Of a stretch of DNA of 64,000 nucleotides, positions 1-64,000 are shown piece after piece. The notes under the pieces were generated by a model that was not told the origin of the DNA, did not search any database, and saw only the letters and a program-made list of their open reading frames with translations. A program made the translations under genes and the position numbers. Origin of the DNA: Thalassia testudinum (lineage: Eukaryota; Streptophyta; Magnoliopsida; Alismatales; Hydrocharitaceae). The number at the start of each line of letters is the position of its first letter. The first letter of the stretch is position 1. The DNA lies in NCBI GenBank assembly GCA_037157565.1, contig JAZHRO010000024.1, forward strand, positions 9,616,501 through 9,680,500, in the 5' to 3' direction.

Positions 1-369
1 AAAATTTTGACCCTCTGAGTTCGGGTGTGTGGATCTTGCGAGAACAAGAGAGAATAGTAGGGGAGTTTCCAAAATATTTTCCTCTTTCTCTCTTCCTACT
101 CACACACCCACACACATACTCACACACGCACACCTCTCCTTCCTCCCCAAAATCTTAATCTCACATCTATTTAAAACCCCCCATACCGCTCTGCACCTTC
201 ACACCCTTACCACCACCTCCACCTCCTTCTCTTGCAGCCGACAACCACCACCAATAGCCTTCCCGCCTTCACTTGCGGCCACGCGTGGAGGAGAGAAGCT
301 CGCGAGGAAGGGGAGAGCAAGGGAGAGAGGGACAGTGAGGGCGTGGGAGAGAGGAGAGAGCTCGGGGAA
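1..369 (+). mobile_element. LTR family A, copy A5, left part (promoter and leader)
   Basis: This is the 5' part of a family-A LTR that begins before the window. It has a TATA-like tatttaaaa at about 168-176, then a pyrimidine-rich start region and a purine-rich GC leader, as in copy A2 at 13716-13940. It breaks off at GGGAA (365-369), where copy A1 is inserted, and resumes at 5859. Unlike A1, A2 and A4, the visible upstream part has no CAGACGTCTG palindromes. The ORFs that cross it are chance ORFs in a GC-rich leader. The start is outside the window, so whether this is a solo LTR cannot be judged. Confidence 0.75.
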
Positions 370-1153
370 TGTAACGACCCGGTTCCCGAGCCCCTACGAG
401 ACACGAGAACCGGACCGACTCAACTAATCCCAAGACCTAGTCGTCCAACGAGGAAGTAACCAAAAGAGCAGTAAAATAAACCACATTCAACATGAATATA
501 ACTAACAGTAAGAAAATACAGCAGTAAGAAAAGAAACTACTACAGTATATACCACCACAACAGTAGAACAACATTCATAACTAAATATGAACTGCAGGTA
601 AAGAAAAGTACAGCGGAAACAAGAACTGCTCACTATAACGGAACAAAAAGAGGTACAAGAAACAGTGGTAACTCTACTGGACCCTACTCGGCCCAGCGTC
701 CTCTGCAGCCGCTGACCTTGGCTGCTCAACACCTGGTCCTGAAAAGTAACGAGTGTAACACGTCAGCAAAACGCTGAGTAGAGTGGCAACTAAAACTAAA
801 GAAACAGTAGAGTGTACAGTAACTGTTAAGTTCTGTTACTTTCTTTATTTAAGTCTTTCAATTATCTCACGATTTATCTATTTCTCAGACCTTTCACTTG
901 ATCTCGAATGTTCCTCGTGGGAACGATCTTGATTTCAGTCTTTTCCGAACAGTAAAAGTAGCACGTGGTGCTCTCCTGGCCGGGAGAGTCCCCCGTGGTG
1001 ATCCTACTCTCAGTCAACCACCCCAAGGTCACTGACAGGCGTAACGGTGACTACGGCACGCGCGGTAAACGCACGGGTAGCTAACCCGCACTGGCACGCG
1101 GTCAGTCGTTTCCGTTAACGGGTGCGCCCAAAGCACAGCGCGGAACCAGTACA

Positions 1154-1221
1154 GGGCAAAGCCCTCTCAGTAACAGGGGTCCAACCCTTCCACAGTAACC
1201 AAACAGGGGCCTTGCCCCTCC
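1154..1221 (-). repeat. Cluster of three short hairpins in LTR A1
   Basis: Three small inverted repeats follow each other: agggc/gccct near 1154-1166, aggggt/accc(t)t near 1176-1190, and aggggc/gcccct at about 1207-1221. The same trio in the same relative place occurs in A5 (7448-7509), A2 (29424-29490) and A4 (34508-34573), with changed stem bases but mostly intact pairing. Confidence 0.7.
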
Positions 1222-2210
1222 ACAGTCCGCGCACCCTCGCCCGACTACCCTGGTTTGCCCCAGTGGGCCTAACAAGTCGGTGTGGGAGGCTAGCAGAACC
1301 CCGGGGCCCGTGGGGTAGCTAGTACCTCCTTACACTAGTAGCTCTCCTCGGTACTACGTGCACGAGGGCCAGCAAGTCGGTACAGAGTGGCCAGTCCTAA
1401 CCCCGGGTCCCTGGGGCGGCTGGCTCCGCTCTGCACTAAACAGGGGGGACAGTCGCTCTCCTTGGTACTCCGTACTCAAGGGCCAGCTCACTTCCCCAAT
1501 TCTATTCCATTCACTTTCCAGGAGTTCTACTCCTACTTCCCCGTAGGGTTCCAGCTCAGAATGTCTAAGTTTCACCTTCCAGTTTCACGTTATCACAATT
1601 CATGTTCTCAAACACGTTTATTTCTTCAACAGGCAGCTGTTAGTTCAATTACAGGCAGCTATTTGTTCCTTTCCATTTTTCCAAGACTGCAGTATTTATC
1701 TGTTCCACTAGTTTTCCCGTTCTAGGATTCATGTCGTATCCTAGGATCTATCATACAATCTAGTTTTCCAGCCCTATGATTCATGCAACACCTAGGATCT
1801 ATCATTCAATCTGTTTTTCATTCCTAAGATTCATGCAATGTCCTAGGTTCTATTTATGATTCCACAATTTAACAGGTTATACCTAAAAGCCACTCTACCA
1901 GGTACGACGGGAGTAATGGGGGCGTGATCGGGAATCTCGCGTGCCTCCGCGACCCCCAAGACTGCAACGGAATGAGGTCCTATCACAAGGATCAAACACA
2001 AGGAGTGTCTCAAAACAGTGTATAGCTACTGTAGACGGGTAGAGGATTTAATTCCGGAAAGAACGCAACTCGAAACGCGGAAAACGGAACCCGAACGGGC
2101 CCTCAACGGGTTGAAAATGACGACATTGTGCAAAATCAGACGTCTGGAACTTCTTCCAGACGTCTTAAAAAGTGGATCAGAGAATTACCTTGTTTTGCGT
2201 GGTTTTTCAT

Positions 2211-2320
2211 ACATCCAGAAGCCTGCGGGGACGTCTGGCCTAGTTCCCAGACGTCCGATGGTCACCCCGGACGTCTGGAGGTTGCTCCCGCCGTCGGGTA
2301 CTACAGCCAGACGTCTGATT
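2211..2320. promoter_or_regulatory. Six-site 20-bp palindrome ladder (A1)
   Basis: ACGT cores, or one-base variants, of CAGACGTCTG-like sites start at 2211 (acat), 2231, 2251, 2271, 2291 (ccgt) and 2311. All five intervals are exactly 20 bp. Degenerate members keep the phase. The same six-step ladder occurs in A2, A4, A5 and A6. Confidence 0.85.
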
Positions 2321-2418
2321 CGCATTGGATGGAGAATCACCGAGCCTGCGCGCACCCAGCTCTCTCTTTCAGTACTGTCAGTCGACAGGAAGGAAGAAGA
2401 TGGAAGAACTCACCTTTC

Positions 2419-2480
2419 AGACGTCTGGATGGTCTTCCAGACGTCTCCCCCGCCGTCTGGCTATCAGCCCAGACGTCTGA
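2419..2480. promoter_or_regulatory. 20-12-20 palindrome quartet (A1)
   Basis: Cores start at 2421, 2441, 2453 and 2473. On the transcribed minus strand the quartet is followed by AAGGTGAGT, a perfect plant 5' splice-donor match (plus-strand complement at about 2410-2418). Confidence 0.8.
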
Positions 2481-3113
2481 TTCTAGAAATGTTTCCAGAA
2501 TCAGGCCGCGACTCGCCCTCCGCTCGTGACGCCGCGCCTCGTCGCACCTCATGCGCCTCCTGCTCGGACCGCAGCAGTCCCCCCCACGTCGCCCCGCGCC
2601 CGCTGCGCTCCCCGCCGGCCGGCCCTGGTAGCCCCGGCGAGCTCGCCCTCACGGCTGAGCGCCGCTCTCGCACGCAGCACCTCCTCCGCGCTCACTGCGG
2701 CCGCCGCTGCCGCTGCAACCTCGCGCTCGCTGGCTGAAGGAGAAGAGGAAGGAGGCGGTGGTGACGGAAGAGCGCGTGGCCTTTTAAGGCCGCGCGAGGA
2801 GGAGAGAGAAGGAGCGCGGCAGGGGAATCTGCAGCCGCAGAAGGAATAAGCGAATATGCGGGTCTGCGCGCTCAGGCGCGCAGACGACCCGCGCGTGGCA
2901 AAGATAACAGATTTCCAGACGTCTGTCAACGATCCCAGACGTCTGATGATCGAGGCGTTAACTAAGTTTTGTTATAGAAATAGCGTTGTAGTACAGTTAG
3001 TTATTGCCATCAATACATATATAATCTTTTTACTCGGAAATAAAAGAGTTCTCGAGGTCGAACTCAGGGAGCAAGTCGTATTCTAGAAGTACAAATTCTT
3101 ATTACAAAAATAA

Positions 3114-3133
3114 AGAGAGAGAGAGAGAGAGAG
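3114..3133. repeat. (GA)n microsatellite
   Basis: A pure alternating GA run within LTR D. Equivalent (GA)n runs sit at the matching place in LTRs C (21115-21130, 26757-26775) and J (13192-13207). Confidence 0.9.
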
Positions 3134-3149
3134 ATGAAAAATTTGGTGG

Positions 3150-3570
3150 CTTCTTCTTCTCTTCTTTCTTCCTCTTTGTCTCTTCTTTCTTCTCTTCCTG
3201 TTCTTCTTGTCTTCTCTCTTCTGTTCTTCAGATCTTCCTCTCGTGCTCTTCTTTCTTCTCTTCCTGTTCTTCTTGTCTTCTCTCTTCTGTTCTTCAGATC
3301 TTCCTCTTGTGCTCTTCTTCTTCTGTCTTCTGTTCTTCCTTGTTTTCTCTTCTTCTTTCTTTTTTTTTGTTGTTCTTCTTCTTTTTCTTCTTTCTTGTCT
3401 TTCCTCTTCTTTGCCGCGGTCCTGCTTCTTCTTTTCTTCTTCTTCCTTGCCTTCAAGACGTCGTCTGATTTTGCAATCAGACGACTTAAACCGCTGCTGC
3501 TACAGTGTCTCCCTTAGCTTCCGTCTTCTTCTTCTTTTTCTCTTCTTCGTCTTCTTCAGCAATCCTTCTT
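3150..3570. repeat. Polypyrimidine tract with a 66-bp tandem duplication
   Basis: About 400 bases that are almost entirely C and T on the plus strand. Within it a 66-bp unit is directly repeated (3181-3246 and 3247-3312) with few changes. The 22-residue repeats seen when the minus strand is translated (Lys/Arg/Glu only) are a by-product. The tract contains one inverted pair, cgtctgatt/aatcagacg, at about 3459-3484, the only trace of the CAGAC/GTCTG motif in D. Confidence 0.85.
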
Positions 3571-3629
3571 CTTCACCTGTGCCTGCACACTTCAAGGTTT
3601 TCGTCAGAGAGCAAAACCTACTCTACCCT

Positions 3630-3658
3630 CCCCCCCCCCCCCCCCCCCCCCCCCCCCC
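3630..3658. repeat. Poly(C) homopolymer of about 29 bases
   Basis: An uninterrupted C run inside LTR D. Its exact length is unreliable in any sequencing technology. Confidence 0.9.
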
Positions 3659-4815
3659 GCGTCTCTCTCTCTCAGAATTCGCTCTTAGGAAAGCTCTCCC
3701 AGAGCAACCGGGTACGCGGGTCGCTCCCGGGTCCAGGCCCACCGGCGTGCGGTGGTGGGCGAGAAGTGCAGGTCGGGCTAATCGGGTCGGAGCCAGGTCC
3801 GCGGGGCGTGAGCGCGGACGAGGCCGGGTAATCGGGCGGGTGAAGGGGACCTCACCCCGTGAACTGAGGCAAACATATTAAGGCACTTTTTGCCTTTAAG
3901 CGCCCGTTCGCCTCAGTGGGTTTCCGAGGTGGGACTAAATGTCCCACCTCAATTGGACACCTGTGAGAAGGAAGCAACGGCGGTCGAAGCTTCGCACGAG
4001 AGCTTCGCCTCAACTGCAGCCTGGCGCTTCGCGAAAATACCTCGCACAGCCTGGGAGCGTGACCTGAGCGCGGCGCGCCTGGAGCAGCAGGTCGAAGGAG
4101 CTTCTTCACCTCAGCAATGGCGGCGGCGAGTGAAGTTCCTGTTTATAGAGAAAGGGCCTCTCGGCCTAATTAGATACGCGGAGGACTTTCGCCGTGGCAC
4201 GGAGAAGGTGGTCGGGGGGTCTGCAGGTGGCGGGCCGGAGCCTAAGGGCCGCCCTAGGTCAAACTGCAGGTGGCGAGATGGGTTTGTTCGGTGGAGTTGC
4301 AGAGGGCGATTCGGGGGAAGTGGAAGGGCGGAGGTTGATCAGGGTGAGGAGGCGAAGGTTCTGCGGTGGTCGGCGAGCCGTGTGGGTTGCTGGAGTGATG
4401 GGAGCGATTCGCCGGAGTGTGGCCGGAGGTGGAGAAGGTGAGGGTGATTGGTCGGAATCGAGGGCGACAGTAAAGGTTTAAAGTGAGGAAAAGGAAGAGG
4501 GGAGGAAGAGGAGAAGTTATACCTACTTAGCAGGACGAGGAGGGGCCGGAGCAGGCGACAGTCGTATCGACTGTCGCCGGAGAAGAAGTTGCCCAGGGGA
4601 AGGAGCGACGGCGAGAAGAGGGCCGGAGAAGCACGCGCTGGGTGCGGCGGGGCGCGGGAAGAGCGAGGGAAGGCAACCCTGCTGCTGGTAGTGCGGTAGG
4701 GCGACGAGGAGGAGAAGCCGCCGGAGCAAGGGGGCGTCTGTCGGAGTGGGAAGAGAGGAAGTGAGGGGCTATCTCTGTCAGATCCGAGCTAGGAAGAACG
4801 GCGGAGCGACGGGGG

Positions 4816-4824
4816 TATTTATAG
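4816..4824 (-). promoter_or_regulatory. TATA box of LTR D
   Basis: The minus strand reads CTATAAATA, followed by a C-rich start region and a GC-rich leader. It lies about 70 bp downstream of the 38-bp palindrome, which fits a core promoter with an upstream element. Confidence 0.7.
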
Positions 4825-4894
4825 GGGCAGAACCAGAGAGGAGGGCGGAGGGAGACGACGTGTCTCCCTCGCCGGAGGACGCCGGAGGAAGGAT

Positions 4895-4932
4895 ACCCAT
4901 ACCGTCCGTGCGTTCGCACGGCCGGTATGGGT
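4895..4932. repeat. 38-bp near-perfect palindrome upstream of the D promoter
   Basis: Arms 4895-4912 and 4915-4932 pair at 17 of 18 positions around a 2-base centre (tt). It lies just upstream of the minus-strand TATA box and could be a dimer-binding site or a cruciform. Confidence 0.9.
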
Positions 4933-5023
4933 GGTTGCAGCCATCAGGGGTGTGTTCCTGCAACGGCTGACGATGCAGGTCACCCCCATTTGACTTGGCA
5001 GGCTCCCTCCCTTACCCTGCGCG

Positions 5024-5060
5024 GCACCATGCTCCGCGCAAGGTCGCCGGAGCATGGTGC
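5024..5060. repeat. Perfect 13-bp-arm inverted repeat
   Basis: GCACCATGCTCCG (5024-5036) and its exact reverse complement (5048-5060) are separated by 11 bases. It lies upstream of the D promoter. Confidence 0.92.
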
Positions 5061-6160
5061 TGCTCAGGTTTTGTAGGAGGGACCTAAACGCAAAGAACGA
5101 AGGAGAGTTAGGGGCCAAAATGTAAGGGTTCAAAAGTTGAGGGCCAGAAAGTAAATGTATGAGAACCAAAGTGTAAAGTTGGTCAAGAAGGTTTCTTCTT
5201 AGGCTCAAGTTTTTATACATGACTAATTAGGACCTAAGGATTCTGATGGTGAATTTTATTTCTAGATTAAACCTTGTTTGACCGGTCAATTTATGTAAAA
5301 ACCCAAATTAAGTTGTTAATTGGGCATGGTTCTCAATGTAGGTCAAAATGGGTTCCTAAGGCCAAATTGAAGGTTCTAAACCCTAGAGATTATTTTTCTA
5401 TGAATTTTAGAGGGTTTATTCTATTTTTAATTTACCTCGAACCTCGTGTATTTAAGTGGGTTTATTTTTAGGGTTACAGGATGTCATTTAATTCTTCGGA
5501 GTTGCTGTAGCCCTTGTTGAGTCATTTCATCCCACTTTTCTTCTTATTAGGTTGTTTTGACCTATGTTTGGACCCTGAGTTACCCTGTTTTCAGATTGGA
5601 TTGGTGAAATTACATTTTTACCCCTCAGTTTATGTTTTCTTTGCAAACTCAGAATCTCTCTGAGCCAAGCCTTTCTAAGGTTATGTAGGAGCTTTTATTC
5701 TCTGTATTAGGTCAAAATGAGCTAGTTATGGCTTATGATGAGGTTCTCATCAACGTCTTATACGACGTCTGGAAGTGATTCCCGACGTCTGGTCTGACGT
5801 CTGGCCCACCTCCCAAACGTCTTAAAATACGTCTAGGGCACGCGTTCATAACAGGGAAGCTCAAGCGTGTGCAGCCGGAGGAGCTCGAGTAGGAGAGCTC
5901 GTGTGTGGGGGAGCTGCGGTTGCAGCCACGAGGAGCTCGGAGGTGCGGGGACCTCCGAGGAGTCTGGGCGTGCGAGAGGGAGGAGGCACAGTCGGAGGAG
6001 CCGCGAGAGCTCGGAGGAGCTTGTACAAGAGACGAGGCCGTAGGAGGAGGTTACGCAACCTCCTGCAACTACTGGAGTCATTGCTGCAGGTGCTGAGGGC
6101 AGAGCTCACGAGAAACAGAACCGCGCGAGGAAGTTCTACATACTGGACTTTTCCAGTATC

Positions 6161-6230
6161 AGACGTCTGGAGAATCTACCAGACGTTTGGACCAGTAGCG
6201 AGACGTCTGGAGCTGAAGTCAGATGTTTGA
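6161..6230. promoter_or_regulatory. Four-site 20-bp palindrome ladder (A5)
   Basis: Cores start at 6163, 6183, 6203 and 6223 (atgt), three exact 20-bp steps. A donor-like GAG|GTATGAG follows at about 6247. Confidence 0.82.
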
Positions 6231-6384
6231 AATTACGCGGAGTGCCGAGGTATGAGTCTTGTACGCTCATGCATGCGTGTACGTGAAGTACGTTAACGCT
6301 TCGTGTTGTTGTTTTAAATTTACGAACGCATGCACAGGTGTAGGACTTGGAAAGGTGTGTAAGGACGCTCTTCGAGGTGCTTTA

Positions 6385-6495
6385 GGACATCTGGACGTCT
6401 CTACAGTTGTCTGATAGACTTATCAGACGTCCGGACTCACTGACAGACATCTAGAAAGACCCCAGGACGACTGTAAGGGGTTCCAGACGTCTGCC
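6385..6495. promoter_or_regulatory. Six-site 20-bp palindrome ladder (A5)
   Basis: Cores or decayed cores start at 6387, 6407, 6427, 6447, 6467 and 6487, all exactly 20 bp apart. Most departures from ACGT are CpG-to-TpG or CpA changes or single substitutions, yet the phase is unbroken. Confidence 0.85.
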
Positions 6496-7447
6496 AGCAA
6501 CACAGGAACACAAGATGAGTTATTGACGTCGTTTAAGACGTTTGGACATATTCCCAGACGTCTGATTTTAGTCTATGTGCACATTTTTGGCCGGTTCGGG
6601 ATCCAAACGGAGTCGGATTTACGCAAACGAAGTACCGTTGTTTTCCATTCGAGTTTTTCTATGTGTTAGTAAGAGTTATATACTGTTCTGAACTCGTCTG
6701 ATGTGATTTAATCACTGGTATAGGTCTTCAGCATGTAGCGTGTTCGGAGTCCGCGGAGATGACAGGATCTGTGACTCTAATCCCTATTCCTCCCGTGTTT
6801 TCTGGTAGAATGGTTTACCTTCATACTAAGCTTTAATTAAGTAAAATGCCTGCTTAGAATAACCTGATTGAACCTTAGGATGTGAAATGAACCCTATGGC
6901 AGAAACGAATGAACAATGTTGAGCTACACTGTTTACTTTGAGATGCATGTTAAAATCTTAATTGCTAGCAAGTGTATAGATACATGATGTGATGCTTCTT
7001 TAGTTATTGAAACACGAGTTGCCTGTTATATGAATGAGAATTCGGAATGTGAACCATGAGATATGAATATTGAGAAACAAAATGAAATGAATACAGTGCA
7101 TGAACCCTACAGGAAACTAGGAGAAGAACTCCTGTATACAAAAAGAATCTCGTATATAGACGGGAAGTGAGCTGGTCCTTGTGTACACAGTACCAAGGAG
7201 AGTAGCTGTCCCTTTAGTGTAGAGGGGAGCTAGCTGCCTCTTAGGTTGAGATCCGGGGTTAAGACTAGTCATTCTACACCGACTCCTATTCGACCCTCGC
7301 GTACGTGGTACCGAGGTGAGCTACTTAGTGTAGGGAGGGAGCTAGCCGTCCTACGGGGCCCAGGGTTAGGACTAGCTACCCTACATCGACACTTGTTAGG
7401 CCTACTAGGAAAATCGGGATAGTCGAACGAGGGAACGCGGACTGTGG

Positions 7448-7509
7448 AGGGGCGAGACCCCTATTATGTTATGAGGGGCGAGACCCCTGTTATGAGAGGG
7501 CAAGGCCCT
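7448..7509 (+). repeat. Hairpin trio in LTR A5
   Basis: Three stem-loops at 7448-7462 (agggg/cccct), 7474-7488 (agggg/cccct) and 7497-7509 (agggc/gccct). They sit in the transcribed part of the LTR and are conserved in place in A1, A2 and A4. Confidence 0.72.
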
Positions 7510-8293
7510 GTGCTGCTCATGCTGTACTTTTGGGCGTACCCACTAGTAGAAATAACTGATCATGTGCTAGTGAAAGGTAACTACCCGTGCGCTTATTGCG
7601 CGTGTTGTAATCACCGCTACGTCGTGACTGTGACCTCGGGGTGTTAGACCGAGAGTAGGACTACCACGGGGGACTCTCCCAGCCAGGAGAACATCATGTA
7701 TACATCCTACATTACGAGAAAAACTACAATCAAGATTGTTCCCTTGAGGAACATGCAAGATCAAGAAATGTATGGATCCTAGTAGGATAAACTAATCAGA
7801 ACCACTTAATTGAGCTAAATGGAAATGAATAATTAATTAGTTGCTTGTTTTATGTTAATTGCATGTAAATGGCTTAACCACTACTCTACTTAGCGTTAGC
7901 TGACCATGGATTTTGTAACCTTGTTCAACACAGGGAGTTGAGCAGCCAGCACCACCGGCTGTAGAGAGAGTTGGGTCCAATTGAGTCCACCCTCAGCCGT
8001 TGCTACCTTTCTGTTCCAGAGCGTTTTTTCCGTTATTGTAGTGAGTACTTTGATATATGTAATACTGTTTTTGTTATGTTTCCGTTCTACTTTCCAATAT
8101 TATAGTTGTAATGACATGTAATATTGTGAGATATTTTGTTATGTTTCCTTTACTGTCTCATAGTTATTTCTGCATGTGTGGTTATGGAATATTTTTTGCT
8201 TTTGGTTATTTCTCATTGGACAACTGGATCTTGAGATTTAGTCGAAGTGAACCAATCTCGGATCCTATAGGAATCTGAGATCAGATCGAGACA

Positions 8294-8754
8294 CTTACCA
8301 TACCGCATGATAGTTTGTTTAAGCATGCAATACTTAATTAATGATTAATATTCTTTCTTTCTTTTTCCTGACTTTCACGATAAGGTACCTTCATCAACGC
8401 TCAAGAAGATATAATGGATCAAATCATATGAATAATATCAATTACTTCTCCACTTTCACTTTTCAACGCATTAATTTTGCCTTCTTATCTAATAACCACT
8501 TCTCTGTCTAATGTTCGTTGGGAGTAGGATAGAGAGAGACGGAGCGAGAGAAAAACCCTCGTCTAACATAGATAAGAGGATTTTAAACTAATATTTTATT
8601 GCTTTATGTCTTTCACACCATGTCGAAATCCTGGACAAAGCTCCGTTGACGAGAAAAGTTTGGCTTTTTTTTTTTTGGCAAGGAGGAAGAACCTTCATCA
8701 GTGGCCATTAACGTCACAAGGGAACGTTTGAAAAATCCCAATTCCTCTGTGACA
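8294..8754. other. Unassigned AT-rich spacer
   Basis: No ORF with recognisable similarity, no terminal repeats and no RNA-gene signature were seen. A T-run at about 8669-8678 is the only simple repeat. Confidence 0.6.
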
Positions 8755-9110
8755 TGTTTGGTTGGAGTAATAATTAGGAGGGATAAAAAAAATATAAAAG
8801 AGTAGGAGGAATTATGAATTTTTATTTCATTTAAATATTTGATTATGTTTGTTGTCACATCAAAGGATTATAACTATTAATTCTGACTGAGATATTTGGT
8901 ATGAGGAATAAATGAATTTTATATGGTGAAATTGAGAGAGGGAGATGAGAGCGGCGGAATAAACTAGTGGAATAAACGAAGTATACCTCTTCAACGAAAT
9001 TCGTTTATTCTGAAATACACACCTCAATTCCGGAATCCACCAACGTTAGAATAAAAGCTGTCAAACATGAAATTCGAACCTAGTTCCCCCTCTATTCCGC
9101 CAACCAAACA
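8755..9110. mobile_element. MITE, TTTGGTTG family, copy 1
   Basis: Bounded by perfect 11-bp inverted repeats, TGTTTGGTTGG (8755-8765) and CCAACCAAACA (9100-9110). The interior is AT-rich and non-coding and shares long blocks with the element at 38853-39200, such as the (t)aaaagagtaggaggaatta block and the gataaattttatatg-like block. A 356-bp non-coding element with short TIRs fits a MITE. The superfamily is not certain because no clear TSD was found. Confidence 0.75.
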
Positions 9111-9249
9111 AACCCCTAAAGATTGCATCTCAAGCACTGTTGAGCCAGCAAATGTGCAGGCTTAACAGCTGCCCTTTGCGATTTAAACAGAAAAAAATCG
9201 ACATGATTTCGAAGGATATCCATACATCTCTGCATGCACAATATTCATA

Positions 9250-10060
9250 ATTTCCTATATGATGGTTGCTGTAGGGCTAGCATTTGACGTATTGGGTTGA
9301 TGACACCTGAAAGAATGGCCACCTCCCGCAGGTCTTCATGTAAGGACAATTTCAGGCAAATTCACTGTTCATGTAGCTGCATTGTCCTGCAGTGCATTTG
9401 ACAGGTACTCCCGTGACATCAATTAACACTGCAGCTGCTACGTATGGAATAAGACTGACCAATCGCAGTATCCATGAGAATGATATTTTTGCCACTTATA
9501 GAATATCTGGAGGCCATACGAGTGAAATCAGCTGGGGAAGGATGTTGAAAATTCAGTTCACGTTCCTGACCAAGTGCCTGATAAGAATCATCACCACAGA
9601 ATTTTGCCATCGAGCTGGCCCCAATTATGACTTCATGAGGATTAGGGGATACACCTTCCATGATAACCTTACACCTATGCAACCATAAAGTGTGCAATAA
9701 ATAGAGAGAACCAAATTCTTTGGATGAGCAGCCCTGTCAAAATCCACATTCATATCAAGCAAAAAATCCCACCAAGAGTCTCCCTGCAGTCTCAACTTGC
9801 ATCCATCCTCCACAGGAACCAAATAGCTCTTGTAAAATGACAACCCCTCACAAGATGTTCCCATGATTCATCATCCATTCTACATAGAGGACAGTGAGTG
9901 TCCATGGTATTTATTCTTGAAGCGAGGAGGGCCCTGATAGGTAAGGCTTTAACAATTGCTCTCCACAAGAATACCATGGTCCTGGGGACAAGATTAGGAA
10001 TAGTCCAAAGACGTTTGCATTGAGAGATCTACCTATCTCCAACAGCGCAATCCAGATCTG
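9250..10060 (-). pseudogene. L1-type LINE remnant (zinc-binding RT tail and RNase H start)
   Basis: On the minus strand, about 10016-9792 gives a segment matching the plant LINE zf-RVT domain: W-x2-P-x2-VP followed by FLWRA, then a CPLC...EHLVRGC motif (Cys-x2-Cys...His...Cys). Reading on across a frame shift (9697-9419) gives a linker ending in a start resembling the RNase H region (a D-T-A-I block). Stops and frame changes show it is dead. The upstream endonuclease and catalytic RT palm are not visible. Domain naming rests on motif recognition only. Confidence 0.65.
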
Positions 10061-11621
10061 TGCTCCCTAATAAGAAAAGTTGCCATGGGCCTTAAATGCA
10101 CATGATTTGGAGAGTACCTAGACGTGCAATGGGAGAAGATTTAGTTTCCATCACCACATAGTTATTTTTTTAAGAGCAAGGCTCAAAAGATTCTTTTCAC
10201 GCATGGAGAAAGTTGTTGACAATGCCAACTCATACCATAGCCTTGAGAAACAAAAAAACTAAAATTAAAGGATGATTCAACTCGGCACTGATGATGAAAG
10301 AAAGCCTCTAAAATTAGCCATATATACAAGGCTTTATAATAACCTAGACCAAAGAAAGGACATAAGTGAAAAAAGGAAATTACCAGGTGGTGGAGCATCG
10401 AAGGGCTTATTATCATCTTTGGCACGATGATCGTGAGTCTTTTAGTTCTTTGAGATAAAAAGTTTGGCAACTTTGCTAGAAAGTTTTGTTTGATAGAGTA
10501 ACATTAAATAAGGAGGTTAGCAATCCAATCCTTGGAAGTACAGGAATTATATTTTCATGACTAATTACTTTTAAATAATTAATTTAATAAAGAGTGGCCG
10601 TCTTTGAACATTTTCCACACCTAATGAAACTCTATCACAACGTACTTTTCAAATAAGCTAGAGAATTGTGGCAATTAAACTACAATGAAAATGGTGTTTA
10701 AGATTATGAATTTTATTAATAGGAAAGAGATCCAATGGACATATATTTTGCAAACCGTACGAAACACAGTTTGATGATAGTAGAGGTGAAAACACAATCA
10801 ACTAAAAATGTGTTCAGTGGTTTTGGAATTGCTGCAACATAAATAGCAAATTGATGCCATAAGAAAACCTCTTGTTTGGATATTTTCTTGTATTAGCAGG
10901 ATATTAGTACAAGAGTGCCAAACAAAAAAAAGGAGGTTCTAATGTGCTATGCACAATCCTTATATTATTATTAAGAAAGTTTAAACTTATGAGATCAGGC
11001 TCATTCAGTAAATGAAAGCTTAACAAAAAAGATTGGAGTAAATTTATCTCAAATTGAAAAGGTCCCCCTACTCTAGATTTAAGAGCTTTCAATCAATTGT
11101 TCTTTGCATTTAAAGTGGCTGTGGCCTATCCTAATGTTGTGAGTTTATTAGTGGATAGAGTATAGAGATTTGGACATATGATTTTTACAGGAGGATGCCT
11201 CATAATTGAGTCTTCTCAGAGATAAAAAATTTTCTCCACTCCTGAGAATATTAACCATAGAATTTGTGACAATATTAGCATTCTTTTGTAATGCTTTGCA
11301 AACGGGTGAAGAATACTCTGATTAGAACCAGGACAAAAGGAAATGTTTGCCTTTAAAATAGCATCCCTTAATGATTATAGCCAAAAGGCAGGACTTGTTA
11401 TTGAATAGGTGAAGTAAAATCTTTGTGAGCATAGGCTTTTTCAAACGTAAGGAGGTCTATTATATCCCACCCATTGTTGTCTTTAGGATGGCAAAGGACT
11501 TTCCAATTAAGTGCTTCATAGTATTGAGAGTTGTACTCTTTAATTTTCTTGGGGATAGGATTAGAAGATTATGATGTCTGGATCCCTTGGCTTCACAATT
11601 AAATTGCTGATTGATTCTTGA
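10061..11621. other. Unassigned AT-rich region
   Basis: No convincing coding, RNA or repeat feature. ORFs here (for example minus 10183-10470) lack recognisable domains and look like chance. Confidence 0.55.
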
Positions 11622-11933
11622 GCATGGTTTGCTTACTAAGATAACTAAGAAAACCATGGGGTTATCCTTGTTTGATTTGTGCAATTACTCAACTTAGGTT
11701 GAAGGGACCTTACCCAGGATAAGCCATCCCAAGGATGGTGGAATGACTCATCCTTCAAGTTATCCCTCCCATCTCATACAACATAGAATAACCCATAAGG
11801 TTATCCCTCTTTATATCAAATAGTTATAGGTTAACTTAACAAGATAATCCTTCTACATTTCAAACATAAATGCATGATGAGCTAATCGTTAAAAAGCTAT
11901 CTCACAGAATTTATCTCTGTTATCAAACTAGGC
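11622..11933. mobile_element. MITE, GCCTAGTTT family, copy 1
   Basis: The left end (gcatggttt, 11622-11630) is a decayed inverse of the right end (aaactaggc, 11925-11933). The first roughly 120 bp align with 40821-40940, including a gggttatccttgttt-like block and a caattactcaacttaggttgaaggga-like block. It is non-coding and about 310 bp. Fragments of similar sequence occur near 57350-57415. Confidence 0.55.
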
Positions 11934-12052
11934 CTTGGGCTCCAAAAGTCATGATTTGGGTTATAAATCCAATTCTAGGGCATGCTTCAAGACCCATTTA
12001 TCTAAATCTTCTCTATCTATGCTAATTGCTCAAATTTAATAATAAACAATAG

Positions 12053-12203
12053 TTTTGTTTTGTTTTTTTTTGGGTGACCCAGATCCACTTTGTGGGCAAC
12101 TAGGGGGATTGTCGCACTTGCAACACCACTCTTGGATAAAACAGGGCTTGAACTTGGGTACCCACTACTATACTCAGCATTGGCACCAACTGAGCAAGCC
12201 CAG
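12053..12203 (-). mobile_element. tRNA-derived SINE
   Basis: The minus strand has an A-box-like TTGCTCAGTTGG (plus 12186-12197) and a perfect B-box GTTCAAGCC (plus 12145-12153). It ends in an A-rich AAAAAAAAACAAAACAAAA tail (plus 12053-12071). Pol III boxes about 35-45 bp apart, a body near 150 bp and an A-rich tail fit a plant SINE. No clear flanking duplication was found. Confidence 0.7.
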
Positions 12204-12471
12204 GCCTGGCAACAACTGAACTATCGGGAAGCATTAGTCCTCTTCATCCTTTAGGCATTCTTTCAACAATCAACATAACTTGAAAGCCCGACTACAAGAA
12301 TCTCACTTAACTTACCAGCATCTATTCCGCTGGAAAAGCTGCAATAAAGAATTCCTCAATAATCAAGCACATTAGAGCATCATTATATAGTTGCTCTGCA
12401 TGCACCACTCCCCTCCCTTTTCTTAAAAGGTGAGATGAGCCTTAGAGAGAAGATCATTTTGGACTCAATCT

Positions 12472-12586
12472 ATGCATACCATACATTACCTTTATTCTCT
12501 CCATTTATAACCCAGCTAGCTCTTAGGTATTGTTTAATAAGGCGATCTATACATATCATACATTGCCTTTATTCTCTCCATTTAAT
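12472..12586. repeat. Short direct repeat
   Basis: A block of about 36 bp (catacattgcctttattctc core) occurs at about 12472-12508 and 12550-12586. Smaller 'aaggcgatc' repeats follow to about 12616. The surrounding 12204-12990 is otherwise unassigned AT-rich DNA. Confidence 0.6.
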
Positions 12587-12989
12587 AAGGCGATCTATCC
12601 ATGTATAAGGCGATCCTTTATACATTACTCTTAGGGGGTGTTTAATAAGGGAAATAAGTCTATGGAATAATTACAAAAATAGGAATTGAATAAAATAAAA
12701 TGATAGGATACATGAGTTTTGACATTTGGTTATTTAGAAAAAAAAGTTAAACTTTCTTTTCAATAATAAAAAAGTTAAAACTTATTATATAAAAGAGGTG
12801 AAATAAATTTAGATCAGACTTACAAGTAAACAAACGTAGATTAAATCTTAATCCACCTATGAAATGTGACCTGACCAAAGTGAATTTGGAAATCTTTTTA
12901 CTTTCTAAGGTATGGTGCTCTTCATGCATAAGCTTGAAAAAATCACCATGCACTTATGATCTTGCTTCTTGTCTCTGTCTCTTATAGCT

Positions 12990-13519
12990 GACTGACGTGC
13001 TACGGATGTGTTTGCTTAAAAGGATCATTATAGTTTGCATTCGCAACGTCAGTTTTAAACGAAGAAACGGATGTGAATCCGAGTGTCGAACTAAGGGAGG
13101 CGTGAGAGTCGGATTTTTCTTGTCATTTAGTGTCACGGAAATGACAGGTTTTTGCTTGCGAGAAGACGCGGGAGAAAAGCGAGTGAGAGAAAGAGAGAGA
13201 GAGAGAGTAGGGTTAGAGTCTTTTAAATCATGTCAATCACTTAGATCAAGATGGAAAACAATATCAAAACTATATTTAACATGCAATTCAAGTTTTACAA
13301 ATACAACGATAGTTAAATGCTTAAACAAAAGAAAAGTAAAGCTAGAGTAAAGGGAGAGAAAGAGAGAGAGGGGAGATGGCGAGGCGGCCACGGCGGTGGA
13401 AGAAGGCTCCGTTGGCGGCTCGTCGACTCCGTTGACTACAAGAGATGCTAAGGGAGGCTAGGAGGGTGATACAATACTTGCTAAGTGAATTGAATGCTTT
13501 ACATGGGTGGTTGGGAGGG
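12990..13519 (-). mobile_element. Gypsy-type LTR remnant J, first segment
   Basis: The segment shares the (g)tcgaactaagggagg block followed by (GA)n with LTRs C and D, in the same orientation. A likely start is TGCTACGG at 12998. It is interrupted by A2 (TSD GTTTA), resumes at 30258-30544, is interrupted again by B3 (TSD CCGCG) and resumes at 38225-38690. The pieces together measure about 1.3 kb. The outer ends and their TSD could not be fixed. Confidence 0.6.
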
Positions 13520-13715
13520 GTTTATGTAAAGACCCATTCTGTCCTGAGCCCTTTAAAACGTCTGGACTGTCGGTCAAACGTCTAGACCCCTTTCCTGACG
13601 TCTGAAAATTGAAAAGTTGATACGTGACTTCACGTTTGAACGTGGGCTGCACGCAGACAGTACCACCCTTCTCTTTCTTCCCTCTTCTCTTCACCCCATC
13701 CGAACCCTAATGCAC

Positions 13716-13726
13716 CTCTATAAAAC
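13716..13726 (+). promoter_or_regulatory. TATA box of LTR A2
   Basis: CTCTATAAAAC lies about 190 bp from the LTR start, followed by a C/T-rich start region and a purine-rich leader. Equivalent elements sit near 168 (A5), 2785 (A1, minus), 32910 (A4) and 61475 (A6). Confidence 0.7.
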
Positions 13727-14065
13727 CATTCTCCCCCCTCTTCCTTTCTTCCCCACTTCACCATAGCCACCCTCCTTCCTCCCTCTCCACTGCAGCGAGA
13801 GGAGCGAGCGTGAGAGAGAGCGCGAGAGCGAGCGATGAGGAGGAGAGGCGGCATGAGGAGAGGAGGAAGAGCTTGAGCTCGCGAGCTTGTGGGAGCTCGC
13901 CGAAGGACGCACAGCTGGAGCGGCGCATGTGAGAGGAGGAATGCGTCGGGGGAGACGTCCCCGACACTTGCTGCAGCTGGAGCTGCAGGCGAGGAGGCGA
14001 GGCCGCAGCTGCACGCGGCGAGGGAGAGCAGCAGGTCGTTCTGATTCTGGGTTTTTCCTAGAATC

Positions 14066-14126
14066 AGACGTCTGGCGTGTCGACCAGATGACGGAGCGGA
14101 TGTCTGGTGACAACACTGGACGTCTG
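14066..14126. promoter_or_regulatory. 20-12-20 palindrome quartet (A2)
   Basis: Cores at 14068, 14088 (atga), 14100 (atgt) and 14120. A donor-like AAG|GTACGT follows with GT at 14146. Confidence 0.8.
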
Positions 14127-14280
14127 AAAGCAGTATTCCGCGAAGGTACGTTTCTTTTGCGGATACGGCCATGCAGGTCGCACCGCAACCTCAATCTTCA
14201 TGGCTAAAAGCGGTAGATTTTTCCTGTCACGTGCAGAGACAGCTTCGGGAAGGCGTGGGGCACGCCCTCCCACGCGATTC

Positions 14281-14392
14281 AGACATTTGGATACCTTACC
14301 AGATGATCGGAAGCACTCCCAGACGTCCGGAGGAGAGGTCAGACGTCTGGAGTTGGGTCCAGAAGGTCAAAAAGAGGTTCTGGACGTTTGAG
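14281..14392. promoter_or_regulatory. Six-site palindrome ladder (A2)
   Basis: Cores or decayed cores at 14283, 14303, 14323, 14343, 14363 and 14384: four 20-bp steps and one of 21. GAG|GTGAGT follows with GT at 14411. Confidence 0.8.
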
Positions 14393-15429
14393 GTCGACGC
14401 AGAACCTGAGGTGAGTTTTTGGTTACTTTTAAGACATATGGACCTTGTGTAAGACGTCTGATTTAGGTCTGGAGTTTTATTTTTGACCCGTTTAGAGTCC
14501 ATTTGAGGTCTATTTTTCTCAAACAAGATATCGGTGTTTTCCTCGTGAATAAAAATCTTCTACTTGTTAGAAGGTCTTTTATACTGTTCTAAATGCTCCA
14601 TTGTGGTATGTTCCTTGGTATAAGACTTCGATCGGTTGCAGGTTCGGGGCTTGCTGAGGTACGTGAGCCTGTCGTTCGAGCCCCCAATACTCCCGGGTCA
14701 TCTGGTAGAGTGGTCTTCTCCTAATTTAATTATAAAACCTGAATGCATATGTGAATTAGATAACTAGAAACCTAAGATGTGGCATGAATCCTAGGACGAG
14801 AAGTACTTGCACTGTTTGTATGCGTGTTTGAAATTGTAGTCTGAAATGAATGAATAGAAATGTGAACAACTGCCTGTTAATGAATAAGAGCTGCCTGTGA
14901 AATATGAAATGCCTGTGCTAGTTAGATAGTTACCTGACACACCTTGTTGTATGTGTTAAATGATGGAAATACGAGTTGCATGTGGATAATCTGAGAATGG
15001 AAATGTGAATGATGAAACTGTTGGTGCTAGAGCACCACGATCATTTGTTTTGATGATAACAAAACACGTGTCATTTAATATTTGCGCTTTGAGTCCTAGA
15101 TTTCAGGTCAATCGCAAATGGATACGTGATTAGACGGAGTTCGAGCTCGCATCCAGGACGGATTGGACGAGCTTGATGGAAAACAGAAGAGATTCGCGAG
15201 GAGCGATAGATTAAAGATGGAAGGAAATGAAGAATAGGATATATTTCCTTCTCTTGTACTTGTTGTATTTTTTCGTTTCTTTTGTTGCTCTTTATTTCCT
15301 TAGATAATTCATGTTAAAGAGCCTCAAAGTACCCTAACAGTAGTCCTAGGAACACCTGCACAACCCTAGGATACTTAGGTTTTCTGTAGAATACTTAAAA
15401 AACCAATATAGGGTTCAAACAGAGTTTCC

Positions 15430-15602
15430 AGATGTCTAATTCCCAAATCAGACGTCTGATAAAGTATTTTAAGACGTCTGACTGTTGTTTCAGACGTCTG
15501 ATAACTGTTAGGCTGGACATAGTTAGTTCTGTCTGATGAAATCAAACGTCCAGACCTTATACCAGACGTCTTAGGAGACGTTTGATGGATTTGCCAGACA
15601 TC
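15430..15602. promoter_or_regulatory. Palindrome quartets upstream of the B promoter
   Basis: Cores at 15432 (atgt), 15452, 15474 and 15494 (spacings 20-22-20), then 15546, 15566, 15578 and 15598 (acat) (20-12-20). The second set has exactly the spacing seen in family A. Confidence 0.85.
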
Positions 15603-16056
15603 CAATTAGTGGACCGTTGGCTCGCTTAGCAAACACTCAAGATTATGACGGTTAGAGCCTTATCAGACGTCCTTAGGCCTTTCCAGACGTCTGATAAATG
15701 ACCGTTTTGCCTCAGCTGACCCAAAATCTCTTCTCAGAGATTTTCTAGCCGTTGCAACGTTTGGAAAATCCATTCCTACAGTAAAAGTAGGTTTCCAGAC
15801 GTCCTATATGTCGTCTGATGGACTTGCACTAGAACCCTGTTTAGATCTGATTCAAGTCAGGAAGAGACCCGCCCAAAATTAGACGTCTGACCTTGAAATC
15901 AGACGTCTTAAAGTGAACTTCCAGACGTCTGATGATAGAATTAGACATCTGATAAGCCTGTCAGAACAATGATTGTTCCTGATTTCGGGCTGATTCTCTT
16001 GGGCTTTGTTCCCAACGGCTATAGAACCTTTCCTAAGCCTTCCAAAGCCTTCCTAA

Positions 16057-16072
16057 GGCCTCTATAAATAGA
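16057..16072 (+). promoter_or_regulatory. TATA box of LTR B (itself palindromic)
   Basis: CCTCTATAAATAGAGG is a TATA box embedded in a perfect inverted repeat (7+2+7). The same sequence is in the B1 3' LTR (about 19302-19317) and in B3 (minus strand, about 31226-31241 and 37146-37161). Confidence 0.8.
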
Positions 16073-16748
16073 GGGGAACCTTTGCAACATAGAGACACAC
16101 CTAGATACACTAAGAAACACCTAGAGACACCAAGATACCAAGAAATAATTTGTATTACACTTTCCACTCTCTTGTGTCCTAGCTATCTCTTGCTCTCCAA
16201 GCTCAAGCTCCATTCTCTTGAGAGCATCAAGCTGTTGCGTACCCGCTCTCCCGTTGTAGTTCACGAGAGCGAAGTTGCGCCGTCGCGTGGCTCACGCACC
16301 GCGTCATCAACTCGACGCACTCCTTGCAAAGGGTAGTTTCCTTATTCCTATAGAAGCTATGTTCATAATTACTTTGTTGGCTCTATAGGACTTGTTGTTT
16401 ATTTTATCTTTGTTATTTGGTTGGGTATTCGCTTTACGAATTCCCATCTCCTTCGTGAGACAAAATCCTTCTCGTGGAGAGAAGGGGTTGAGGTACGCTA
16501 CCCTCGTCTAAGTAGCGTGGTTGTATTGAGGTTGAATCACCCTCGTTTAAAGTGATTCGGTTTAGTGGATTTTGATCAACTTGGTTGATCGGAAAATCCT
16601 AACTCGAGAGGGTTAGGTGGTGGTTTTCACCCGGTTTGGGTTTCCACCTAAAAATACTTTGTGTACTTTGTGTGATTGTTATTTTGTGAAGATTGTTTAT
16701 TTTATTTCCGCAATTATTACGTCACCCCCTCCGAGTAGGGAGCTTTCA

Positions 16749-16762
16749 TTGGGTATCAGAGC
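16749..16762 (+). other. B1 primer binding site with one extra base
   Basis: TTGGGTATCAGAGC follows the 5' LTR. The usual initiator-Met tRNA site, seen in B3 and E, is TTGGTATCAGAGC, so this copy has one inserted G. Confidence 0.75.
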
Positions 16763-16802
16763 AGGTTCTTGCGAGATCGGAGTAACACCCGGCAAGAAGA
16801 TC

Positions 16803-17933
16803 ATGGAGGGAAGCTGTTCCACAAGTAGGATTTCCGAGGGCCAGTCTACGACTCGTCCACCGTTCTTCGACGGGAGCAACTACCCCTACTGGAAGCTGCG
16901 GATGAAGACTTGGCTTCAAGCCAATGACTTCACGATTTGGGACAGGTGCGAGACCCCGTTCGACATTCCAGAAAAATCCACCGCAGGATACTCGCAGCTG
17001 CAGATTCATGAGCTTTCCCTCAACGCAAAGGCAATGAATGCCTTGTATTGCGCATTGAGTCCGAAGGAATTTGAACGAATCCAAGAGTGCACCACCGCCC
17101 ACGAGATATGGAGGAGGTTGCAAGGCACTCATGAGGAGACGAGCTCGGAAGAAGATCTCGGGGAGAAGGAAACCACGTGCCTTGGTTTCATGGCAATCGG
17201 AGAAAGTAACAAGGACAGCGACGACAGCGATAATGAGGTAAACTCGGATTTACAAGATGCTTTTAATGAGTTGTATGAGCTTAGTAAATCACTAAAAATA
17301 GAAAATAAGAGCATGAAAAAGAATCTTAGTTTTCTTAAATCTGAAAATGATAGGTTAGAAATAAAACTTAAGGATCTAGAAGCTAGTCCTAAAAATGATA
17401 ATCTATTATTAGAAAATCATAACCTCGTCAATGAAAATAATAAATTGATTGAGGAAAATAATAGTCTAAAGTTAGAAATCTATGATTTAAAGACTAAGAT
17501 GAATACTATAGAAAATGAACTTGCATGTCTTAGGGAGAAATCAAATAAATTGATAAATAGGGTAGATAACATATATAGCCCTAAGGTTGAGAAAGGATCT
17601 CCGTCAAGGAGACCTGCTAACCGATCCGGATCCAAGCTCACTTGGATACCGAAGAAGGAATTAGAATCTTGTTTTGTAGGTCATAATAACTACAACACGA
17701 ATGACTGGACCTACAAGCTCAAGTCTGGTCAACTCGAGTTGGGAGAACCAAGGAGTAGACCAAGGAGGAGAACAAGAAGACCGACGAGACGGCGAACAAA
17801 TGACGGACCCGCCGCACGTCGACCACCAGATTGGAGACCGGCGCCAATGCCCGGGCCTCCAAGCTACGGATGGGAGCCCCATCCAATGTGGCATCCACCA
17901 CCACCATTTGGTCCATTTTATTGGCCATGGTAG
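16803..17933 (+). CDS. Truncated Sirevirus-like GAG with coiled coil and Arg/Pro-rich tail
   Basis: A 376-residue ORF. I chose the ATG at 16803, just after the PBS; the longer reading frame starts inside the LTR. Order by residue: a copia GAG (UBN2-type) start with FDGSNYPYWKLRM near 23-35 and AKAMNALYCALSP near 77-89; then, right after WRRLQGTHEE, a jump to an acidic region resembling the part of Sirevirus GAG that lies after the zinc knuckle (CLGFMAIGE). Next come a long coiled coil (about 140-250), a WIPKKELES block, an Arg-rich segment (about 310-335) and a Pro/Trp/Tyr-rich tail ending PFYWPW. The CCHC knuckle and the middle of GAG are missing. It is probably a particle protein fragment that co-assembles with a helper's GAG. 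B3 carries a broken homologue of the same layout. Confidence 0.8.
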   Translation: MEGSCSTSRISEGQSTTRPPFFDGSNYPYWKLRMKTWLQANDFTIWDRCETPFDIPEKSTAGYSQLQIHELSLNAKAMNALYCALSPKEFERIQECTTAHEIWRRLQGTHEETSSEEDLGEKETTCLGFMAIGESNKDSDDSDNEVNSDLQDAFNELYELSKSLKIENKSMKKNLSFLKSENDRLEIKLKDLEASPKNDNLLLENHNLVNENNKLIEENNSLKLEIYDLKTKMNTIENELACLREKSNKLINRVDNIYSPKVEKGSPSRRPANRSGSKLTWIPKKELESCFVGHNNYNTNDWTYKLKSGQLELGEPRSRPRRRTRRPTRRRTNDGPAARRPPDWRPAPMPGPPSYGWEPHPMWHPPPPFGPFYWPW

Positions 17934-17980
17934 GTGAGGTAAAATCCTTTACCCTGTCTTTTTATCATAAGCATTTAGAT

Positions 17981-18260
17981 AGGGGGAGTTAAAAAATTAT
18001 AAGCTAATTGTCAATTTTTAAGGGGGAGATATAAGGTAGCTAAATTTCCTTTAGAAAGGGGGAGAAAAATAATAGCTATCTTGTTGTTATAAAAAAGGGG
18101 AGAGGCATTACCTTTGTCAAAAGAAATTTATAGAAGAGCATGTTTTAAGGGGGAGTTATAGGAAATGTAAAATCAATTAAACCTTTTTGATAATGTCAAA
18201 AGGGGGGAGTATTTTCTGCATTATTATTTATGGTTTTGTCATCATCAAAAAGGGGGAGAT
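17981..18260 (+). other. Array of seven polypurine tracts before the B1 3' LTR
   Basis: AGGGGGAG-type runs occur near 17981, 18021, 18055, 18097, 18147, 18199 and 18250; the last abuts the 3' LTR. B3 has the same number in the same order (minus strand, 32300-32580). Multiplied polypurine tracts are a known Sirevirus trait. Confidence 0.88.
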
Positions 18261-20011
18261 TGTTGGTGCTAGAGCACCACGATCATTTGTTTTGATGATA
18301 ACAAAACACGTGTCATTTAATATTTGCGTTTTGAGTCCTAGATTTCAGGTCAATCGCAAATGGATACGTGATTAGACGGAGTTCGAGCTCGCATCCAGGA
18401 CGGATTGGACGAGCTTGATGGAAAACAGAAGAGATTCGCGAGGAGCGATAGATTAAAGATGGAAGGAAATGAAGAATAGGATAGATTTCCTTCTCTTGTA
18501 CTTGTTGTATTTTTTCGTTTCTTTTGTTGCTCTTTATTTCCTTAGATAATTCATGTTAAAGAGCCTCAAAGTACCCTAACAGTAGTCTTAGGAATACCTG
18601 CACAACCCTAGGATACTTAGGTTTTATGTAGAATACTTAGAAAACCAATACAGGGTTCAAACAGAGTTTCTAGACGTCTAATTCCCAAATCAGACGTCTG
18701 ATAAAGTATTTTAAGACGTCTGACTGTTGTTTCAGACGTCTGATAACTGTTAGGCTGGACATAGCTAGTTCTGTCTGATGAAATCAGACATCCAGACCTT
18801 ATACCAGACGTCTTAGGAGACGTCTGATGGATTTGCCAGACATCCAATTAGTGGACCGTTGGCTTGCTTAGCAAACACTCAAGATTATGACGGTTAGAGC
18901 CTTATCAGATGTCCTTAGGCCTTTCCAGACGTCTGATAAATGACCGTTTTACCTCAGCTGACCCAAAATCTCTTCTCAGAGATTTTCTAGCCGTTGCAAC
19001 GTTTGGAAAATCCATTCCCACAGTAAAAGTAGGTTTCCAGACATCCTATATGTCGTCTGATGGACTTGCGCTAGAACCCTGTTTAGATCTGATTCAAGTC
19101 AGGAAGAGACCCGCCCAAAATCAGACTTCTGACCTTGAAATCAGACGTCTTAAAGTGAACTTCCAGACGTCTGATGATAGAATTAGACGTCTGATAAGCC
19201 TGTCAGAACAATGATTGTTCCTGATTTTGGGCTGATTCTCTTGGGCTTTGTTCCCAACGGCTATAGAACCTTTCCTAAGCCTTCCAAAGCCTTCCTAAGG
19301 CCTCTATAAATAGAGGGGAACCTTTGCAACATAGAGACACACCTAGATACACTAAGAAACACCTAGAGACACCAAGATACACAAGAAATAATTTGTATTA
19401 CACTTTCCACTCTCTTGTGTCCTAGCTATCTCTTGCTCTCCAAGCTCAAGCTCCATTCTCTTGAGAGCATCAAGCTGTTGCGCACCCGCTCTCCCACCGT
19501 AGTTCACGAGAGCGAAGTTGCGCCGTCGCGTGGCTCACGCACCGCGTCATCAACTCAACACACTCCTTGCAAAGGGGAGTTTCCTTATTCCTATAGAAGC
19601 TAGGTTCATAATTACTTTGTTGGCTCTATAAGACTTGTTGTTTATTTTATCTTTGTTATTTGGTTGGTTATTCGCTTTGCGAATACCCAACCAAATAACA
19701 GAATTCCCGTCTCCTTCGTGAGACAAAATCCTTCTCGTGGAGAGAAGGGGTTGAGGTACGCTACCCTCGTCTAAGTAGTGTGGTTGTATTGAGGTTGAAT
19801 CACCCTCGTTTAAAGTGATTCGGTTTAGTGGATTTTGATCAACTTGGTTGATCGGAAAATCCTAACTCGAGAGGGTTAGGTGGTGGTTTTCACCCTGTTT
19901 AGGTTTCCACCTAAAAATACTTTGTGTACTTTGTGTGATTGTTATTTTGTGAAGATTGTTTATTTTATTTCCGCAATTATTACGTCACCCCCTCCAAGTA
20001 GGGAACTTTCA
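18261..20011 (+). repeat. B1 3' LTR, with a fold-back duplication
   Basis: Matches the 5' LTR along its length. An extra stretch creates an inverted repeat at 19655-19699 (arms 19655-19675 and 19679-19699, 20 of 21 pairing, 3-base loop) that is absent from the 5' LTR. Confidence 0.92.
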
Positions 20012-20016
20012 GAAAC

Positions 20017-20231
20017 CTGGTATGGAATGGCATGAGAAATACGAGCATGAACCCTATGGGGAATTAGGAGTAGAGCTCCTGTGAATAAATGGAATGGATC
20101 TGGAAATATGAGTGGGAAGTGTGCTGGCCCTTGAGTATGTAGTACCAAGGAGAGCGACTATCCCTTGTTTAGTGTAGAGCATAGCTAGCCGCTCTTGGGT
20201 TGGGACCCAGGGTTAGGATTGACTACTCTAC
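20017..20231 (+). mobile_element. LTR A2, middle segment
   Basis: The A2 sequence between B1 and B2. It aligns with 34150-34330 of A4 (gaaccctatggggaattagg and following). Confidence 0.85.
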
Positions 20232-21587
20232 TGTTGGTGCCAGAGCACCACGATCATTTGTTTTGATGATAACAAAACATGTGTCATTTAACATTTGCAC
20301 TTGAAGTCTTAGATTTCAGGCAAATTGCAAATGGAGACGTGATTAGACGGAGTTCGAGCTCGCATCCAGGACGGATTGGAGGAGCTTGATGGATAACAAA
20401 GGAGATTCGCGAGGAGCAATAACTTGAAGAAGGAAGGAGATGGAGAATATGATAGATTTTCTTCTCTTGTACTCTTTATATTTTTCGTTTCTTTTGTTGC
20501 ACTTTATTTTTGTTACTTAGATTCATGTTAAAGAGCCTCAAAGTACCCTTACACTAGTCCTACGAACACTAGCACAACCTTAGGATACTTAGGTTTTCTG
20601 TAGAGAACTTAGAAAATAAATATAGGGTTCAAACAGCTTTTTCAGACGTCTAATTCCAACATCAGACGTCTGATAATGTGTTTTAAGACGTCTGACTGTT
20701 GATTTAGATGTCTAATAATATTTAGGCTGGACTTACTTAGCTTTGTCTGATGAAATCAGACGTCTAGACCTTAGTCCAGACATCTTAAAAGACGTCTGAT
20801 GGACTTGCCAGACATCCAATTAGTGGACCGTTGGCTGGCACACCGAAGACCAGAGGATATGACCGTTAGAGCCTTATCAGACGTTGTTGAACGGTATTTT
20901 TGCAAACGCTACGCTTACGAGATTGGTTTTGGAAAACCTGTCATTGTAGTTCAAAAAGCGAAGAATTCGTGTTCAACAAATAAAATTTATACTGAAAATA
21001 ATTCCAGGTCGAACATAGGGAGGCTACGTTGATCTATATTCGCAATTATATTTTTTTTAGGTTTTTTTTATAAGCAAGGCGATATAATTACAATGGAGCT
21101 ATCCGACTAAAAGAAAGAGAGAGAGAGAGAAAGAGAACATTCATTCAATATTTCAACTGTTTATAAATGTTACACTAGAATGCGAAAAATCAATTACACT
21201 ATAAAGCAGGAAAATTCTACACTAGAAAAGCTGTAAATAAGAATGGGAGAGAGAAATTATCCTCCTCGATGATTGCTTGGAGGACGAGCCGGACGGGACG
21301 ACGCCTGAACGAAGGAGAACGAAGCAGGACGAAGGAGGATGAAGCAGAAGAACGGGAATGGAGTAGCACGCCGTCGTCGTCGCGGGATCCACTTCCGAAG
21401 GGGAATGAAAATTGGACTTTATCTCGCAAGAAGCATCCCGGGTGTGGGACAAGCTTCTTTTGAGCTTTGGAGGGGTAGAGAGGAGAAAGCAGGGATGAGA
21501 ATTTCGTATGGAGGGGGTCTCCTTTTATAGTTGCAAGGAGTGGGGAAAAAATGGACATTACAACTTCAAAACAATAAATAAGGGGTC

Positions 21588-21615
21588 TTTAGTGACAGAT
21601 AAATCTGTCACTAAA
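21588..21615. repeat. Perfect 28-bp palindrome in LTR C
   Basis: Arms of 13 bp (tttagtgacagat and its complement) around 'aa'. In the other LTR (27225-27252) both arms carry the matching change (gacgga and tccgtc), so the palindrome stays perfect. Confidence 0.92.
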
Positions 21616-21700
21616 ACCCCAACGTGGGCGTAGTGGTTGGCTCGTGCGCGCCTCCTCGCCTGCTTGCGCGCTCAACGGCCACGCACGTTCGCCACTTTTC

Positions 21701-21728
21701 AGCCGTCCGATCGCGAGATCGGACGGCT
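21701..21728. repeat. Second perfect palindrome in LTR C
   Basis: AGCCGTCCGATC and its exact complement flank GCGA. The counterpart at 27338-27365 differs by one arm base. Confidence 0.9.
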
Positions 21729-22515
21729 TAAATCGCGTCCGCGCCCCCCGCACGTCTGATTGCGCGTTCGATTGCGCGTCCAATCGCGCGTCGATGCAAT
21801 CGGGCGCGCGCGGCCGTCCGATCTTCATCTGACGCTCCACGCGCCTTAATCGATCGTGCCCTCCAGCGCTTCGCCGCGGATCGAACCCGCGCCCCGCGCT
21901 TGCGATAGTGCACTCGACCGCTGCGCTATGGGGAGCGGATGGTCGAGCGCACGTTTTAAAATGCGAGCGCCCTTAATCCAACGGCGGAGAGCGATCGGGC
22001 GCGGAGCCTTCACAAGATGAAGCGGCCGTTTGGGCGGCTGAGATGGCGCCACGTGGCGCTATCTTGGCCGTCCATCTTCTGAAGTTGTAGATGGTGCCAC
22101 GGATGTCAGATTGACTCGATTTTTGTGTCGTTGGGCTGCGATCGTCGATCCGAATTCATCCGTGCGGTCGGATTTATCATCTGAAGTGCGGATTTACATC
22201 ATTCTGGCCCTGGATCTTCTAGGGTTCCCGAGTCACTATCCGATGCTACGGATGCCTGATTAGGGCGATCTTGGAGTCGTTGAACTCCAATCGTCGCCCT
22301 GATCACATCCATATGGTTGGATCTTTGATCCGAGACCCCGATAAAATATTTGCTTGTCCAAGCACATAAAAGGAGACAATTAACCTCCATTTTATTCAAA
22401 TTATTCTAAATGAAAGATGATGCATGTAATGCAATATTTATATCATGAAATGCAATCCTATGCTTAAGAACATGCATAAATAGACATCTTAAGTAGTGTA
22501 AATGTGTTTACATCA

Positions 22516-23488
22516 TACCCTCATGCCTATCTTTTGCTAGTCCCTAGCAAAAACTATATGCTATTTATAAAAGAATTAGGTTATATTATTTGGACTTGAG
22601 TTAATTTTCAATCATTAAGAAATTATCTACTTAGGAACTGAACCTTCAAAGACACAGCAGTGCCCGGGTATCAGCCAAAATGCAGACCGCTTCAAGCCCT
22701 CGCCTTATTAAAAGAAAAAATTGTTTTTCTCTTTTTCTGTTTTCTAATTGTTTTTGATTTTCAAATTTTTGGGTTTAAGAGTGGCTTTCTATGGCCATTC
22801 AACTCACCCAAAATTTGATGAGAACCTTAAGCTTTAAGCATCTTATTGTGATTGTGATAGACTCATTGACCGGCAATTAGAACGGACTCTTTTTGTTATT
22901 TCTTTTTGTTATTTTCTCCTTTTCTTTTTGATGATTTTTTTTTCTTGTCTCTTTTTTTTTTTAGGTAGGTGGCTTCCCTGGTCTAAGATTTACCTAAAGG
23001 CAGCAAAAAGAGAAAGGTCCAGTGACTGGGCTCTGGACAACCTACCTATGGGCTGTTACCCATGATAACTTGCCAGCCATATCACCCTAGCAGGTTCATT
23101 AGCTACCCAATTTCCGTTAAAATTGCTGAACAACGAGTCAGTGCAAAGAAAGTGTGTAGATGCTTAAGATTCAAAATTCCCTCAAATCAGAGGGCGGGTT
23201 GATAAGTCGTGTACTTATCACCCAAACTTATTTACTCCAATTAAAATAAAATTCATGTTGGCGAGAACTCGAAAAACAAATCCACATTTTAGTGGATACA
23301 CGGGCTGATTAAGTTCAACGACCTGAAGGGTCTTTGTGTTCAGATCTTAATGTAGTTTTTCCTAAGATTGAAAATTTTCTTAAACCCAAATTCTCTTTCC
23401 TAATTTTAATTTTTTTTTAATCAAAATAAAATAAATCTATGGAGCTGACGAATGAATTCAGAGATAAATATCCACCCCCCATGCCTAT
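22516..23488 (-). other. Element C 3' non-coding interior
   Basis: AT-rich sequence with T-rich runs (about 22715-22750 and 22880-22965) and no supported ORF. The polypurine tract next to the 3' LTR (about 22516-22530, minus) is weak. Confidence 0.6.
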
Positions 23489-24148
23489 CTAATGCAATGT
23501 CCTCATTGTATTAAAAAAACATAAAACAGAGTGGAAAAGCGAAGAAAGCACCTGAATTGCGTGAATGTCAGGACCGCTCCGAGATGAAAAATTAAAAAGA
23601 ACTGTATAAGTGCTGAGTTTAGTGCCTTCAGCTAGGCACACTATACAAAGAAAAGAAATGAAGAATTCACATGTGCAGGTCAGAATTAGAATGAACAGAA
23701 GAATCCTCTGACCTGTCAGCAGAGGTCCACAGATGTGGACCAGATTGTGGTGCAGACCCACACCCCATAATCGAGAATATCTTAGGTTCTGGATAAAAAT
23801 TACCCAAAACCTAAAATCAAAATGTAAGCGGGATCGGGCCTGCGATTTTTGAGGATGCAACCCAAGACCAAAAAGTCGGGTTACAGAGAATTGAAGCTCA
23901 AAAGGATAATTGTTGAATGTGTGCTTGGGTTGAACATCCTCGAAACAAATGTCGTAAGGGTTTTGATTTGATGGTTTCAACTTAAAAGGAACCCTTCGAC
24001 TCAATCTTCCATTTCCACCAGAATTAACTTCCCAAATCAAAACTTCCCAGCTCCTATCCTCCTCATTTAGCATATTAAATTCCAGGACCTCTTGTATATT
24101 CATCACCCCGTCTAAAATCTCCAAGTCTAAATGATGTGGCAGAATCAA
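23489..24148 (-). CDS. Element C ORF2, unknown protein
   Basis: A 219-residue ORF downstream of ORF1 in a different frame. The N-terminal half (to about residue 95) is hydrophilic; the C-terminal part contains hydrophobic stretches around 130-190. I recognise no domain and no protease, RT, RNase H or integrase motif. The frame just upstream of its ATG also reads partly like protein (for example an HPVELIDDSN stretch), so the coding part may start earlier and have been broken from ORF1. It could be spurious. Confidence 0.35.
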   Translation of the reverse strand: MILPHHLDLEILDGVMNIQEVLEFNMLNEEDRSWEVLIWEVNSGGNGRLSRRVPFKLKPSNQNPYDICFEDVQPKHTFNNYPFELQFSVTRLFGLGLHPQKSQARSRLHFDFRFWVIFIQNLRYSRLWGVGLHHNLVHICGPLLTGQRILLFILILTCTCEFFISFLCIVCLAEGTKLSTYTVLFNFSSRSGPDIHAIQVLSSLFHSVLCFFNTMRTLH

Positions 24149-24250
24149 AATTGACTTGGGTCTAATTATCTCAGAATTAGAATCATCAATAAGCTCAACA
24201 GGGTGTAACTGATAATCAGGTCATTGAATTGATTCCTCCAGAAAATACGA

Positions 24251-25297
24251 TTATGGATCCGTAATGTGTGCCCTAATAAGATCAGTGTCCTCAGTTGTTG
24301 GGCTATCAAATGATCTATCAGATTCCTCAGGCCCAATCGTCTCACAGAAATCGTGTTCAGAAAACTCGCGTGAGACTTCGCAACTTAAATCTTCACCAGC
24401 CGGATCCGTATCAATGTATGTCCCAAAATCATTTGTCACTTTCTGTTCCAAGGAGACATACGTTTCCTCATAACCCGGCTTAGGGATCTCAGGTGAAGAA
24501 ATCAGATCATCCTTCATTGGTTGTTTTAATTCAATCTGGTCAGCCTCGTAACACGTGTCCCCCCCAACAGGTGCCTGAGCGGGTTCTGTCATTAGCTTTC
24601 CTGAAGAGGGTTCATCCTGGGAATTATTCCAAGATTGAATCAAAGCAACCACGAATTTCATCCTCAATTTTGCTAATTTCCCAAGTAAAAACTCACCCGG
24701 GTTCTTATCCTTAACATCCTGGAGCCAATCCAACAAAGACTTGTTTAAATCATCAATCATTTCAATCAGGGGCTCCAATCTCTCAATGCAAGGTATTGGC
24801 TGAACTTCTAAAGATTGAATGATATTCCTCAAGTTAGCTAGAACCTTATCTTGAACCTGATTAACCTGAACCAAATGAGTTGGTTTAGGGTTGGGCGGGT
24901 TTGACATCAATGCAGAGGAATTAATGAATTGAGATTCGTTATACCCTTCCTGATAATAGGTCATTTCAGATTGTTGAAAAGATGGTGATGACCTAAAGGC
25001 AGTGAAATCAGAGGATGGGTAAGGATCGGTGTATTCTTCTTGATTGTAGATTGTATTAGGTTGTGCATGAAAGGAAGACGATCTATAATTGATGTAGCTC
25101 TGAGAAGGATAGAAATCAGAATCAAAATGTTCAGGGTTAGACCCTAAACACGGGGGTCCGGAATTGTATCCCCAATCCGAATTATCCCAACTAACTGATG
25201 GTTAATTACAATACGAGTTGGGATAATCGTCATGTTGAGGATAATTCACAACAGAAGGGAAAGAGCGGGAATGTGTGAAATATGTGGAAGGATTCAT
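24251..25297 (-). pseudogene. Element C ORF1, gag-position protein with one nonsense codon
   Basis: The reading frame runs from an ATG at 25297 to a stop at 24251, broken once by TAA at 25202-25204 (codon 32). It is intact from the internal ATG at 24964 (237 residues). The N-terminal 110 residues are rich in Tyr, Ser, Pro and Asn; residues about 130-215 look alpha-helical; the rest is acidic. No zinc knuckle or catalytic motif is visible. By position (first ORF after the primer site and a long leader) it is probably a structural gag-like protein, but this is inference. Confidence 0.5.
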
Positions 25298-26509
25298 GAG
25301 ACTCGGGAGGAAGAAAGGCGCCCTGCAATACAAACAATCAAACATGTCCTTAAATGGGTTAGCCTAATGACCTACATACTCTCAAAACCCGTCTTGAGAT
25401 AAAGGAACGATTTGATCTATTTCTGTCTGTTCAATCCAACCAGTTAGAAGGAGGGACTGGGGAGAAGGTTCTTCCTTCGGCTTGCGCCTTCGGTTCCTAA
25501 TGTACCCCCCAACCGTGATCGTTTGACTCTGCTCCCCTAGCTAGACATCAGATTGAACAGTAGAAACAGACTAATAGAAAATAATCTCGTTCTGAGTTCT
25601 GAAGAGCGAGTTCAATCCTTAAGGCCAACGTCTACTCTGTTTTATTTAGGGCTAAGTTTGAATGTGCTTTGGAATGTGATGGGCCCTTTAAATGGGTTGT
25701 GCCCTTAATGATTGATTGATTTGTGTGTGTGTGCACAACCAGTGGTTTTCAAGCAAGATTATTTTTGATGTGGTGAATTTTAAGGTTCAAATCTTGCTTA
25801 GTAGCTTTTAGGATTCAACTTTAGGTATTTTCAATCAAGTTTTGTTGGCACACCAAGTTTTACAAGCACAGGTGAAGATGTTTTCCTTTAAAGTTTAAAA
25901 AGAATGTGGAGTGCCTGGTAAATCCCTAAGAGTTGAACCTAATTGGCAGCTACTTGATGAGTTGATTTTAATTGAAGTGGTGCGGCCTAAACAACTCAAA
26001 TAATTGGCCTGATGCACCACTTAATTAGGCACACAAATATGGTTAACCTAAAATGATTTCTACTCTTTTATGTGTTGCTTTATGTGTACCGGTTCCACAA
26101 ATCAGAACTCGATTGAGTAGAAACAAATCAATTTGGTTAAGTGCCTTTAAATGTGGGTGTACGTTGTTTTGTTGAAAATTGCCCAACGAAATTATCTTTT
26201 TGTTTTTTTATTTTTTTACATAAATGGAGGTGGAATGAATGTGAGTGAGAATTCAAACAACCAAACTATTCCTAGGATTTATGCAAACACCTAGGTTAAT
26301 TAGGATTTGGATTTAATGTGGCGAATGAAATCTACGAAGGGGGAAAGAATGGGGGAGCACTTACAGTTGTCTTCAACTGCACTTTACTCCAGTCTACCGC
26401 TTGTTGATTCCTTGATGGAGGTCTCTGTAAAACAATAGACACAAGAGAAAGTTCGTTAGAAAACAAATAAAGTGCAAGAAATGCGAAGAAAAGATCGGAA
26501 ATCGTTGCC
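25298..26509 (-). other. Element C 5' leader
   Basis: Non-coding leader between the primer site and ORF1. A pyrimidine tract ending TTGTATTGCAG| near 25325 (minus strand) resembles a splice acceptor, so the leader may be spliced. Confidence 0.45.
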
Positions 26510-26530
26510 TCCCCGGCAACGACGCCAAAA
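26510..26530 (-). other. Element C primer binding site
   Basis: The minus strand reads TTTTGGCGTCGTTGCCGGGG next to the 5' LTR. It differs at one position from the tRNA-Asp-type site TGGCGCCGTTGCCGGGGA known in Athila/Tat-group Gypsy elements. Confidence 0.8.
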
Positions 26531-28171
26531 TGTTGAACGGAATTTTTGCGAACGCTACGCTTACGAGATTGGTTTTGGAAAACCTGTCATTGTAGTTCAA
26601 AAAGTGAAGAATTCGTGTTCAACAAATAAAATTTATACCAAAAATAATTCTGGGTTGAACACAGGGAGGTTACGTTGATCTATATTCGCAATTATATTTT
26701 TTTTAGGTTTTTTTATAAGCAAGGCGATATAATTACAATGGAGCTATCAGACTAAAAGAGAGAGAGAGAGAGAGAGAAAGAGAACATTCATTCAATATTT
26801 CAACTGTTTATAAAAGTTACACTAGAATGCGAAAAATCAATTACACTATAAAGTAGGAAAATTCTATACTAGAAAAGCTGTAAATAAGAATGGGAGAGAG
26901 AAATTATCCTCCTCGACGATTGCTTGGAGGACGAACCGGATGGGACGACGCCTGGACGAAGGAGAACGAAGCAGGACGAAGCAGAAGAACGGGAATGGAG
27001 CAGCACGCCGTCGTCGTCGTGGGATCCACTTCTGAAGGGAAACGAAAATTGGACTTTATCTCGCAAGAAGCATCCCGGGTGTGGGACAAGCTTCTTTTGA
27101 GCTTTGGAGGGGTAGAGAGGAGAAAGAAGGGATGAGAATTTCGTATGGAGGGGGTCTCCTTTTATAGTTGCAAGGAGTGGGGGCAAAATGGACATTACAA
27201 CTTCAAAACAATAAATAAGGGGTCTTTAGTGACGGATAAATCCGTCACTAAAGCCCCAACGAGGGCGTAGTGGCCGGCTCGTGTGCGCCTCCTCACCTGC
27301 TCGCGCGCTCAACGACCACGCACGTTCGCTGCTTTTCAGCCGTTCGATCGCGAGATCGGACGGCTTAAATCGCGTCCGTGCCCGCTGCGTAGCGCGCCCC
27401 TTGCGCGTTCGATTGCGCGTCTAATCATGCGTCGACACTATCGAGCGCGTGCGGCCGTACGATCTTCATCTGACGCTCCACGCGCCTCAATCGATCGCGC
27501 CCTCCAGCGCTTCGCCGCAGATCTAACCCGCGCCCCGCGCTCGCGATAGCGCGCTCGACCGCTGCGCTATGGGGCGCGGATGGTCGAGCGCACGTTTTAA
27601 AATGCGAGCGCCCACAGCCGTTGGATTAAGATCCAACGGTGGAGAGCGATTGGGCGCGGAGCCTTCACAAGATGAAGCGGCCGTTTGGGCGGCTGAGATG
27701 GCGCCACGTGGTGCTTTCTTGGCCGTCCATCTTCTGAAGTTGTAGATGGTGCCACAGATGTCGGATTGACTCGATTTTTTTGTCGTTGGGCTGCGATCGT
27801 CGATCCGAATTCATCCGTGTAGTCGGATTTATCATCTGAAGTGTGGATTTACACCATCCTAGCCCTTGATCTTCTAGGATTCCCGGGTCACTATCTGATG
27901 CTACGGATGCCTGATTAGGGCGATCTTAGAGTCGTTGAACTCCAATCGTCGCCCTGATCACATCCATACGGTTGGATCTTTGATCCGAGGCCCCGATAAA
28001 ATATTTTCTCTGTCCAAGCACATAAAAGGAGATAATTAACCTCCATTTTATTCAAACTATTCTAAATGCAAGATGATGCATGTAATGCAATATTTATATC
28101 ATGAAATGCAATCCTATGCTTAAGAACATGCATAAATAGACATCTTAAGTAGTGTAAATGTGTTTACATCA
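26531..28171 (-). repeat. Element C 5' LTR
   Basis: The 1,641-bp terminal repeat. Minus-strand TATA (actataaaagg) at about 27159-27169; palindromes at 27225-27252 and 27338-27365 lie upstream of it in transcription order. Confidence 0.92.
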
Positions 28172-29259
28172 GACGTCCTTAAGCCTTTTCCAGACGTCTG
28201 ATAGATGACCATTTTGCCTCGGCTGACCCAAAATCTCTTCTAAGAGATTTTCTAGCCGTTGGAACTCTTGGAAATCCATTCCCACGAAAAAGTAGGTTTC
28301 CAGACGTCCATACATAGTGCCAGACGTCCTGTATGTCGTCTGATAGACTTGCACTAGAACCCTGTTTAGATCTGATTCAAGTCAGCAAGAAACCCACCTA
28401 AAATCAGATGTCTGACCTTATTTTCAGACATCTTAAAGTGATCTTCCAGACGTCTGATGCTAGGATTAGACGTTTGATAACCCTGTCAGTGCAATCATTG
28501 TTCCTGATTTTGGCCTGATTCTCTTGGGCTTTGCTCCCAACGGCTATGGAAGCTTTCTAAAGCCTTCCAAAGCTTTCCTAAGGCCTCTATAAATAGAGAG
28601 GAACCTCTTGCACACAAACACACACCTAGACACACCTAGATACACCTAGACACACCAAGAACAAGCATTTCCACTCTTTTGTGTCCAAAAAGAAACTCTT
28701 GCTCTCCAAGCTCAAGTTCTACATCTTGAGATCATCAAGCCTTTGCGCACCCGCTCTCCCGCCGTAGTTCAAGAGAGCGACATTGCGCCGTTGCCTGGCT
28801 CACACACCCGCGTCATCGATTCGACGCACTCCTTGCAAAGGGGAGTTTCCTAATTCCTATAGAAGCTAGGTTTAAATCTTTGTTGGCTCTATAGGACTAT
28901 ATTTGTTATTTTATCTTTGTTATTTGGTTGGGTATTCGCTTTGCGAATTTCTGTCTTCTTCGTGGGACAAAATCCTTCTCGTGGAGAGAAGGGGTTGAGG
29001 AACGCTACCCTTGCACTTGTAGCGTGGTTGTAATTGAGGTTGAATCACCCTCGTTTAAGTGATTCGTTTAGTGGATTTGATCAACTTGGTTGATCAGAAA
29101 ATCCTAACTCGAGAGGGTTAGGTGGTGGTTTTCACCCGATTTGGGTTTTCACATAAAAATAATTGTGTACCTTGTGTGTTTGAATTTTGTGAGATTGCTT
29201 TACATTTTATTTCCGCAATATATTACATCACCCCCTCCTGGTAGGGAAACCACATCTAC

Positions 29260-30252
29260 ACCAACTTCTTTGGCCCTCGCGTACACTGTACCGGGGAGAT
29301 CTACTAGTGTAGGGAGAGAGTTAGCCACCCCATGGGGCCTGGGGTTCAGCTAGCCACCCTACACCTACTTGTTAGGCCCACTGGACAAACCAGGATAGTC
29401 AGACGAGGGTATGCGAACTGTGGAGGGGCGAGACCCCTGTTTGGCTCTGAGGGGCTAGATCCCTATTACTAAGAGGGCTAAGCCTTATACTGCTTCGTGC
29501 TGTACTTTGGGCGTACCCGTTAGCGAAAACGATTGACGGCGTGCTGGTGCGGGTTAGCTATTCGTGTGTTTATCGCGCGTGCCGTAGTCACCGCTACGTT
29601 TGTTTGTGACCTTGGGGTGGTTGACTGGGTGTAGGATCACCACGGGGGACTCTCCCGGCTAAGAGAGCACTACGTGTGCCTTCTACTCTTCGGAAAAGAC
29701 TGTAATCAAGATCGTTCACACGAGGAACATTCGAGATCAAGAAAGAGATCTGAAAATATAAACCAATGGGTGAAAAGGAATAATTTGTAAAATAAAGTAA
29801 TTGGAATAGATAGTTTACATGTTAGCTTTTACTACTTTAGTTAGTTGGTTACCACTTTACTCAGTGTTTGTTGACTTTGTTACTCATAACCCTTTTCAGG
29901 TCCAGGTGTTGAGCAGCCCGAGTCACCAGCTGCAAAGGGTGCTGGGCCCAGTAGAGCCCAGCAGTAGTAGTCTTCCTGTTGTTGTACCTTCTTTTGTTAG
30001 TGAGTTCAAACTCTTGTTACTGTTTATGTTCTGTACTTTGTTTCCGCTTTACTATTGTGGTGGTGATATGTACTGTTAGCAGTTTTTACTTCTTTTACTG
30101 CTTGTACTCTTTTTAATGTTAGTTACTTAGCATAGTGAATGTGGTTTATTTTCTTACTTTTTGGTTATTTCTTGTTGGATGACTGGGTCTTGGGATTAGT
30201 CTAGTTGAGCCGATTTCGGGTTCTGTAGGGATTCAGGAACCGGGTCGTAACA
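29260..30252 (+). mobile_element. LTR A2, right segment
   Basis: Includes the hairpin trio (29424-29490), the conserved ccttttcaggtccagg block near 29890 and the LTR end at 30252. The ORF at 29819-30079 is not supported as a gene. Confidence 0.85.
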
Positions 30253-30257
30253 GTTTA

Positions 30258-30544
30258 TATAGGAAGAAGGGGTTTCTAATTTAAGTATGGGCTTTAGTGA
30301 CGTCCGAGACGTTGCTAAATCCATGCTAAAAGCATCGGTGTAGCCCCCTACCCACTGGTCTCACGCTTGCGCCCGTTCTTCTTTACGCCCAATCCGTGAG
30401 CGTGTGTTATAGGCCGTCCAATCAAAGATCGGATAGCTGAGAGCTCGCGAAGGGCGTGCTTGGATTGCGCCTCAAGCGCGTGTGAGCGCGGGCGTGGATC
30501 GCGCGCGTCATCTTGCGTGCTCGGTGTCTGCGTTTGAGGGAGCG
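30258..30544 (-). mobile_element. LTR remnant J, middle segment
   Basis: Lies between A2 and B3 and contains a decayed form of the LTR C palindrome (tttagtgacgtc...gacgttgctaaa, near 30292-30318) and a GC-rich leader resembling C. Confidence 0.6.
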
Positions 30545-30549
30545 CCGCG

Positions 30550-32299
30550 TGTAATTTCCCTACTTGGAGGGGTGAGATCAGCGTGACGTAAAAAATGCGG
30601 AATTGAAAATATAAACAATCTCACAAAAATAAGCAATCACAAAATGTACACAGGAATTTTTAGGTGGAAACCCAAACCGGGTAAAAACCACCACCTAACC
30701 CTCTCGAGTTAGGATTTTCCGATCAACCTAGTTGATCAAATCCACTAAACGAATCACTTTAAAACGAGGGTGATTCAACCTCAGTACAACCACGCTACAA
30801 GTACGAGGGTAGCGTTCCTCAACCCCTTCTCTCCACGAGAAGGATTTTGTCCCACGAAGGAGACGGGAATTCGTAAAGCGAATACCCAACCAAAAGACAA
30901 AGGTAAAATAAACAACAAACCTATAGAGCAAACAAAGTAATAAACCTAAGCTTCTATAGGATTTAGGAAACTCCCCTTTGCAAGGAGTGCGTCGACGATG
31001 ACGCGGGTGCGTGAGCCACGCAACGGCGCAATGTCGCTCTCGTAGACAACGGCGGGAGAGCGGGTGCGCGAAGGGAATGATGCTCTCAAGATGATGGAGC
31101 TTGAGCTTAGAGAGCAAGAGCTTCTTGGACACAAGAGAGTGGAAATACTTGATCTTAGTGTATCTTGGTCTCTCTAAGTGTGTATCTTGTGTGTCTCTTT
31201 GTGTATTTAGGTGTGTAAAGGCTCCCCTCTATTTATAGAGGCCTTAGGAAGGCTTTGGAAGGCTTAAGAAGGGTTCTATAGCCGTTGGGAACAAAGCCCA
31301 AGAGAATCAGGCTGAAATCAGGGCAATGATTACACTTGACAGCGTTATCAGACGTCTAACTCTTTCATCAGACGTCTGGAGGGCCACTTTAAGACGTCTG
31401 ATTTAAAGGTCAGACGTCTGATTCTATGCGGGTTTCTCCCTGACTTGAATCAGATCTAAACAGGGTTTTTACGCAAGTCCATCAGACGACATACAGGACA
31501 TCTGGCACTATGTATGGACGTCTGGAAACCTACTTTTACTGTGGGAATTGATTTCCAAACGTTGCAACGGCTAGAAAATCTCTGAAAAGAGATTTTGGGT
31601 CAGCCGAGGCAAAACGGTCATTTATCAGACGTCTGGAAAGGCCTAAGGACGTCTGATAAGGCTCTAACGGTCATATTCTTGAGTGTCTGCGAAGCTAGCC
31701 AACGGTCCACTAATTGGACGTCTGGCAAAGTAATCAGACGTCTCCTGAGACGTCTGGTCTAAGGTCTGGACGTCTGATTTCATCAGACAGAACTAACTAT
31801 GTCCAGCCTAACAGTTATCAGACGTCTGAAACAACAGTCAGATGTCTTAAAATACATTATCAGACGTCTGATTTGGGAATTAGACGTCTGGAAAGTCTGT
31901 TTGAACCCTATATTGGTTTTCTAAGTATTCTACAGAAAACCTAAGTATCCTAGGGTTGTGCCGGTGTTCCTAGGACTACTGTTAGGGTTCTTTGAGGCTC
32001 TTTAACATGAAATATCTAAGGAAATAAAGAGCAACAAAAGAAACGAAAAATACAACAAGTACAAAAGAAGGAAATCTATCCTATTCTTCATTTCCTTCCA
32101 TCTTCAATCTTTCGCTCCACGCGAACATCCTCTGTTTTCCGTCAAGCTCCTCCAATCCGTCCTGGATGCGAGCTCGAACTCCGTCTAAACACGTCCATAT
32201 TTGCAATTGACCTGAAATCTAGGACTCAGATTGCAAATGTTAAATAACACGTGTTTTGTTATCATCAAAACAAATGATCGTGGTGCTCTAGCACCAACA
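30550..32299 (-). repeat. B3 3' LTR
   Basis: Palindrome cores at 31352, 31372, 31394, 31414 (20-22-20); 31718, 31738, 31750, 31770 (20-12-20); and 31822, 31842, 31864, 31884 (20-22-20); pairs between. About sixteen sites fall within roughly 540 bp. The minus-strand TATA lies at 31226-31241, downstream of all of them in transcription order. Confidence 0.92.
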
Positions 32300-32580
32300 A
32301 TCTCCCCCTTTTTGATGATGACAAAACCGTAAATAATAATACATAAAAATCCTCCCCCTTTTTGACATTATCAAAAAGGTTTGATTGGTTTAAAATTCCT
32401 ATAACTCCCCCTTAAAACATGCTCTTCTATGAGTTTCTTTTGACAAAGGTAATGTCCTCCCCCTTTTTGTAACAATGAGATAGCTATTATTTTTCTCCCC
32501 CTTTTTAAAGGAAATTTAGCTACCTTATATCTCCCCCTTAAAAATTGACAATTAGCTCATTAATTTTTAACTCCCCCTAT
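32300..32580 (-). other. Array of seven polypurine tracts (B3)
   Basis: CTCCCCCT-type runs on plus near 32301, 32351, 32405, 32457, 32496, 32531 and 32570, i.e. AGGGGGAG on the coding strand, matching B1 in number and order. Confidence 0.88.
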
Positions 32581-32629
32581 CTAAATGCTTATAAAAAGAT
32601 AGGGTTAAAAATTTTACCTCACCTACCAT

Positions 32630-32705
32630 GGCCAATAAAATGGCCCGAATGGTGGTGGGGGATGCCACATCGGATGGGGCTCCCATCCGTAGCTTGGAGG
32701 CCCGG
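32630..32705 (-). pseudogene. B3 gag, 3' end fragment
   Basis: Encodes the Pro/Trp/Tyr-rich tail ending PFYWPW and stop. It is separated from the rest of the ORF by the A4 insertion at CCCGG. Confidence 0.85.
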
Positions 32706-32724
32706 TGTAATGAACGCGTGCCCC

Positions 32725-32785
32725 AGACGCCTTTTAAGACGTCTGGGATCACATCCAGACGTCCGGAATCGTTTCCAGACATCTG
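32725..32785. promoter_or_regulatory. Upstream palindromes of LTR A4
   Basis: Cores at 32727 (acgc), 32739, 32759 and 32779 (acat): spacing 12-20-20, upstream of the TTAAAAG box near 32910. Confidence 0.8.
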
Positions 32786-33225
32786 GGAATCCGTTATTTT
32801 CGACACACGCGAGTCGCCTGCCCCTGAGCGCGCAGGTCGCATATTCCCTCTTTTCTCTACGGCTGCAGGCGGCCTGCCGCCTTCTCTCTCTCCTCTCCGC
32901 GCGGCGTTAAAAGGGGGCGCGCCTCCCCTCCTATCTCCACCGTCTCCTCCTTCTTCTCCTTCCTGTGCGCGAGAGCGAGCGGACGCGAGGGCGGCAGCGG
33001 CAGCCGCAGTGAGCGCGGAGGAGGTGCGGCGTGCGAGGTTGGGGCTCTGCCGCGAGGGCGAGCTCGCCGGAGCGGCTTGGCCGGCCGGCGGAGGGCGCAG
33101 GGGGCGCGGAGCGACGCGGAGAGGGACCTGCTGCGGGCTGAGCAGCAGACGCTCGAGGTGCGACGAGGGCGGCGTCGCGAGCGGAGGCCGAGCAGGGTTC
33201 TGATTCTGGAAAAATTTCCAGAATC

Positions 33226-33286
33226 AGACGTCTGGGTTGATAGCCAGACGGCAAGGTCGACGTCTGTAAGATCATACAGACGTCTG
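33226..33286. promoter_or_regulatory. 20-12-20 palindrome quartet (A4)
   Basis: Cores at 33228, 33248 (acgg), 33260 and 33280. AAAG|GTGAGT follows with GT at 33291. Confidence 0.82.
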
Positions 33287-33390
33287 AAAGGTGAGTTTCC
33301 GCTTTCTCCTTCCTTCTTGTCGACTGACCGTACTGAGGGAGGGGGGGTTGGCCGTGCGCAGGTTCGCTGATTCGCCATCCTTTGCGAATC

Positions 33391-33500
33391 AGACGTCTGT
33401 AAGTTGTATCAGACGGCGGGAGTGATCTACAGACGTCCGTGTGGACCATCGGACGTCTGGGGTATAGGAAAGATGTCCCTGCAGACTTATGGACGTCCGG
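33391..33500. promoter_or_regulatory. Six-site 20-bp palindrome ladder (A4)
   Basis: Cores at 33393, 33413 (acgg), 33433, 33453, 33473 (atgt) and 33493: five exact 20-bp steps. CAG|GTAATT follows with GT at 33518. A further pair at 33543 and 33563 is also 20 bp apart. Confidence 0.87.
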
Positions 33501-34507
33501 GGAACCAAGCTGAACAGGTAATTCTCTGATCCACCGTTTAAGACGTCTGGAATGAGTTCCAGACGTCTGATTTTGCACAGTATCGTCTTTCTCGACCCGT
33601 TTAGGGCCCGTTTGGGCTCCGTTTTCCGCGATTCGAGTTGCGTTCGTTTCAGAATTAATTCCTCTACCCGCCTACAGTAGCTATACACTGTTCTGAGACA
33701 CTCCTTGTGTTTGATCCTTGTGATAGGACCTCGTTCGGTTGCAGTCTTGAGAGTCGCGGAGGCACGCGGGATTCCCGATCACGCCCCCATTACTCCCGTT
33801 GTACCTAGTAGAGTGGCTTTAAGTATTAATAAAATCTGTTAAAGTATGGAACCATAACTAGAACCTAGGGCATTGCATGAATCCTAGGAATGAGAAATAT
33901 ATGGAATGATAGCTCCTAGGTGTTGCATGAATCCTAGGACCGGAAAACTAGATTGTATGATAGATCCTAGGATATGGTATGAATCCTAGGATGGAAAAAC
34001 TAGTGGAATGTATATTACTGCAGTCTTGGAAAAATGGAAAGGAATATATAAAGCTGCCTGTAAATTTAATTAACAGCTGCCTGTTGTGAATAAAGAAACA
34101 TGTTTGAGATCATGGATTTTGAGAACGTGAATCTAGAAAGTGAAACATATGATGTTCTGAGATAAAGAGCTGGAACCCTACGGGGAATTAGGAGTGGAAC
34201 TCCTGGAAAGGAAAAGGGAATGGAACTGAGATGTAGTTGTACTATCTCTTGGGTACGCAGTACCAAGGGAAGTACCTGTACCTGTTTAGTGCAGAGTGGG
34301 GACAGCCGCCCCAGGGACCCGGGGTTAGGCTTGGCCGCTCTGTACCGACTTGTTGGCCCTCGTGTACGTAGTACCGAGGAGAGCTAGTAGTGTTAGGAGA
34401 GTACTAGCTACCCCACGGGCCCCGGGGTTCTGCTAGCCTCCTTCACCGACTTGTTAGGCCCACTAGGGCAAACCAGGGTAGTCAGGCGAGGGTGCGCGGA
34501 CTGTGGA

Positions 34508-34573
34508 GGGGCAAGGCCCCGGTTTGGTTACTGTGGAGGGGTTGGACCCCTGTTACTGAGAGGGCTCTGCCCT
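34508..34573 (+). repeat. Hairpin trio in LTR A4
   Basis: Stem-loops at 34508-34520 (ggggc/gcccc), 34537-34551 (aggggt/acccct) and 34561-34573 (agggc/gccct), each with a 3-base loop. Confidence 0.75.
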
Positions 34574-35357
34574 GGTTCCGTGCTGTGCTTGGGCGCACCC
34601 GTTAACGGAAACGACTGACCGCGTGCCAGTGCGGGCTAGCTACCTGTGCGTTTATCGCGCGTGCCGTAGTCACCGTTACGTCTGTCAGTGACCTTGGGGT
34701 GGTTGACTGAGGGTAGGATCACCACGGGGGACTCTCCCGGCCAGGAGAGCACCACGTGCTACTTCTACTTTTGGAAAAGACTGCAATCAAGATCGTTCCC
34801 ACGAGGACATTCGAGATCAGGTAAAGGATCTGAGAAATAAATGAAATAGTGAGAAAAAAAAATTGAAAGATGTGAATAAAGGAAGTAATAGAACATAACA
34901 GCTACTGTACACTCTACTGTTGCCTTTAGTTAGTTTGCCACTCTACTCAGCGTTTTGCTGACGTGTTACACTCGTTACCTTTTCAGGACCAGGTGCTGAG
35001 CAGCCAGGGTCGGCGGCTGCAGAGGACGCTGGGCCGAGTAGGGTCCAGTAGAGTTACCACAGCTTTTGTACCCCTTTTGTTTCTGTTCTAGTGAGTAGTT
35101 TTTGTTTCCGCTGTACTTTCTTTACCTGCAGTTCTTGTTATATGATAAATGCTGTTTTACTGTTGTGGTGGTACCTACTGTAGTAGTTTCTTTCCTTACT
35201 GCTGTACTTTCTTACTGTTAGTTATATTCATGCTGAATGTGGTTTATTTTACTATCTTTTGGTTACTTCCTCGTTAGACGACTAGGTCTTGGGATTAGTC
35301 GAGTCGGTCCGGTTCTCGTGTCTCGTAGGGACTCGGGAACCGGGTCGTTACACCCGG

Positions 35358-36414
35358 GCATTGGCGCCGGTCTCCAATCTGGTGGTCGACGTGCGGCGGG
35401 TCCGTCGTTTGTTCGCCGTCTCGTCGGTCTTCTTGTTCTCCTCCTTGGTCTACTCCTTTGTTCTCCCAACTTGAGCTGACCAGCTTTGAACTTGTAGGTC
35501 CAGTCCTTTATGTTGTAATTATCCCTGAACCCTACAAAACAAGATTCTAATTCTTTTTTCGGTATCCAAGTGGGCTTGGATCCGGATTTGTTAGAAGGTC
35601 TCCTTGATGGAGATCCTTTCTCAACCTTAGGGCTATAAAAATTATCAACTTTGTTGATTAATTTGTTAGAATTTTCCCTAAGAAATGCAATTTCTTTTTC
35701 TATAGTTTGCATCTTAGTCTTTAAATCATAGATTTCTAACTTTAGACTATCATTTTCCTCAATCAACTTATTATTTTCATTGATGAGGTTATGATTTTCT
35801 AATAATAGGTTATCATTTTTAGGACAAGTTTATAGATCCTTAAGTTTTATTTCTAACCTATCATTTTCATTTTTAAGAAAATTAAGGTTCTTTTTAATGC
35901 TTTTATTTTCTATCCTAAGTGATTTACTAATATCAAAAAGTTCATTAAAAGCTTCTTGAAGATCGAGATTTACCTCGTTGTCTGAGTTGCTTTCGCTTTC
36001 GCTGTCGCTTCCTCTGGCCATGAAGCCGAAGCAAGCGGTTTCTTCTTCTTCTTCTTCTTCTTCTTCCTCCGAGCTTGTCTCCTCATGAGTGCCTTCCAAC
36101 CTCCTCCATATCTCGTGGGCGGTGGTGCACTCTTTGATTTTCTCTAACTCTTTCGGACTCAATGCGCAATACAGGGCATTCATTGCCTTTGCGTTGAGTG
36201 AAAGATCTTGAATATGCTGCTGCGAGTATCCTCCGGCGGGTTTCTCTGGGATGTCGAAGGGGGTCTCGCACCTGGCCCAGACTGTGAAGTCGGTGGCTTG
36301 AAGCCACGTCTTCATCCGCGACTTCCAGTAGGAGTAGTTGCTCCCGTCGAAGAACAGCGGACGGGTTGTGGACTGCCCCTCGGAAATCCTGCTTGTGGAA
36401 CAGCTTCCCTCCAT
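35358..36414 (-). pseudogene. B3 gag-like ORF (nonsense mutation, cut by A4)
   Basis: Starts MEGSCSTSR at 36414, like B1. Intact for 194 residues: GAG start (FDGSNYSYWKSRM), the ALSPKELEKI region, a run of Glu codons (GAA/GAG microsatellite, about 36045-36066) and the start of the coiled coil. A TAA at about 35829 replaces a Glu codon of B1. The same frame continues through the coiled coil, WIPKKELES and Arg-rich segment to 35358, where A4 is inserted. The tail lies at 32630-32705. It lacks a zinc knuckle, as B1 does. Confidence 0.85.
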
Positions 36415-36455
36415 GTGATCTTTCCGCGGATGTTACTCCTGTCGGTGGAAAACCT

Positions 36456-36468
36456 GCTCTGATACCAA
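36456..36468 (-). other. B3 primer binding site (initiator Met tRNA)
   Basis: The minus strand reads TTGGTATCAGAGC one base inside the 5' LTR. Confidence 0.92.
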
Positions 36469-36469
36469 T

Positions 36470-38219
36470 TGTAATTTCCCTACTTGGAGGGGTGAGATCA
36501 GCGTGACGTAAAAAATGCGGAATTGAAAATATAAACAATCTCACAAAAATAAGCAATCACAAAATGTACACAGGAATTTTTAGGTGGAAACCCAAACCGG
36601 GTAAAAACCACCACCTAACCCTCTCGAGTTAGGATTTTCCGATCAACCTAGTTGATCAAATCCACTAAACGAATCACTTTAAAACGAGGGTGATTCAACC
36701 TCAGTACAACCACGCTACAAGTACGAGGGTAGCGTTCCTCAACCCCTTCTCTCCACGAGAAGGATTTTGTCCCACGAAGGAGACGGGAATTCGCAAAGCG
36801 AATACCCAACCAAAAGACAAAGGTAAAATAAACAACAAACCTATAGAGCCAACAAAGTAATAAACCTAAGCTTCTATAGGATTTAGGAAACTCCCCTTTG
36901 CAAGGAGTGCGTCGACGATGACGCGGGTGCGTGAGCCACGCAACGGCGCAATGTCGCTCTCGTAGACAACGACAGGAGAGCGGGTGCGCGAAGGGAATGA
37001 TGCTCTCAAGATGATGGAGCTTGAGCTTAGAGAGCAAGAGCTTCTTGGACACAAGAGAGTGGAAATACTTGATCTTAGTGTATCTTGGTCTCTCTAGGTG
37101 TGTATCTTGTGTGTCTCTTTGTGTATTTAGGTGTGTAAAGGCTCCCCTCTATTTATAGAGGCCTTAGGAAGGCTTTGGAAGGCTTAAGAAGGGTTCTATA
37201 GCCGTTGGGAACAAAGCCCAAGAGAATCAGGCCGAAATCAGGGCAATGATTACACTTGACAGGGTTATCAGACGTCTAACTCTTTCATCAGACGTCTGGA
37301 GGGCCACTTTAAGACGTTTGATTTAAAGGTCAGACGTCTGATTATATGCGGGTTTCTCCCTGACTTGAATCAGATCTAAACAGGGTTTTTACGCAAGTCC
37401 ATCAGACGACATACAGGACGTCTGGCACTATGTATGGACGTCTGGAAACCTACTTTTACTGTGGGAATTGATTTCCAAACGTTGCAACAGCTAGAAAATC
37501 TCTGAAAAGAGATTTTGGGTCAGCCGAGGCAAAACGGTCATTTATCAGACGTCTGAAAAGGCCTAAGGACGTCTGATAAGGCTCTAACGGTCATATTCTT
37601 GAGTGTCTGCGAAGCCAGCCAACGGTCCACTAATTGGACGTCTGGCAAAGTAATCAGACGTCTCCTGAGACGTTTGGTCTAAGGTCTGGACGTCTGATTT
37701 CATCAGACAGAACTAACTATGTCCAGCCTAACAGTTATCAGACGTCTGAAACAACAGTCAGACGTCTTAAAATACATTATCAGACGTCTGATTTGGGAAT
37801 TAGACGTCTGGAAAGTCTGTTTGAACCTTATATTGGTTTTCTAAGTATTCTACAGAAAACCTAAGTATCGTAGGGTTGTGCCGGTGTTCCTAGGACTACT
37901 GTTAGGGTTCTTTGAGGCTCTTTAACATGAAATATCTAAGGAAATAAAGAGCAACAAAAGAAACGAAAAATACAACAAGTACAAAAGAAGGAAATCTATC
38001 CTATTCTTCATTTCCTTCCATCTTCAATCTTTCGCTCCACGCGAACCTCCTCTGTTTTCCGTCAAGCTCCTTCAATCCGTCCTGGATGCGAGCTCGAACT
38101 CCGTCTAAACACGTCCATATTTGCAATTGACCTGAAATCTAGGACTCAGATTGCAAATGTTAAATAACACGTGTTTTGTTATCATCAAAACAAATGATCG
38201 TGGTGCTCTAGCACCAACA
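36470..38219 (-). repeat. B3 5' LTR
   Basis: 1,750 bp, about 99% identical to the 3' LTR, with the same palindrome quartets and TATA. Several of the differences are CpG-type changes inside palindromes (for example acgtctg to acgtttg). Confidence 0.92.
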
Positions 38220-38224
38220 CCGCG

Positions 38225-38690
38225 TGGCGCAATCGTCGCCCTCCACGCGCGGATCCACGACCTTAATCGGCCGCACCCGCGTGAGCAGCAATTTGGCAGC
38301 GTGTGGGGTTTTGAATGCCCGCCACTACCTTTGCGAATGGTGCGCAACCCGCTGTGCTATGGGGTTGGATGGTCGCGAAGAGGAGGCGGGGCGCGCGGGC
38401 GTGGAGCGCTGTGGAGCCGTCCGATTGAAGATTGACGGTCGAGATTCATCCTGTGGTGAAGGGCGGTGGAGTTATGCTGTGGTCGAGGGGCATGGTGATG
38501 TTGACATGTGGTGGCTTTCTGACCGTTGATCATCAGATCAACGGTCAGATCTTCTTTGGCCAATTGTGGGAGCTCCGGATGTTGGATTTAGTTCATTTTG
38601 AGTCCGTTGGACTTCGTTCGTCACTCTAAATCCATCCGTGAGGTCTAATTGCTCATTTGAGGCCTGTTTTGACATGAACTTATAGAAATG
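38225..38690 (-). mobile_element. LTR remnant J, last segment
   Basis: Resembles the distal half of LTR C (ctgtgctatggggttggatggtcg-like block and an 'aatccatccgtg' block). Its outer boundary was not found. 38691-38852 beyond it is unassigned. Confidence 0.55.
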
Positions 38691-38852
38691 ACCATTAATA
38701 TTATTTAATAAGCAATCTTAATGTACAATGAATGTCATTCTCCCATACCTATTTATGATGTATTATTTGTGCACATTACCCTTAAGATAAATTCCAATTA
38801 ACAGAATTATTATCCCAAGATGTGGTGTTATCACTGATGCTTTAAGAACCTA

Positions 38853-39200
38853 TTTGGTTGAAGGAATAATTACGCAGGATAAAAAAAAGCTATAAAAGAG
38901 TAGGAGGAATTAAGTATTTTTATTCCGCCAAAGTGTTTGGCTGTGTTTATTGTCAAGTCAAAGAATTAGAAGTATTTATTTCACCTGAGATATTTAGTAA
39001 GAAGAATAAATAAATTTTATATGATGAAATTGAGAGACAAAGATGAAAAAGACAAATAAATCAACGAAATAAATAAATTTTACATCTTCGATAGAATTTA
39101 TTTATTTCAGAATCCACTCTGTAATTTCAAAATCCGTTAATATTAAAATAAAAATTACCAAACAAAAAATTTAACCTTAATTCTCCCTCTGTCAACCAAA
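38853..39200. mobile_element. MITE, TTTGGTTG family, copy 2
   Basis: TIRs tttggttga (38853-38861) and tcaaccaaa (39192-39200). The interior is about 350 bp and aligns with copy 1 at 8755-9110. Confidence 0.72.
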
Positions 39201-39745
39201 CAATCAATCGGTGTCGTCCATTTTATTCCTCTCTTACTCTTAAAACAAAAACAAAAAATAAAATCAATAAAAAATTATCACATATTTGGCTTTTCATGAC
39301 TTTTAAGACACATACTGAAGTGACGTAAAGCTGACGCTATATCATTTCGTGTTTGGACCAACCCCACCAAACGCAAGAAAATCCAAGCGGAGGTCTACTT
39401 AATTCTCAATCATGGGCACGTACATTACACGTGGAGACACCCTTGTGAACAGAGTCCGGGCGATGGTGGTGATGGTCGTCGGGTTGATGGCGAAGTGTGG
39501 TCTCATCTCCTCCACATAATTCTGAAACGTTGGTCCTCTTCTTTACACGCTTCCAATCCTCCTCGTCTACTTAACTACACATAAACATAGAAAAGAAAGA
39601 GCGATCGCCGAAATTATCACGTTGTTTTGGAAAGAGGTAGGGAGGGGGGGTGGAAGGGGCAGAGGGGGTCCCTGCCATTTGTTGCTCGTGGCAGAAGGGT
39701 CGCCTTCTTGATAGGTTGGTCTCTCTGTTGGGTACCTCGGAAATC
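39201..39745 (+). promoter_or_regulatory. Possible host-gene upstream region
   Basis: Apparently non-repetitive sequence containing a G-box CACGTG (39428-39433) and a purine-rich stretch before the candidate exon. No clear TATA box was seen. Assignment depends entirely on the exon call. Confidence 0.3.
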
Positions 39746-39809
39746 ATGTTTCTCGAAGTGGGCAGGGAGGATTTCCACGAGATTTTCAGCTTCTCCGCTG
39801 GAATCGCTG
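39746..39809 (+). pseudogene. Candidate first exon of a SWEET-like sugar transporter gene (isolated)
   Basis: An ATG opens 21 codons ending FSFSAGIA plus one base, followed at once by a donor GTATGT (39810-39815). SWEET proteins start with a short N-terminus leading into the first membrane helix with an AGIAGNI-type motif in the SWEET2 group, and the first intron of plant SWEET genes commonly falls at this Gly. The match covers only about eight residues plus the splice phase. No exon 2 (NIFAF-type) is visible in the following 1.3 kb or elsewhere in the window. It may be a gene fragment, or a gene whose intron has swollen with transposons beyond the window. Chance similarity is possible. Confidence 0.3.
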
Positions 39810-40179
39810 GTATGTTCCCTTATCTCTGTTGCTCTCCCGTTTTTCTTGTTGATGTGGGGTTCTGGAGAATCCAAGGGAATGGAAAGAAGGAATTTTGGGT
39901 TGGTTTTCGATGGTGTTTTCTTGTAGTTTTTTAGTTCAGAAAAAAATGGAATTTTTGTTGGTTTTTCTCTTTATTTGGCTTAGATTGTAGCAGTCGAATT
40001 GCCGAGGTAAGAAAAGGAGCTCTCTTGTGTGGAAAAAGACGAGACTTGTGGGGTTCTGTAAGATGGAAAGGGGAAGATATGGAGATTGGATGGACGAGGG
40101 TGTGAAAAGGTGTTTCATGGGAGGTAAATGCGAGAGGGACACCGCTGTGTACACAGGAACCCCCTCCCTCACCAACATG

Positions 40180-40724
40180 TGTAATACCCTTACAAATAGT
40201 CCCATATAATAAACTTATGATAATGAGTACTGTGATATAAGAATTGAAAGTTACTACTTGATAACTTATGCTTAAGTATTTTGAGTGGTTGCTTGGGTTT
40301 ATAGGGCTTATGCTCAATAAGTTGTCAAAGTTAGTTTTTTCTCATTTGACTCAGGTTTAGGCTTGAGTCGTTATAAATGATATTAGAGTCGAACTCCCTT
40401 TGGTAGGAGGAAAGGGTTACCCTTGAGACAACTAGCCGTGAGGTAGAGCTGCCACTACTAATGGGAGTATATTGATTGATTAAACCTTAACGAGGACATT
40501 AGGATTTCAAGTTGGGGATGTTGTAACACCCTCCAACATAGAGTCGCATAGTAAACTTATAAGAGTAAGTAGTAGGATATAAGGACTAAAAGTTACTACT
40601 TGCTAACTTAGGCTTAAGCATTTGAGTGATTGCTTGGGTTTGTAGAGCCCATGCTCAATAAGTTGTCAATGATAGTTTTTTTTTTTTTCATTTGACTTGG
40701 GTTTAGGCTTAGGTTGTTATAACA
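40180..40724 (+). mobile_element. TRIM (terminal-repeat retrotransposon in miniature)
   Basis: Two direct repeats of about 200 bp (40180-40376 and 40522-40724) start TGTAA(C/T)ACCC and end near GTTATAA(CA). A 145-bp interior carries TGATATTAGAGTCG (40377-40390), a decayed Met-tRNA primer site, right after the first repeat, and a gttggggatg purine-rich stretch before the second. There is no coding capacity. The flanking duplication was not resolved. Confidence 0.78.
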
Positions 40725-40820
40725 AGGGTGTGTACACAGCGATGCCCACAAATGGATGCTCTTCATGGAATCGATGTTCCACCATTTGCAGTTGAGTTTT
40801 CTGCGAACATGACTTCTAAG

Positions 40821-40972
40821 GCCTAGTTTAGTTAGTGGGATAACACAGAAAAGCATATGGGTTATTCTTGTTTGGTTTGTAGGATTGCTCAATCCAGGTT
40901 AAAGGGACTAAGTCGGGAGGCTTATCTTGTGCGTTAAGACATCCCTATCCATCTCACATGATATGGCTGTAT
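40821..40972. mobile_element. MITE, GCCTAGTTT family, truncated copy 2
   Basis: Starts gcctagtttagttagtggg and follows the first part of the 11622 element to about 40970. The right end is missing. 40973-41094 is unassigned. Confidence 0.5.
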
Positions 40973-42169
40973 TTGCTTAGAGGAATTGATTTAGAGGAAT
41001 AAGTATAGGAAGAGGTGGGAATAGAGGGGATAAAGTGCATTTTAGTGTTTGATAGTATTTTAAGTCACATCAATGTATAAAGAGGGACCGGTTAACCCAA
41101 CAGAATCTCCATGGCCGATGGCTACGAGGAAGAGAGATGAGAGGAGTTGATGTTGTTCCAAGAATTATTGTATTACTTAAAATAAGAAGGATTACAAAGA
41201 CTCTTTTATAGAAGAGAGAATATATAATGCTATGGAGTCTAGCTATTTATTTGTTCTATTGGTGTTATGTGGTGCTATGCATGTTTTGTTTTCTTCATAA
41301 GGTTTTACAGTAATTTGCACTCACCTTTCTCTTTATATAAAGAAAGGTAGGGTTAAAGAATAAAGTTGAGTTATTCATTTTTCCCAACTTGGTATCAGAG
41401 CGGCGATCCTAGATTGGCGGTCTGATATCCCACCTCTCACAGACCTCCGCACCCCTCCACCAAAAACCTTAATCCTCCTGGTACACACCCATGAGAGGCG
41501 GCTTCGGTGAGCCACCCACCGCTACCGGCCCTAGCAGGTCGCCGCTGCGGTCGCAGCTATTGTTGGCCTTAGTGAGCCTCCTCCGAGTGCCACAAAGCAT
41601 CGTCACCCCTCCGTAGGCGGTGATTTACGCTCCTCGAGGCACGCAGCGTCGCCTCTCGCGTTGCCTCATCGGTTGTAGGTGGCAGCGTCTCCCTAGACCA
41701 AAGCCTCCGACCTTAGAGCGCCGCCCCTACGCTACCTCCGACCTCGGAGTAGCGTCGCTCGACCTCAAAGCATGGCCCTTGACCTCTGAGCGCCGCCACC
41801 TATCGTCTGTAGGTCACCGCGGTGGCCCTCGGGGTCTTGCAGCGCCATCTCTGAACCACCGACAGCAGCCCAGCAGATTGCTGGTGAACTAGCAGGCAGG
41901 CAGCGGCGGTAGATCGACAGGTTGGCCCTCTTTTCATCAGCAAGGAGGGTAGGTGCTCCTGGATGGCCATGCTAGGATGGTTCCCCGCATTCTAGTGTGG
42001 CCTCCATTGGTTTTAGGGGTTCCTTTGAGGCCTTTGATATGATCTCCAGGTGATGTATGCTTGGATCTCGTGATTAAGGGGTTCATTTTCTATATTTCAG
42101 ATCTTCATCATGATCTGAAATCGGTGATTCAGATATGTTTTCTGGGTTTATCCTTCCTCTCAAGGCACA

Positions 42170-42705
42170 ATGGCATTATTAGGATTGTCAAGAATGTTAT
42201 TGGATACCGCTACAGAGGTTGGGAAGTATAAAAATCCCTTTTTTCAGCCTATTCCTAGTGGTATTTCTACCACTCAGGAGTTGAGAAATGACACTATGAT
42301 TATTGCTCGAGTAAGTATGAGAGACTACTCCAAGGTCATATTCATCACGATAGACTTAAGGGACCAAGCAAATTGAGTTCCATTGCACGTAGCAGGAATT
42401 AGAGTTGCTCAGAATGGCTTGTGGATTCAGGAGCCTCACAACACCTCAGTGGAGATCGAGATTACTTTACCCATCTTCATTCACTACCAACTAGCAGGAC
42501 TGTTCAGGTTGCATGGTCGACACTCCAAGGTGGTAGTTCAAGGCGAGGTATCGGTAACTTCTATGTTGAGATTGCCTGATGTTTTGTATGTTCTAAACTT
42601 TCCTATGAGTCTTCTCTCAGTCAGCCAAATTACTAAGGAACTTAATTGTCGTGTAATATTTGATGCTGTGGGATGTACTATTCAAGACAAATTGACAAGG
42701 TGATT
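42170..42705 (+). pseudogene. Element E gag/protease remnants
   Basis: ORF fragments including YKNPFFQPI (the same gag start as F's YKNPFFMPI) and, at 42383-42703, the stretch after the protease leading to the LPDVLYVLNFPMSLLSVSQ block that precedes integrase. The protease active site and zinc knuckle are not preserved here. 41402-42169 is a GC-rich leader without a supported ORF. Confidence 0.65.
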
Positions 42706-43555
42706 GGCAGTGGACATGTAGAGCATGGGGTTTATCGATTGGCTCAAACTCCACTTGCATCTGCATGTCGAGGAGAGGTATCCTCTACAACTGGGAGTGC
42801 ATTTCAGTGGCATCTCTGCCTTAGACATCTTCATTTGGATAGCCTTCGTCGAGTCATTCCACATAAATCTCCTACGACCCGAATTTATTGTGATGCTTGT
42901 CAGTTGTGTAAGCATTGTTGTTCCTCTTACCTGGTGAGTACTCGTCCTGGATCGACAGCCCTATTTGAGTTATTATACATGGATGTGTAGGGTCCGAGCA
43001 GAATACTAGACAAGCAGGGTCACTGTTACTACTTAGTAGTAGATGATTTTTCACGTCTATTTTGGGTGTTTTTATTGAAGAATAAATTAGATGTTGGATC
43101 TATCATTGAAAGTTTCATATTGGAGGTTAAGAATCAGTATTCAGCCGCTATTATATTAGTGAGATCTGATAATGCACTTGAGCTATGCACCACTAGGTTG
43201 TCTGCTTTCTACAAGTCCTATGGGATAGTGCACCAGACCACGTGTGCTCATACTTCTCAGCAGAACAAGGTGGCTGAGTGGAAGCATAGACATCTTCTAG
43301 ATGTGGCTCGTACCTTGTTGATCCACCACAATGTGCTTCCGGTATATTGGGAAGATGTAGTTTTTACAGCTTGCTATTTGATAATCGGATACCCAGCTCA
43401 GTACTTCATGAGTAGATACCTTGGCATATATTGCACCCTTAACGGGAGCTTTTTCATGTACCGCCACATGTGTTTGGTTGTGCTGCATTTATTCACCTTC
43501 TTTCTTAAGGACGAGACAAGTTGGCACCACGAGCAATTAAGTGCGTGTTTTTAGG
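42706..43555 (+). pseudogene. Element E integrase
   Basis: Gag-pre-integrase zinc-binding part (WHLCLRHLHLDSLRRVIPH ... CDACQLCKH) followed by the catalytic core: FELLYMDV, VVDDFSRLFWVFLL and the HTSQQNKVAEWKHRHLLDVA block. A TGG-to-TAG stop follows YMDV and a frame change occurs near 43560. Confidence 0.85.
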
Positions 43556-44159
43556 ATATTCATGGACTCAGAAAGGATATAAATGCTTCGATCCTCTTAC
43601 GGGTAGGCACTATGTAAGTGCCGATGTTACGTTTCATGAGTTTATTCCATATTTTTCTACTGCTGTCCAGAGTTTATCCCCTTAGGTTATAGAGGCTCCC
43701 ATGCCTATACCTCCTATTCCCTTAGAGGTGATACCTATTTCTTCTCCGCCACCTACTACGACTGGTCCTGTGAAGTTCACTGAACTCACTGTTACATATC
43801 AGCAACCTCATAGCACTTTTCAGATGCCACCTCCTACAGAAGCCACATAGACTTCACCATCTCCATCTCAGGAGACCACAGATAGGTTGCAGAATGATGA
43901 TAAGACACCCTCTGATAATAGATGCCGGGATGAGGATCTTTCTGCTTTACTGCCAATACAGGAGGATCAGATAGTTGATCTTGACCTTTCTATTGCCATT
44001 AGGAGGGCACCCCGCACCTGTGAGTCCAGATACCGTGTTGCAGGTAGTCTGGCTATTGATGGCCTTGGATCAGCTTTTGGGAGCTTTTGTCTTGCTCTTT
44101 CTACCGTATCAATCTCTGCCACCTACCAGCAGCTATGCTTGATCCAAAGTGGCGCTAGG

Positions 44160-45010
44160 CCATGAAGGATGAGATGGCTGCTCTTACATCACGTGGTACT
44201 TAGGATCTTACACCTTTACCAGAGGGTACTACAGTAGTTGGCTGCAGATGGGTGTTTGCAATCAAGTACAATCCAGATGGGTCCGTTGCACGCTACAAGA
44301 GTCGACTTGTTGCCAAAAGGTTCACCCAGACATATAGGGTGGACTTTTTTGACACTTTCTCACCAGTGGCTCGGTTATCTACAGTGAGGATTTTAATTTC
44401 TGTGGCAGTTAAGAGAGATTGGCATTTTTACCAACTTGATGTGAAGAATGCCTTTCTCTATGGAGATTTATAGGAGGAAGTCTACATGCAGCAGCCCATC
44501 GGTTACGAGGTCCAGGGGGAGTGTGTATGCAGGTTGCAGAAGGCTATTTATAGCCTCAAGTAGAGCTCGAGAGCTTGGTTTCAGAAGCTCTCCCAGGTGG
44601 TAGAGTCTGTGGGGTTCATCAGATCATTTGCAGATCATTCTTTATTTGTTAGAGAGATTGGAAAATGTATTGTGGCTCTTTTGGTATATGTTGATGACTT
44701 GATTATCACCGATGATGATACAGTAAGTGTGGCAGAGATCAAACAGACTTTGGTAGATCAGTTTGTGATGAATGATTTAGGGTCATTGAGATATTTTCTT
44801 AGGATAAAAGTAGCCCGTAGTAGGCGTGGTATTGTTCTATCTCAACGGAAATATGCCCTAGATGTTCTAGAGGAGACATGTATGCTAGGAGCCAAGTCGG
44901 CAAATATTCCCATTGATCCTAAGGTACGACTGTATGACCATGATGTAGAGCCAGTGGATGGTAGATAGTATCGCTAGTTGGTGGGAAAGTTGCTTTACTT
45001 GACAATTATT
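44160..45010 (+). pseudogene. Element E reverse transcriptase
   Basis: Copia RT motifs: [38 protein letters not shown], and the catalytic LLVYVDDLIIT, which is intact. Stops replace Gln codons after YGDL, after YSLK and within YRQLVG. Confidence 0.9.
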
Positions 45011-45149
45011 AGGCCAGATATTTGCTTTGCAGTAGGAAAGTTAAGCTAGTTTATGGAGAAACCTACCAGACAACACTGGGATGCAGCCATGATGGTGCTC
45101 AAGTACTTGAAGAGAGCATCAGGATAGGGTCTTCTCTTCACTAGGGGGA

Positions 45150-45640
45150 CATCCATGACCATAGTTGGATACTCTGATGCAGACTATGCAGGTAGCTATG
45201 ATGACAGAAAGTCTACCACAGGGTTCTGTATGTATGTTGCAGGGAATCTACTCACCTGGAAGAGCAAGAAACAGACAGCGGTGTCCGGATCCAATGCCGA
45301 GTCTGAGTATCTTGTTATGGCTCAGACATTGGCAGAGTTGATGTGGGTGAGATCCTTGCTGGGTATCTACATGTACAGATTGATGGGCTTATGAATTACG
45401 ATGTGATAACAGGGCTGCCACTTATATTGCTAACAATCCCATGTTCTATGAATGCACCAAACATGTAGAGGTAGATTGTCATTATACCAGAGATTTGATT
45501 CAGAAGGGGTTTATCTTCACCTCCCAGGTTACTTCAGAGGTGCAGACTGTTGATATCTTTACCTTCTAGCTAGATCTATTTTTGATACATGTGTGTCCAA
45601 GCTGAGCATGATTGATATCTATGCTCTAGCTTGAGGGGGA
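45150..45640 (+). pseudogene. Element E RNase H
   Basis: YSDADYAGSYDDRKSTTGFC, TWKSKKQTAVSGSNAESEY and a decayed NNPMFYECTKHVEVDCHYTRD block, the copia RNase H signature. Confidence 0.88.
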
Positions 45641-45996
45641 GTATTATGGAATCTAGCTATTTATTTATTCTATTGGTGTTATGTGGTGCTATGTATGTTT
45701 TGTTTTCTTCATGAGGTTTTATGGTAATTTGTACCCACCTCTCTCTCTATATAAAAAGAGGTAGTGTTAAAGAATAAAGTTGAGTTCATTTTTTCCAACT
45801 TATAACAATCCTCTAAATCAAGTAACAAACTCAATCTAGTCAAACCATATCTCCTAAATATAGAAAGAACAAATCCTTTAAACAAACCTACTAAACTTGC
45901 AATCTAAGAAAACCTAAAATAGGACTCTAAAACCTCTAAAACTAGTACCCACTTAGGCCCTTTGACTGGTTGCCACGTGGCTCTTCAATCTTCACA

Positions 45997-47186
45997 CTCC
46001 CCCTCAAGTCGAGGTCAGGAGGATGATGACTTGCTGAACTTGATGATGAAGCTAAATGCCCCACCATTTGTCTTCTTCTTCGAGCTTTGCTGTGACCTCT
46101 TGCGACCTTTGGAGTCATTGTGTCTCTGACAACCTCTATAGTCGTTGCGACGGTCGTCATTGTCTTCTTTTCTTTCTCTTCTCGAATCATGGCTCATATT
46201 TTCTTGAGATCTTCAGGAGTCAAAGAGTCCATATGTAAGGTGCTAGTAGCCCTACGTGGAGGCCTCTCGAACTTGTCCCACCATATCTCTTGTGGATGAT
46301 TTGTATGTTCATAATGTTGGCACTTAGGGTAGATGCGACTAGGACCTCGGCCATGCCTCCTTTCATGCCTCACATTTGTCCTTGGAATTGCAAGTGCGGA
46401 GTTGTCGCTTTTAAGCATGTTCTCCTCATCAGGAACCTCCATCTTTTTAAGACAGTAAAAGATGGTCTCAAGATCCATCTTCTCGTCGGATGCGAGGATC
46501 TGATCATGAGTGGCTCGATAATGGGGATACAACCCCGATAAAAACTTGGTAGCCTGTCAAACTGCACGTGTCTCTCTCTGCTTGTTGCAATCAAGAGGCT
46601 CGTAGATCTCTAATTCTTCAAACAAAGCCTCCATCTTCTTATAATACTTAGTCAAGAAGAGATTTCCCTAATTGGCTGTCCATATACAAGTATACAATTC
46701 ATTAATACGAGCATTACTAGATTTTTGGGCGTACCTTTTCTCAAGGGTTGTCCAAATCTTGTTCGTGATCTTTTTATAGAGCATGTTTGAGGCGATGGCA
46801 AGATCCAAGGAGTTCATTAACCAGTTCATGACAATATAATTCTTCTTCTCTTGCTTCTTTTTCTTGTCATCCTTCTGCTTAGGTGGGTTCTTTCAAGAGA
46901 ATATTGAGTTTCTGCTGATCTCCAACAAATATCTTAAAGGTGCTGGTCCACAAGATATAGTTGGAAGCACCTTGCAACTTGATGGTTGTTCTCGGAACAA
47001 CCACCTTGCCCTCTCCACGTAAGACACTGGATTTGATGAAGAGGTTTTATCAGAGATGAGGACCACACATGTGGCCTAGAAGAGGGCACGCAACGCACAA
47101 GAAAACCAACTTCTCTTTTGTGCATGAACTCTCCTACTCGATATGCCCACCAAGGAGCCGAGACTGTAAGCTCTAATATCATATGG
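45997..47186 (-). pseudogene. Element H gag
   Basis: Near 46985 (minus) it reads LQGASNYILWTSTFKIF, a copia gag start. Near 46300-46350 it has a decayed CCHC-like CQHYEHTNHPQEI stretch, and it runs to the end of the interior through basic and Ser-rich sequence. Stops and frameshifts occur throughout. There is no pol after it: the polypurine tract and LTR follow directly. Confidence 0.65.
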
Positions 47187-47690
47187 AGAATGGTGCGATT
47201 CGGAGGCGTGGAGGCTCCTGGCACAGCTAAAGTCCACGTGGGGACTATTCCACGTTGGAATAGCGAGAGAGAGGGAAGGATGGTGGTGGTGAGGGAGAGA
47301 GAGAGGGGGCTGGCAGCGGTAAGGAAGAGAGAGGAGAGGAGTTGATGTTGTTGGAAGAATTATTGTATTACTCAAAATAAGAAGGATTACAAAGACTCTC
47401 TCTTATAGAAGAGAGAACATATCATAATTCTCTAAATCAAGTAACAAACTTAATCTAATCAAATCATACATCCTAAATGTAGAAAAGAACAAATCTTCTA
47501 AACAAACTTACTAAAAATAAATCTACCAACTAAAGACAAAACTTGCAATCGAAGAAAATCCAAAACTAAACTCTAAAACCTCCAAAATTGGTACCCACTT
47601 GGGCCCTCTAATTGGCTGCCAGGTGGCATTGCCACGTGACCTGATTGACTGCCACGTGGCACTGCCATGTGTCTCTTCAATCTTAACACA
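47187..47690 (-). repeat. Element H 5' LTR
   Basis: Aligns with 45806-45996 and 41125-41222 (gaggagttgatgttgtt-like, gaattattgtattac-like and ctctaaatcaagtaac-like blocks). The 3' LTR lacks part of the region at 47200-47320. Confidence 0.78.
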
Positions 47691-47774
47691 AGGCAACCAG
47701 TAGAAATGGTCCACGTCAGCATGGGATAGAGGTTGTTGCAACGGCTGGATGTTGGTTATCACCCCTCCTCAAAT

Positions 47775-48400
47775 TTATGGTTGCTGGAAAACATGTAGTT
47801 TGTCTTGAATAGCTTGAAAAGTAGCTGGTTGTAGTGGCTTTGTGAGAGCGCCAGCGAGTTGGGCTTCTGTAGAGATGATTTTAACGAGGAGTTGGCCCTT
47901 TGTCACCTGGAAATCAATTTCTACGTGCTTGGTTCAAGCGTGGAATATTGGATATAAGGTGAGGTAAGTGGTACCCACATTATTGCAGAAGAGTTGAGGA
48001 GGATGGGTGGGTTTCACACCCAATGCATGCAACAGAGATCTAATCCAAACAAGTTCAATGGTTTTATCTGCAATTGTGCGGTACTCTGCTTCAGTGGAGG
48101 ATCGCAAGCAGAGTACCGCACGACACTAGTTTGCTTCTTTGACAGCCAAGAAATGGGGTTACTTCCAAGAAATACGACAAAGCCGGTGGTTGATTTTCTG
48201 TCAGGGGTGCAGGAGGCCTAATCCGCATATGAAAAGGCATACAACTGAGAATTGTTGTTGGTGGAGTAAAATAGCCTGAAAGACAAGGTTCCTTTGATGT
48301 ATCGAAGCAAGCGTTGGAGACATTCAAAATGGGCCGCGGTTGGTGAGTGCATGAACTGTGATAACCGGTTAACTGAGATATTGTTAATGTTGCATATTGA
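47775..48400 (-). pseudogene. Element G RNase H
   Basis: RLLRYIKGT, DRKSTTGFVVFLGSN, SWLSKKQTSVV.YSAESEYR and TKHVEIDFQ blocks on the minus strand, with a stop inside SYAD* and later breaks. Confidence 0.85.
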
Positions 48401-48407
48401 AAGCTGC

Positions 48408-49200
48408 CTAATATTTGCCGATATAAACTTGGATTGGCAAGAGATGCAGAGGAATTTTTCTGAAATATGCTGTCCTGGTTGATCGCCATGGGTGTTTTGA
48501 TGGATTTGAGGCCATCAAATTTCTATTTGATGAGTAAATCAGGTACTTTTGCCGTGATAAGTGAACACCTACATATGTTTGTTGGAGTTCAATGCCAAGG
48601 GAGTAGGTGAGGAATCCCAAGGTATGAACTGAAAACTCTTGTTGCATAACAACCAACAATGATTCCATAGAGGTCTTGGAGGAGCTAATGAGCAATATGT
48701 TATCCACATAAATCGATATGTACATGGTAACTATTGAGGACTAATAGATATAAAGAGATGCGTCGGTTTTTCAGCCAATAAAACCATAAGGGTGAAGAAA
48801 TTCAATTGGATGTTTGAACCATGCCCAGGGGGCTTGATGAAGCCCATAGAGTGACAGCTGGAGTTTACAGACGTGTAGGAAACTCAGGGTGGACAAATCC
48901 TGTGGTTGAGTCATGAAAATATCTTCATCAATGGTGTCATGGAGGAGGGCATTTTGAATATTGGTTGATAAACCAATTATTTGTCAGCGCTAAGCTCAGA
49001 ACTAAACGGATTGTTGTTGGTTTAACAAGGCTGAATGTTTCAGCATAATATAAGTGATGCCTTCTATTTGATGATAACTTTTGGTGACAAGCCTGGCCTT
49101 GTAGCGGCCTTGTAGCAATCAAGATCCCCATTGGATTTTCTTTTAATATGAAAAACCTATTTGTTGCCAACTAGATTCATGGTGGGTTCATAGGGAACTA
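48408..49200 (-). pseudogene. Element G reverse transcriptase
   Basis: KENPMGIL, YAETFSLVKPTTIRLVLSLA and, at 48725, YVDNILLI in place of the catalytic YVDD (Asp to Asn), so catalysis would be lost even if translated. Frame changes separate the blocks. Confidence 0.85.
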
Positions 49201-49679
49201 GTGTTCAGGTCTTATTGTCAAATAATGCATTGAATTCATTGTGCATAGCATCAACCAAGTTGCTGTTTTAATGGCTTGAGTGTGTGAGGTGGGCTTCTGT
49301 TCATTGTACAAATTATGTAGTGAGCTAGGCAAGGGATGGAGCGTGGCAGAGAATATCTTCTTCCTGTTAATTCCATGCATTAATCGGGTTACAATTTGAT
49401 GAGTTCTTTTGCGATATTGGTGGTGGAGGAGATGGGGACAGGTGGGGTCTAGGTTGGGGAGATGGTGGGAGGGTGTTGGAGGTTGGTTGGTGAGTAACTG
49501 GATGCTATGTGGGTGGGGCAGTTAAGTGTGATGGGGTGGGTTGAGAGGAGGGTAAGATATTGGAAGGAACAGGGAGGGATGCAAAGATGTTGTCGGTGGA
49601 GGAAAGTTTTGGTGGTGTGTTTGCGGCTTGTTTCAGTGGAAAGTGGGATTCATTAAATTGAAAAGCTGGGCAATGGTGA
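49200..49679 (-). pseudogene. Element G linker between integrase and RT
   Basis: A degenerate region expected to encode the integrase C-terminus and linker. Only weak reading-frame remnants remain. Confidence 0.45.
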
Positions 49680-49884
49680 TTTTATTTGTAATGGGATTAA
49701 GGCAATTGCATGGTTTGTAGTGTGGTGTATAACCAAGGAATATTTATAGGAAGGAGCGTGGTTGGAATTTATATTTGTTGTATGGCCTTAGAAGGGGATA
49801 GTATAGGTAGTCAGGTTTGAGATTAAAGAGGAGTGTATATGGTGGAATGTGTTTGGCGGTAAGTGATGGGAGATAATTGATAAG
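49680..49884 (-). repeat. Left copy of the ~205-bp repeat flanking element F
   Basis: Part of element G just after the integrase core. It is repeated at 54891-55104 on the other side of F, with scattered substitutions and a 24-bp indel, in the same orientation. Confidence 0.88.
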
Positions 49885-50541
49885 TGTTATAGAGCCTCCC
49901 ATAGTCTATTTTTTATTTTTATATTTCTCTGTGAACCTCCATTGCTATTTTCCCTTCCACCTCCTCTATAAAAGAGGTGTTAGGGTTTTCTAATTACGAT
50001 TAAATCATTTGGTTATCCTAACTTGGTATCAGAGTTGTAACCCTAGGTTGTTGCTCTGATGTCCCACCTCCACAGCCGTCGAACCCCTCCACCCGCGCCC
50101 TTCTTCCTTCGCTTGTCTCCTCATCGCCGGCAACTGCAGGCGACCTACACCTCATTGCCGGCAACGTTTGCAGATCGGCTGGTCGCCTGATCGCCCTGGA
50201 GACCACCTGCAGCACAGGGGCACGTGCCTAGCGCTCCTACAGGGGGTTGTTGACCCTGCTTCAGGTCCTAGCAGCCTGCACCGCGTCGCCGTGGGAGGCT
50301 GATTGCCGGTCTGCCGGTGAGGAGAGGAGCCTAAGCACCCTTAGGCGACAGCACTAGGGGCACCCCTTTGCCCTAGTGCGTGCCTACGCCCATCCCAAGG
50401 GGCTATGGGTTGTTCTCACGAGATTTGAGATGCATTTATCTCCAATCAAGCATGAGAAGAACCCTTTGTCCGCGTGATTCTTGGATGCAGCAGGTCTGAT
50501 TTTTCCTGATTACGGGTCTGTTGCATCGTTTTTGATCTCCA

Positions 50542-51445
50542 TTGGGCATGATGAGTGAGTTTGAAATCTCATCGGTTACCGTAGGAGTTTCCAGGTCATA
50601 TAAGAACCCATTCTTTATGCCAATTGTCAAGTTGGACGAGACCTACTATGCACAGTGGTCTCAAACTTTCTTTATGACCGTGGAGGGTCATGACAAGGAG
50701 CACTTGTTGCTCGAATCTGAGCTAGAGAACAAGATTGGCAAGAATGTATCGTAGAAGATAATGTGATGGTTAGATCTTGGATCATGAATACTGTCTCTTC
50801 TCGTCTTGGTGATAGCATTATGTATCACAAGACTGCAAAGGAGATGTGGGATCTTCTCTACACCACCTATTCGCACGAGAAGAATTTCAGCCGAGTGTTT
50901 CAGATCCATTTGACTTGAGGAGTCTCAGCCAAGAGGATCGGACTCTTGCGCAGTATTATACTGATCTCAAGGGATTACTTGAGAAGTATAATGCTGCATG
51001 GCCTGTTTGCACTTATGCTAGTTAGAGGGAGTATAGGAAGAAGTATGAAGTTCTGCAGTTTCTCAGTGGTCTTGGACCTGAATATGAGGGCTCCTCTGCT
51101 CAGATTCTTGCACTCCCAGATCTACCTTCCTTGGAGGAAGTGTATAGTAGGTTGAATAGAATTGTGATAAAATCACAGCCTACTATTGTTGATCTCTTGA
51201 TCAGACGACAGACTTACTTGCTTCTGGTGGACATGGAGGTCGGGGTGTGCCTTCCACTCGTGAACGTAGTCGTGGACGTGGACAAACTGGTTGACTACAT
51301 GTCACGTGCACCTTTTGTGGCAAGACTGTCCATGTGGAGGACAAATGTTGAGTCAAATATGGTCGTCCTCCCATTGCTAATTAGGCCACGACTTTGCCTG
51401 ATGACTAGCCTCTGTTGGTCACGAGAGTCGAGTTTGATGCTATGA
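50542..51445 (+). pseudogene. Element F gag
   Basis: Opens SEFEISSVTVGVSRSYKNPFF, a copia gag start; a WDLLYTTYS block; then, in shifted frames, DLKGLLEKYNAAWP, FLSGLGPEYEG and a CCHC zinc knuckle CTFCGKTVHVEDKC near 51310-51350. There are at least two frame shifts and a stop after GKNVS. 50035-50541 is a GC-rich leader. Confidence 0.82.
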
Positions 51446-52016
51446 TTCAGCGGTTCTCTTAGATGAACCAAGACACAACTACTGCTGCCACTGCTACTCC
51501 TGATACTGCTGCTTTAGCATCCTCCTCATGTAGTATTTTTGGTTTTGCTATTCAGGATTCAAATATTGTTAAGAATTCATTGTTGGTTGGCTCCAGTGCA
51601 TCTCTAGGCAATTGAGTGACAATGAATATGCTTTTCAGAGATTGCAGTCAGCTCCACCGATAGAACTGTTCAGGTGGCTGATGGGTGCCATTCCAGAGTT
51701 GACGACCAAGGGGATATGGCTGTGACCCCTACACTTCGGCTACCAAATGTTTTATTTGTTCTTGATTTTCCCATTAGCTTTCTGTTTGTTAGTTGGATTA
51801 TTAAAGATCTAAACTGCTGGGCTCTATTTGATGCTATGGGATGTGTATTTCATGACAAACTCATAGGGAGGATGATTAGTGGCAGACATGAGGAGGGGGG
51901 AGTCTATCACCTAGTCTAGAGTCCATTTACTGGTTCATGTCAGGGGGAGGTTGCTCTGTATTGCTACTTAGTGGCACAGATGACTTAGACGCCCTTCTCT
52001 GGATAGGTTACGACAT
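51446..52016 (+). pseudogene. Element F protease / pre-integrase region
   Basis: Retains LRLPNVLFVLDFPISFLFVS, the block after the protease, and HEEGGVYHLV before the integrase zinc finger. The protease active site is not visible. Confidence 0.6.
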
Positions 52017-53241
52017 GTGATCCCCCATATGTCACCTGTTGCTCAGATTACCTGTGAGCCGTGCCAACTGGGCAAACATCACAGGAATAGTTTTTCTGTC
52101 GGTTCTTCCACTAGTTCGTCTGCATATTTTGATTTGATTTATATGGATATATGGGGGCTTAGTCGTGTATCTGATCGGCTGGGTCATAAATATTACTTGG
52201 TCATTGTTGACGATTTCTCCGGAATGTCTTGGTTATTTTTGTTGAAAAATAAGGTAGATGTTGGTAGTGTGATTGAATATTTTATAGTTCAAATAAAGAA
52301 TCAGTTTTCTACTATGATTAAGATTGTCAGACTTGATAATGCAAAAGAATTCCTTACAATGCGTTTGCAATCTTTTTATCGTATGCACGGAATTATTCAT
52401 TAAATCAGTTGCCCTCATACTTCTCAGCAAAATGTGGTGGCTGAAAGGAGACATAGATATTTGTTGGATGTGGCACACACTCTTCTCATTCATCATAATG
52501 GTTCTTCCAGATTTTAGGGTGATGCTGTACTTACAGCCTGCTACTTAATTAATCGACTGCCTAATTTTCTGTCCAGGATCGGTACCATGGCAAATTCTTT
52601 TTCCTAACAAAGAATTATTTTACGTGTCACCCAAATTTGAGTATGTTGCTTTTGTTCACATACATGGTCTAGGACATGATACGCTTGCACCTCGTGCTGT
52701 GAAATGTGTCTTTTGGGGCTACAATTCCACTAAAAAACGATATAGATGCTATGATGCTTGCACCAGACATCACTTCGTCAGTGCGGATGTGACCTTCCAT
52801 GAGGAGATTCCCTATTTCTCCACAGCAGGGCATGACATCATTGCTGATACTGAATGTGTGCCTATGCTTGTTCCCCTAGTCCAGCTAAAAGAGATACCAA
52901 TCACTTCTGCTCCAGTTGATATAGGTGTAGAGCTTCTCGGATACAGTCAGCCACCTCATGTGTACACCTTGGCTGTCTCTTACAGACAGAGACCCCTCTC
53001 TCCTCCCCCCCCAGCCATTGAGGATACTGATCCCTCTTCTTCCTATGATGATTCTCCAGGTCTATATGATGATTCTGTTGCTAATCCTAATGTGGATCTT
53101 CCTATTGCTATTAAGAAGGTTCCATGTTCGTGCCCATTTAGATATCGAGTTCCTGATGATCCTCTTACTACTAATATTGGACGATCATTTGCTAGGTTTA
53201 CTACAACACTGATGGCTACTGTTGTTCCTACTAGTCACTAG
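52017..53241 (+). pseudogene. Element F integrase and C-terminal region
   Basis: CEPCQLGKHHRNSF zinc-binding end, FDLIYMDIWG, VDDFSGMSWLFLLKNK, and in the next frame HTSQQNVVAERRHRYLL. After a frame change, the 205-residue ORF at 52624-53241 covers the GKR-like end (AVKCVFWGYNSTKKRYRCYD) and the variable Pro-rich linker before RT. Confidence 0.88.
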
Positions 53242-53269
53242 CATGCCATGCTTCATCTCAAATGGTAGC

Positions 53270-54110
53270 TAGCCATGGAGGATGAGATGGCTGCTCTTCG
53301 GTCTCGAGGCACTTGGGATCCTACTTCCTTGGTGCTCATGTTGTTGGATGTAAATGGGCATTTACTCTTAAATATAATTCAGATAGCTCTATATCACGAT
53401 GTAAAGTACACTCAGTTGCCAAAGGATTTACTTAAACTTATGAAGTAGATTTCTTTGACACTTTTTTCCAGTGGCTAGACTACCTACAGTTCATAGTCTT
53501 CTTTCTATTACAACACATTATGATTGGGATTTATATCAGCTAGATGTCAAAAATGTATTTTTATATGGAGACTTGCAAGAAGAAGTTTATATGCAGCAGC
53601 CCCCTGGTTTTGAGATTAAGGGAGAGTGTGTGTATAAACTTAGAAAGGCCATTTATGGTCTTAAACAAAGTCTTCGAGCTTGGTTCAAAAAATTGTCTAA
53701 GGTGGTGCAAGACATTGGACTCAAGCGATCTTTTGTCGATCACTCTCTATTTGTTGGGAAGAGTGATAAGGGAGTCGTGGTATTACTTGTATATATATCG
53801 ATAATATTATTATTTATGGAGATGATGCAGCAGGGATACAGAAGGTGAAACAAACTTTGGCTAACAAGTTTGTTATGACTGATTTGGGCACTTTGAGATA
53901 CTTCCTTGGCATCGAGGTGGCCGGTGGCAAGGATGGGATTACGATTTCCTAGTGGAAGTATGCTATTGATCTTCTCAAGGACACAAGAATGTTGGGTGTC
54001 AAGCTTGTCAATATTCTAATGGATCCTAAGGGACATCTATATGATGAAAAGTCTCCTCAAGTTGATAGTAGATTATATCGACAGCTTATTGGTTAATTAC
54101 TTTATCTTAC
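53270..54110 (+). pseudogene. Element F reverse transcriptase
   Basis: VARLPTV... start, QLDVKNVFLYGDLQEEVYMQ, KAIYGLKQSLRAWFKKLS and DHSLFVG. A small deletion and frameshift near 53795 removes the YVDD box. Later DLGTLRYFLGIEVA in another frame shows the rest survives. Confidence 0.88.
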
Positions 54111-54239
54111 CATTATCAGGCTAGATATTTCATTAGCTGTTGGAAAATTGAGTTAATTTATAAGCAAGTCTACAAGGCAACATTGGGTGGCAACAATGCA
54201 AGTTCTCAGGTACCTTAAAAAGGCACCTGGCAGAGGTTG

Positions 54240-54690
54240 ATTGTTTAGGAGAGGATTACTTAAGTAGGTTGTTGGCTATTCTAATGCCGATTATGTAGGA
54301 TGCCTTACAGATAGAAAATCTACGACTGATTTCTGCACTTATCTACCTGTAAATCTTGTGACATGGAGAAGCAAGAAACAGGCTGTGCTTTCCAGATCAA
54401 GTACAGAATCTGAGTATCGAGCTATGGCTAAAACAACAGCAGAGATGGTGTGGCTACTGGCTATATTACAGGACTTGTATATTCAGACTCAGTTACCTAT
54501 GGAGATGCGGTGTGACAACAGAGTTGCAGCATACATCGCAAATAATCCTATGTTTCACGAGAGGACAAAACACATGGAGGTGGATTGTCATTACACTCAT
54601 GATTTGATTTAGAGGGGCATCATCTATACTACAACCGTCACTTTTGAAGAACAGATTGCAGATGTGTTCACTAAGTCATTGGCTAGAGCT
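54240..54690 (+). pseudogene. Element F RNase H
   Basis: SNADYVGCLTDRKST, TWRSKKQAVLSRSSTESEYRAM and NNPMFHERTKHMEVDCHYTHD, then a stop and the PPT. The catalytic DADY box reads NADY here (Asp to Asn). Confidence 0.88.
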
Positions 54691-54890
54691 TCTTTTGACA
54701 CATGTTGTAACAAGCTGAACATGATTAACATTTATATTTCAACTTGAGGGGGAGTGTTGTAAAGCCTCCCATAGTCTATTTTTTATTTTTATATTTCTAT
54801 GTGGACCTCCATTGCTATTTTTCCTTCCACCTCCTCTATAAAAGAGGTGTTAGGGTTTTTTTAATTATGATTAACTCATTTGGTTTATTT

Positions 54891-55104
54891 GTAATGGGAT
54901 TAAGGCAATGATATGCTTTGTAGTGTGGTGTATAACCAAGGAATATTTATAGGGAGGAGCGTGGTTGGAGTTTATGTTTGTTGTATGGCCTTAGAAGGGG
55001 ATACCAGGCACAACCAAATGTGTTCAGAAATAGTTAGTCGGGTTTGAGATTAAAGAGTATATATGGTGGAATATGTTTGGCGGTAGGTGATGGGAGATAA
55101 TTGA
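54891..55104 (-). repeat. Right copy of the repeat flanking element F
   Basis: Second copy of 49680-49884, with an extra 24 bases near 55003-55027 (ccaggcacaaccaaatgtgt...). The minus strand reads LINYLPSPTAKHI, an integrase-end block of element G. Confidence 0.88.
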
Positions 55105-55660
55105 TAAGGCAACTATGTGCAAGGCCAAGGACCAATATCGCAAAGGTACTCCAGAATGGTTAAGCAAGGCCAATGCCATTTCAGTGAGATGCCTGTTTTT
55201 GTGCTCAGCCAAGCCATTTTGCTCTGGCGTATAAGGAGCCAAAATGCAATACAGAACACCATGGGATGCACACCAAGATCTGATGTAATTGTATTCAGCA
55301 CCACCATTTGTTTGTATAGCGTGAATGGCACATGGAATTGTGTTTTAACATAACTGACAAAATACTGAAAAGCCGGAGCCACTTGATCTTTAGTGTGGAG
55401 AGTGAAGATCCAAGTTATTTCCTAAAATTGTCAATGAACGTAACACAATATTCATGGCCTTGATAAGAGATATCCGAAGAAGTCCTTACATCTGAAAAGA
55501 TTAATTGAAATGGCTTGTTGCTGAATGTGTTAGTGCATCTTAGATGATGTCTATGCATTTTAGCTTCTTGACAAGCATCACAAAGGGAGCTAGAAGTAGA
55601 AGTATTGATAACAGGGAGGTGATAAATAGATATAACATTTTACACTATTGTTATTGTTGG
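55024..55660 (-). pseudogene. Element G integrase
   Basis: APYTPEQNGLAEHKNRHLTE followed by LLNHSGVPLRYWSLAL, the typical copia integrase core end. Upstream are CDACQEAKMHRH, DVRTSSD and FIDNFRK blocks in broken frames. Confidence 0.85.
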
Positions 55661-56462
55661 CGTGTCGTAGTTTGTTATGCCAAACTGAGATAGGAGCTTT
55701 TTCTGACAGTAACGCAGATGCAGAGGAGGAGTGCGACTTGGAGATAGGAGAAGGAAGCACATCTGATGGTAGCCAGACCTGATACAAGCCTTGAACCACT
55801 CAGCCTTTAAGCAGAGGTCTCTTTGAACGGAGGTCCTCAACAACCAGATGCTGTGGGTAGATCTTGAAATAACATTGATTATCATTAGTGAATCTGTATT
55901 TCGACATGAGGTTCTTGGAGGCATCGGGCACACAGAGAATATTCGACATAGACAGTGGCTTAACAGGCGTAGAAATAATTTTCGAGCCAACGCAACTAAA
56001 GTATGCACCTTGGCCATTGGCAAATTGGACTTTATCAGGACCTTGGTACTCCTAAGAGAGGTCCATATCAGCAAATGAATTGATTAGGTGATGTGAGGCT
56101 CTAGAATCTGCATGCCAAAGCCGAGGAGAGACGGCATCTGCTGCATTTGCTTGAGGAGGATCAGTTTTGTCATGGTAGTGGAAACATGCTACTGCAGTAT
56201 GGTTTGTGCGTCTACAGATTTGGCATTGGTTTGAAGCAGAATAATTACTACGATCACATTCATTGGAGAAGAACTTGGAGGAACGCCCAGGTGTAAAAGA
56301 AGTTGTCTGAAAGCTACAGCCTTGAGTGAAATGCCCCTTAGACCCTTGGCCAAAACCTCCTCGCAAGTGAGGGGCACAGGAGACTTGATTAACCTCAATA
56401 ATATTTTGAGGAGTTTGATTACGCTGCTTGTGAGCCAAGAGCAGTCCTAGAACATCATCCAA
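55660..56462 (-). pseudogene. Element G zinc knuckle and protease
   Basis: CQICRRTNHTAVAC (C-x2-C-x4-H-x4-C) near 56205-56250, then WHADSRASHHLINSFADMDL, where the protease active-site D-S-G-A has become D-S-R-A. The remnant of the gag-pre-integrase region follows. Confidence 0.82.
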
Positions 56463-57074
56463 GGAGGAAATGGTGCTTCGACTTTGGTGATTGTGACAAC
56501 AAAGTCATAATCAGGACCAAGTCCATTTAGGAGAGAGAATATGATCCTCATCAAGTATAGGCCTACCATAGATGGTGAGATTTGTGGCTGTATCTTGGGC
56601 TTGAGCTACATGGTCACTGATGAAGGAATCACCTTTCTTCAAGGTGTTAAGAGGAGAGTGGAATTGGAGAACTTGAGAGAGTGACTGTGTGGTGAAGTAA
56701 CGTTCAAGAAATACCTATACCTCACATGTGGTCTTGAATCGAGAAATTTGAGTGCAGATACGTTCAGTGGATGAGGAAAGCAACCGGTTTAGAACGAGCT
56801 GATTGCGCTGTTTCCACTTTGAGTAAGAGGGATTAATACCAGAGGGTTGTCCATCAGCATCAGTCAGAAATTGAGCTGGAGGTGTATCAGATCCATCAAC
56901 GATGCCTATCAAATCATAAGCATTAAGAATTGGCTCTAATTGAGCCTTTGACAATTGATAGTTTGTGGACGATAACTTGAATGGAGCAGAGTTATAGATC
57001 GTTACTGATGGTGATCCAGACTCCTGTCCATTAGAGGAATCCACACAGGTGCTCAGGGCTGATTGAGAGGCCAT
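56463..57074 (-). pseudogene. Element G gag
   Basis: Starts MASQSALSTC at 57074. FKLSSTNYQLSKAQLEPIL and IVDGSDTPPAQFL are the copia gag start (Retrofit/Ale-like in style), followed by WKQRNQLVLNRLLSS. A stop at 56715 truncates it. Confidence 0.82.
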
Positions 57075-57126
57075 CAGGATCGGTAAAGGTGATGAGCTAG
57101 TTGCTTATCAGAGCATCTGATACCAT

Positions 57127-57337
57127 ATTACGGTATAGTTGGAATGGTTTTCTGGAAAACTGAATGTGTTGTTATTATGTATTACTTATGACAATGTGAG
57201 ATATTTATAGGTGTATTACTTACAATGTAACCAGCAGAAATGGTCCACATCACCACCGGACAGAGGTTGTTGCAATGGCTGTCCAATTTGTTGTGTGCGT
57301 CAGGAAGGTTGTTGCAATGGCGGGATGTTGATTATCA
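57127..57337 (-). repeat. Element G 5' LTR
   Basis: About 211 bp. Starts TGATAATCAACATCC (minus, 57337), matching the 3' LTR start TGATAACCAACATCC at 47761. TATA-like tataaatat near 57203-57211. Confidence 0.82.
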
Positions 57338-58432
57338 AAACGGGAATGTGGGATAAACCAACTACAAAAAAGTTATCCCATAGAGTCCATCACTGTCACC
57401 AGACTAGGCCTAATTGACTGGTGTATATGTTTATGCTTGCCTTGGATACAAAAGTGTTGTTTTAGTCGGGAACCATACTGAAGGAAAATTGATCTGGGGC
57501 TGGTGGTCTGATTGATTGCGGAGGAGTGGATGTGATTTTAGATGGCATGCATTTCTAAATGGAACTTCTTTGTTAGATATGCCTGAAAGATCCCCTTTGC
57601 GAAGACTTTTTGGATGAAGCATGTGGCTGTAGATGTGTTGGCATGGAATACAACCATTCCACTAGTTGCACATGGCCAGCTGCTAGGTTGGTGAAATATC
57701 TTGATCACTTTGTGCTTAAGTTTGATTGATTGATTTAGTCTATGTTGCTAGTGGTAACTGAAAAGATTCGATCAAGGCTGTGATTTTGTCTTATTGCTAT
57801 TGGATTGTTGGTGAGATGGGAGTTTCTTGTACTTATATAATCAGATCTCTTGTTGCAGGATCTCTTGATCTTGATATTCCATCTTTGATTTGAATAGATT
57901 AGATTAGATTTCAAGGGAATTCATAGATGGACCTCATCAACATGTTATGGAATGTCTATTAAACATTGTTATATTCTATATATGATGAGTGGGAAAATGA
58001 ACTGATATGATGTAGACGGCTGCATCTGCACTGCATGATACGTGAAATCTAATATTGCAAGTAACTATTGGCGAGGGAAAATTTTTGTTCCTTGGTCCTT
58101 TTTTGTACACTTTAGGGGGTTGCTTTTATGTACCTTGAAGTACACGTCTATCTCACACTGACTTGTAAAGGCTCCTTTTGGAGTTTCGTGGTGAATTCTA
58201 CTCTTCAGATAGATCTACATTTCTCTTATTATTTACATGGATCTGACAGCCCCTTTGCTTATGCTCACGTTGCTCAAGTCTATTTTCTGTGTTCATTGTT
58301 GGCTATGAGAGACGACACTGGGATGAGACGACACTGGGATGATTTGTTCTCAAAGATTACATTTCTCAAGATATAACCTGTGCAACTACTTGTATTATCT
58401 TATCCTCAAGGAAACACTTTCCAGTGGAGATA
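57338..58432. other. Unassigned, apparently low-copy DNA
   Basis: There is no supported ORF and no terminal repeats. A fragment near 57350-57415 resembles the GCCTAGTTT MITE. A 15-bp unit (gagacgacactggga) is directly repeated at about 58309-58338. T-rich composition and a ttgttgcag acceptor-like site near 57856 would fit intron sequence, but nothing proves it. Confidence 0.5.
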
Positions 58433-58576
58433 GTTAGGATAAACAAACGACTTGATTTTCATTAGGAAACCTTAACACATCTTTTATAGAGGAGGTGAAA
58501 CGAAAAATAATGATGGAGATCCATATAGAAATAGAAAAATAAAAATATAACGGTGGGAGGCCTACAACACTCCCTC

Positions 58577-59200
58577 TCAAGCTGGAACATAGATATTTAT
58601 CATGTTTAGCTTATTACAACATGTGTCAAAAAAAGCTCTGGCCAATGGCTTAATGAATACATTTGCAGTCTGATCATCAGAAGTGGCAGCTGTAGTATAG
58701 ATGATGCCCCTCTCAATTAAGTTACGAGTGTAATGACAATCCACCTCCATGTGTTTTGTCCTCTCGTGAAACATGAGATTATTTGCAATGTATGCTGCGG
58801 CTCTATTGTTACACCACATCTCCATAGGTAACTGAGTCTGAACATGCAAGTCTTGTAATACAGCCTATATCCACATCATCTCTGCTGTTGTTTGAGCCAT
58901 AGCTCGATACTCAGACTCTGCACTTGACTTGGATACCATAGCCTGCTTCTTGCTCCTCCATGTCACAAGATTTCTAGCTACATAACTGTAGAAACCAGTC
59001 ATGGATTTTCTGTCTGCAAGGCATCCCACATAGTCGGCATCAGAATAACTAACTTGCATAGGTGATCCTCTCTTGAATAATAAACCTCTACTAGGTGCCT
59101 TTTTAAGGTACCTAAGAACTTGCATTGCAATCTCTCAATGTTGCCTAGTAGGCTTGCTCATAAATTGACTCAATTTTCCAACAGCTAATAAAATATCTAG
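58577..59200 (-). pseudogene. Element I RNase H
   Basis: SYSDADYVGCLADRKSMTGF, TWRSKKQAMVSKSSAESEYR, then a TAG stop after MMWI, and NNLMFHERTKHMEVDCHYTR. The catalytic DADY is intact. Confidence 0.88.
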
Positions 59201-59214
59201 CTTGGTAATAATAA

Positions 59215-59961
59215 GGTAAAGTAGTTTACCAATAAGCTATCAATCTGATCTGCTATCTACCTGAGGAGACCCTACATCATATAGATGTCCTTTAGGATCC
59301 ATAGGAATATTGGCAGGCTTGGCATCCAACATTCTTGTGTCCTTAAGAAGGTTAATAACATATTTCTGTTGGGAAATCATAATCTCATCCTTGCCATGGG
59401 CCACCTCGATGCCAAGGAAGTATCTCAAAGTTCCTAAATCAGTCATAACAAACTTGTTTGCCAAAGTTTGCTTTACCTATTGTATCCCTGCTATATCTCT
59501 AGAAATAATAATATCATCTACATACACAAGTAATACCACGACCCCCTTATTACTTTTCCTGACAAATAGAGAGTGATCAGCATAAGACTGCTGGAATCCA
59601 ATGTCATGCACCACCTCAGACAACTTTTGGAACCAAACTCGGGGACTTTGTTTAAGACCATAAATGGCCTTCTAAAGTTTACGCACACACACTCCCCCTT
59701 AGTCTCAAATCTAGGGAGCTGCTGCATATAGACCTCCTCTTGCAAATCACCATATGAAAAGGTAATTTTGACATCTAGCTGATATAAATCCCAATCACAA
59801 TGTGCTACAACTGAAAGAAGAATATGAACTGTAGGTAGTCTGGCCACTGGAGAAAAGGTGTCAAAAAAATCTACTCCATAAGTTTAAGTAAATCCTTTGG
59901 CAACCAGGCGGGCTTTATACTGTGATATTGACCCGTCAGAATTATATTGGAGAGTGAAGAC
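59215..59961 (-). pseudogene. Element I reverse transcriptase
   Basis: VARLPTVHILLSV, QLDVKITFSYGDLQEEVYMQ, then a frame change. YVDDIIIS is readable at about 59518-59530 in another frame, followed by DLGTLRYFLGIEVAH. It is better preserved than F at the catalytic box but still broken. Confidence 0.86.
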
Positions 59962-61290
59962 TCATCTGCATCCAGCAACATGGGCTCTAGCAAGTAAGGA
60001 AGTAAGCTCCCAAGTGCCTTGGGATCGAAGAGCAGCCATCTCATCCTCTATGGCTTGCTGGTGACTGGTAGGAACAATAGTGGCCTTCAGTGCTGTAGTA
60101 AACATAGCAAATGATCGTCTAAGATTAACAATATGAGGATCATTAGGAATGCGATATTTAGATGGGTACGAACGTGGAACCTTCCTAATGGTAATAGGCT
60201 GATCTACATTAGGATCAGCAACAGAATCATCAGGGCTAGAATCTTCATATAGACTTGCAGAATCATCATGGGAAGAAGGATTAGTATCCTCAAGATGTAC
60301 TTGTGTACTCGAGGAGGGAGGTGGCACTGGGGAAGGAGAGGGGGGTCTCTGTCTGTAAGAAACAGGCAAGGTGTACACATGAAGTGGCTGATTGTATCTA
60401 GGAGGCTTTGCACCTGTATCAACTGGAGCAGAAGTGACTGGTATCTCTTCTAGCTGGACTGGGGGAACAAGCATAGGCACACATTCTATATTAGCAGTGA
60501 TGTCATGCCCTGCCATGGAGAAATAGGGGATCTTCTCATAGAAAGTCACATCTGCACTAACAAAGTGACGTCTGGTTTGACCATCATAACATCTATAACA
60601 GCACGGGGTGAAAGCTTATTATGTCTTGGATCATGTATATGGACGAAAGCAACACACCCAAAAATTTTGGGTGGCACATGAAATAATTCTCTATCAGGAA
60701 AAAAATCTGCCACGGCACTTGATCCTGGACAGCGAAATTTGGCGGTCGATTAATTAAGTAGCAGACTGTAAGTATAGCATCACCACAAAATCTGGAAGGA
60801 ACATTGCGACGAATCATAAGAGTGTGTGCCACATTTGACAAGTGTCTATGTCTCCTTTGAGCTACCCCATTTTGCTGAGAAGTATGGGGGCAACTAGTTT
60901 GATGAATAATTCCATACATACAATAAAAGGATTGCAAATGCACTATAAGAAATTCTTTTTCATTATCAGATAGTAGAAAACTGATTCTTTATTTGAATGA
61001 TAAAAGATTCAATCACACTACCAACTTCTGTCTTATTTTTCAACAAAAATAACCAAGACATCATGGAGAAATTATCAACAATCACCAAGTAATATTTATG
61101 ACTCAATCGGTCAAGTACACGACTAGGCCCTATATGTCTATATGAATTAAATCAAAACATGTAGACAAACTAGTAGAAAAATTAGCAGAAAAACTCTTCT
61201 TGTGATGTTTGCCCAGTTGGCACACCTCACAAGTAATCTGGGCAGCATGTACTATATGGGGAATCACATGCCGTAGCCTATCCAGAGAAG
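59962..61290 (-). pseudogene. Element I integrase and linker
   Basis: HPSLDRLRHVIPH and CEVCQLGKHHKKSFSANF near 61130-61290. The core block HTSQQNGVAQRRHRHLSNVA is at 60943-60840. A 195-residue linker ORF (60549-59962) parallels F's 52780-53240. Confidence 0.87.
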
Positions 61291-61788
61291 GGTGTTGAAA
61301 TGATCCTTCCCAAGGGCCGTGGGGCCATTTTCTGAAATTTAGGGGGGTTGTTGCAATTTGTAACCCCCTGGATTTCTTATTTGAGGGGTTCTGTGGATAA
61401 AAGAGGCTCTTGCGGGGCATTTCTTGCAAAATGCCTCGACCCCACCTACACTCATGCACACCCCTAAACCCTAAACCCTCCTCTCTATTTAAACCCCTTG
61501 CCTCAATTTCCAAGCCACCTACCCTCTCCCATTTCCTCCTTGCGGCGCACACCAGCACCTTCCTTTCCCCCCTTCCCTTCCGTGTATTCCTTGCCCGCAC
61601 AAGGAGCTCTAGCTGTGGGAGCTTGAGTGCCCAAGGAGCTTGGGCGAGCTGACGATAAGGCTTGGAGGGAGGGCGTACATGCGAAGTTGAGGGAGCGCCA
61701 TTGCTGCTATAACTCCTAGTGTAGGGGGGTTGATTTCGCGAGGAGAAGGCTCGTGGACGGTTCTGCGGAGTCATTTTTCTGCAGAACC

Positions 61789-61850
61789 AGACATCTGGGG
61801 AGTCCAACAGACGTCTGATGGGACATCCAGAGATGTCACCAAACGTCTGA
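61789..61850. promoter_or_regulatory. 20-12-20 palindrome quartet (A6, first)
   Basis: Cores at 61791 (acat), 61811, 61823 (acat) and 61843. Donor-like TAG|GTAACG follows with GT at 61869. Confidence 0.78.
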
Positions 61851-62032
61851 TACCGCGTAAAATCTTAGGTAACGCCCTATTTGAGACATGCGCAATTTTC
61901 GATGTATTGTTCCCTGCCCAGTAGGCGTAAGACTGAGCGCCTTGGTGTGTGTGTGCTGCACAGGGTGTGGGTGCTTCCCACAAGGAGAGGAAGGTTCATG
62001 AATGGCTTTGGCAGAGATTTTCTCCGCAGATC

Positions 62033-62095
62033 AGACGTCTGTATCTCTTAACAAACGTTTGACCGGACGTCCGGAGGTAGCACCAGATGTCCGAT
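62033..62095. promoter_or_regulatory. 20-12-20 palindrome quartet (A6, second)
   Basis: Cores at 62035, 62055, 62067 and 62087 (atgt). G|GTAAGG follows with GT at 62112. Confidence 0.8.
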
Positions 62096-62226
62096 AAAGC
62101 AGATTCAAATGGTAAGGTTCTGTTCGCTTGTATATTTCATACGTGTTGTCTGCGAGTGACTGTACGTCACTGTGCGCATGTAGGGCCGTTGGGAAGAGGG
62201 GCAAGTACGGCTCCCCATACACTTTA

Positions 62227-62336
62227 GGACGCCTGGACATCTCTTCAGACGACTGATACCCGTCCCAGACGTTTGAGTACATTGCCAGACGTCTGGAAGA
62301 ACCCCTGGACTATCGTGAGGGGTTCCAGACGTCCAA
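62227..62336. promoter_or_regulatory. Six-site 20-bp palindrome ladder (A6)
   Basis: Cores or decayed cores at 62229, 62249, 62269, 62289, 62309 and 62329: five exact 20-bp steps. AAG|GTGAGC follows with GT at 62353. Confidence 0.85.
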
Positions 62337-64000
62337 TTTCAACGAACGTAAGGTGAGCATTCTGGTGTCGTTTAAGATGTCTGGAAGCTGCTCCAGACGT
62401 CTAATATCAGCCTGTTTGGAATATTCTAGGTATCAGGCGGCCGGTCCAGCTGGACCAGCCTGCCTGATCCGGTTTAGAAGAATCGGGAAGTGTGTTTGGG
62501 CTGGTTCAAGGCTCAAACGAGGTTGATTTTCGCAAATGAAGTACCGTCGGCTTTCTATCATATTTTCCAATGTGATGGAGCTTTGTTCTAATTGTTTTGA
62601 GTGCATTCCTCTCATGTGAGATGGTAGAAATGTGTGGTTTGACCGTTCATGTTAAATAGGTCATTCGTTCGTGGTGTGCACGGGACCTGCAGAGGCTGCG
62701 AGGTTCGCCGTTTGTGCCCCCACACCTCTAGGTTACCCTGGTAGAGTGATTTTTCTATGCCCTGTGAATTATATAATTGAAGTGAATGTTACATTAGAAC
62801 TATTGATTAAACCCTTAGGATGTGCAATGAATCCTAGGGCTAAGATAAAGGAATATGCATTATTTGAATGCTTAAGCTGTTGTGATGTTTCCTGAATGTG
62901 GTAAATCATGAGCTACCTGTTTATAATTATTGAACAATGATTTGAACTGAAATATATGTTCTATCCTGTATAATGATCACTGAGATAATTACTGGATTGC
63001 GACATCATGAGCTACCTGCTATGTGTTTAATTAATCATGACATGAATAGAGATATATGGATGCTACGGAAATAAGGAAATCTATGCATGAACTCTACAGG
63101 GAATTTGAAAGGAAACTGAAACTGTGATGTAGAAAATCTATGACATGAAACATGTTGCTTACGGGTGGTTGTTCGGACTTACCAAGGGAAGTGAGTTGGC
63201 CCTCATGTATATGGTACCGAGGAGAGCAACTGTCCCTTAGTATGAAAGTGAGCTGACCCTTGTGTATGTAGTACTGAGGAGAGCTACTGTTCCTTTTGTA
63301 TAGGGGGAGCTAGCTGCCCTATGGGGGCCAGGGTTAGGACTGGCCCCCTTACACCGACTCCTGTTAAGGCCCACTGGGCAAACCGGGATAGTCGGGCGAG
63401 GGTATGCAAACTGTTGAGGGGCGAGACTCCTGTTCTGATCTGTTCTGTACTGTACGTTTGGGCGTACCTGCTAGCGGAAACAACTAACCGCGTGCCAGTG
63501 CGGGGTGGCTACCCGTGTGCTTATCGTGCGTGCCATAGTCACCGCTACGTCGTGACCGTGACCTTAGGGTGGCAGACCAAGTGTAAGACTACCACGGGGT
63601 GCTCTCTCGGTCAAGAGAGTGCCACGTGTACATCCTACATCGTGGGAAAAACTACAATCAAGATCGTTCCCTTAGGGAACATGAAGATCAAGAGACATTG
63701 TGGATCCTTGTTAGAAAACTGACTCATGAACACTAATAGTTGATTGGATAATTGGACAAATGCATTCTTAAAACTACTATTATTTACTATCTTTAAATGC
63801 TATAACTATTTTAAATATACCACTCTACTCAGCATTAGCTGACCATCGTCATATATAATCAGGAGTCAAGTAGCCAGCACCACCGACTATAGAGAGTGCT
63901 GGGCCCAGTCGAGCCCAGCCATAGTTCTACTTGTTCCTTTCCGTTTTCGCTACTTTCTGTTGTTAGTGAGTACTTCTGTCTTATGTTGAGAACTATTATC

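Follow-up and report, generated by a model that had tools for sequence, protein, structure and literature searches.

The window, a 64,000-bp stretch of the Thalassia testudinum genome (contig JAZHRO010000024.1, positions 9,616,501 to 9,680,500), contains five copies (A1 to A5) of a long terminal repeat, LTR A, together with Copia elements. LTR A is the LTR of a Ty3/Gypsy chromovirus with gag, protease, RT, RNase H, integrase and chromodomain. At locus L027, the gag domain PF03732 lies beside an LTR 95.5% identical to A4, and at L029, which overlaps L027, the domains PF08284, PF00078, PF17917, PF17921/PF00665 and PF00385 follow in this order before the 3' LTR, that is, gag and then the PR-RT-RH-INT order plus chromodomain, adjoining an LTR of the A type. 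A1 lies on the minus strand and extends from 370 to at least 2945. A4 is a solo LTR on the plus strand (32706..35352) with a 5-bp target duplication, CCCGG, and is nested in a minus-strand Copia element (30550-38219).

The other Copia element lies on the plus strand (15019..20011; LTRs at about 15019-16748 and 18261-20011) and contains a gag ORF (16617-17933) with the Copia-type gag domain PF14223 (E 1.3e-08); no pol ORF was found in it. Five AGGGGGAG polypurine tracts (PPTs) precede its 3' LTR, the last at 18251 for an LTR start at 18261, and the minus-strand element has seven in a stretch that includes the nested insertion, the last being 10 bp before the LTR. Multiple PPTs are also described for Sireviruses (PMC2829016), and by this feature, with the last tract 10 bp upstream of the 3' LTR, and by the gag domain, the Copia elements of the window are of the Sirevirus type. 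Six gag relatives were found: two among JGI sequences with 80-83% identity, one from Rubroshorea and one from Cinchona (39%), and two others.

All five LTR A copies carry a ladder of six sites related to the palindrome CAGACGTCTG. The ladders were located at 2208..2317 (A1, minus strand; site positions from 2308 to 2208), 6384..6493 (A2; 6384-6484), 14280..14390 (A3; 14280-14381), 33390..33499 (A4; 33390-33490) and 62226..62335 (A5; 62226-62326), the last four on the plus strand, and these re-checked positions agree with those of a preliminary description. Placed on a grid of exactly 20 bp, the sites of the five ladders matched CAGACGTCTG at 49, 49, 41, 49 and 47 of 60 letters, whereas in Markov resamples (3,000 for each ladder) the best of 20 phases averaged 22 and reached at most 33, so that the 20-bp register described previously is present in all five copies, far above random phase. 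Weak sites, matching at six letters or fewer, occupy 6 of the 30 grid positions. A single 21-bp step does exist as reported, but it had been assigned to A2, whose ladder at 6.38 kb has 20-bp steps throughout, and actually lies in the 14.28-kb ladder, the third of the five.

Further sites had been overlooked. A four-site cluster (cluster 1) was found upstream of the ladder in every LTR A copy, with steps of 20-12-20 bp in A1 (2418..2479), A3 (14065..14126), A4 (33225..33286) and A5 (62032..62093) and of 20-20-20 bp in A2 (6160..6229). A pair of sites 20 bp apart (cluster 3) follows the ladder by 48-51 bp in all five copies, for example at 2137..2166 (A1), 6535..6564 (A2), 33540..33569 (A4) and 62374..62403 (A5). 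Additional sites lie near the LTR start at 2916..2945 in A1 (20 bp apart), at 5762..5823 in A2 (20-12-20) and at 13555..13604 in A3 (20-20), where they precede a TATA-like box at about 13.72 kb. The ladder lengths were steady at 100, 100, 101, 100 and 100 bp, while the gap from cluster 1 to cluster 2, measured between hand-entered landmarks, varied from 110 to 164 bp; the length inside ladders does not drift in the way that the length between clusters does.

The same palindrome, also missed previously, occurs in the Copia LTRs of the window. The plus-strand element has two modules of four sites with steps of 20-22-20 bp, module A at 15429..15500 and, on the minus strand, module B at 15880..15951, which repeats module A in inverted orientation, with 57 of 84 letters alike. 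The minus-strand element has arrays at 31349..31890 (within LTR 30550-32299) and 37269..37810 (within LTR 36470-38219). In Copia, the sites precede the TATA-like box: four complete Copia LTRs have 11-16 of them within positions 409-943, and the box, which was located in one LTR, lies at about position 1044. In total, the window contains 39 exact copies of CAGACGTCTG and 145 within two mismatches, 60 pairs of the latter being exactly 20 bp apart. The preliminary description, restricted to the LTR A ladders, covered too little: the motif occurs throughout the genome and is common to Copia, and the ladders are a small part of a larger motif system.

Genome-wide, CAGACGTCTG occurs 455,398 times in 4.26 Gb, compared with 2,620 occurrences of the reversed word. 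Exact pairs 20 bp apart numbered 22,560 and those 21 bp apart 52, while all distances of 13-19 bp combined gave 199. Exact pairs were likewise rare at 22 bp (83), whereas pairs of the 8-letter word AGACGTCT numbered 54,917 at 12 bp and 896 at 21 bp; all of these counts represent element copies rather than independent events. Among 213 nearest-neighbour steps of up to 45 bp, taken from a sample that includes the window and the site-rich locus L009, 136 were 20 bp, 35 were 12 bp and 15 were 22 bp, the 22-bp pairs mostly having AAGACGTCTG at one side. In both superfamilies most steps measure 20 or 12 bp, to which Copia adds 22 bp, and the sites of both are dyad-symmetric with symmetric flanks.

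The 20-bp step had been read as placing all sites on one side of the DNA. A step near two helical turns and runs of up to six sites are consistent with an array covering one face, but at 10.5 bp per turn a length of 100 bp corresponds to about 9.5 turns, and this half turn of phase drift (by simple arithmetic) would leave the ladder ends on nearly opposite faces. Moreover, 21 bp, two full turns, is strongly under-represented, and steps of 12 and 22 bp are used as well, making such an array very unlikely. The accompanying suggestion of a bZIP site was weak. The CREB/TGA-type bZIP site is TGACGTCA, but GACGTC is preceded by A in 81-89% of sites and by T in at most 1%, so that the flanks of TGACGTCA are not those found here.

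The large counts could also reflect descent without function, in which a few founder LTRs happened to have these spacings and were then multiplied by copying. Amplification does account for most of the counts, and 40 of the 41 near-exact sites in 13 genome pieces chosen by position (of 15, leaving aside L009, chosen for its sites, and L017, a reference) lie in or near these LTRs. However, the 20-bp register outlives the spacers, as had been proposed: between the lineages A1/A4, A2/A5 and A3, sites were 65-77% identical and spacers 22-38%, which is close to random. Spacer identity was 31.3% within ladders (30 pairs), 34.2% between Gypsy copies and 27.2% between Copia and Gypsy, and the inner four letters of the spacers were 21.7% identical versus 25.0%. 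The spacers within a ladder are thus no more alike than those of other copies, and recent tandem duplication of a 20-bp unit, of which no trace was seen, was rejected accordingly. The sites also change roughly half as fast as the spacers. Calculated from the less diverged LTR copies, six of the nine from Copia and five of the ten from Gypsy, the ratio of non-CpG divergence in sites to that in spacers was 0.49 in Copia, a value as low being given by 4 of 419 mask rotations, and 0.41 in Gypsy, where 0 of 391 went so low. Together with the occurrence of the same steps in two superfamilies with unlike spacers (27%), these results make copying from founders a quite improbable explanation of the arrays. 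At CpG letters of these copies, the divergence in sites was about that of the rest of the LTR (0.134 versus 0.155 in Copia; 0.125 versus 0.132 in Gypsy), and hence there was no sign that the sites escape methylation decay after insertion.

Neighbouring palindromes might instead pair in the transcript, and RNA or single-strand hairpins might then serve RNA structure, small-RNA production or packaging. The RNA of the Copia arrays folded more stably than spacer-shuffled (z -3.3 and -4.1) and site-permuted (z -3.4 and -3.8) versions, and the two four-site modules are inverted copies of each other (52-57 of 84 letters). The Gypsy arrays surpassed their spacer shuffles by more than 1 sd in four of five copies (z -1.4 to -4.4), but not the site permutations (z -1.8 to +0.4). 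The earlier statement that spacers are often symmetric came down to no more than a weak excess, reached by 192 of 5,000 shuffles and confined to the letters adjoining the sites. Bousios 2016, as cited in PMC10760457 and PMC5311732, reported that maize small RNAs map in excess to the palindrome clusters of Sireviruses. On the other hand, pairs at 20 bp had no compensatory excess, as 3 of 10 double deviations were complementary (null 4.6; reached by 862 of 1,000 shuffles); for pairs at 12 bp the figure was 5 of 8 (null 2.6; reached by 85 of 1,000 shuffles). A hairpin loop needs no exact 10 letters, and a 12-bp step would give a loop of 2 letters. Judged from these folding and covariation comparisons, selection for simple hairpins has no support in Gypsy and some in Copia, and hairpins seem an unlikely basis for the arrays, although they may play a role in Copia.

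The observed motif, its genome-wide enrichment, its spacing classes, its presence in LTRs of both superfamilies and the slower evolution of sites than of spacers point to a different reading, which we consider fairly probable: the arrays would be base-pair-exact, enhancer-like operator arrays for a putative dimeric, sequence-specific DNA-binding protein. A dimer of this protein would bind each CAGACGTCTG site, and adjacent dimers would make contact in a small set of permitted arrangements, their dyads lying 20 or 12 bp apart or, in Copia, also 22 bp apart. Binding would be cooperative, and the protein may promote LTR transcription or protect the promoter region from silencing. The position of the Copia sites before the TATA-like box and a CpG observed/expected ratio of about 1 or more over the Gypsy arrays speak for this reading, whereas the undiminished CpG divergence of the sites, the rarity of exact pairs at 22 bp, the lower CpG ratio of the Copia arrays and the stable folding of the Copia RNA speak against it. 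The occurrence of the same palindrome with fixed spacings in two unrelated kinds of element suggests that both are read by one protein. This protein is probably host-encoded, since the motif is common to two superfamilies and the chromovirus was read without an extra gene between the integrase ORF and the 3' LTR; in this one element, no ORF of at least 90 aa lies wholly between the integrase/chromodomain ORF (ending at L029:3501) and the LTR (about 3590). A 667-aa ORF at L024, which has no Pfam match, was considered as a possible factor gene and rejected, as it lies beyond the gag-pol of a degenerate element and shows no tie to the motif.

More tentatively, a single host trans-acting factor with strict geometry (dyads 12, 20 or 22 bp apart) may have been adopted by two LTR superfamilies, the Gypsy chromovirus using or mimicking a resident Sirevirus operator. 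If so, one switch would govern both families, with hundreds of thousands of sites; a single regulator could then underlie the spread of two major TE families through a 4.26-Gb genome, and Gypsy elements would prove able to take over a Copia control sequence. A spacing code in two superfamilies of one genome also provides a direct test, as the protein must explain why 20 bp is used, 21 bp is not and 12 bp is. Alternatively, recombination instead of convergence could have carried an array segment between Sirevirus and Gypsy, in either direction, an origin compatible with the operator proposal. A two-site composite, TTTAAGACGTCTG-N10-CAGACGTCTRAT, recurs with variation among the copies compared, of which 10 of the 11 from Gypsy have it and 6 of the 8 from Copia have it in inverted form, but its 10-letter spacer is unlike between Gypsy and Copia, as are the spacers of the two in general (27% identical), leaving such a transfer conceivable but doubtful.

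The closest known system is the repeated motif (RM boxes) of Sirevirus LTRs (Bousios 2010, PMC2829016), described as a palindrome that is present at least eight times in the upper LTR, ahead of the TATA box, has a CGG-CCG core and forms a CpG island. As in that description, the Copia arrays here consist of a short perfect-dyad palindrome repeated many times upstream of the TATA box, and the GGACGTCC centre of the Usier RM (GTCGGACGTCCGAC) is common in form to the present motif (PMC2829016). Unlike those of the RM as described there, the outer letters are CAG-CTG instead of CGG-CCG, the second letter being G in only 10-12% of sites. The Copia array region is not a CpG island by its observed/expected ratio (0.56-0.89 at 300-899 bp in 300-bp bins), whereas in the five Gypsy LTRs profiled it reaches roughly 1 or higher for most bins of the first 900 bp (the array region) and is mostly lower further in. 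The RM was called Sirevirus-specific in a comparison of Ty1/copia elements (PMC2829016), whereas the present motif also occurs in Gypsy chromovirus LTRs, where the sites are mostly in the inner LTR and not only upstream of the TATA box. No fixed spacing between RM boxes was found in the available text of PMC2829016. Among the literature matches listed, none on Sirevirus, chromovirus or GACGTC palindromes showed a Gypsy array of this kind, no paper on motifs common to Gypsy and Copia appeared, and none of the 16 papers for the literal 10-mer concerned plant transposons by title.

The targets of VANC proteins of Arabidopsis VANDAL elements are likewise arrays of short motifs in non-coding parts of TEs, and VANC6 motifs also occur in the unrelated TE AT9TSD1, according to the accessible parts of PMC5735166 and PMC10398659. 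As presented there, however, the VANC motifs (YAGTATTAY; AGTTGTMC) are not such palindromes and lie in tandem repeats, whereas the spacers here are not repeats; VANC is also TE-encoded, whereas no additional gene was found in the one chromovirus read, and the TE-encoded motif-binding protein of a VANC-type anti-silencing system was thus not seen there. The maize Sirevirus palindrome CACCGGACNNNGTCCGGTG, which also occurs in Helitron-annotated regions (PMC10760457), is similar in being one palindrome common to different superfamilies of one genome. It was described from structured RNA regions of Copia and Helitrons, with no Gypsy element or spacing rule found in the portion of PMC10760457 at hand. 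New relative to these systems are the spacing code and the presence of the motif in a lineage of Gypsy elements.

The six-site ladders of the five LTR A copies (A1-A5, with ladders at 2208, 6384, 14280, 33390, and 62226) were found where the preliminary description had placed them. On a strict 20-bp grid, 49, 49, 41, 49, and 47 of 60 letters matched the 10-letter palindrome CAGACGTCTG; when each ladder was resampled 3,000 times under a Markov model, the best-scoring of the 20 phases averaged 22 letters and peaked at 30-33. Weak grid positions (six or fewer letters matching) accounted for 6 of 30, and the sole 21-bp step (dyad to dyad) was located in the 14.28-kb ladder. The ladder was preceded by a four-site cluster in all five copies, spaced 20-12-20 in four and 20-20-20 in the 6.2-kb copy, and a two-site cluster lay 48-51 bp past it in each. 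Ladder length was constant (100-101 bp, 5/5), while the gap from the first cluster to the ladder varied between 110 and 164 bp. Splice-donor-like words (e.g. AAAGGTGAGTT) followed closely on the first cluster in A1-A5 (in A4, window 33287-33390) and in L009, a further piece of the genome, and AG-ended stretches were seen ahead of the ladder in these copies; both were picked out solely with a regular expression and by visual inspection. Judged from these words, the first cluster and the ladder look as if separated by a short intron.

LTR A was assigned to a Ty3/Gypsy chromovirus because the primer-binding site, gag, pol domain order, and chromodomain adjoin the LTR in two overlapping genomic pieces. 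L027 holds an LTR end that matches A4 at 95.5% identity over 1,545 bp, with the TGGTATCAGAGC PBS and then gag (PF03732) downstream of it; L029 contains, in order, protease, RT, RNase H, integrase, chromodomain, and the 3' LTR. The two LTRs of this element were 99.3% identical over 1,257 bp. The 3' LTR carried 18 sites within two mismatches, and the preceding 3.5 kb of coding sequence had a single one-mismatch site and four two-mismatch sites. The junction of the LTR A end, AGA, and TGGTATCAGAGC (Met-tRNA PBS) occurred 3,702 + 3,514 times. A 667-aa open frame with no Pfam match was observed downstream of a degenerate Gypsy element in another piece (L024:4778-6781).

Across the 4.26-Gb assembly (237 contigs), CAGACGTCTG occurred 455,398 times and the reversed word 2,620 times. 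Exact CAGACGTCTG pairs numbered 22,560 at the 20-bp step (control, 0), 52 at 21 bp, 83 at 22 bp, and 199 at 13 to 19 bp summed, and pairs of the 8-letter core AGACGTCT numbered 54,917 at 12 bp (control, 1) and 896 at 21 bp (control, 3). In the window and 16 pieces, 136 of 213 nearest-neighbour steps of 45 bp or less were 20 bp, 35 were 12 bp, 15 were 22 bp, and 27 were other. The 22-bp pairs of this sample mostly had AAGACGTCTG or CAGACGTCTT as one partner, with which, as known from the sample only, the low exact 22-bp count accords. Among the matches listed for 21-bp AGACGTCT pairs, the odd-length, symmetric spacer GATTC-TGT-GAATC and its variants were frequent, indicating that at least one subfamily does use the 21-bp step; it is an exception to the 20-bp rule. 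Helical phasing, previously proposed to set all sites on one side of the DNA, is not the rule here: the steps of 12, 20, and 22 bp correspond to 1.14, 1.90, and 2.10 turns, respectively, while the 21-bp step is avoided.

The motif was also present in the Sirevirus-type Copia elements of the window. One of these, at 15019-20011, carries a Copia-type gag; of its five AGGGGGAG tracts, the last starts exactly 10 bp upstream of the 3' LTR, the arrangement published for Sireviruses (PMC2829016). The four whole Copia LTRs analysed contained 11-16 sites each, at LTR positions 409-943, ahead of a TATA-like box located in one of them near position 1044. Thirteen pieces were picked solely by position, and 4 of them contained an exact site. 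Of the 41 sites with no more than one mismatch in these 13 pieces, 40 fell inside, or no further than 300 bp from, sequence that matches these Gypsy and Copia LTRs. The second element (30550-38219), whose LTRs are 98.9% identical, hosts a solo LTR of the chromovirus flanked by the target duplication CCCGG, indicating that both families were recently active. Nested insertions were observed at 13531-30252, where LTR A3 is split by the element 15019-20011 and by a second Sirevirus LTR (20230-20884 and 28168-29249), itself interrupted by an element with repeats of about 1.65 kb (20885-22528 and 26531-28186, 92%). Elsewhere, a pair of 2.9-kb stretches in inverted orientation (51989-54888 and 58439-61295, 80.5% identical) carries Copia pol fragments (SH3, RVT_2), and GA, TC-rich, and poly-C simple repeats at 3122-3660 enclose a degenerate CAGACGACTT/GACGTC pair.

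Adjacent steps were 20 bp in 42 cases, 22 bp in 15, and 12 bp in 7 for Copia (9 copies, 104 sites), and 20 bp in 58, 12 bp in 8, 32 bp in 7, and 40 bp in 6 for Gypsy (10 copies, 121 sites). A four-site 20-12-20 module was common to both (Gypsy first cluster; positions 523-575 in the Copia LTR copies C3 and C4). Of 11 Gypsy copies, 10 shared the two-site composite TTTAAGACGTCTG-N10-CAGACGTCTRAT, with variation, and 6 of 8 Copia copies had it in inverted form; its N10 was unlike between the two superfamilies.

Ladder identity between the lineages A1/A4, A2/A5, and A3 was 65-77% in sites and 22-38% in spacers. For the less diverged copies only (6/9 Copia, 5/10 Gypsy), non-CpG divergence at sites, in spacers, and elsewhere was 0.058, 0.119, and 0.092 in Copia and 0.054, 0.132, and 0.067 in Gypsy. 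The site:spacer ratio was 0.49 in Copia (as low in 4 of 419 mask rotations) and 0.41 in Gypsy (0 of 391). Gypsy sites were only slightly slower than the remainder of the LTR, so that much of the contrast reflects fast spacers; at CpG letters, site divergence about equalled that of the remainder. Gap openings per kb at sites, in spacers, and elsewhere were 3.2, 2.7, and 11.8 in Copia and 0.6, 7.3, and 9.2 in Gypsy.

No trace of recent tandem duplication of a 20-bp unit was found: spacers within a ladder (31.3% identity, 30 pairs) were no more alike than those of different Gypsy copies (34.2%, 1,101 pairs). Identity between Copia and Gypsy spacers was 27.2% (1,173 pairs), and the inner four letters were 21.7% identical within ladders versus 25.0% between superfamilies. 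The ladder may nevertheless be the product of ancient duplication.

A less likely reading is that the arrays act as RNA hairpins; in Copia, a double role with protein binding is possible. Copia arrays folded better than site-word permutations (z -3.4, -3.8), in line with two further Copia modules, spaced 20-22-20, that are mutually inverted (in three copies, 57, 56, and 52 letters out of 84). Pairing at the 12-bp step gave a hint of compensation (5/8, null 2.6; 85 of 1,000 shuffles). However, no compensatory excess was found for pairing at the 20-bp step (3/10, null 4.6), Gypsy arrays folded no better than permutations (z -1.8 to +0.4), and an exact 10-letter spacer is poorly explained by hairpins but easily by a protein lattice. 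Of the spacer symmetry described earlier, a weak excess persisted in Gypsy (94 versus 82 expected; 192 of 5,000), confined to the three site-adjacent letters.

The motif, its dyad symmetry, the spacing classes, the LTR location, and the constraint are the observed elements of a mechanism in which each dyad would be bound by a dimeric protein, presumably of host origin, and neighbouring dimers would lock cooperatively at 12, 20, or 22 bp, with a putative effect on transcription or silencing. In the five Gypsy LTRs profiled, CpG o/e stood at about 1 or above over the initial 900 bp (0.91-1.31 per 300-bp bin) and was for the most part lower past 1.2 kb (0.23-0.99); the Copia array gave 0.56-0.89. 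The array may thus be hypomethylated in Gypsy, whereas the Copia values do not point to this.

In Bousios 2010 (PMC2829016), palindromic repeated motifs are described upstream of TATA in 13 Sireviruses, with a CGG-CCG core in all but one; they are termed Sirevirus-specific, with no binding factor known. The Copia case of the window is of the same kind, with the outer letters changed. Sharing between superfamilies has a precedent in the maize Sirevirus palindrome, also found in Helitron-annotated regions (PMC10760457). VANC systems are alike in principle but TE-encoded. The Gypsy arrays and the spacing rule go beyond the motif as presented in the passages of Bousios 2010 considered here.
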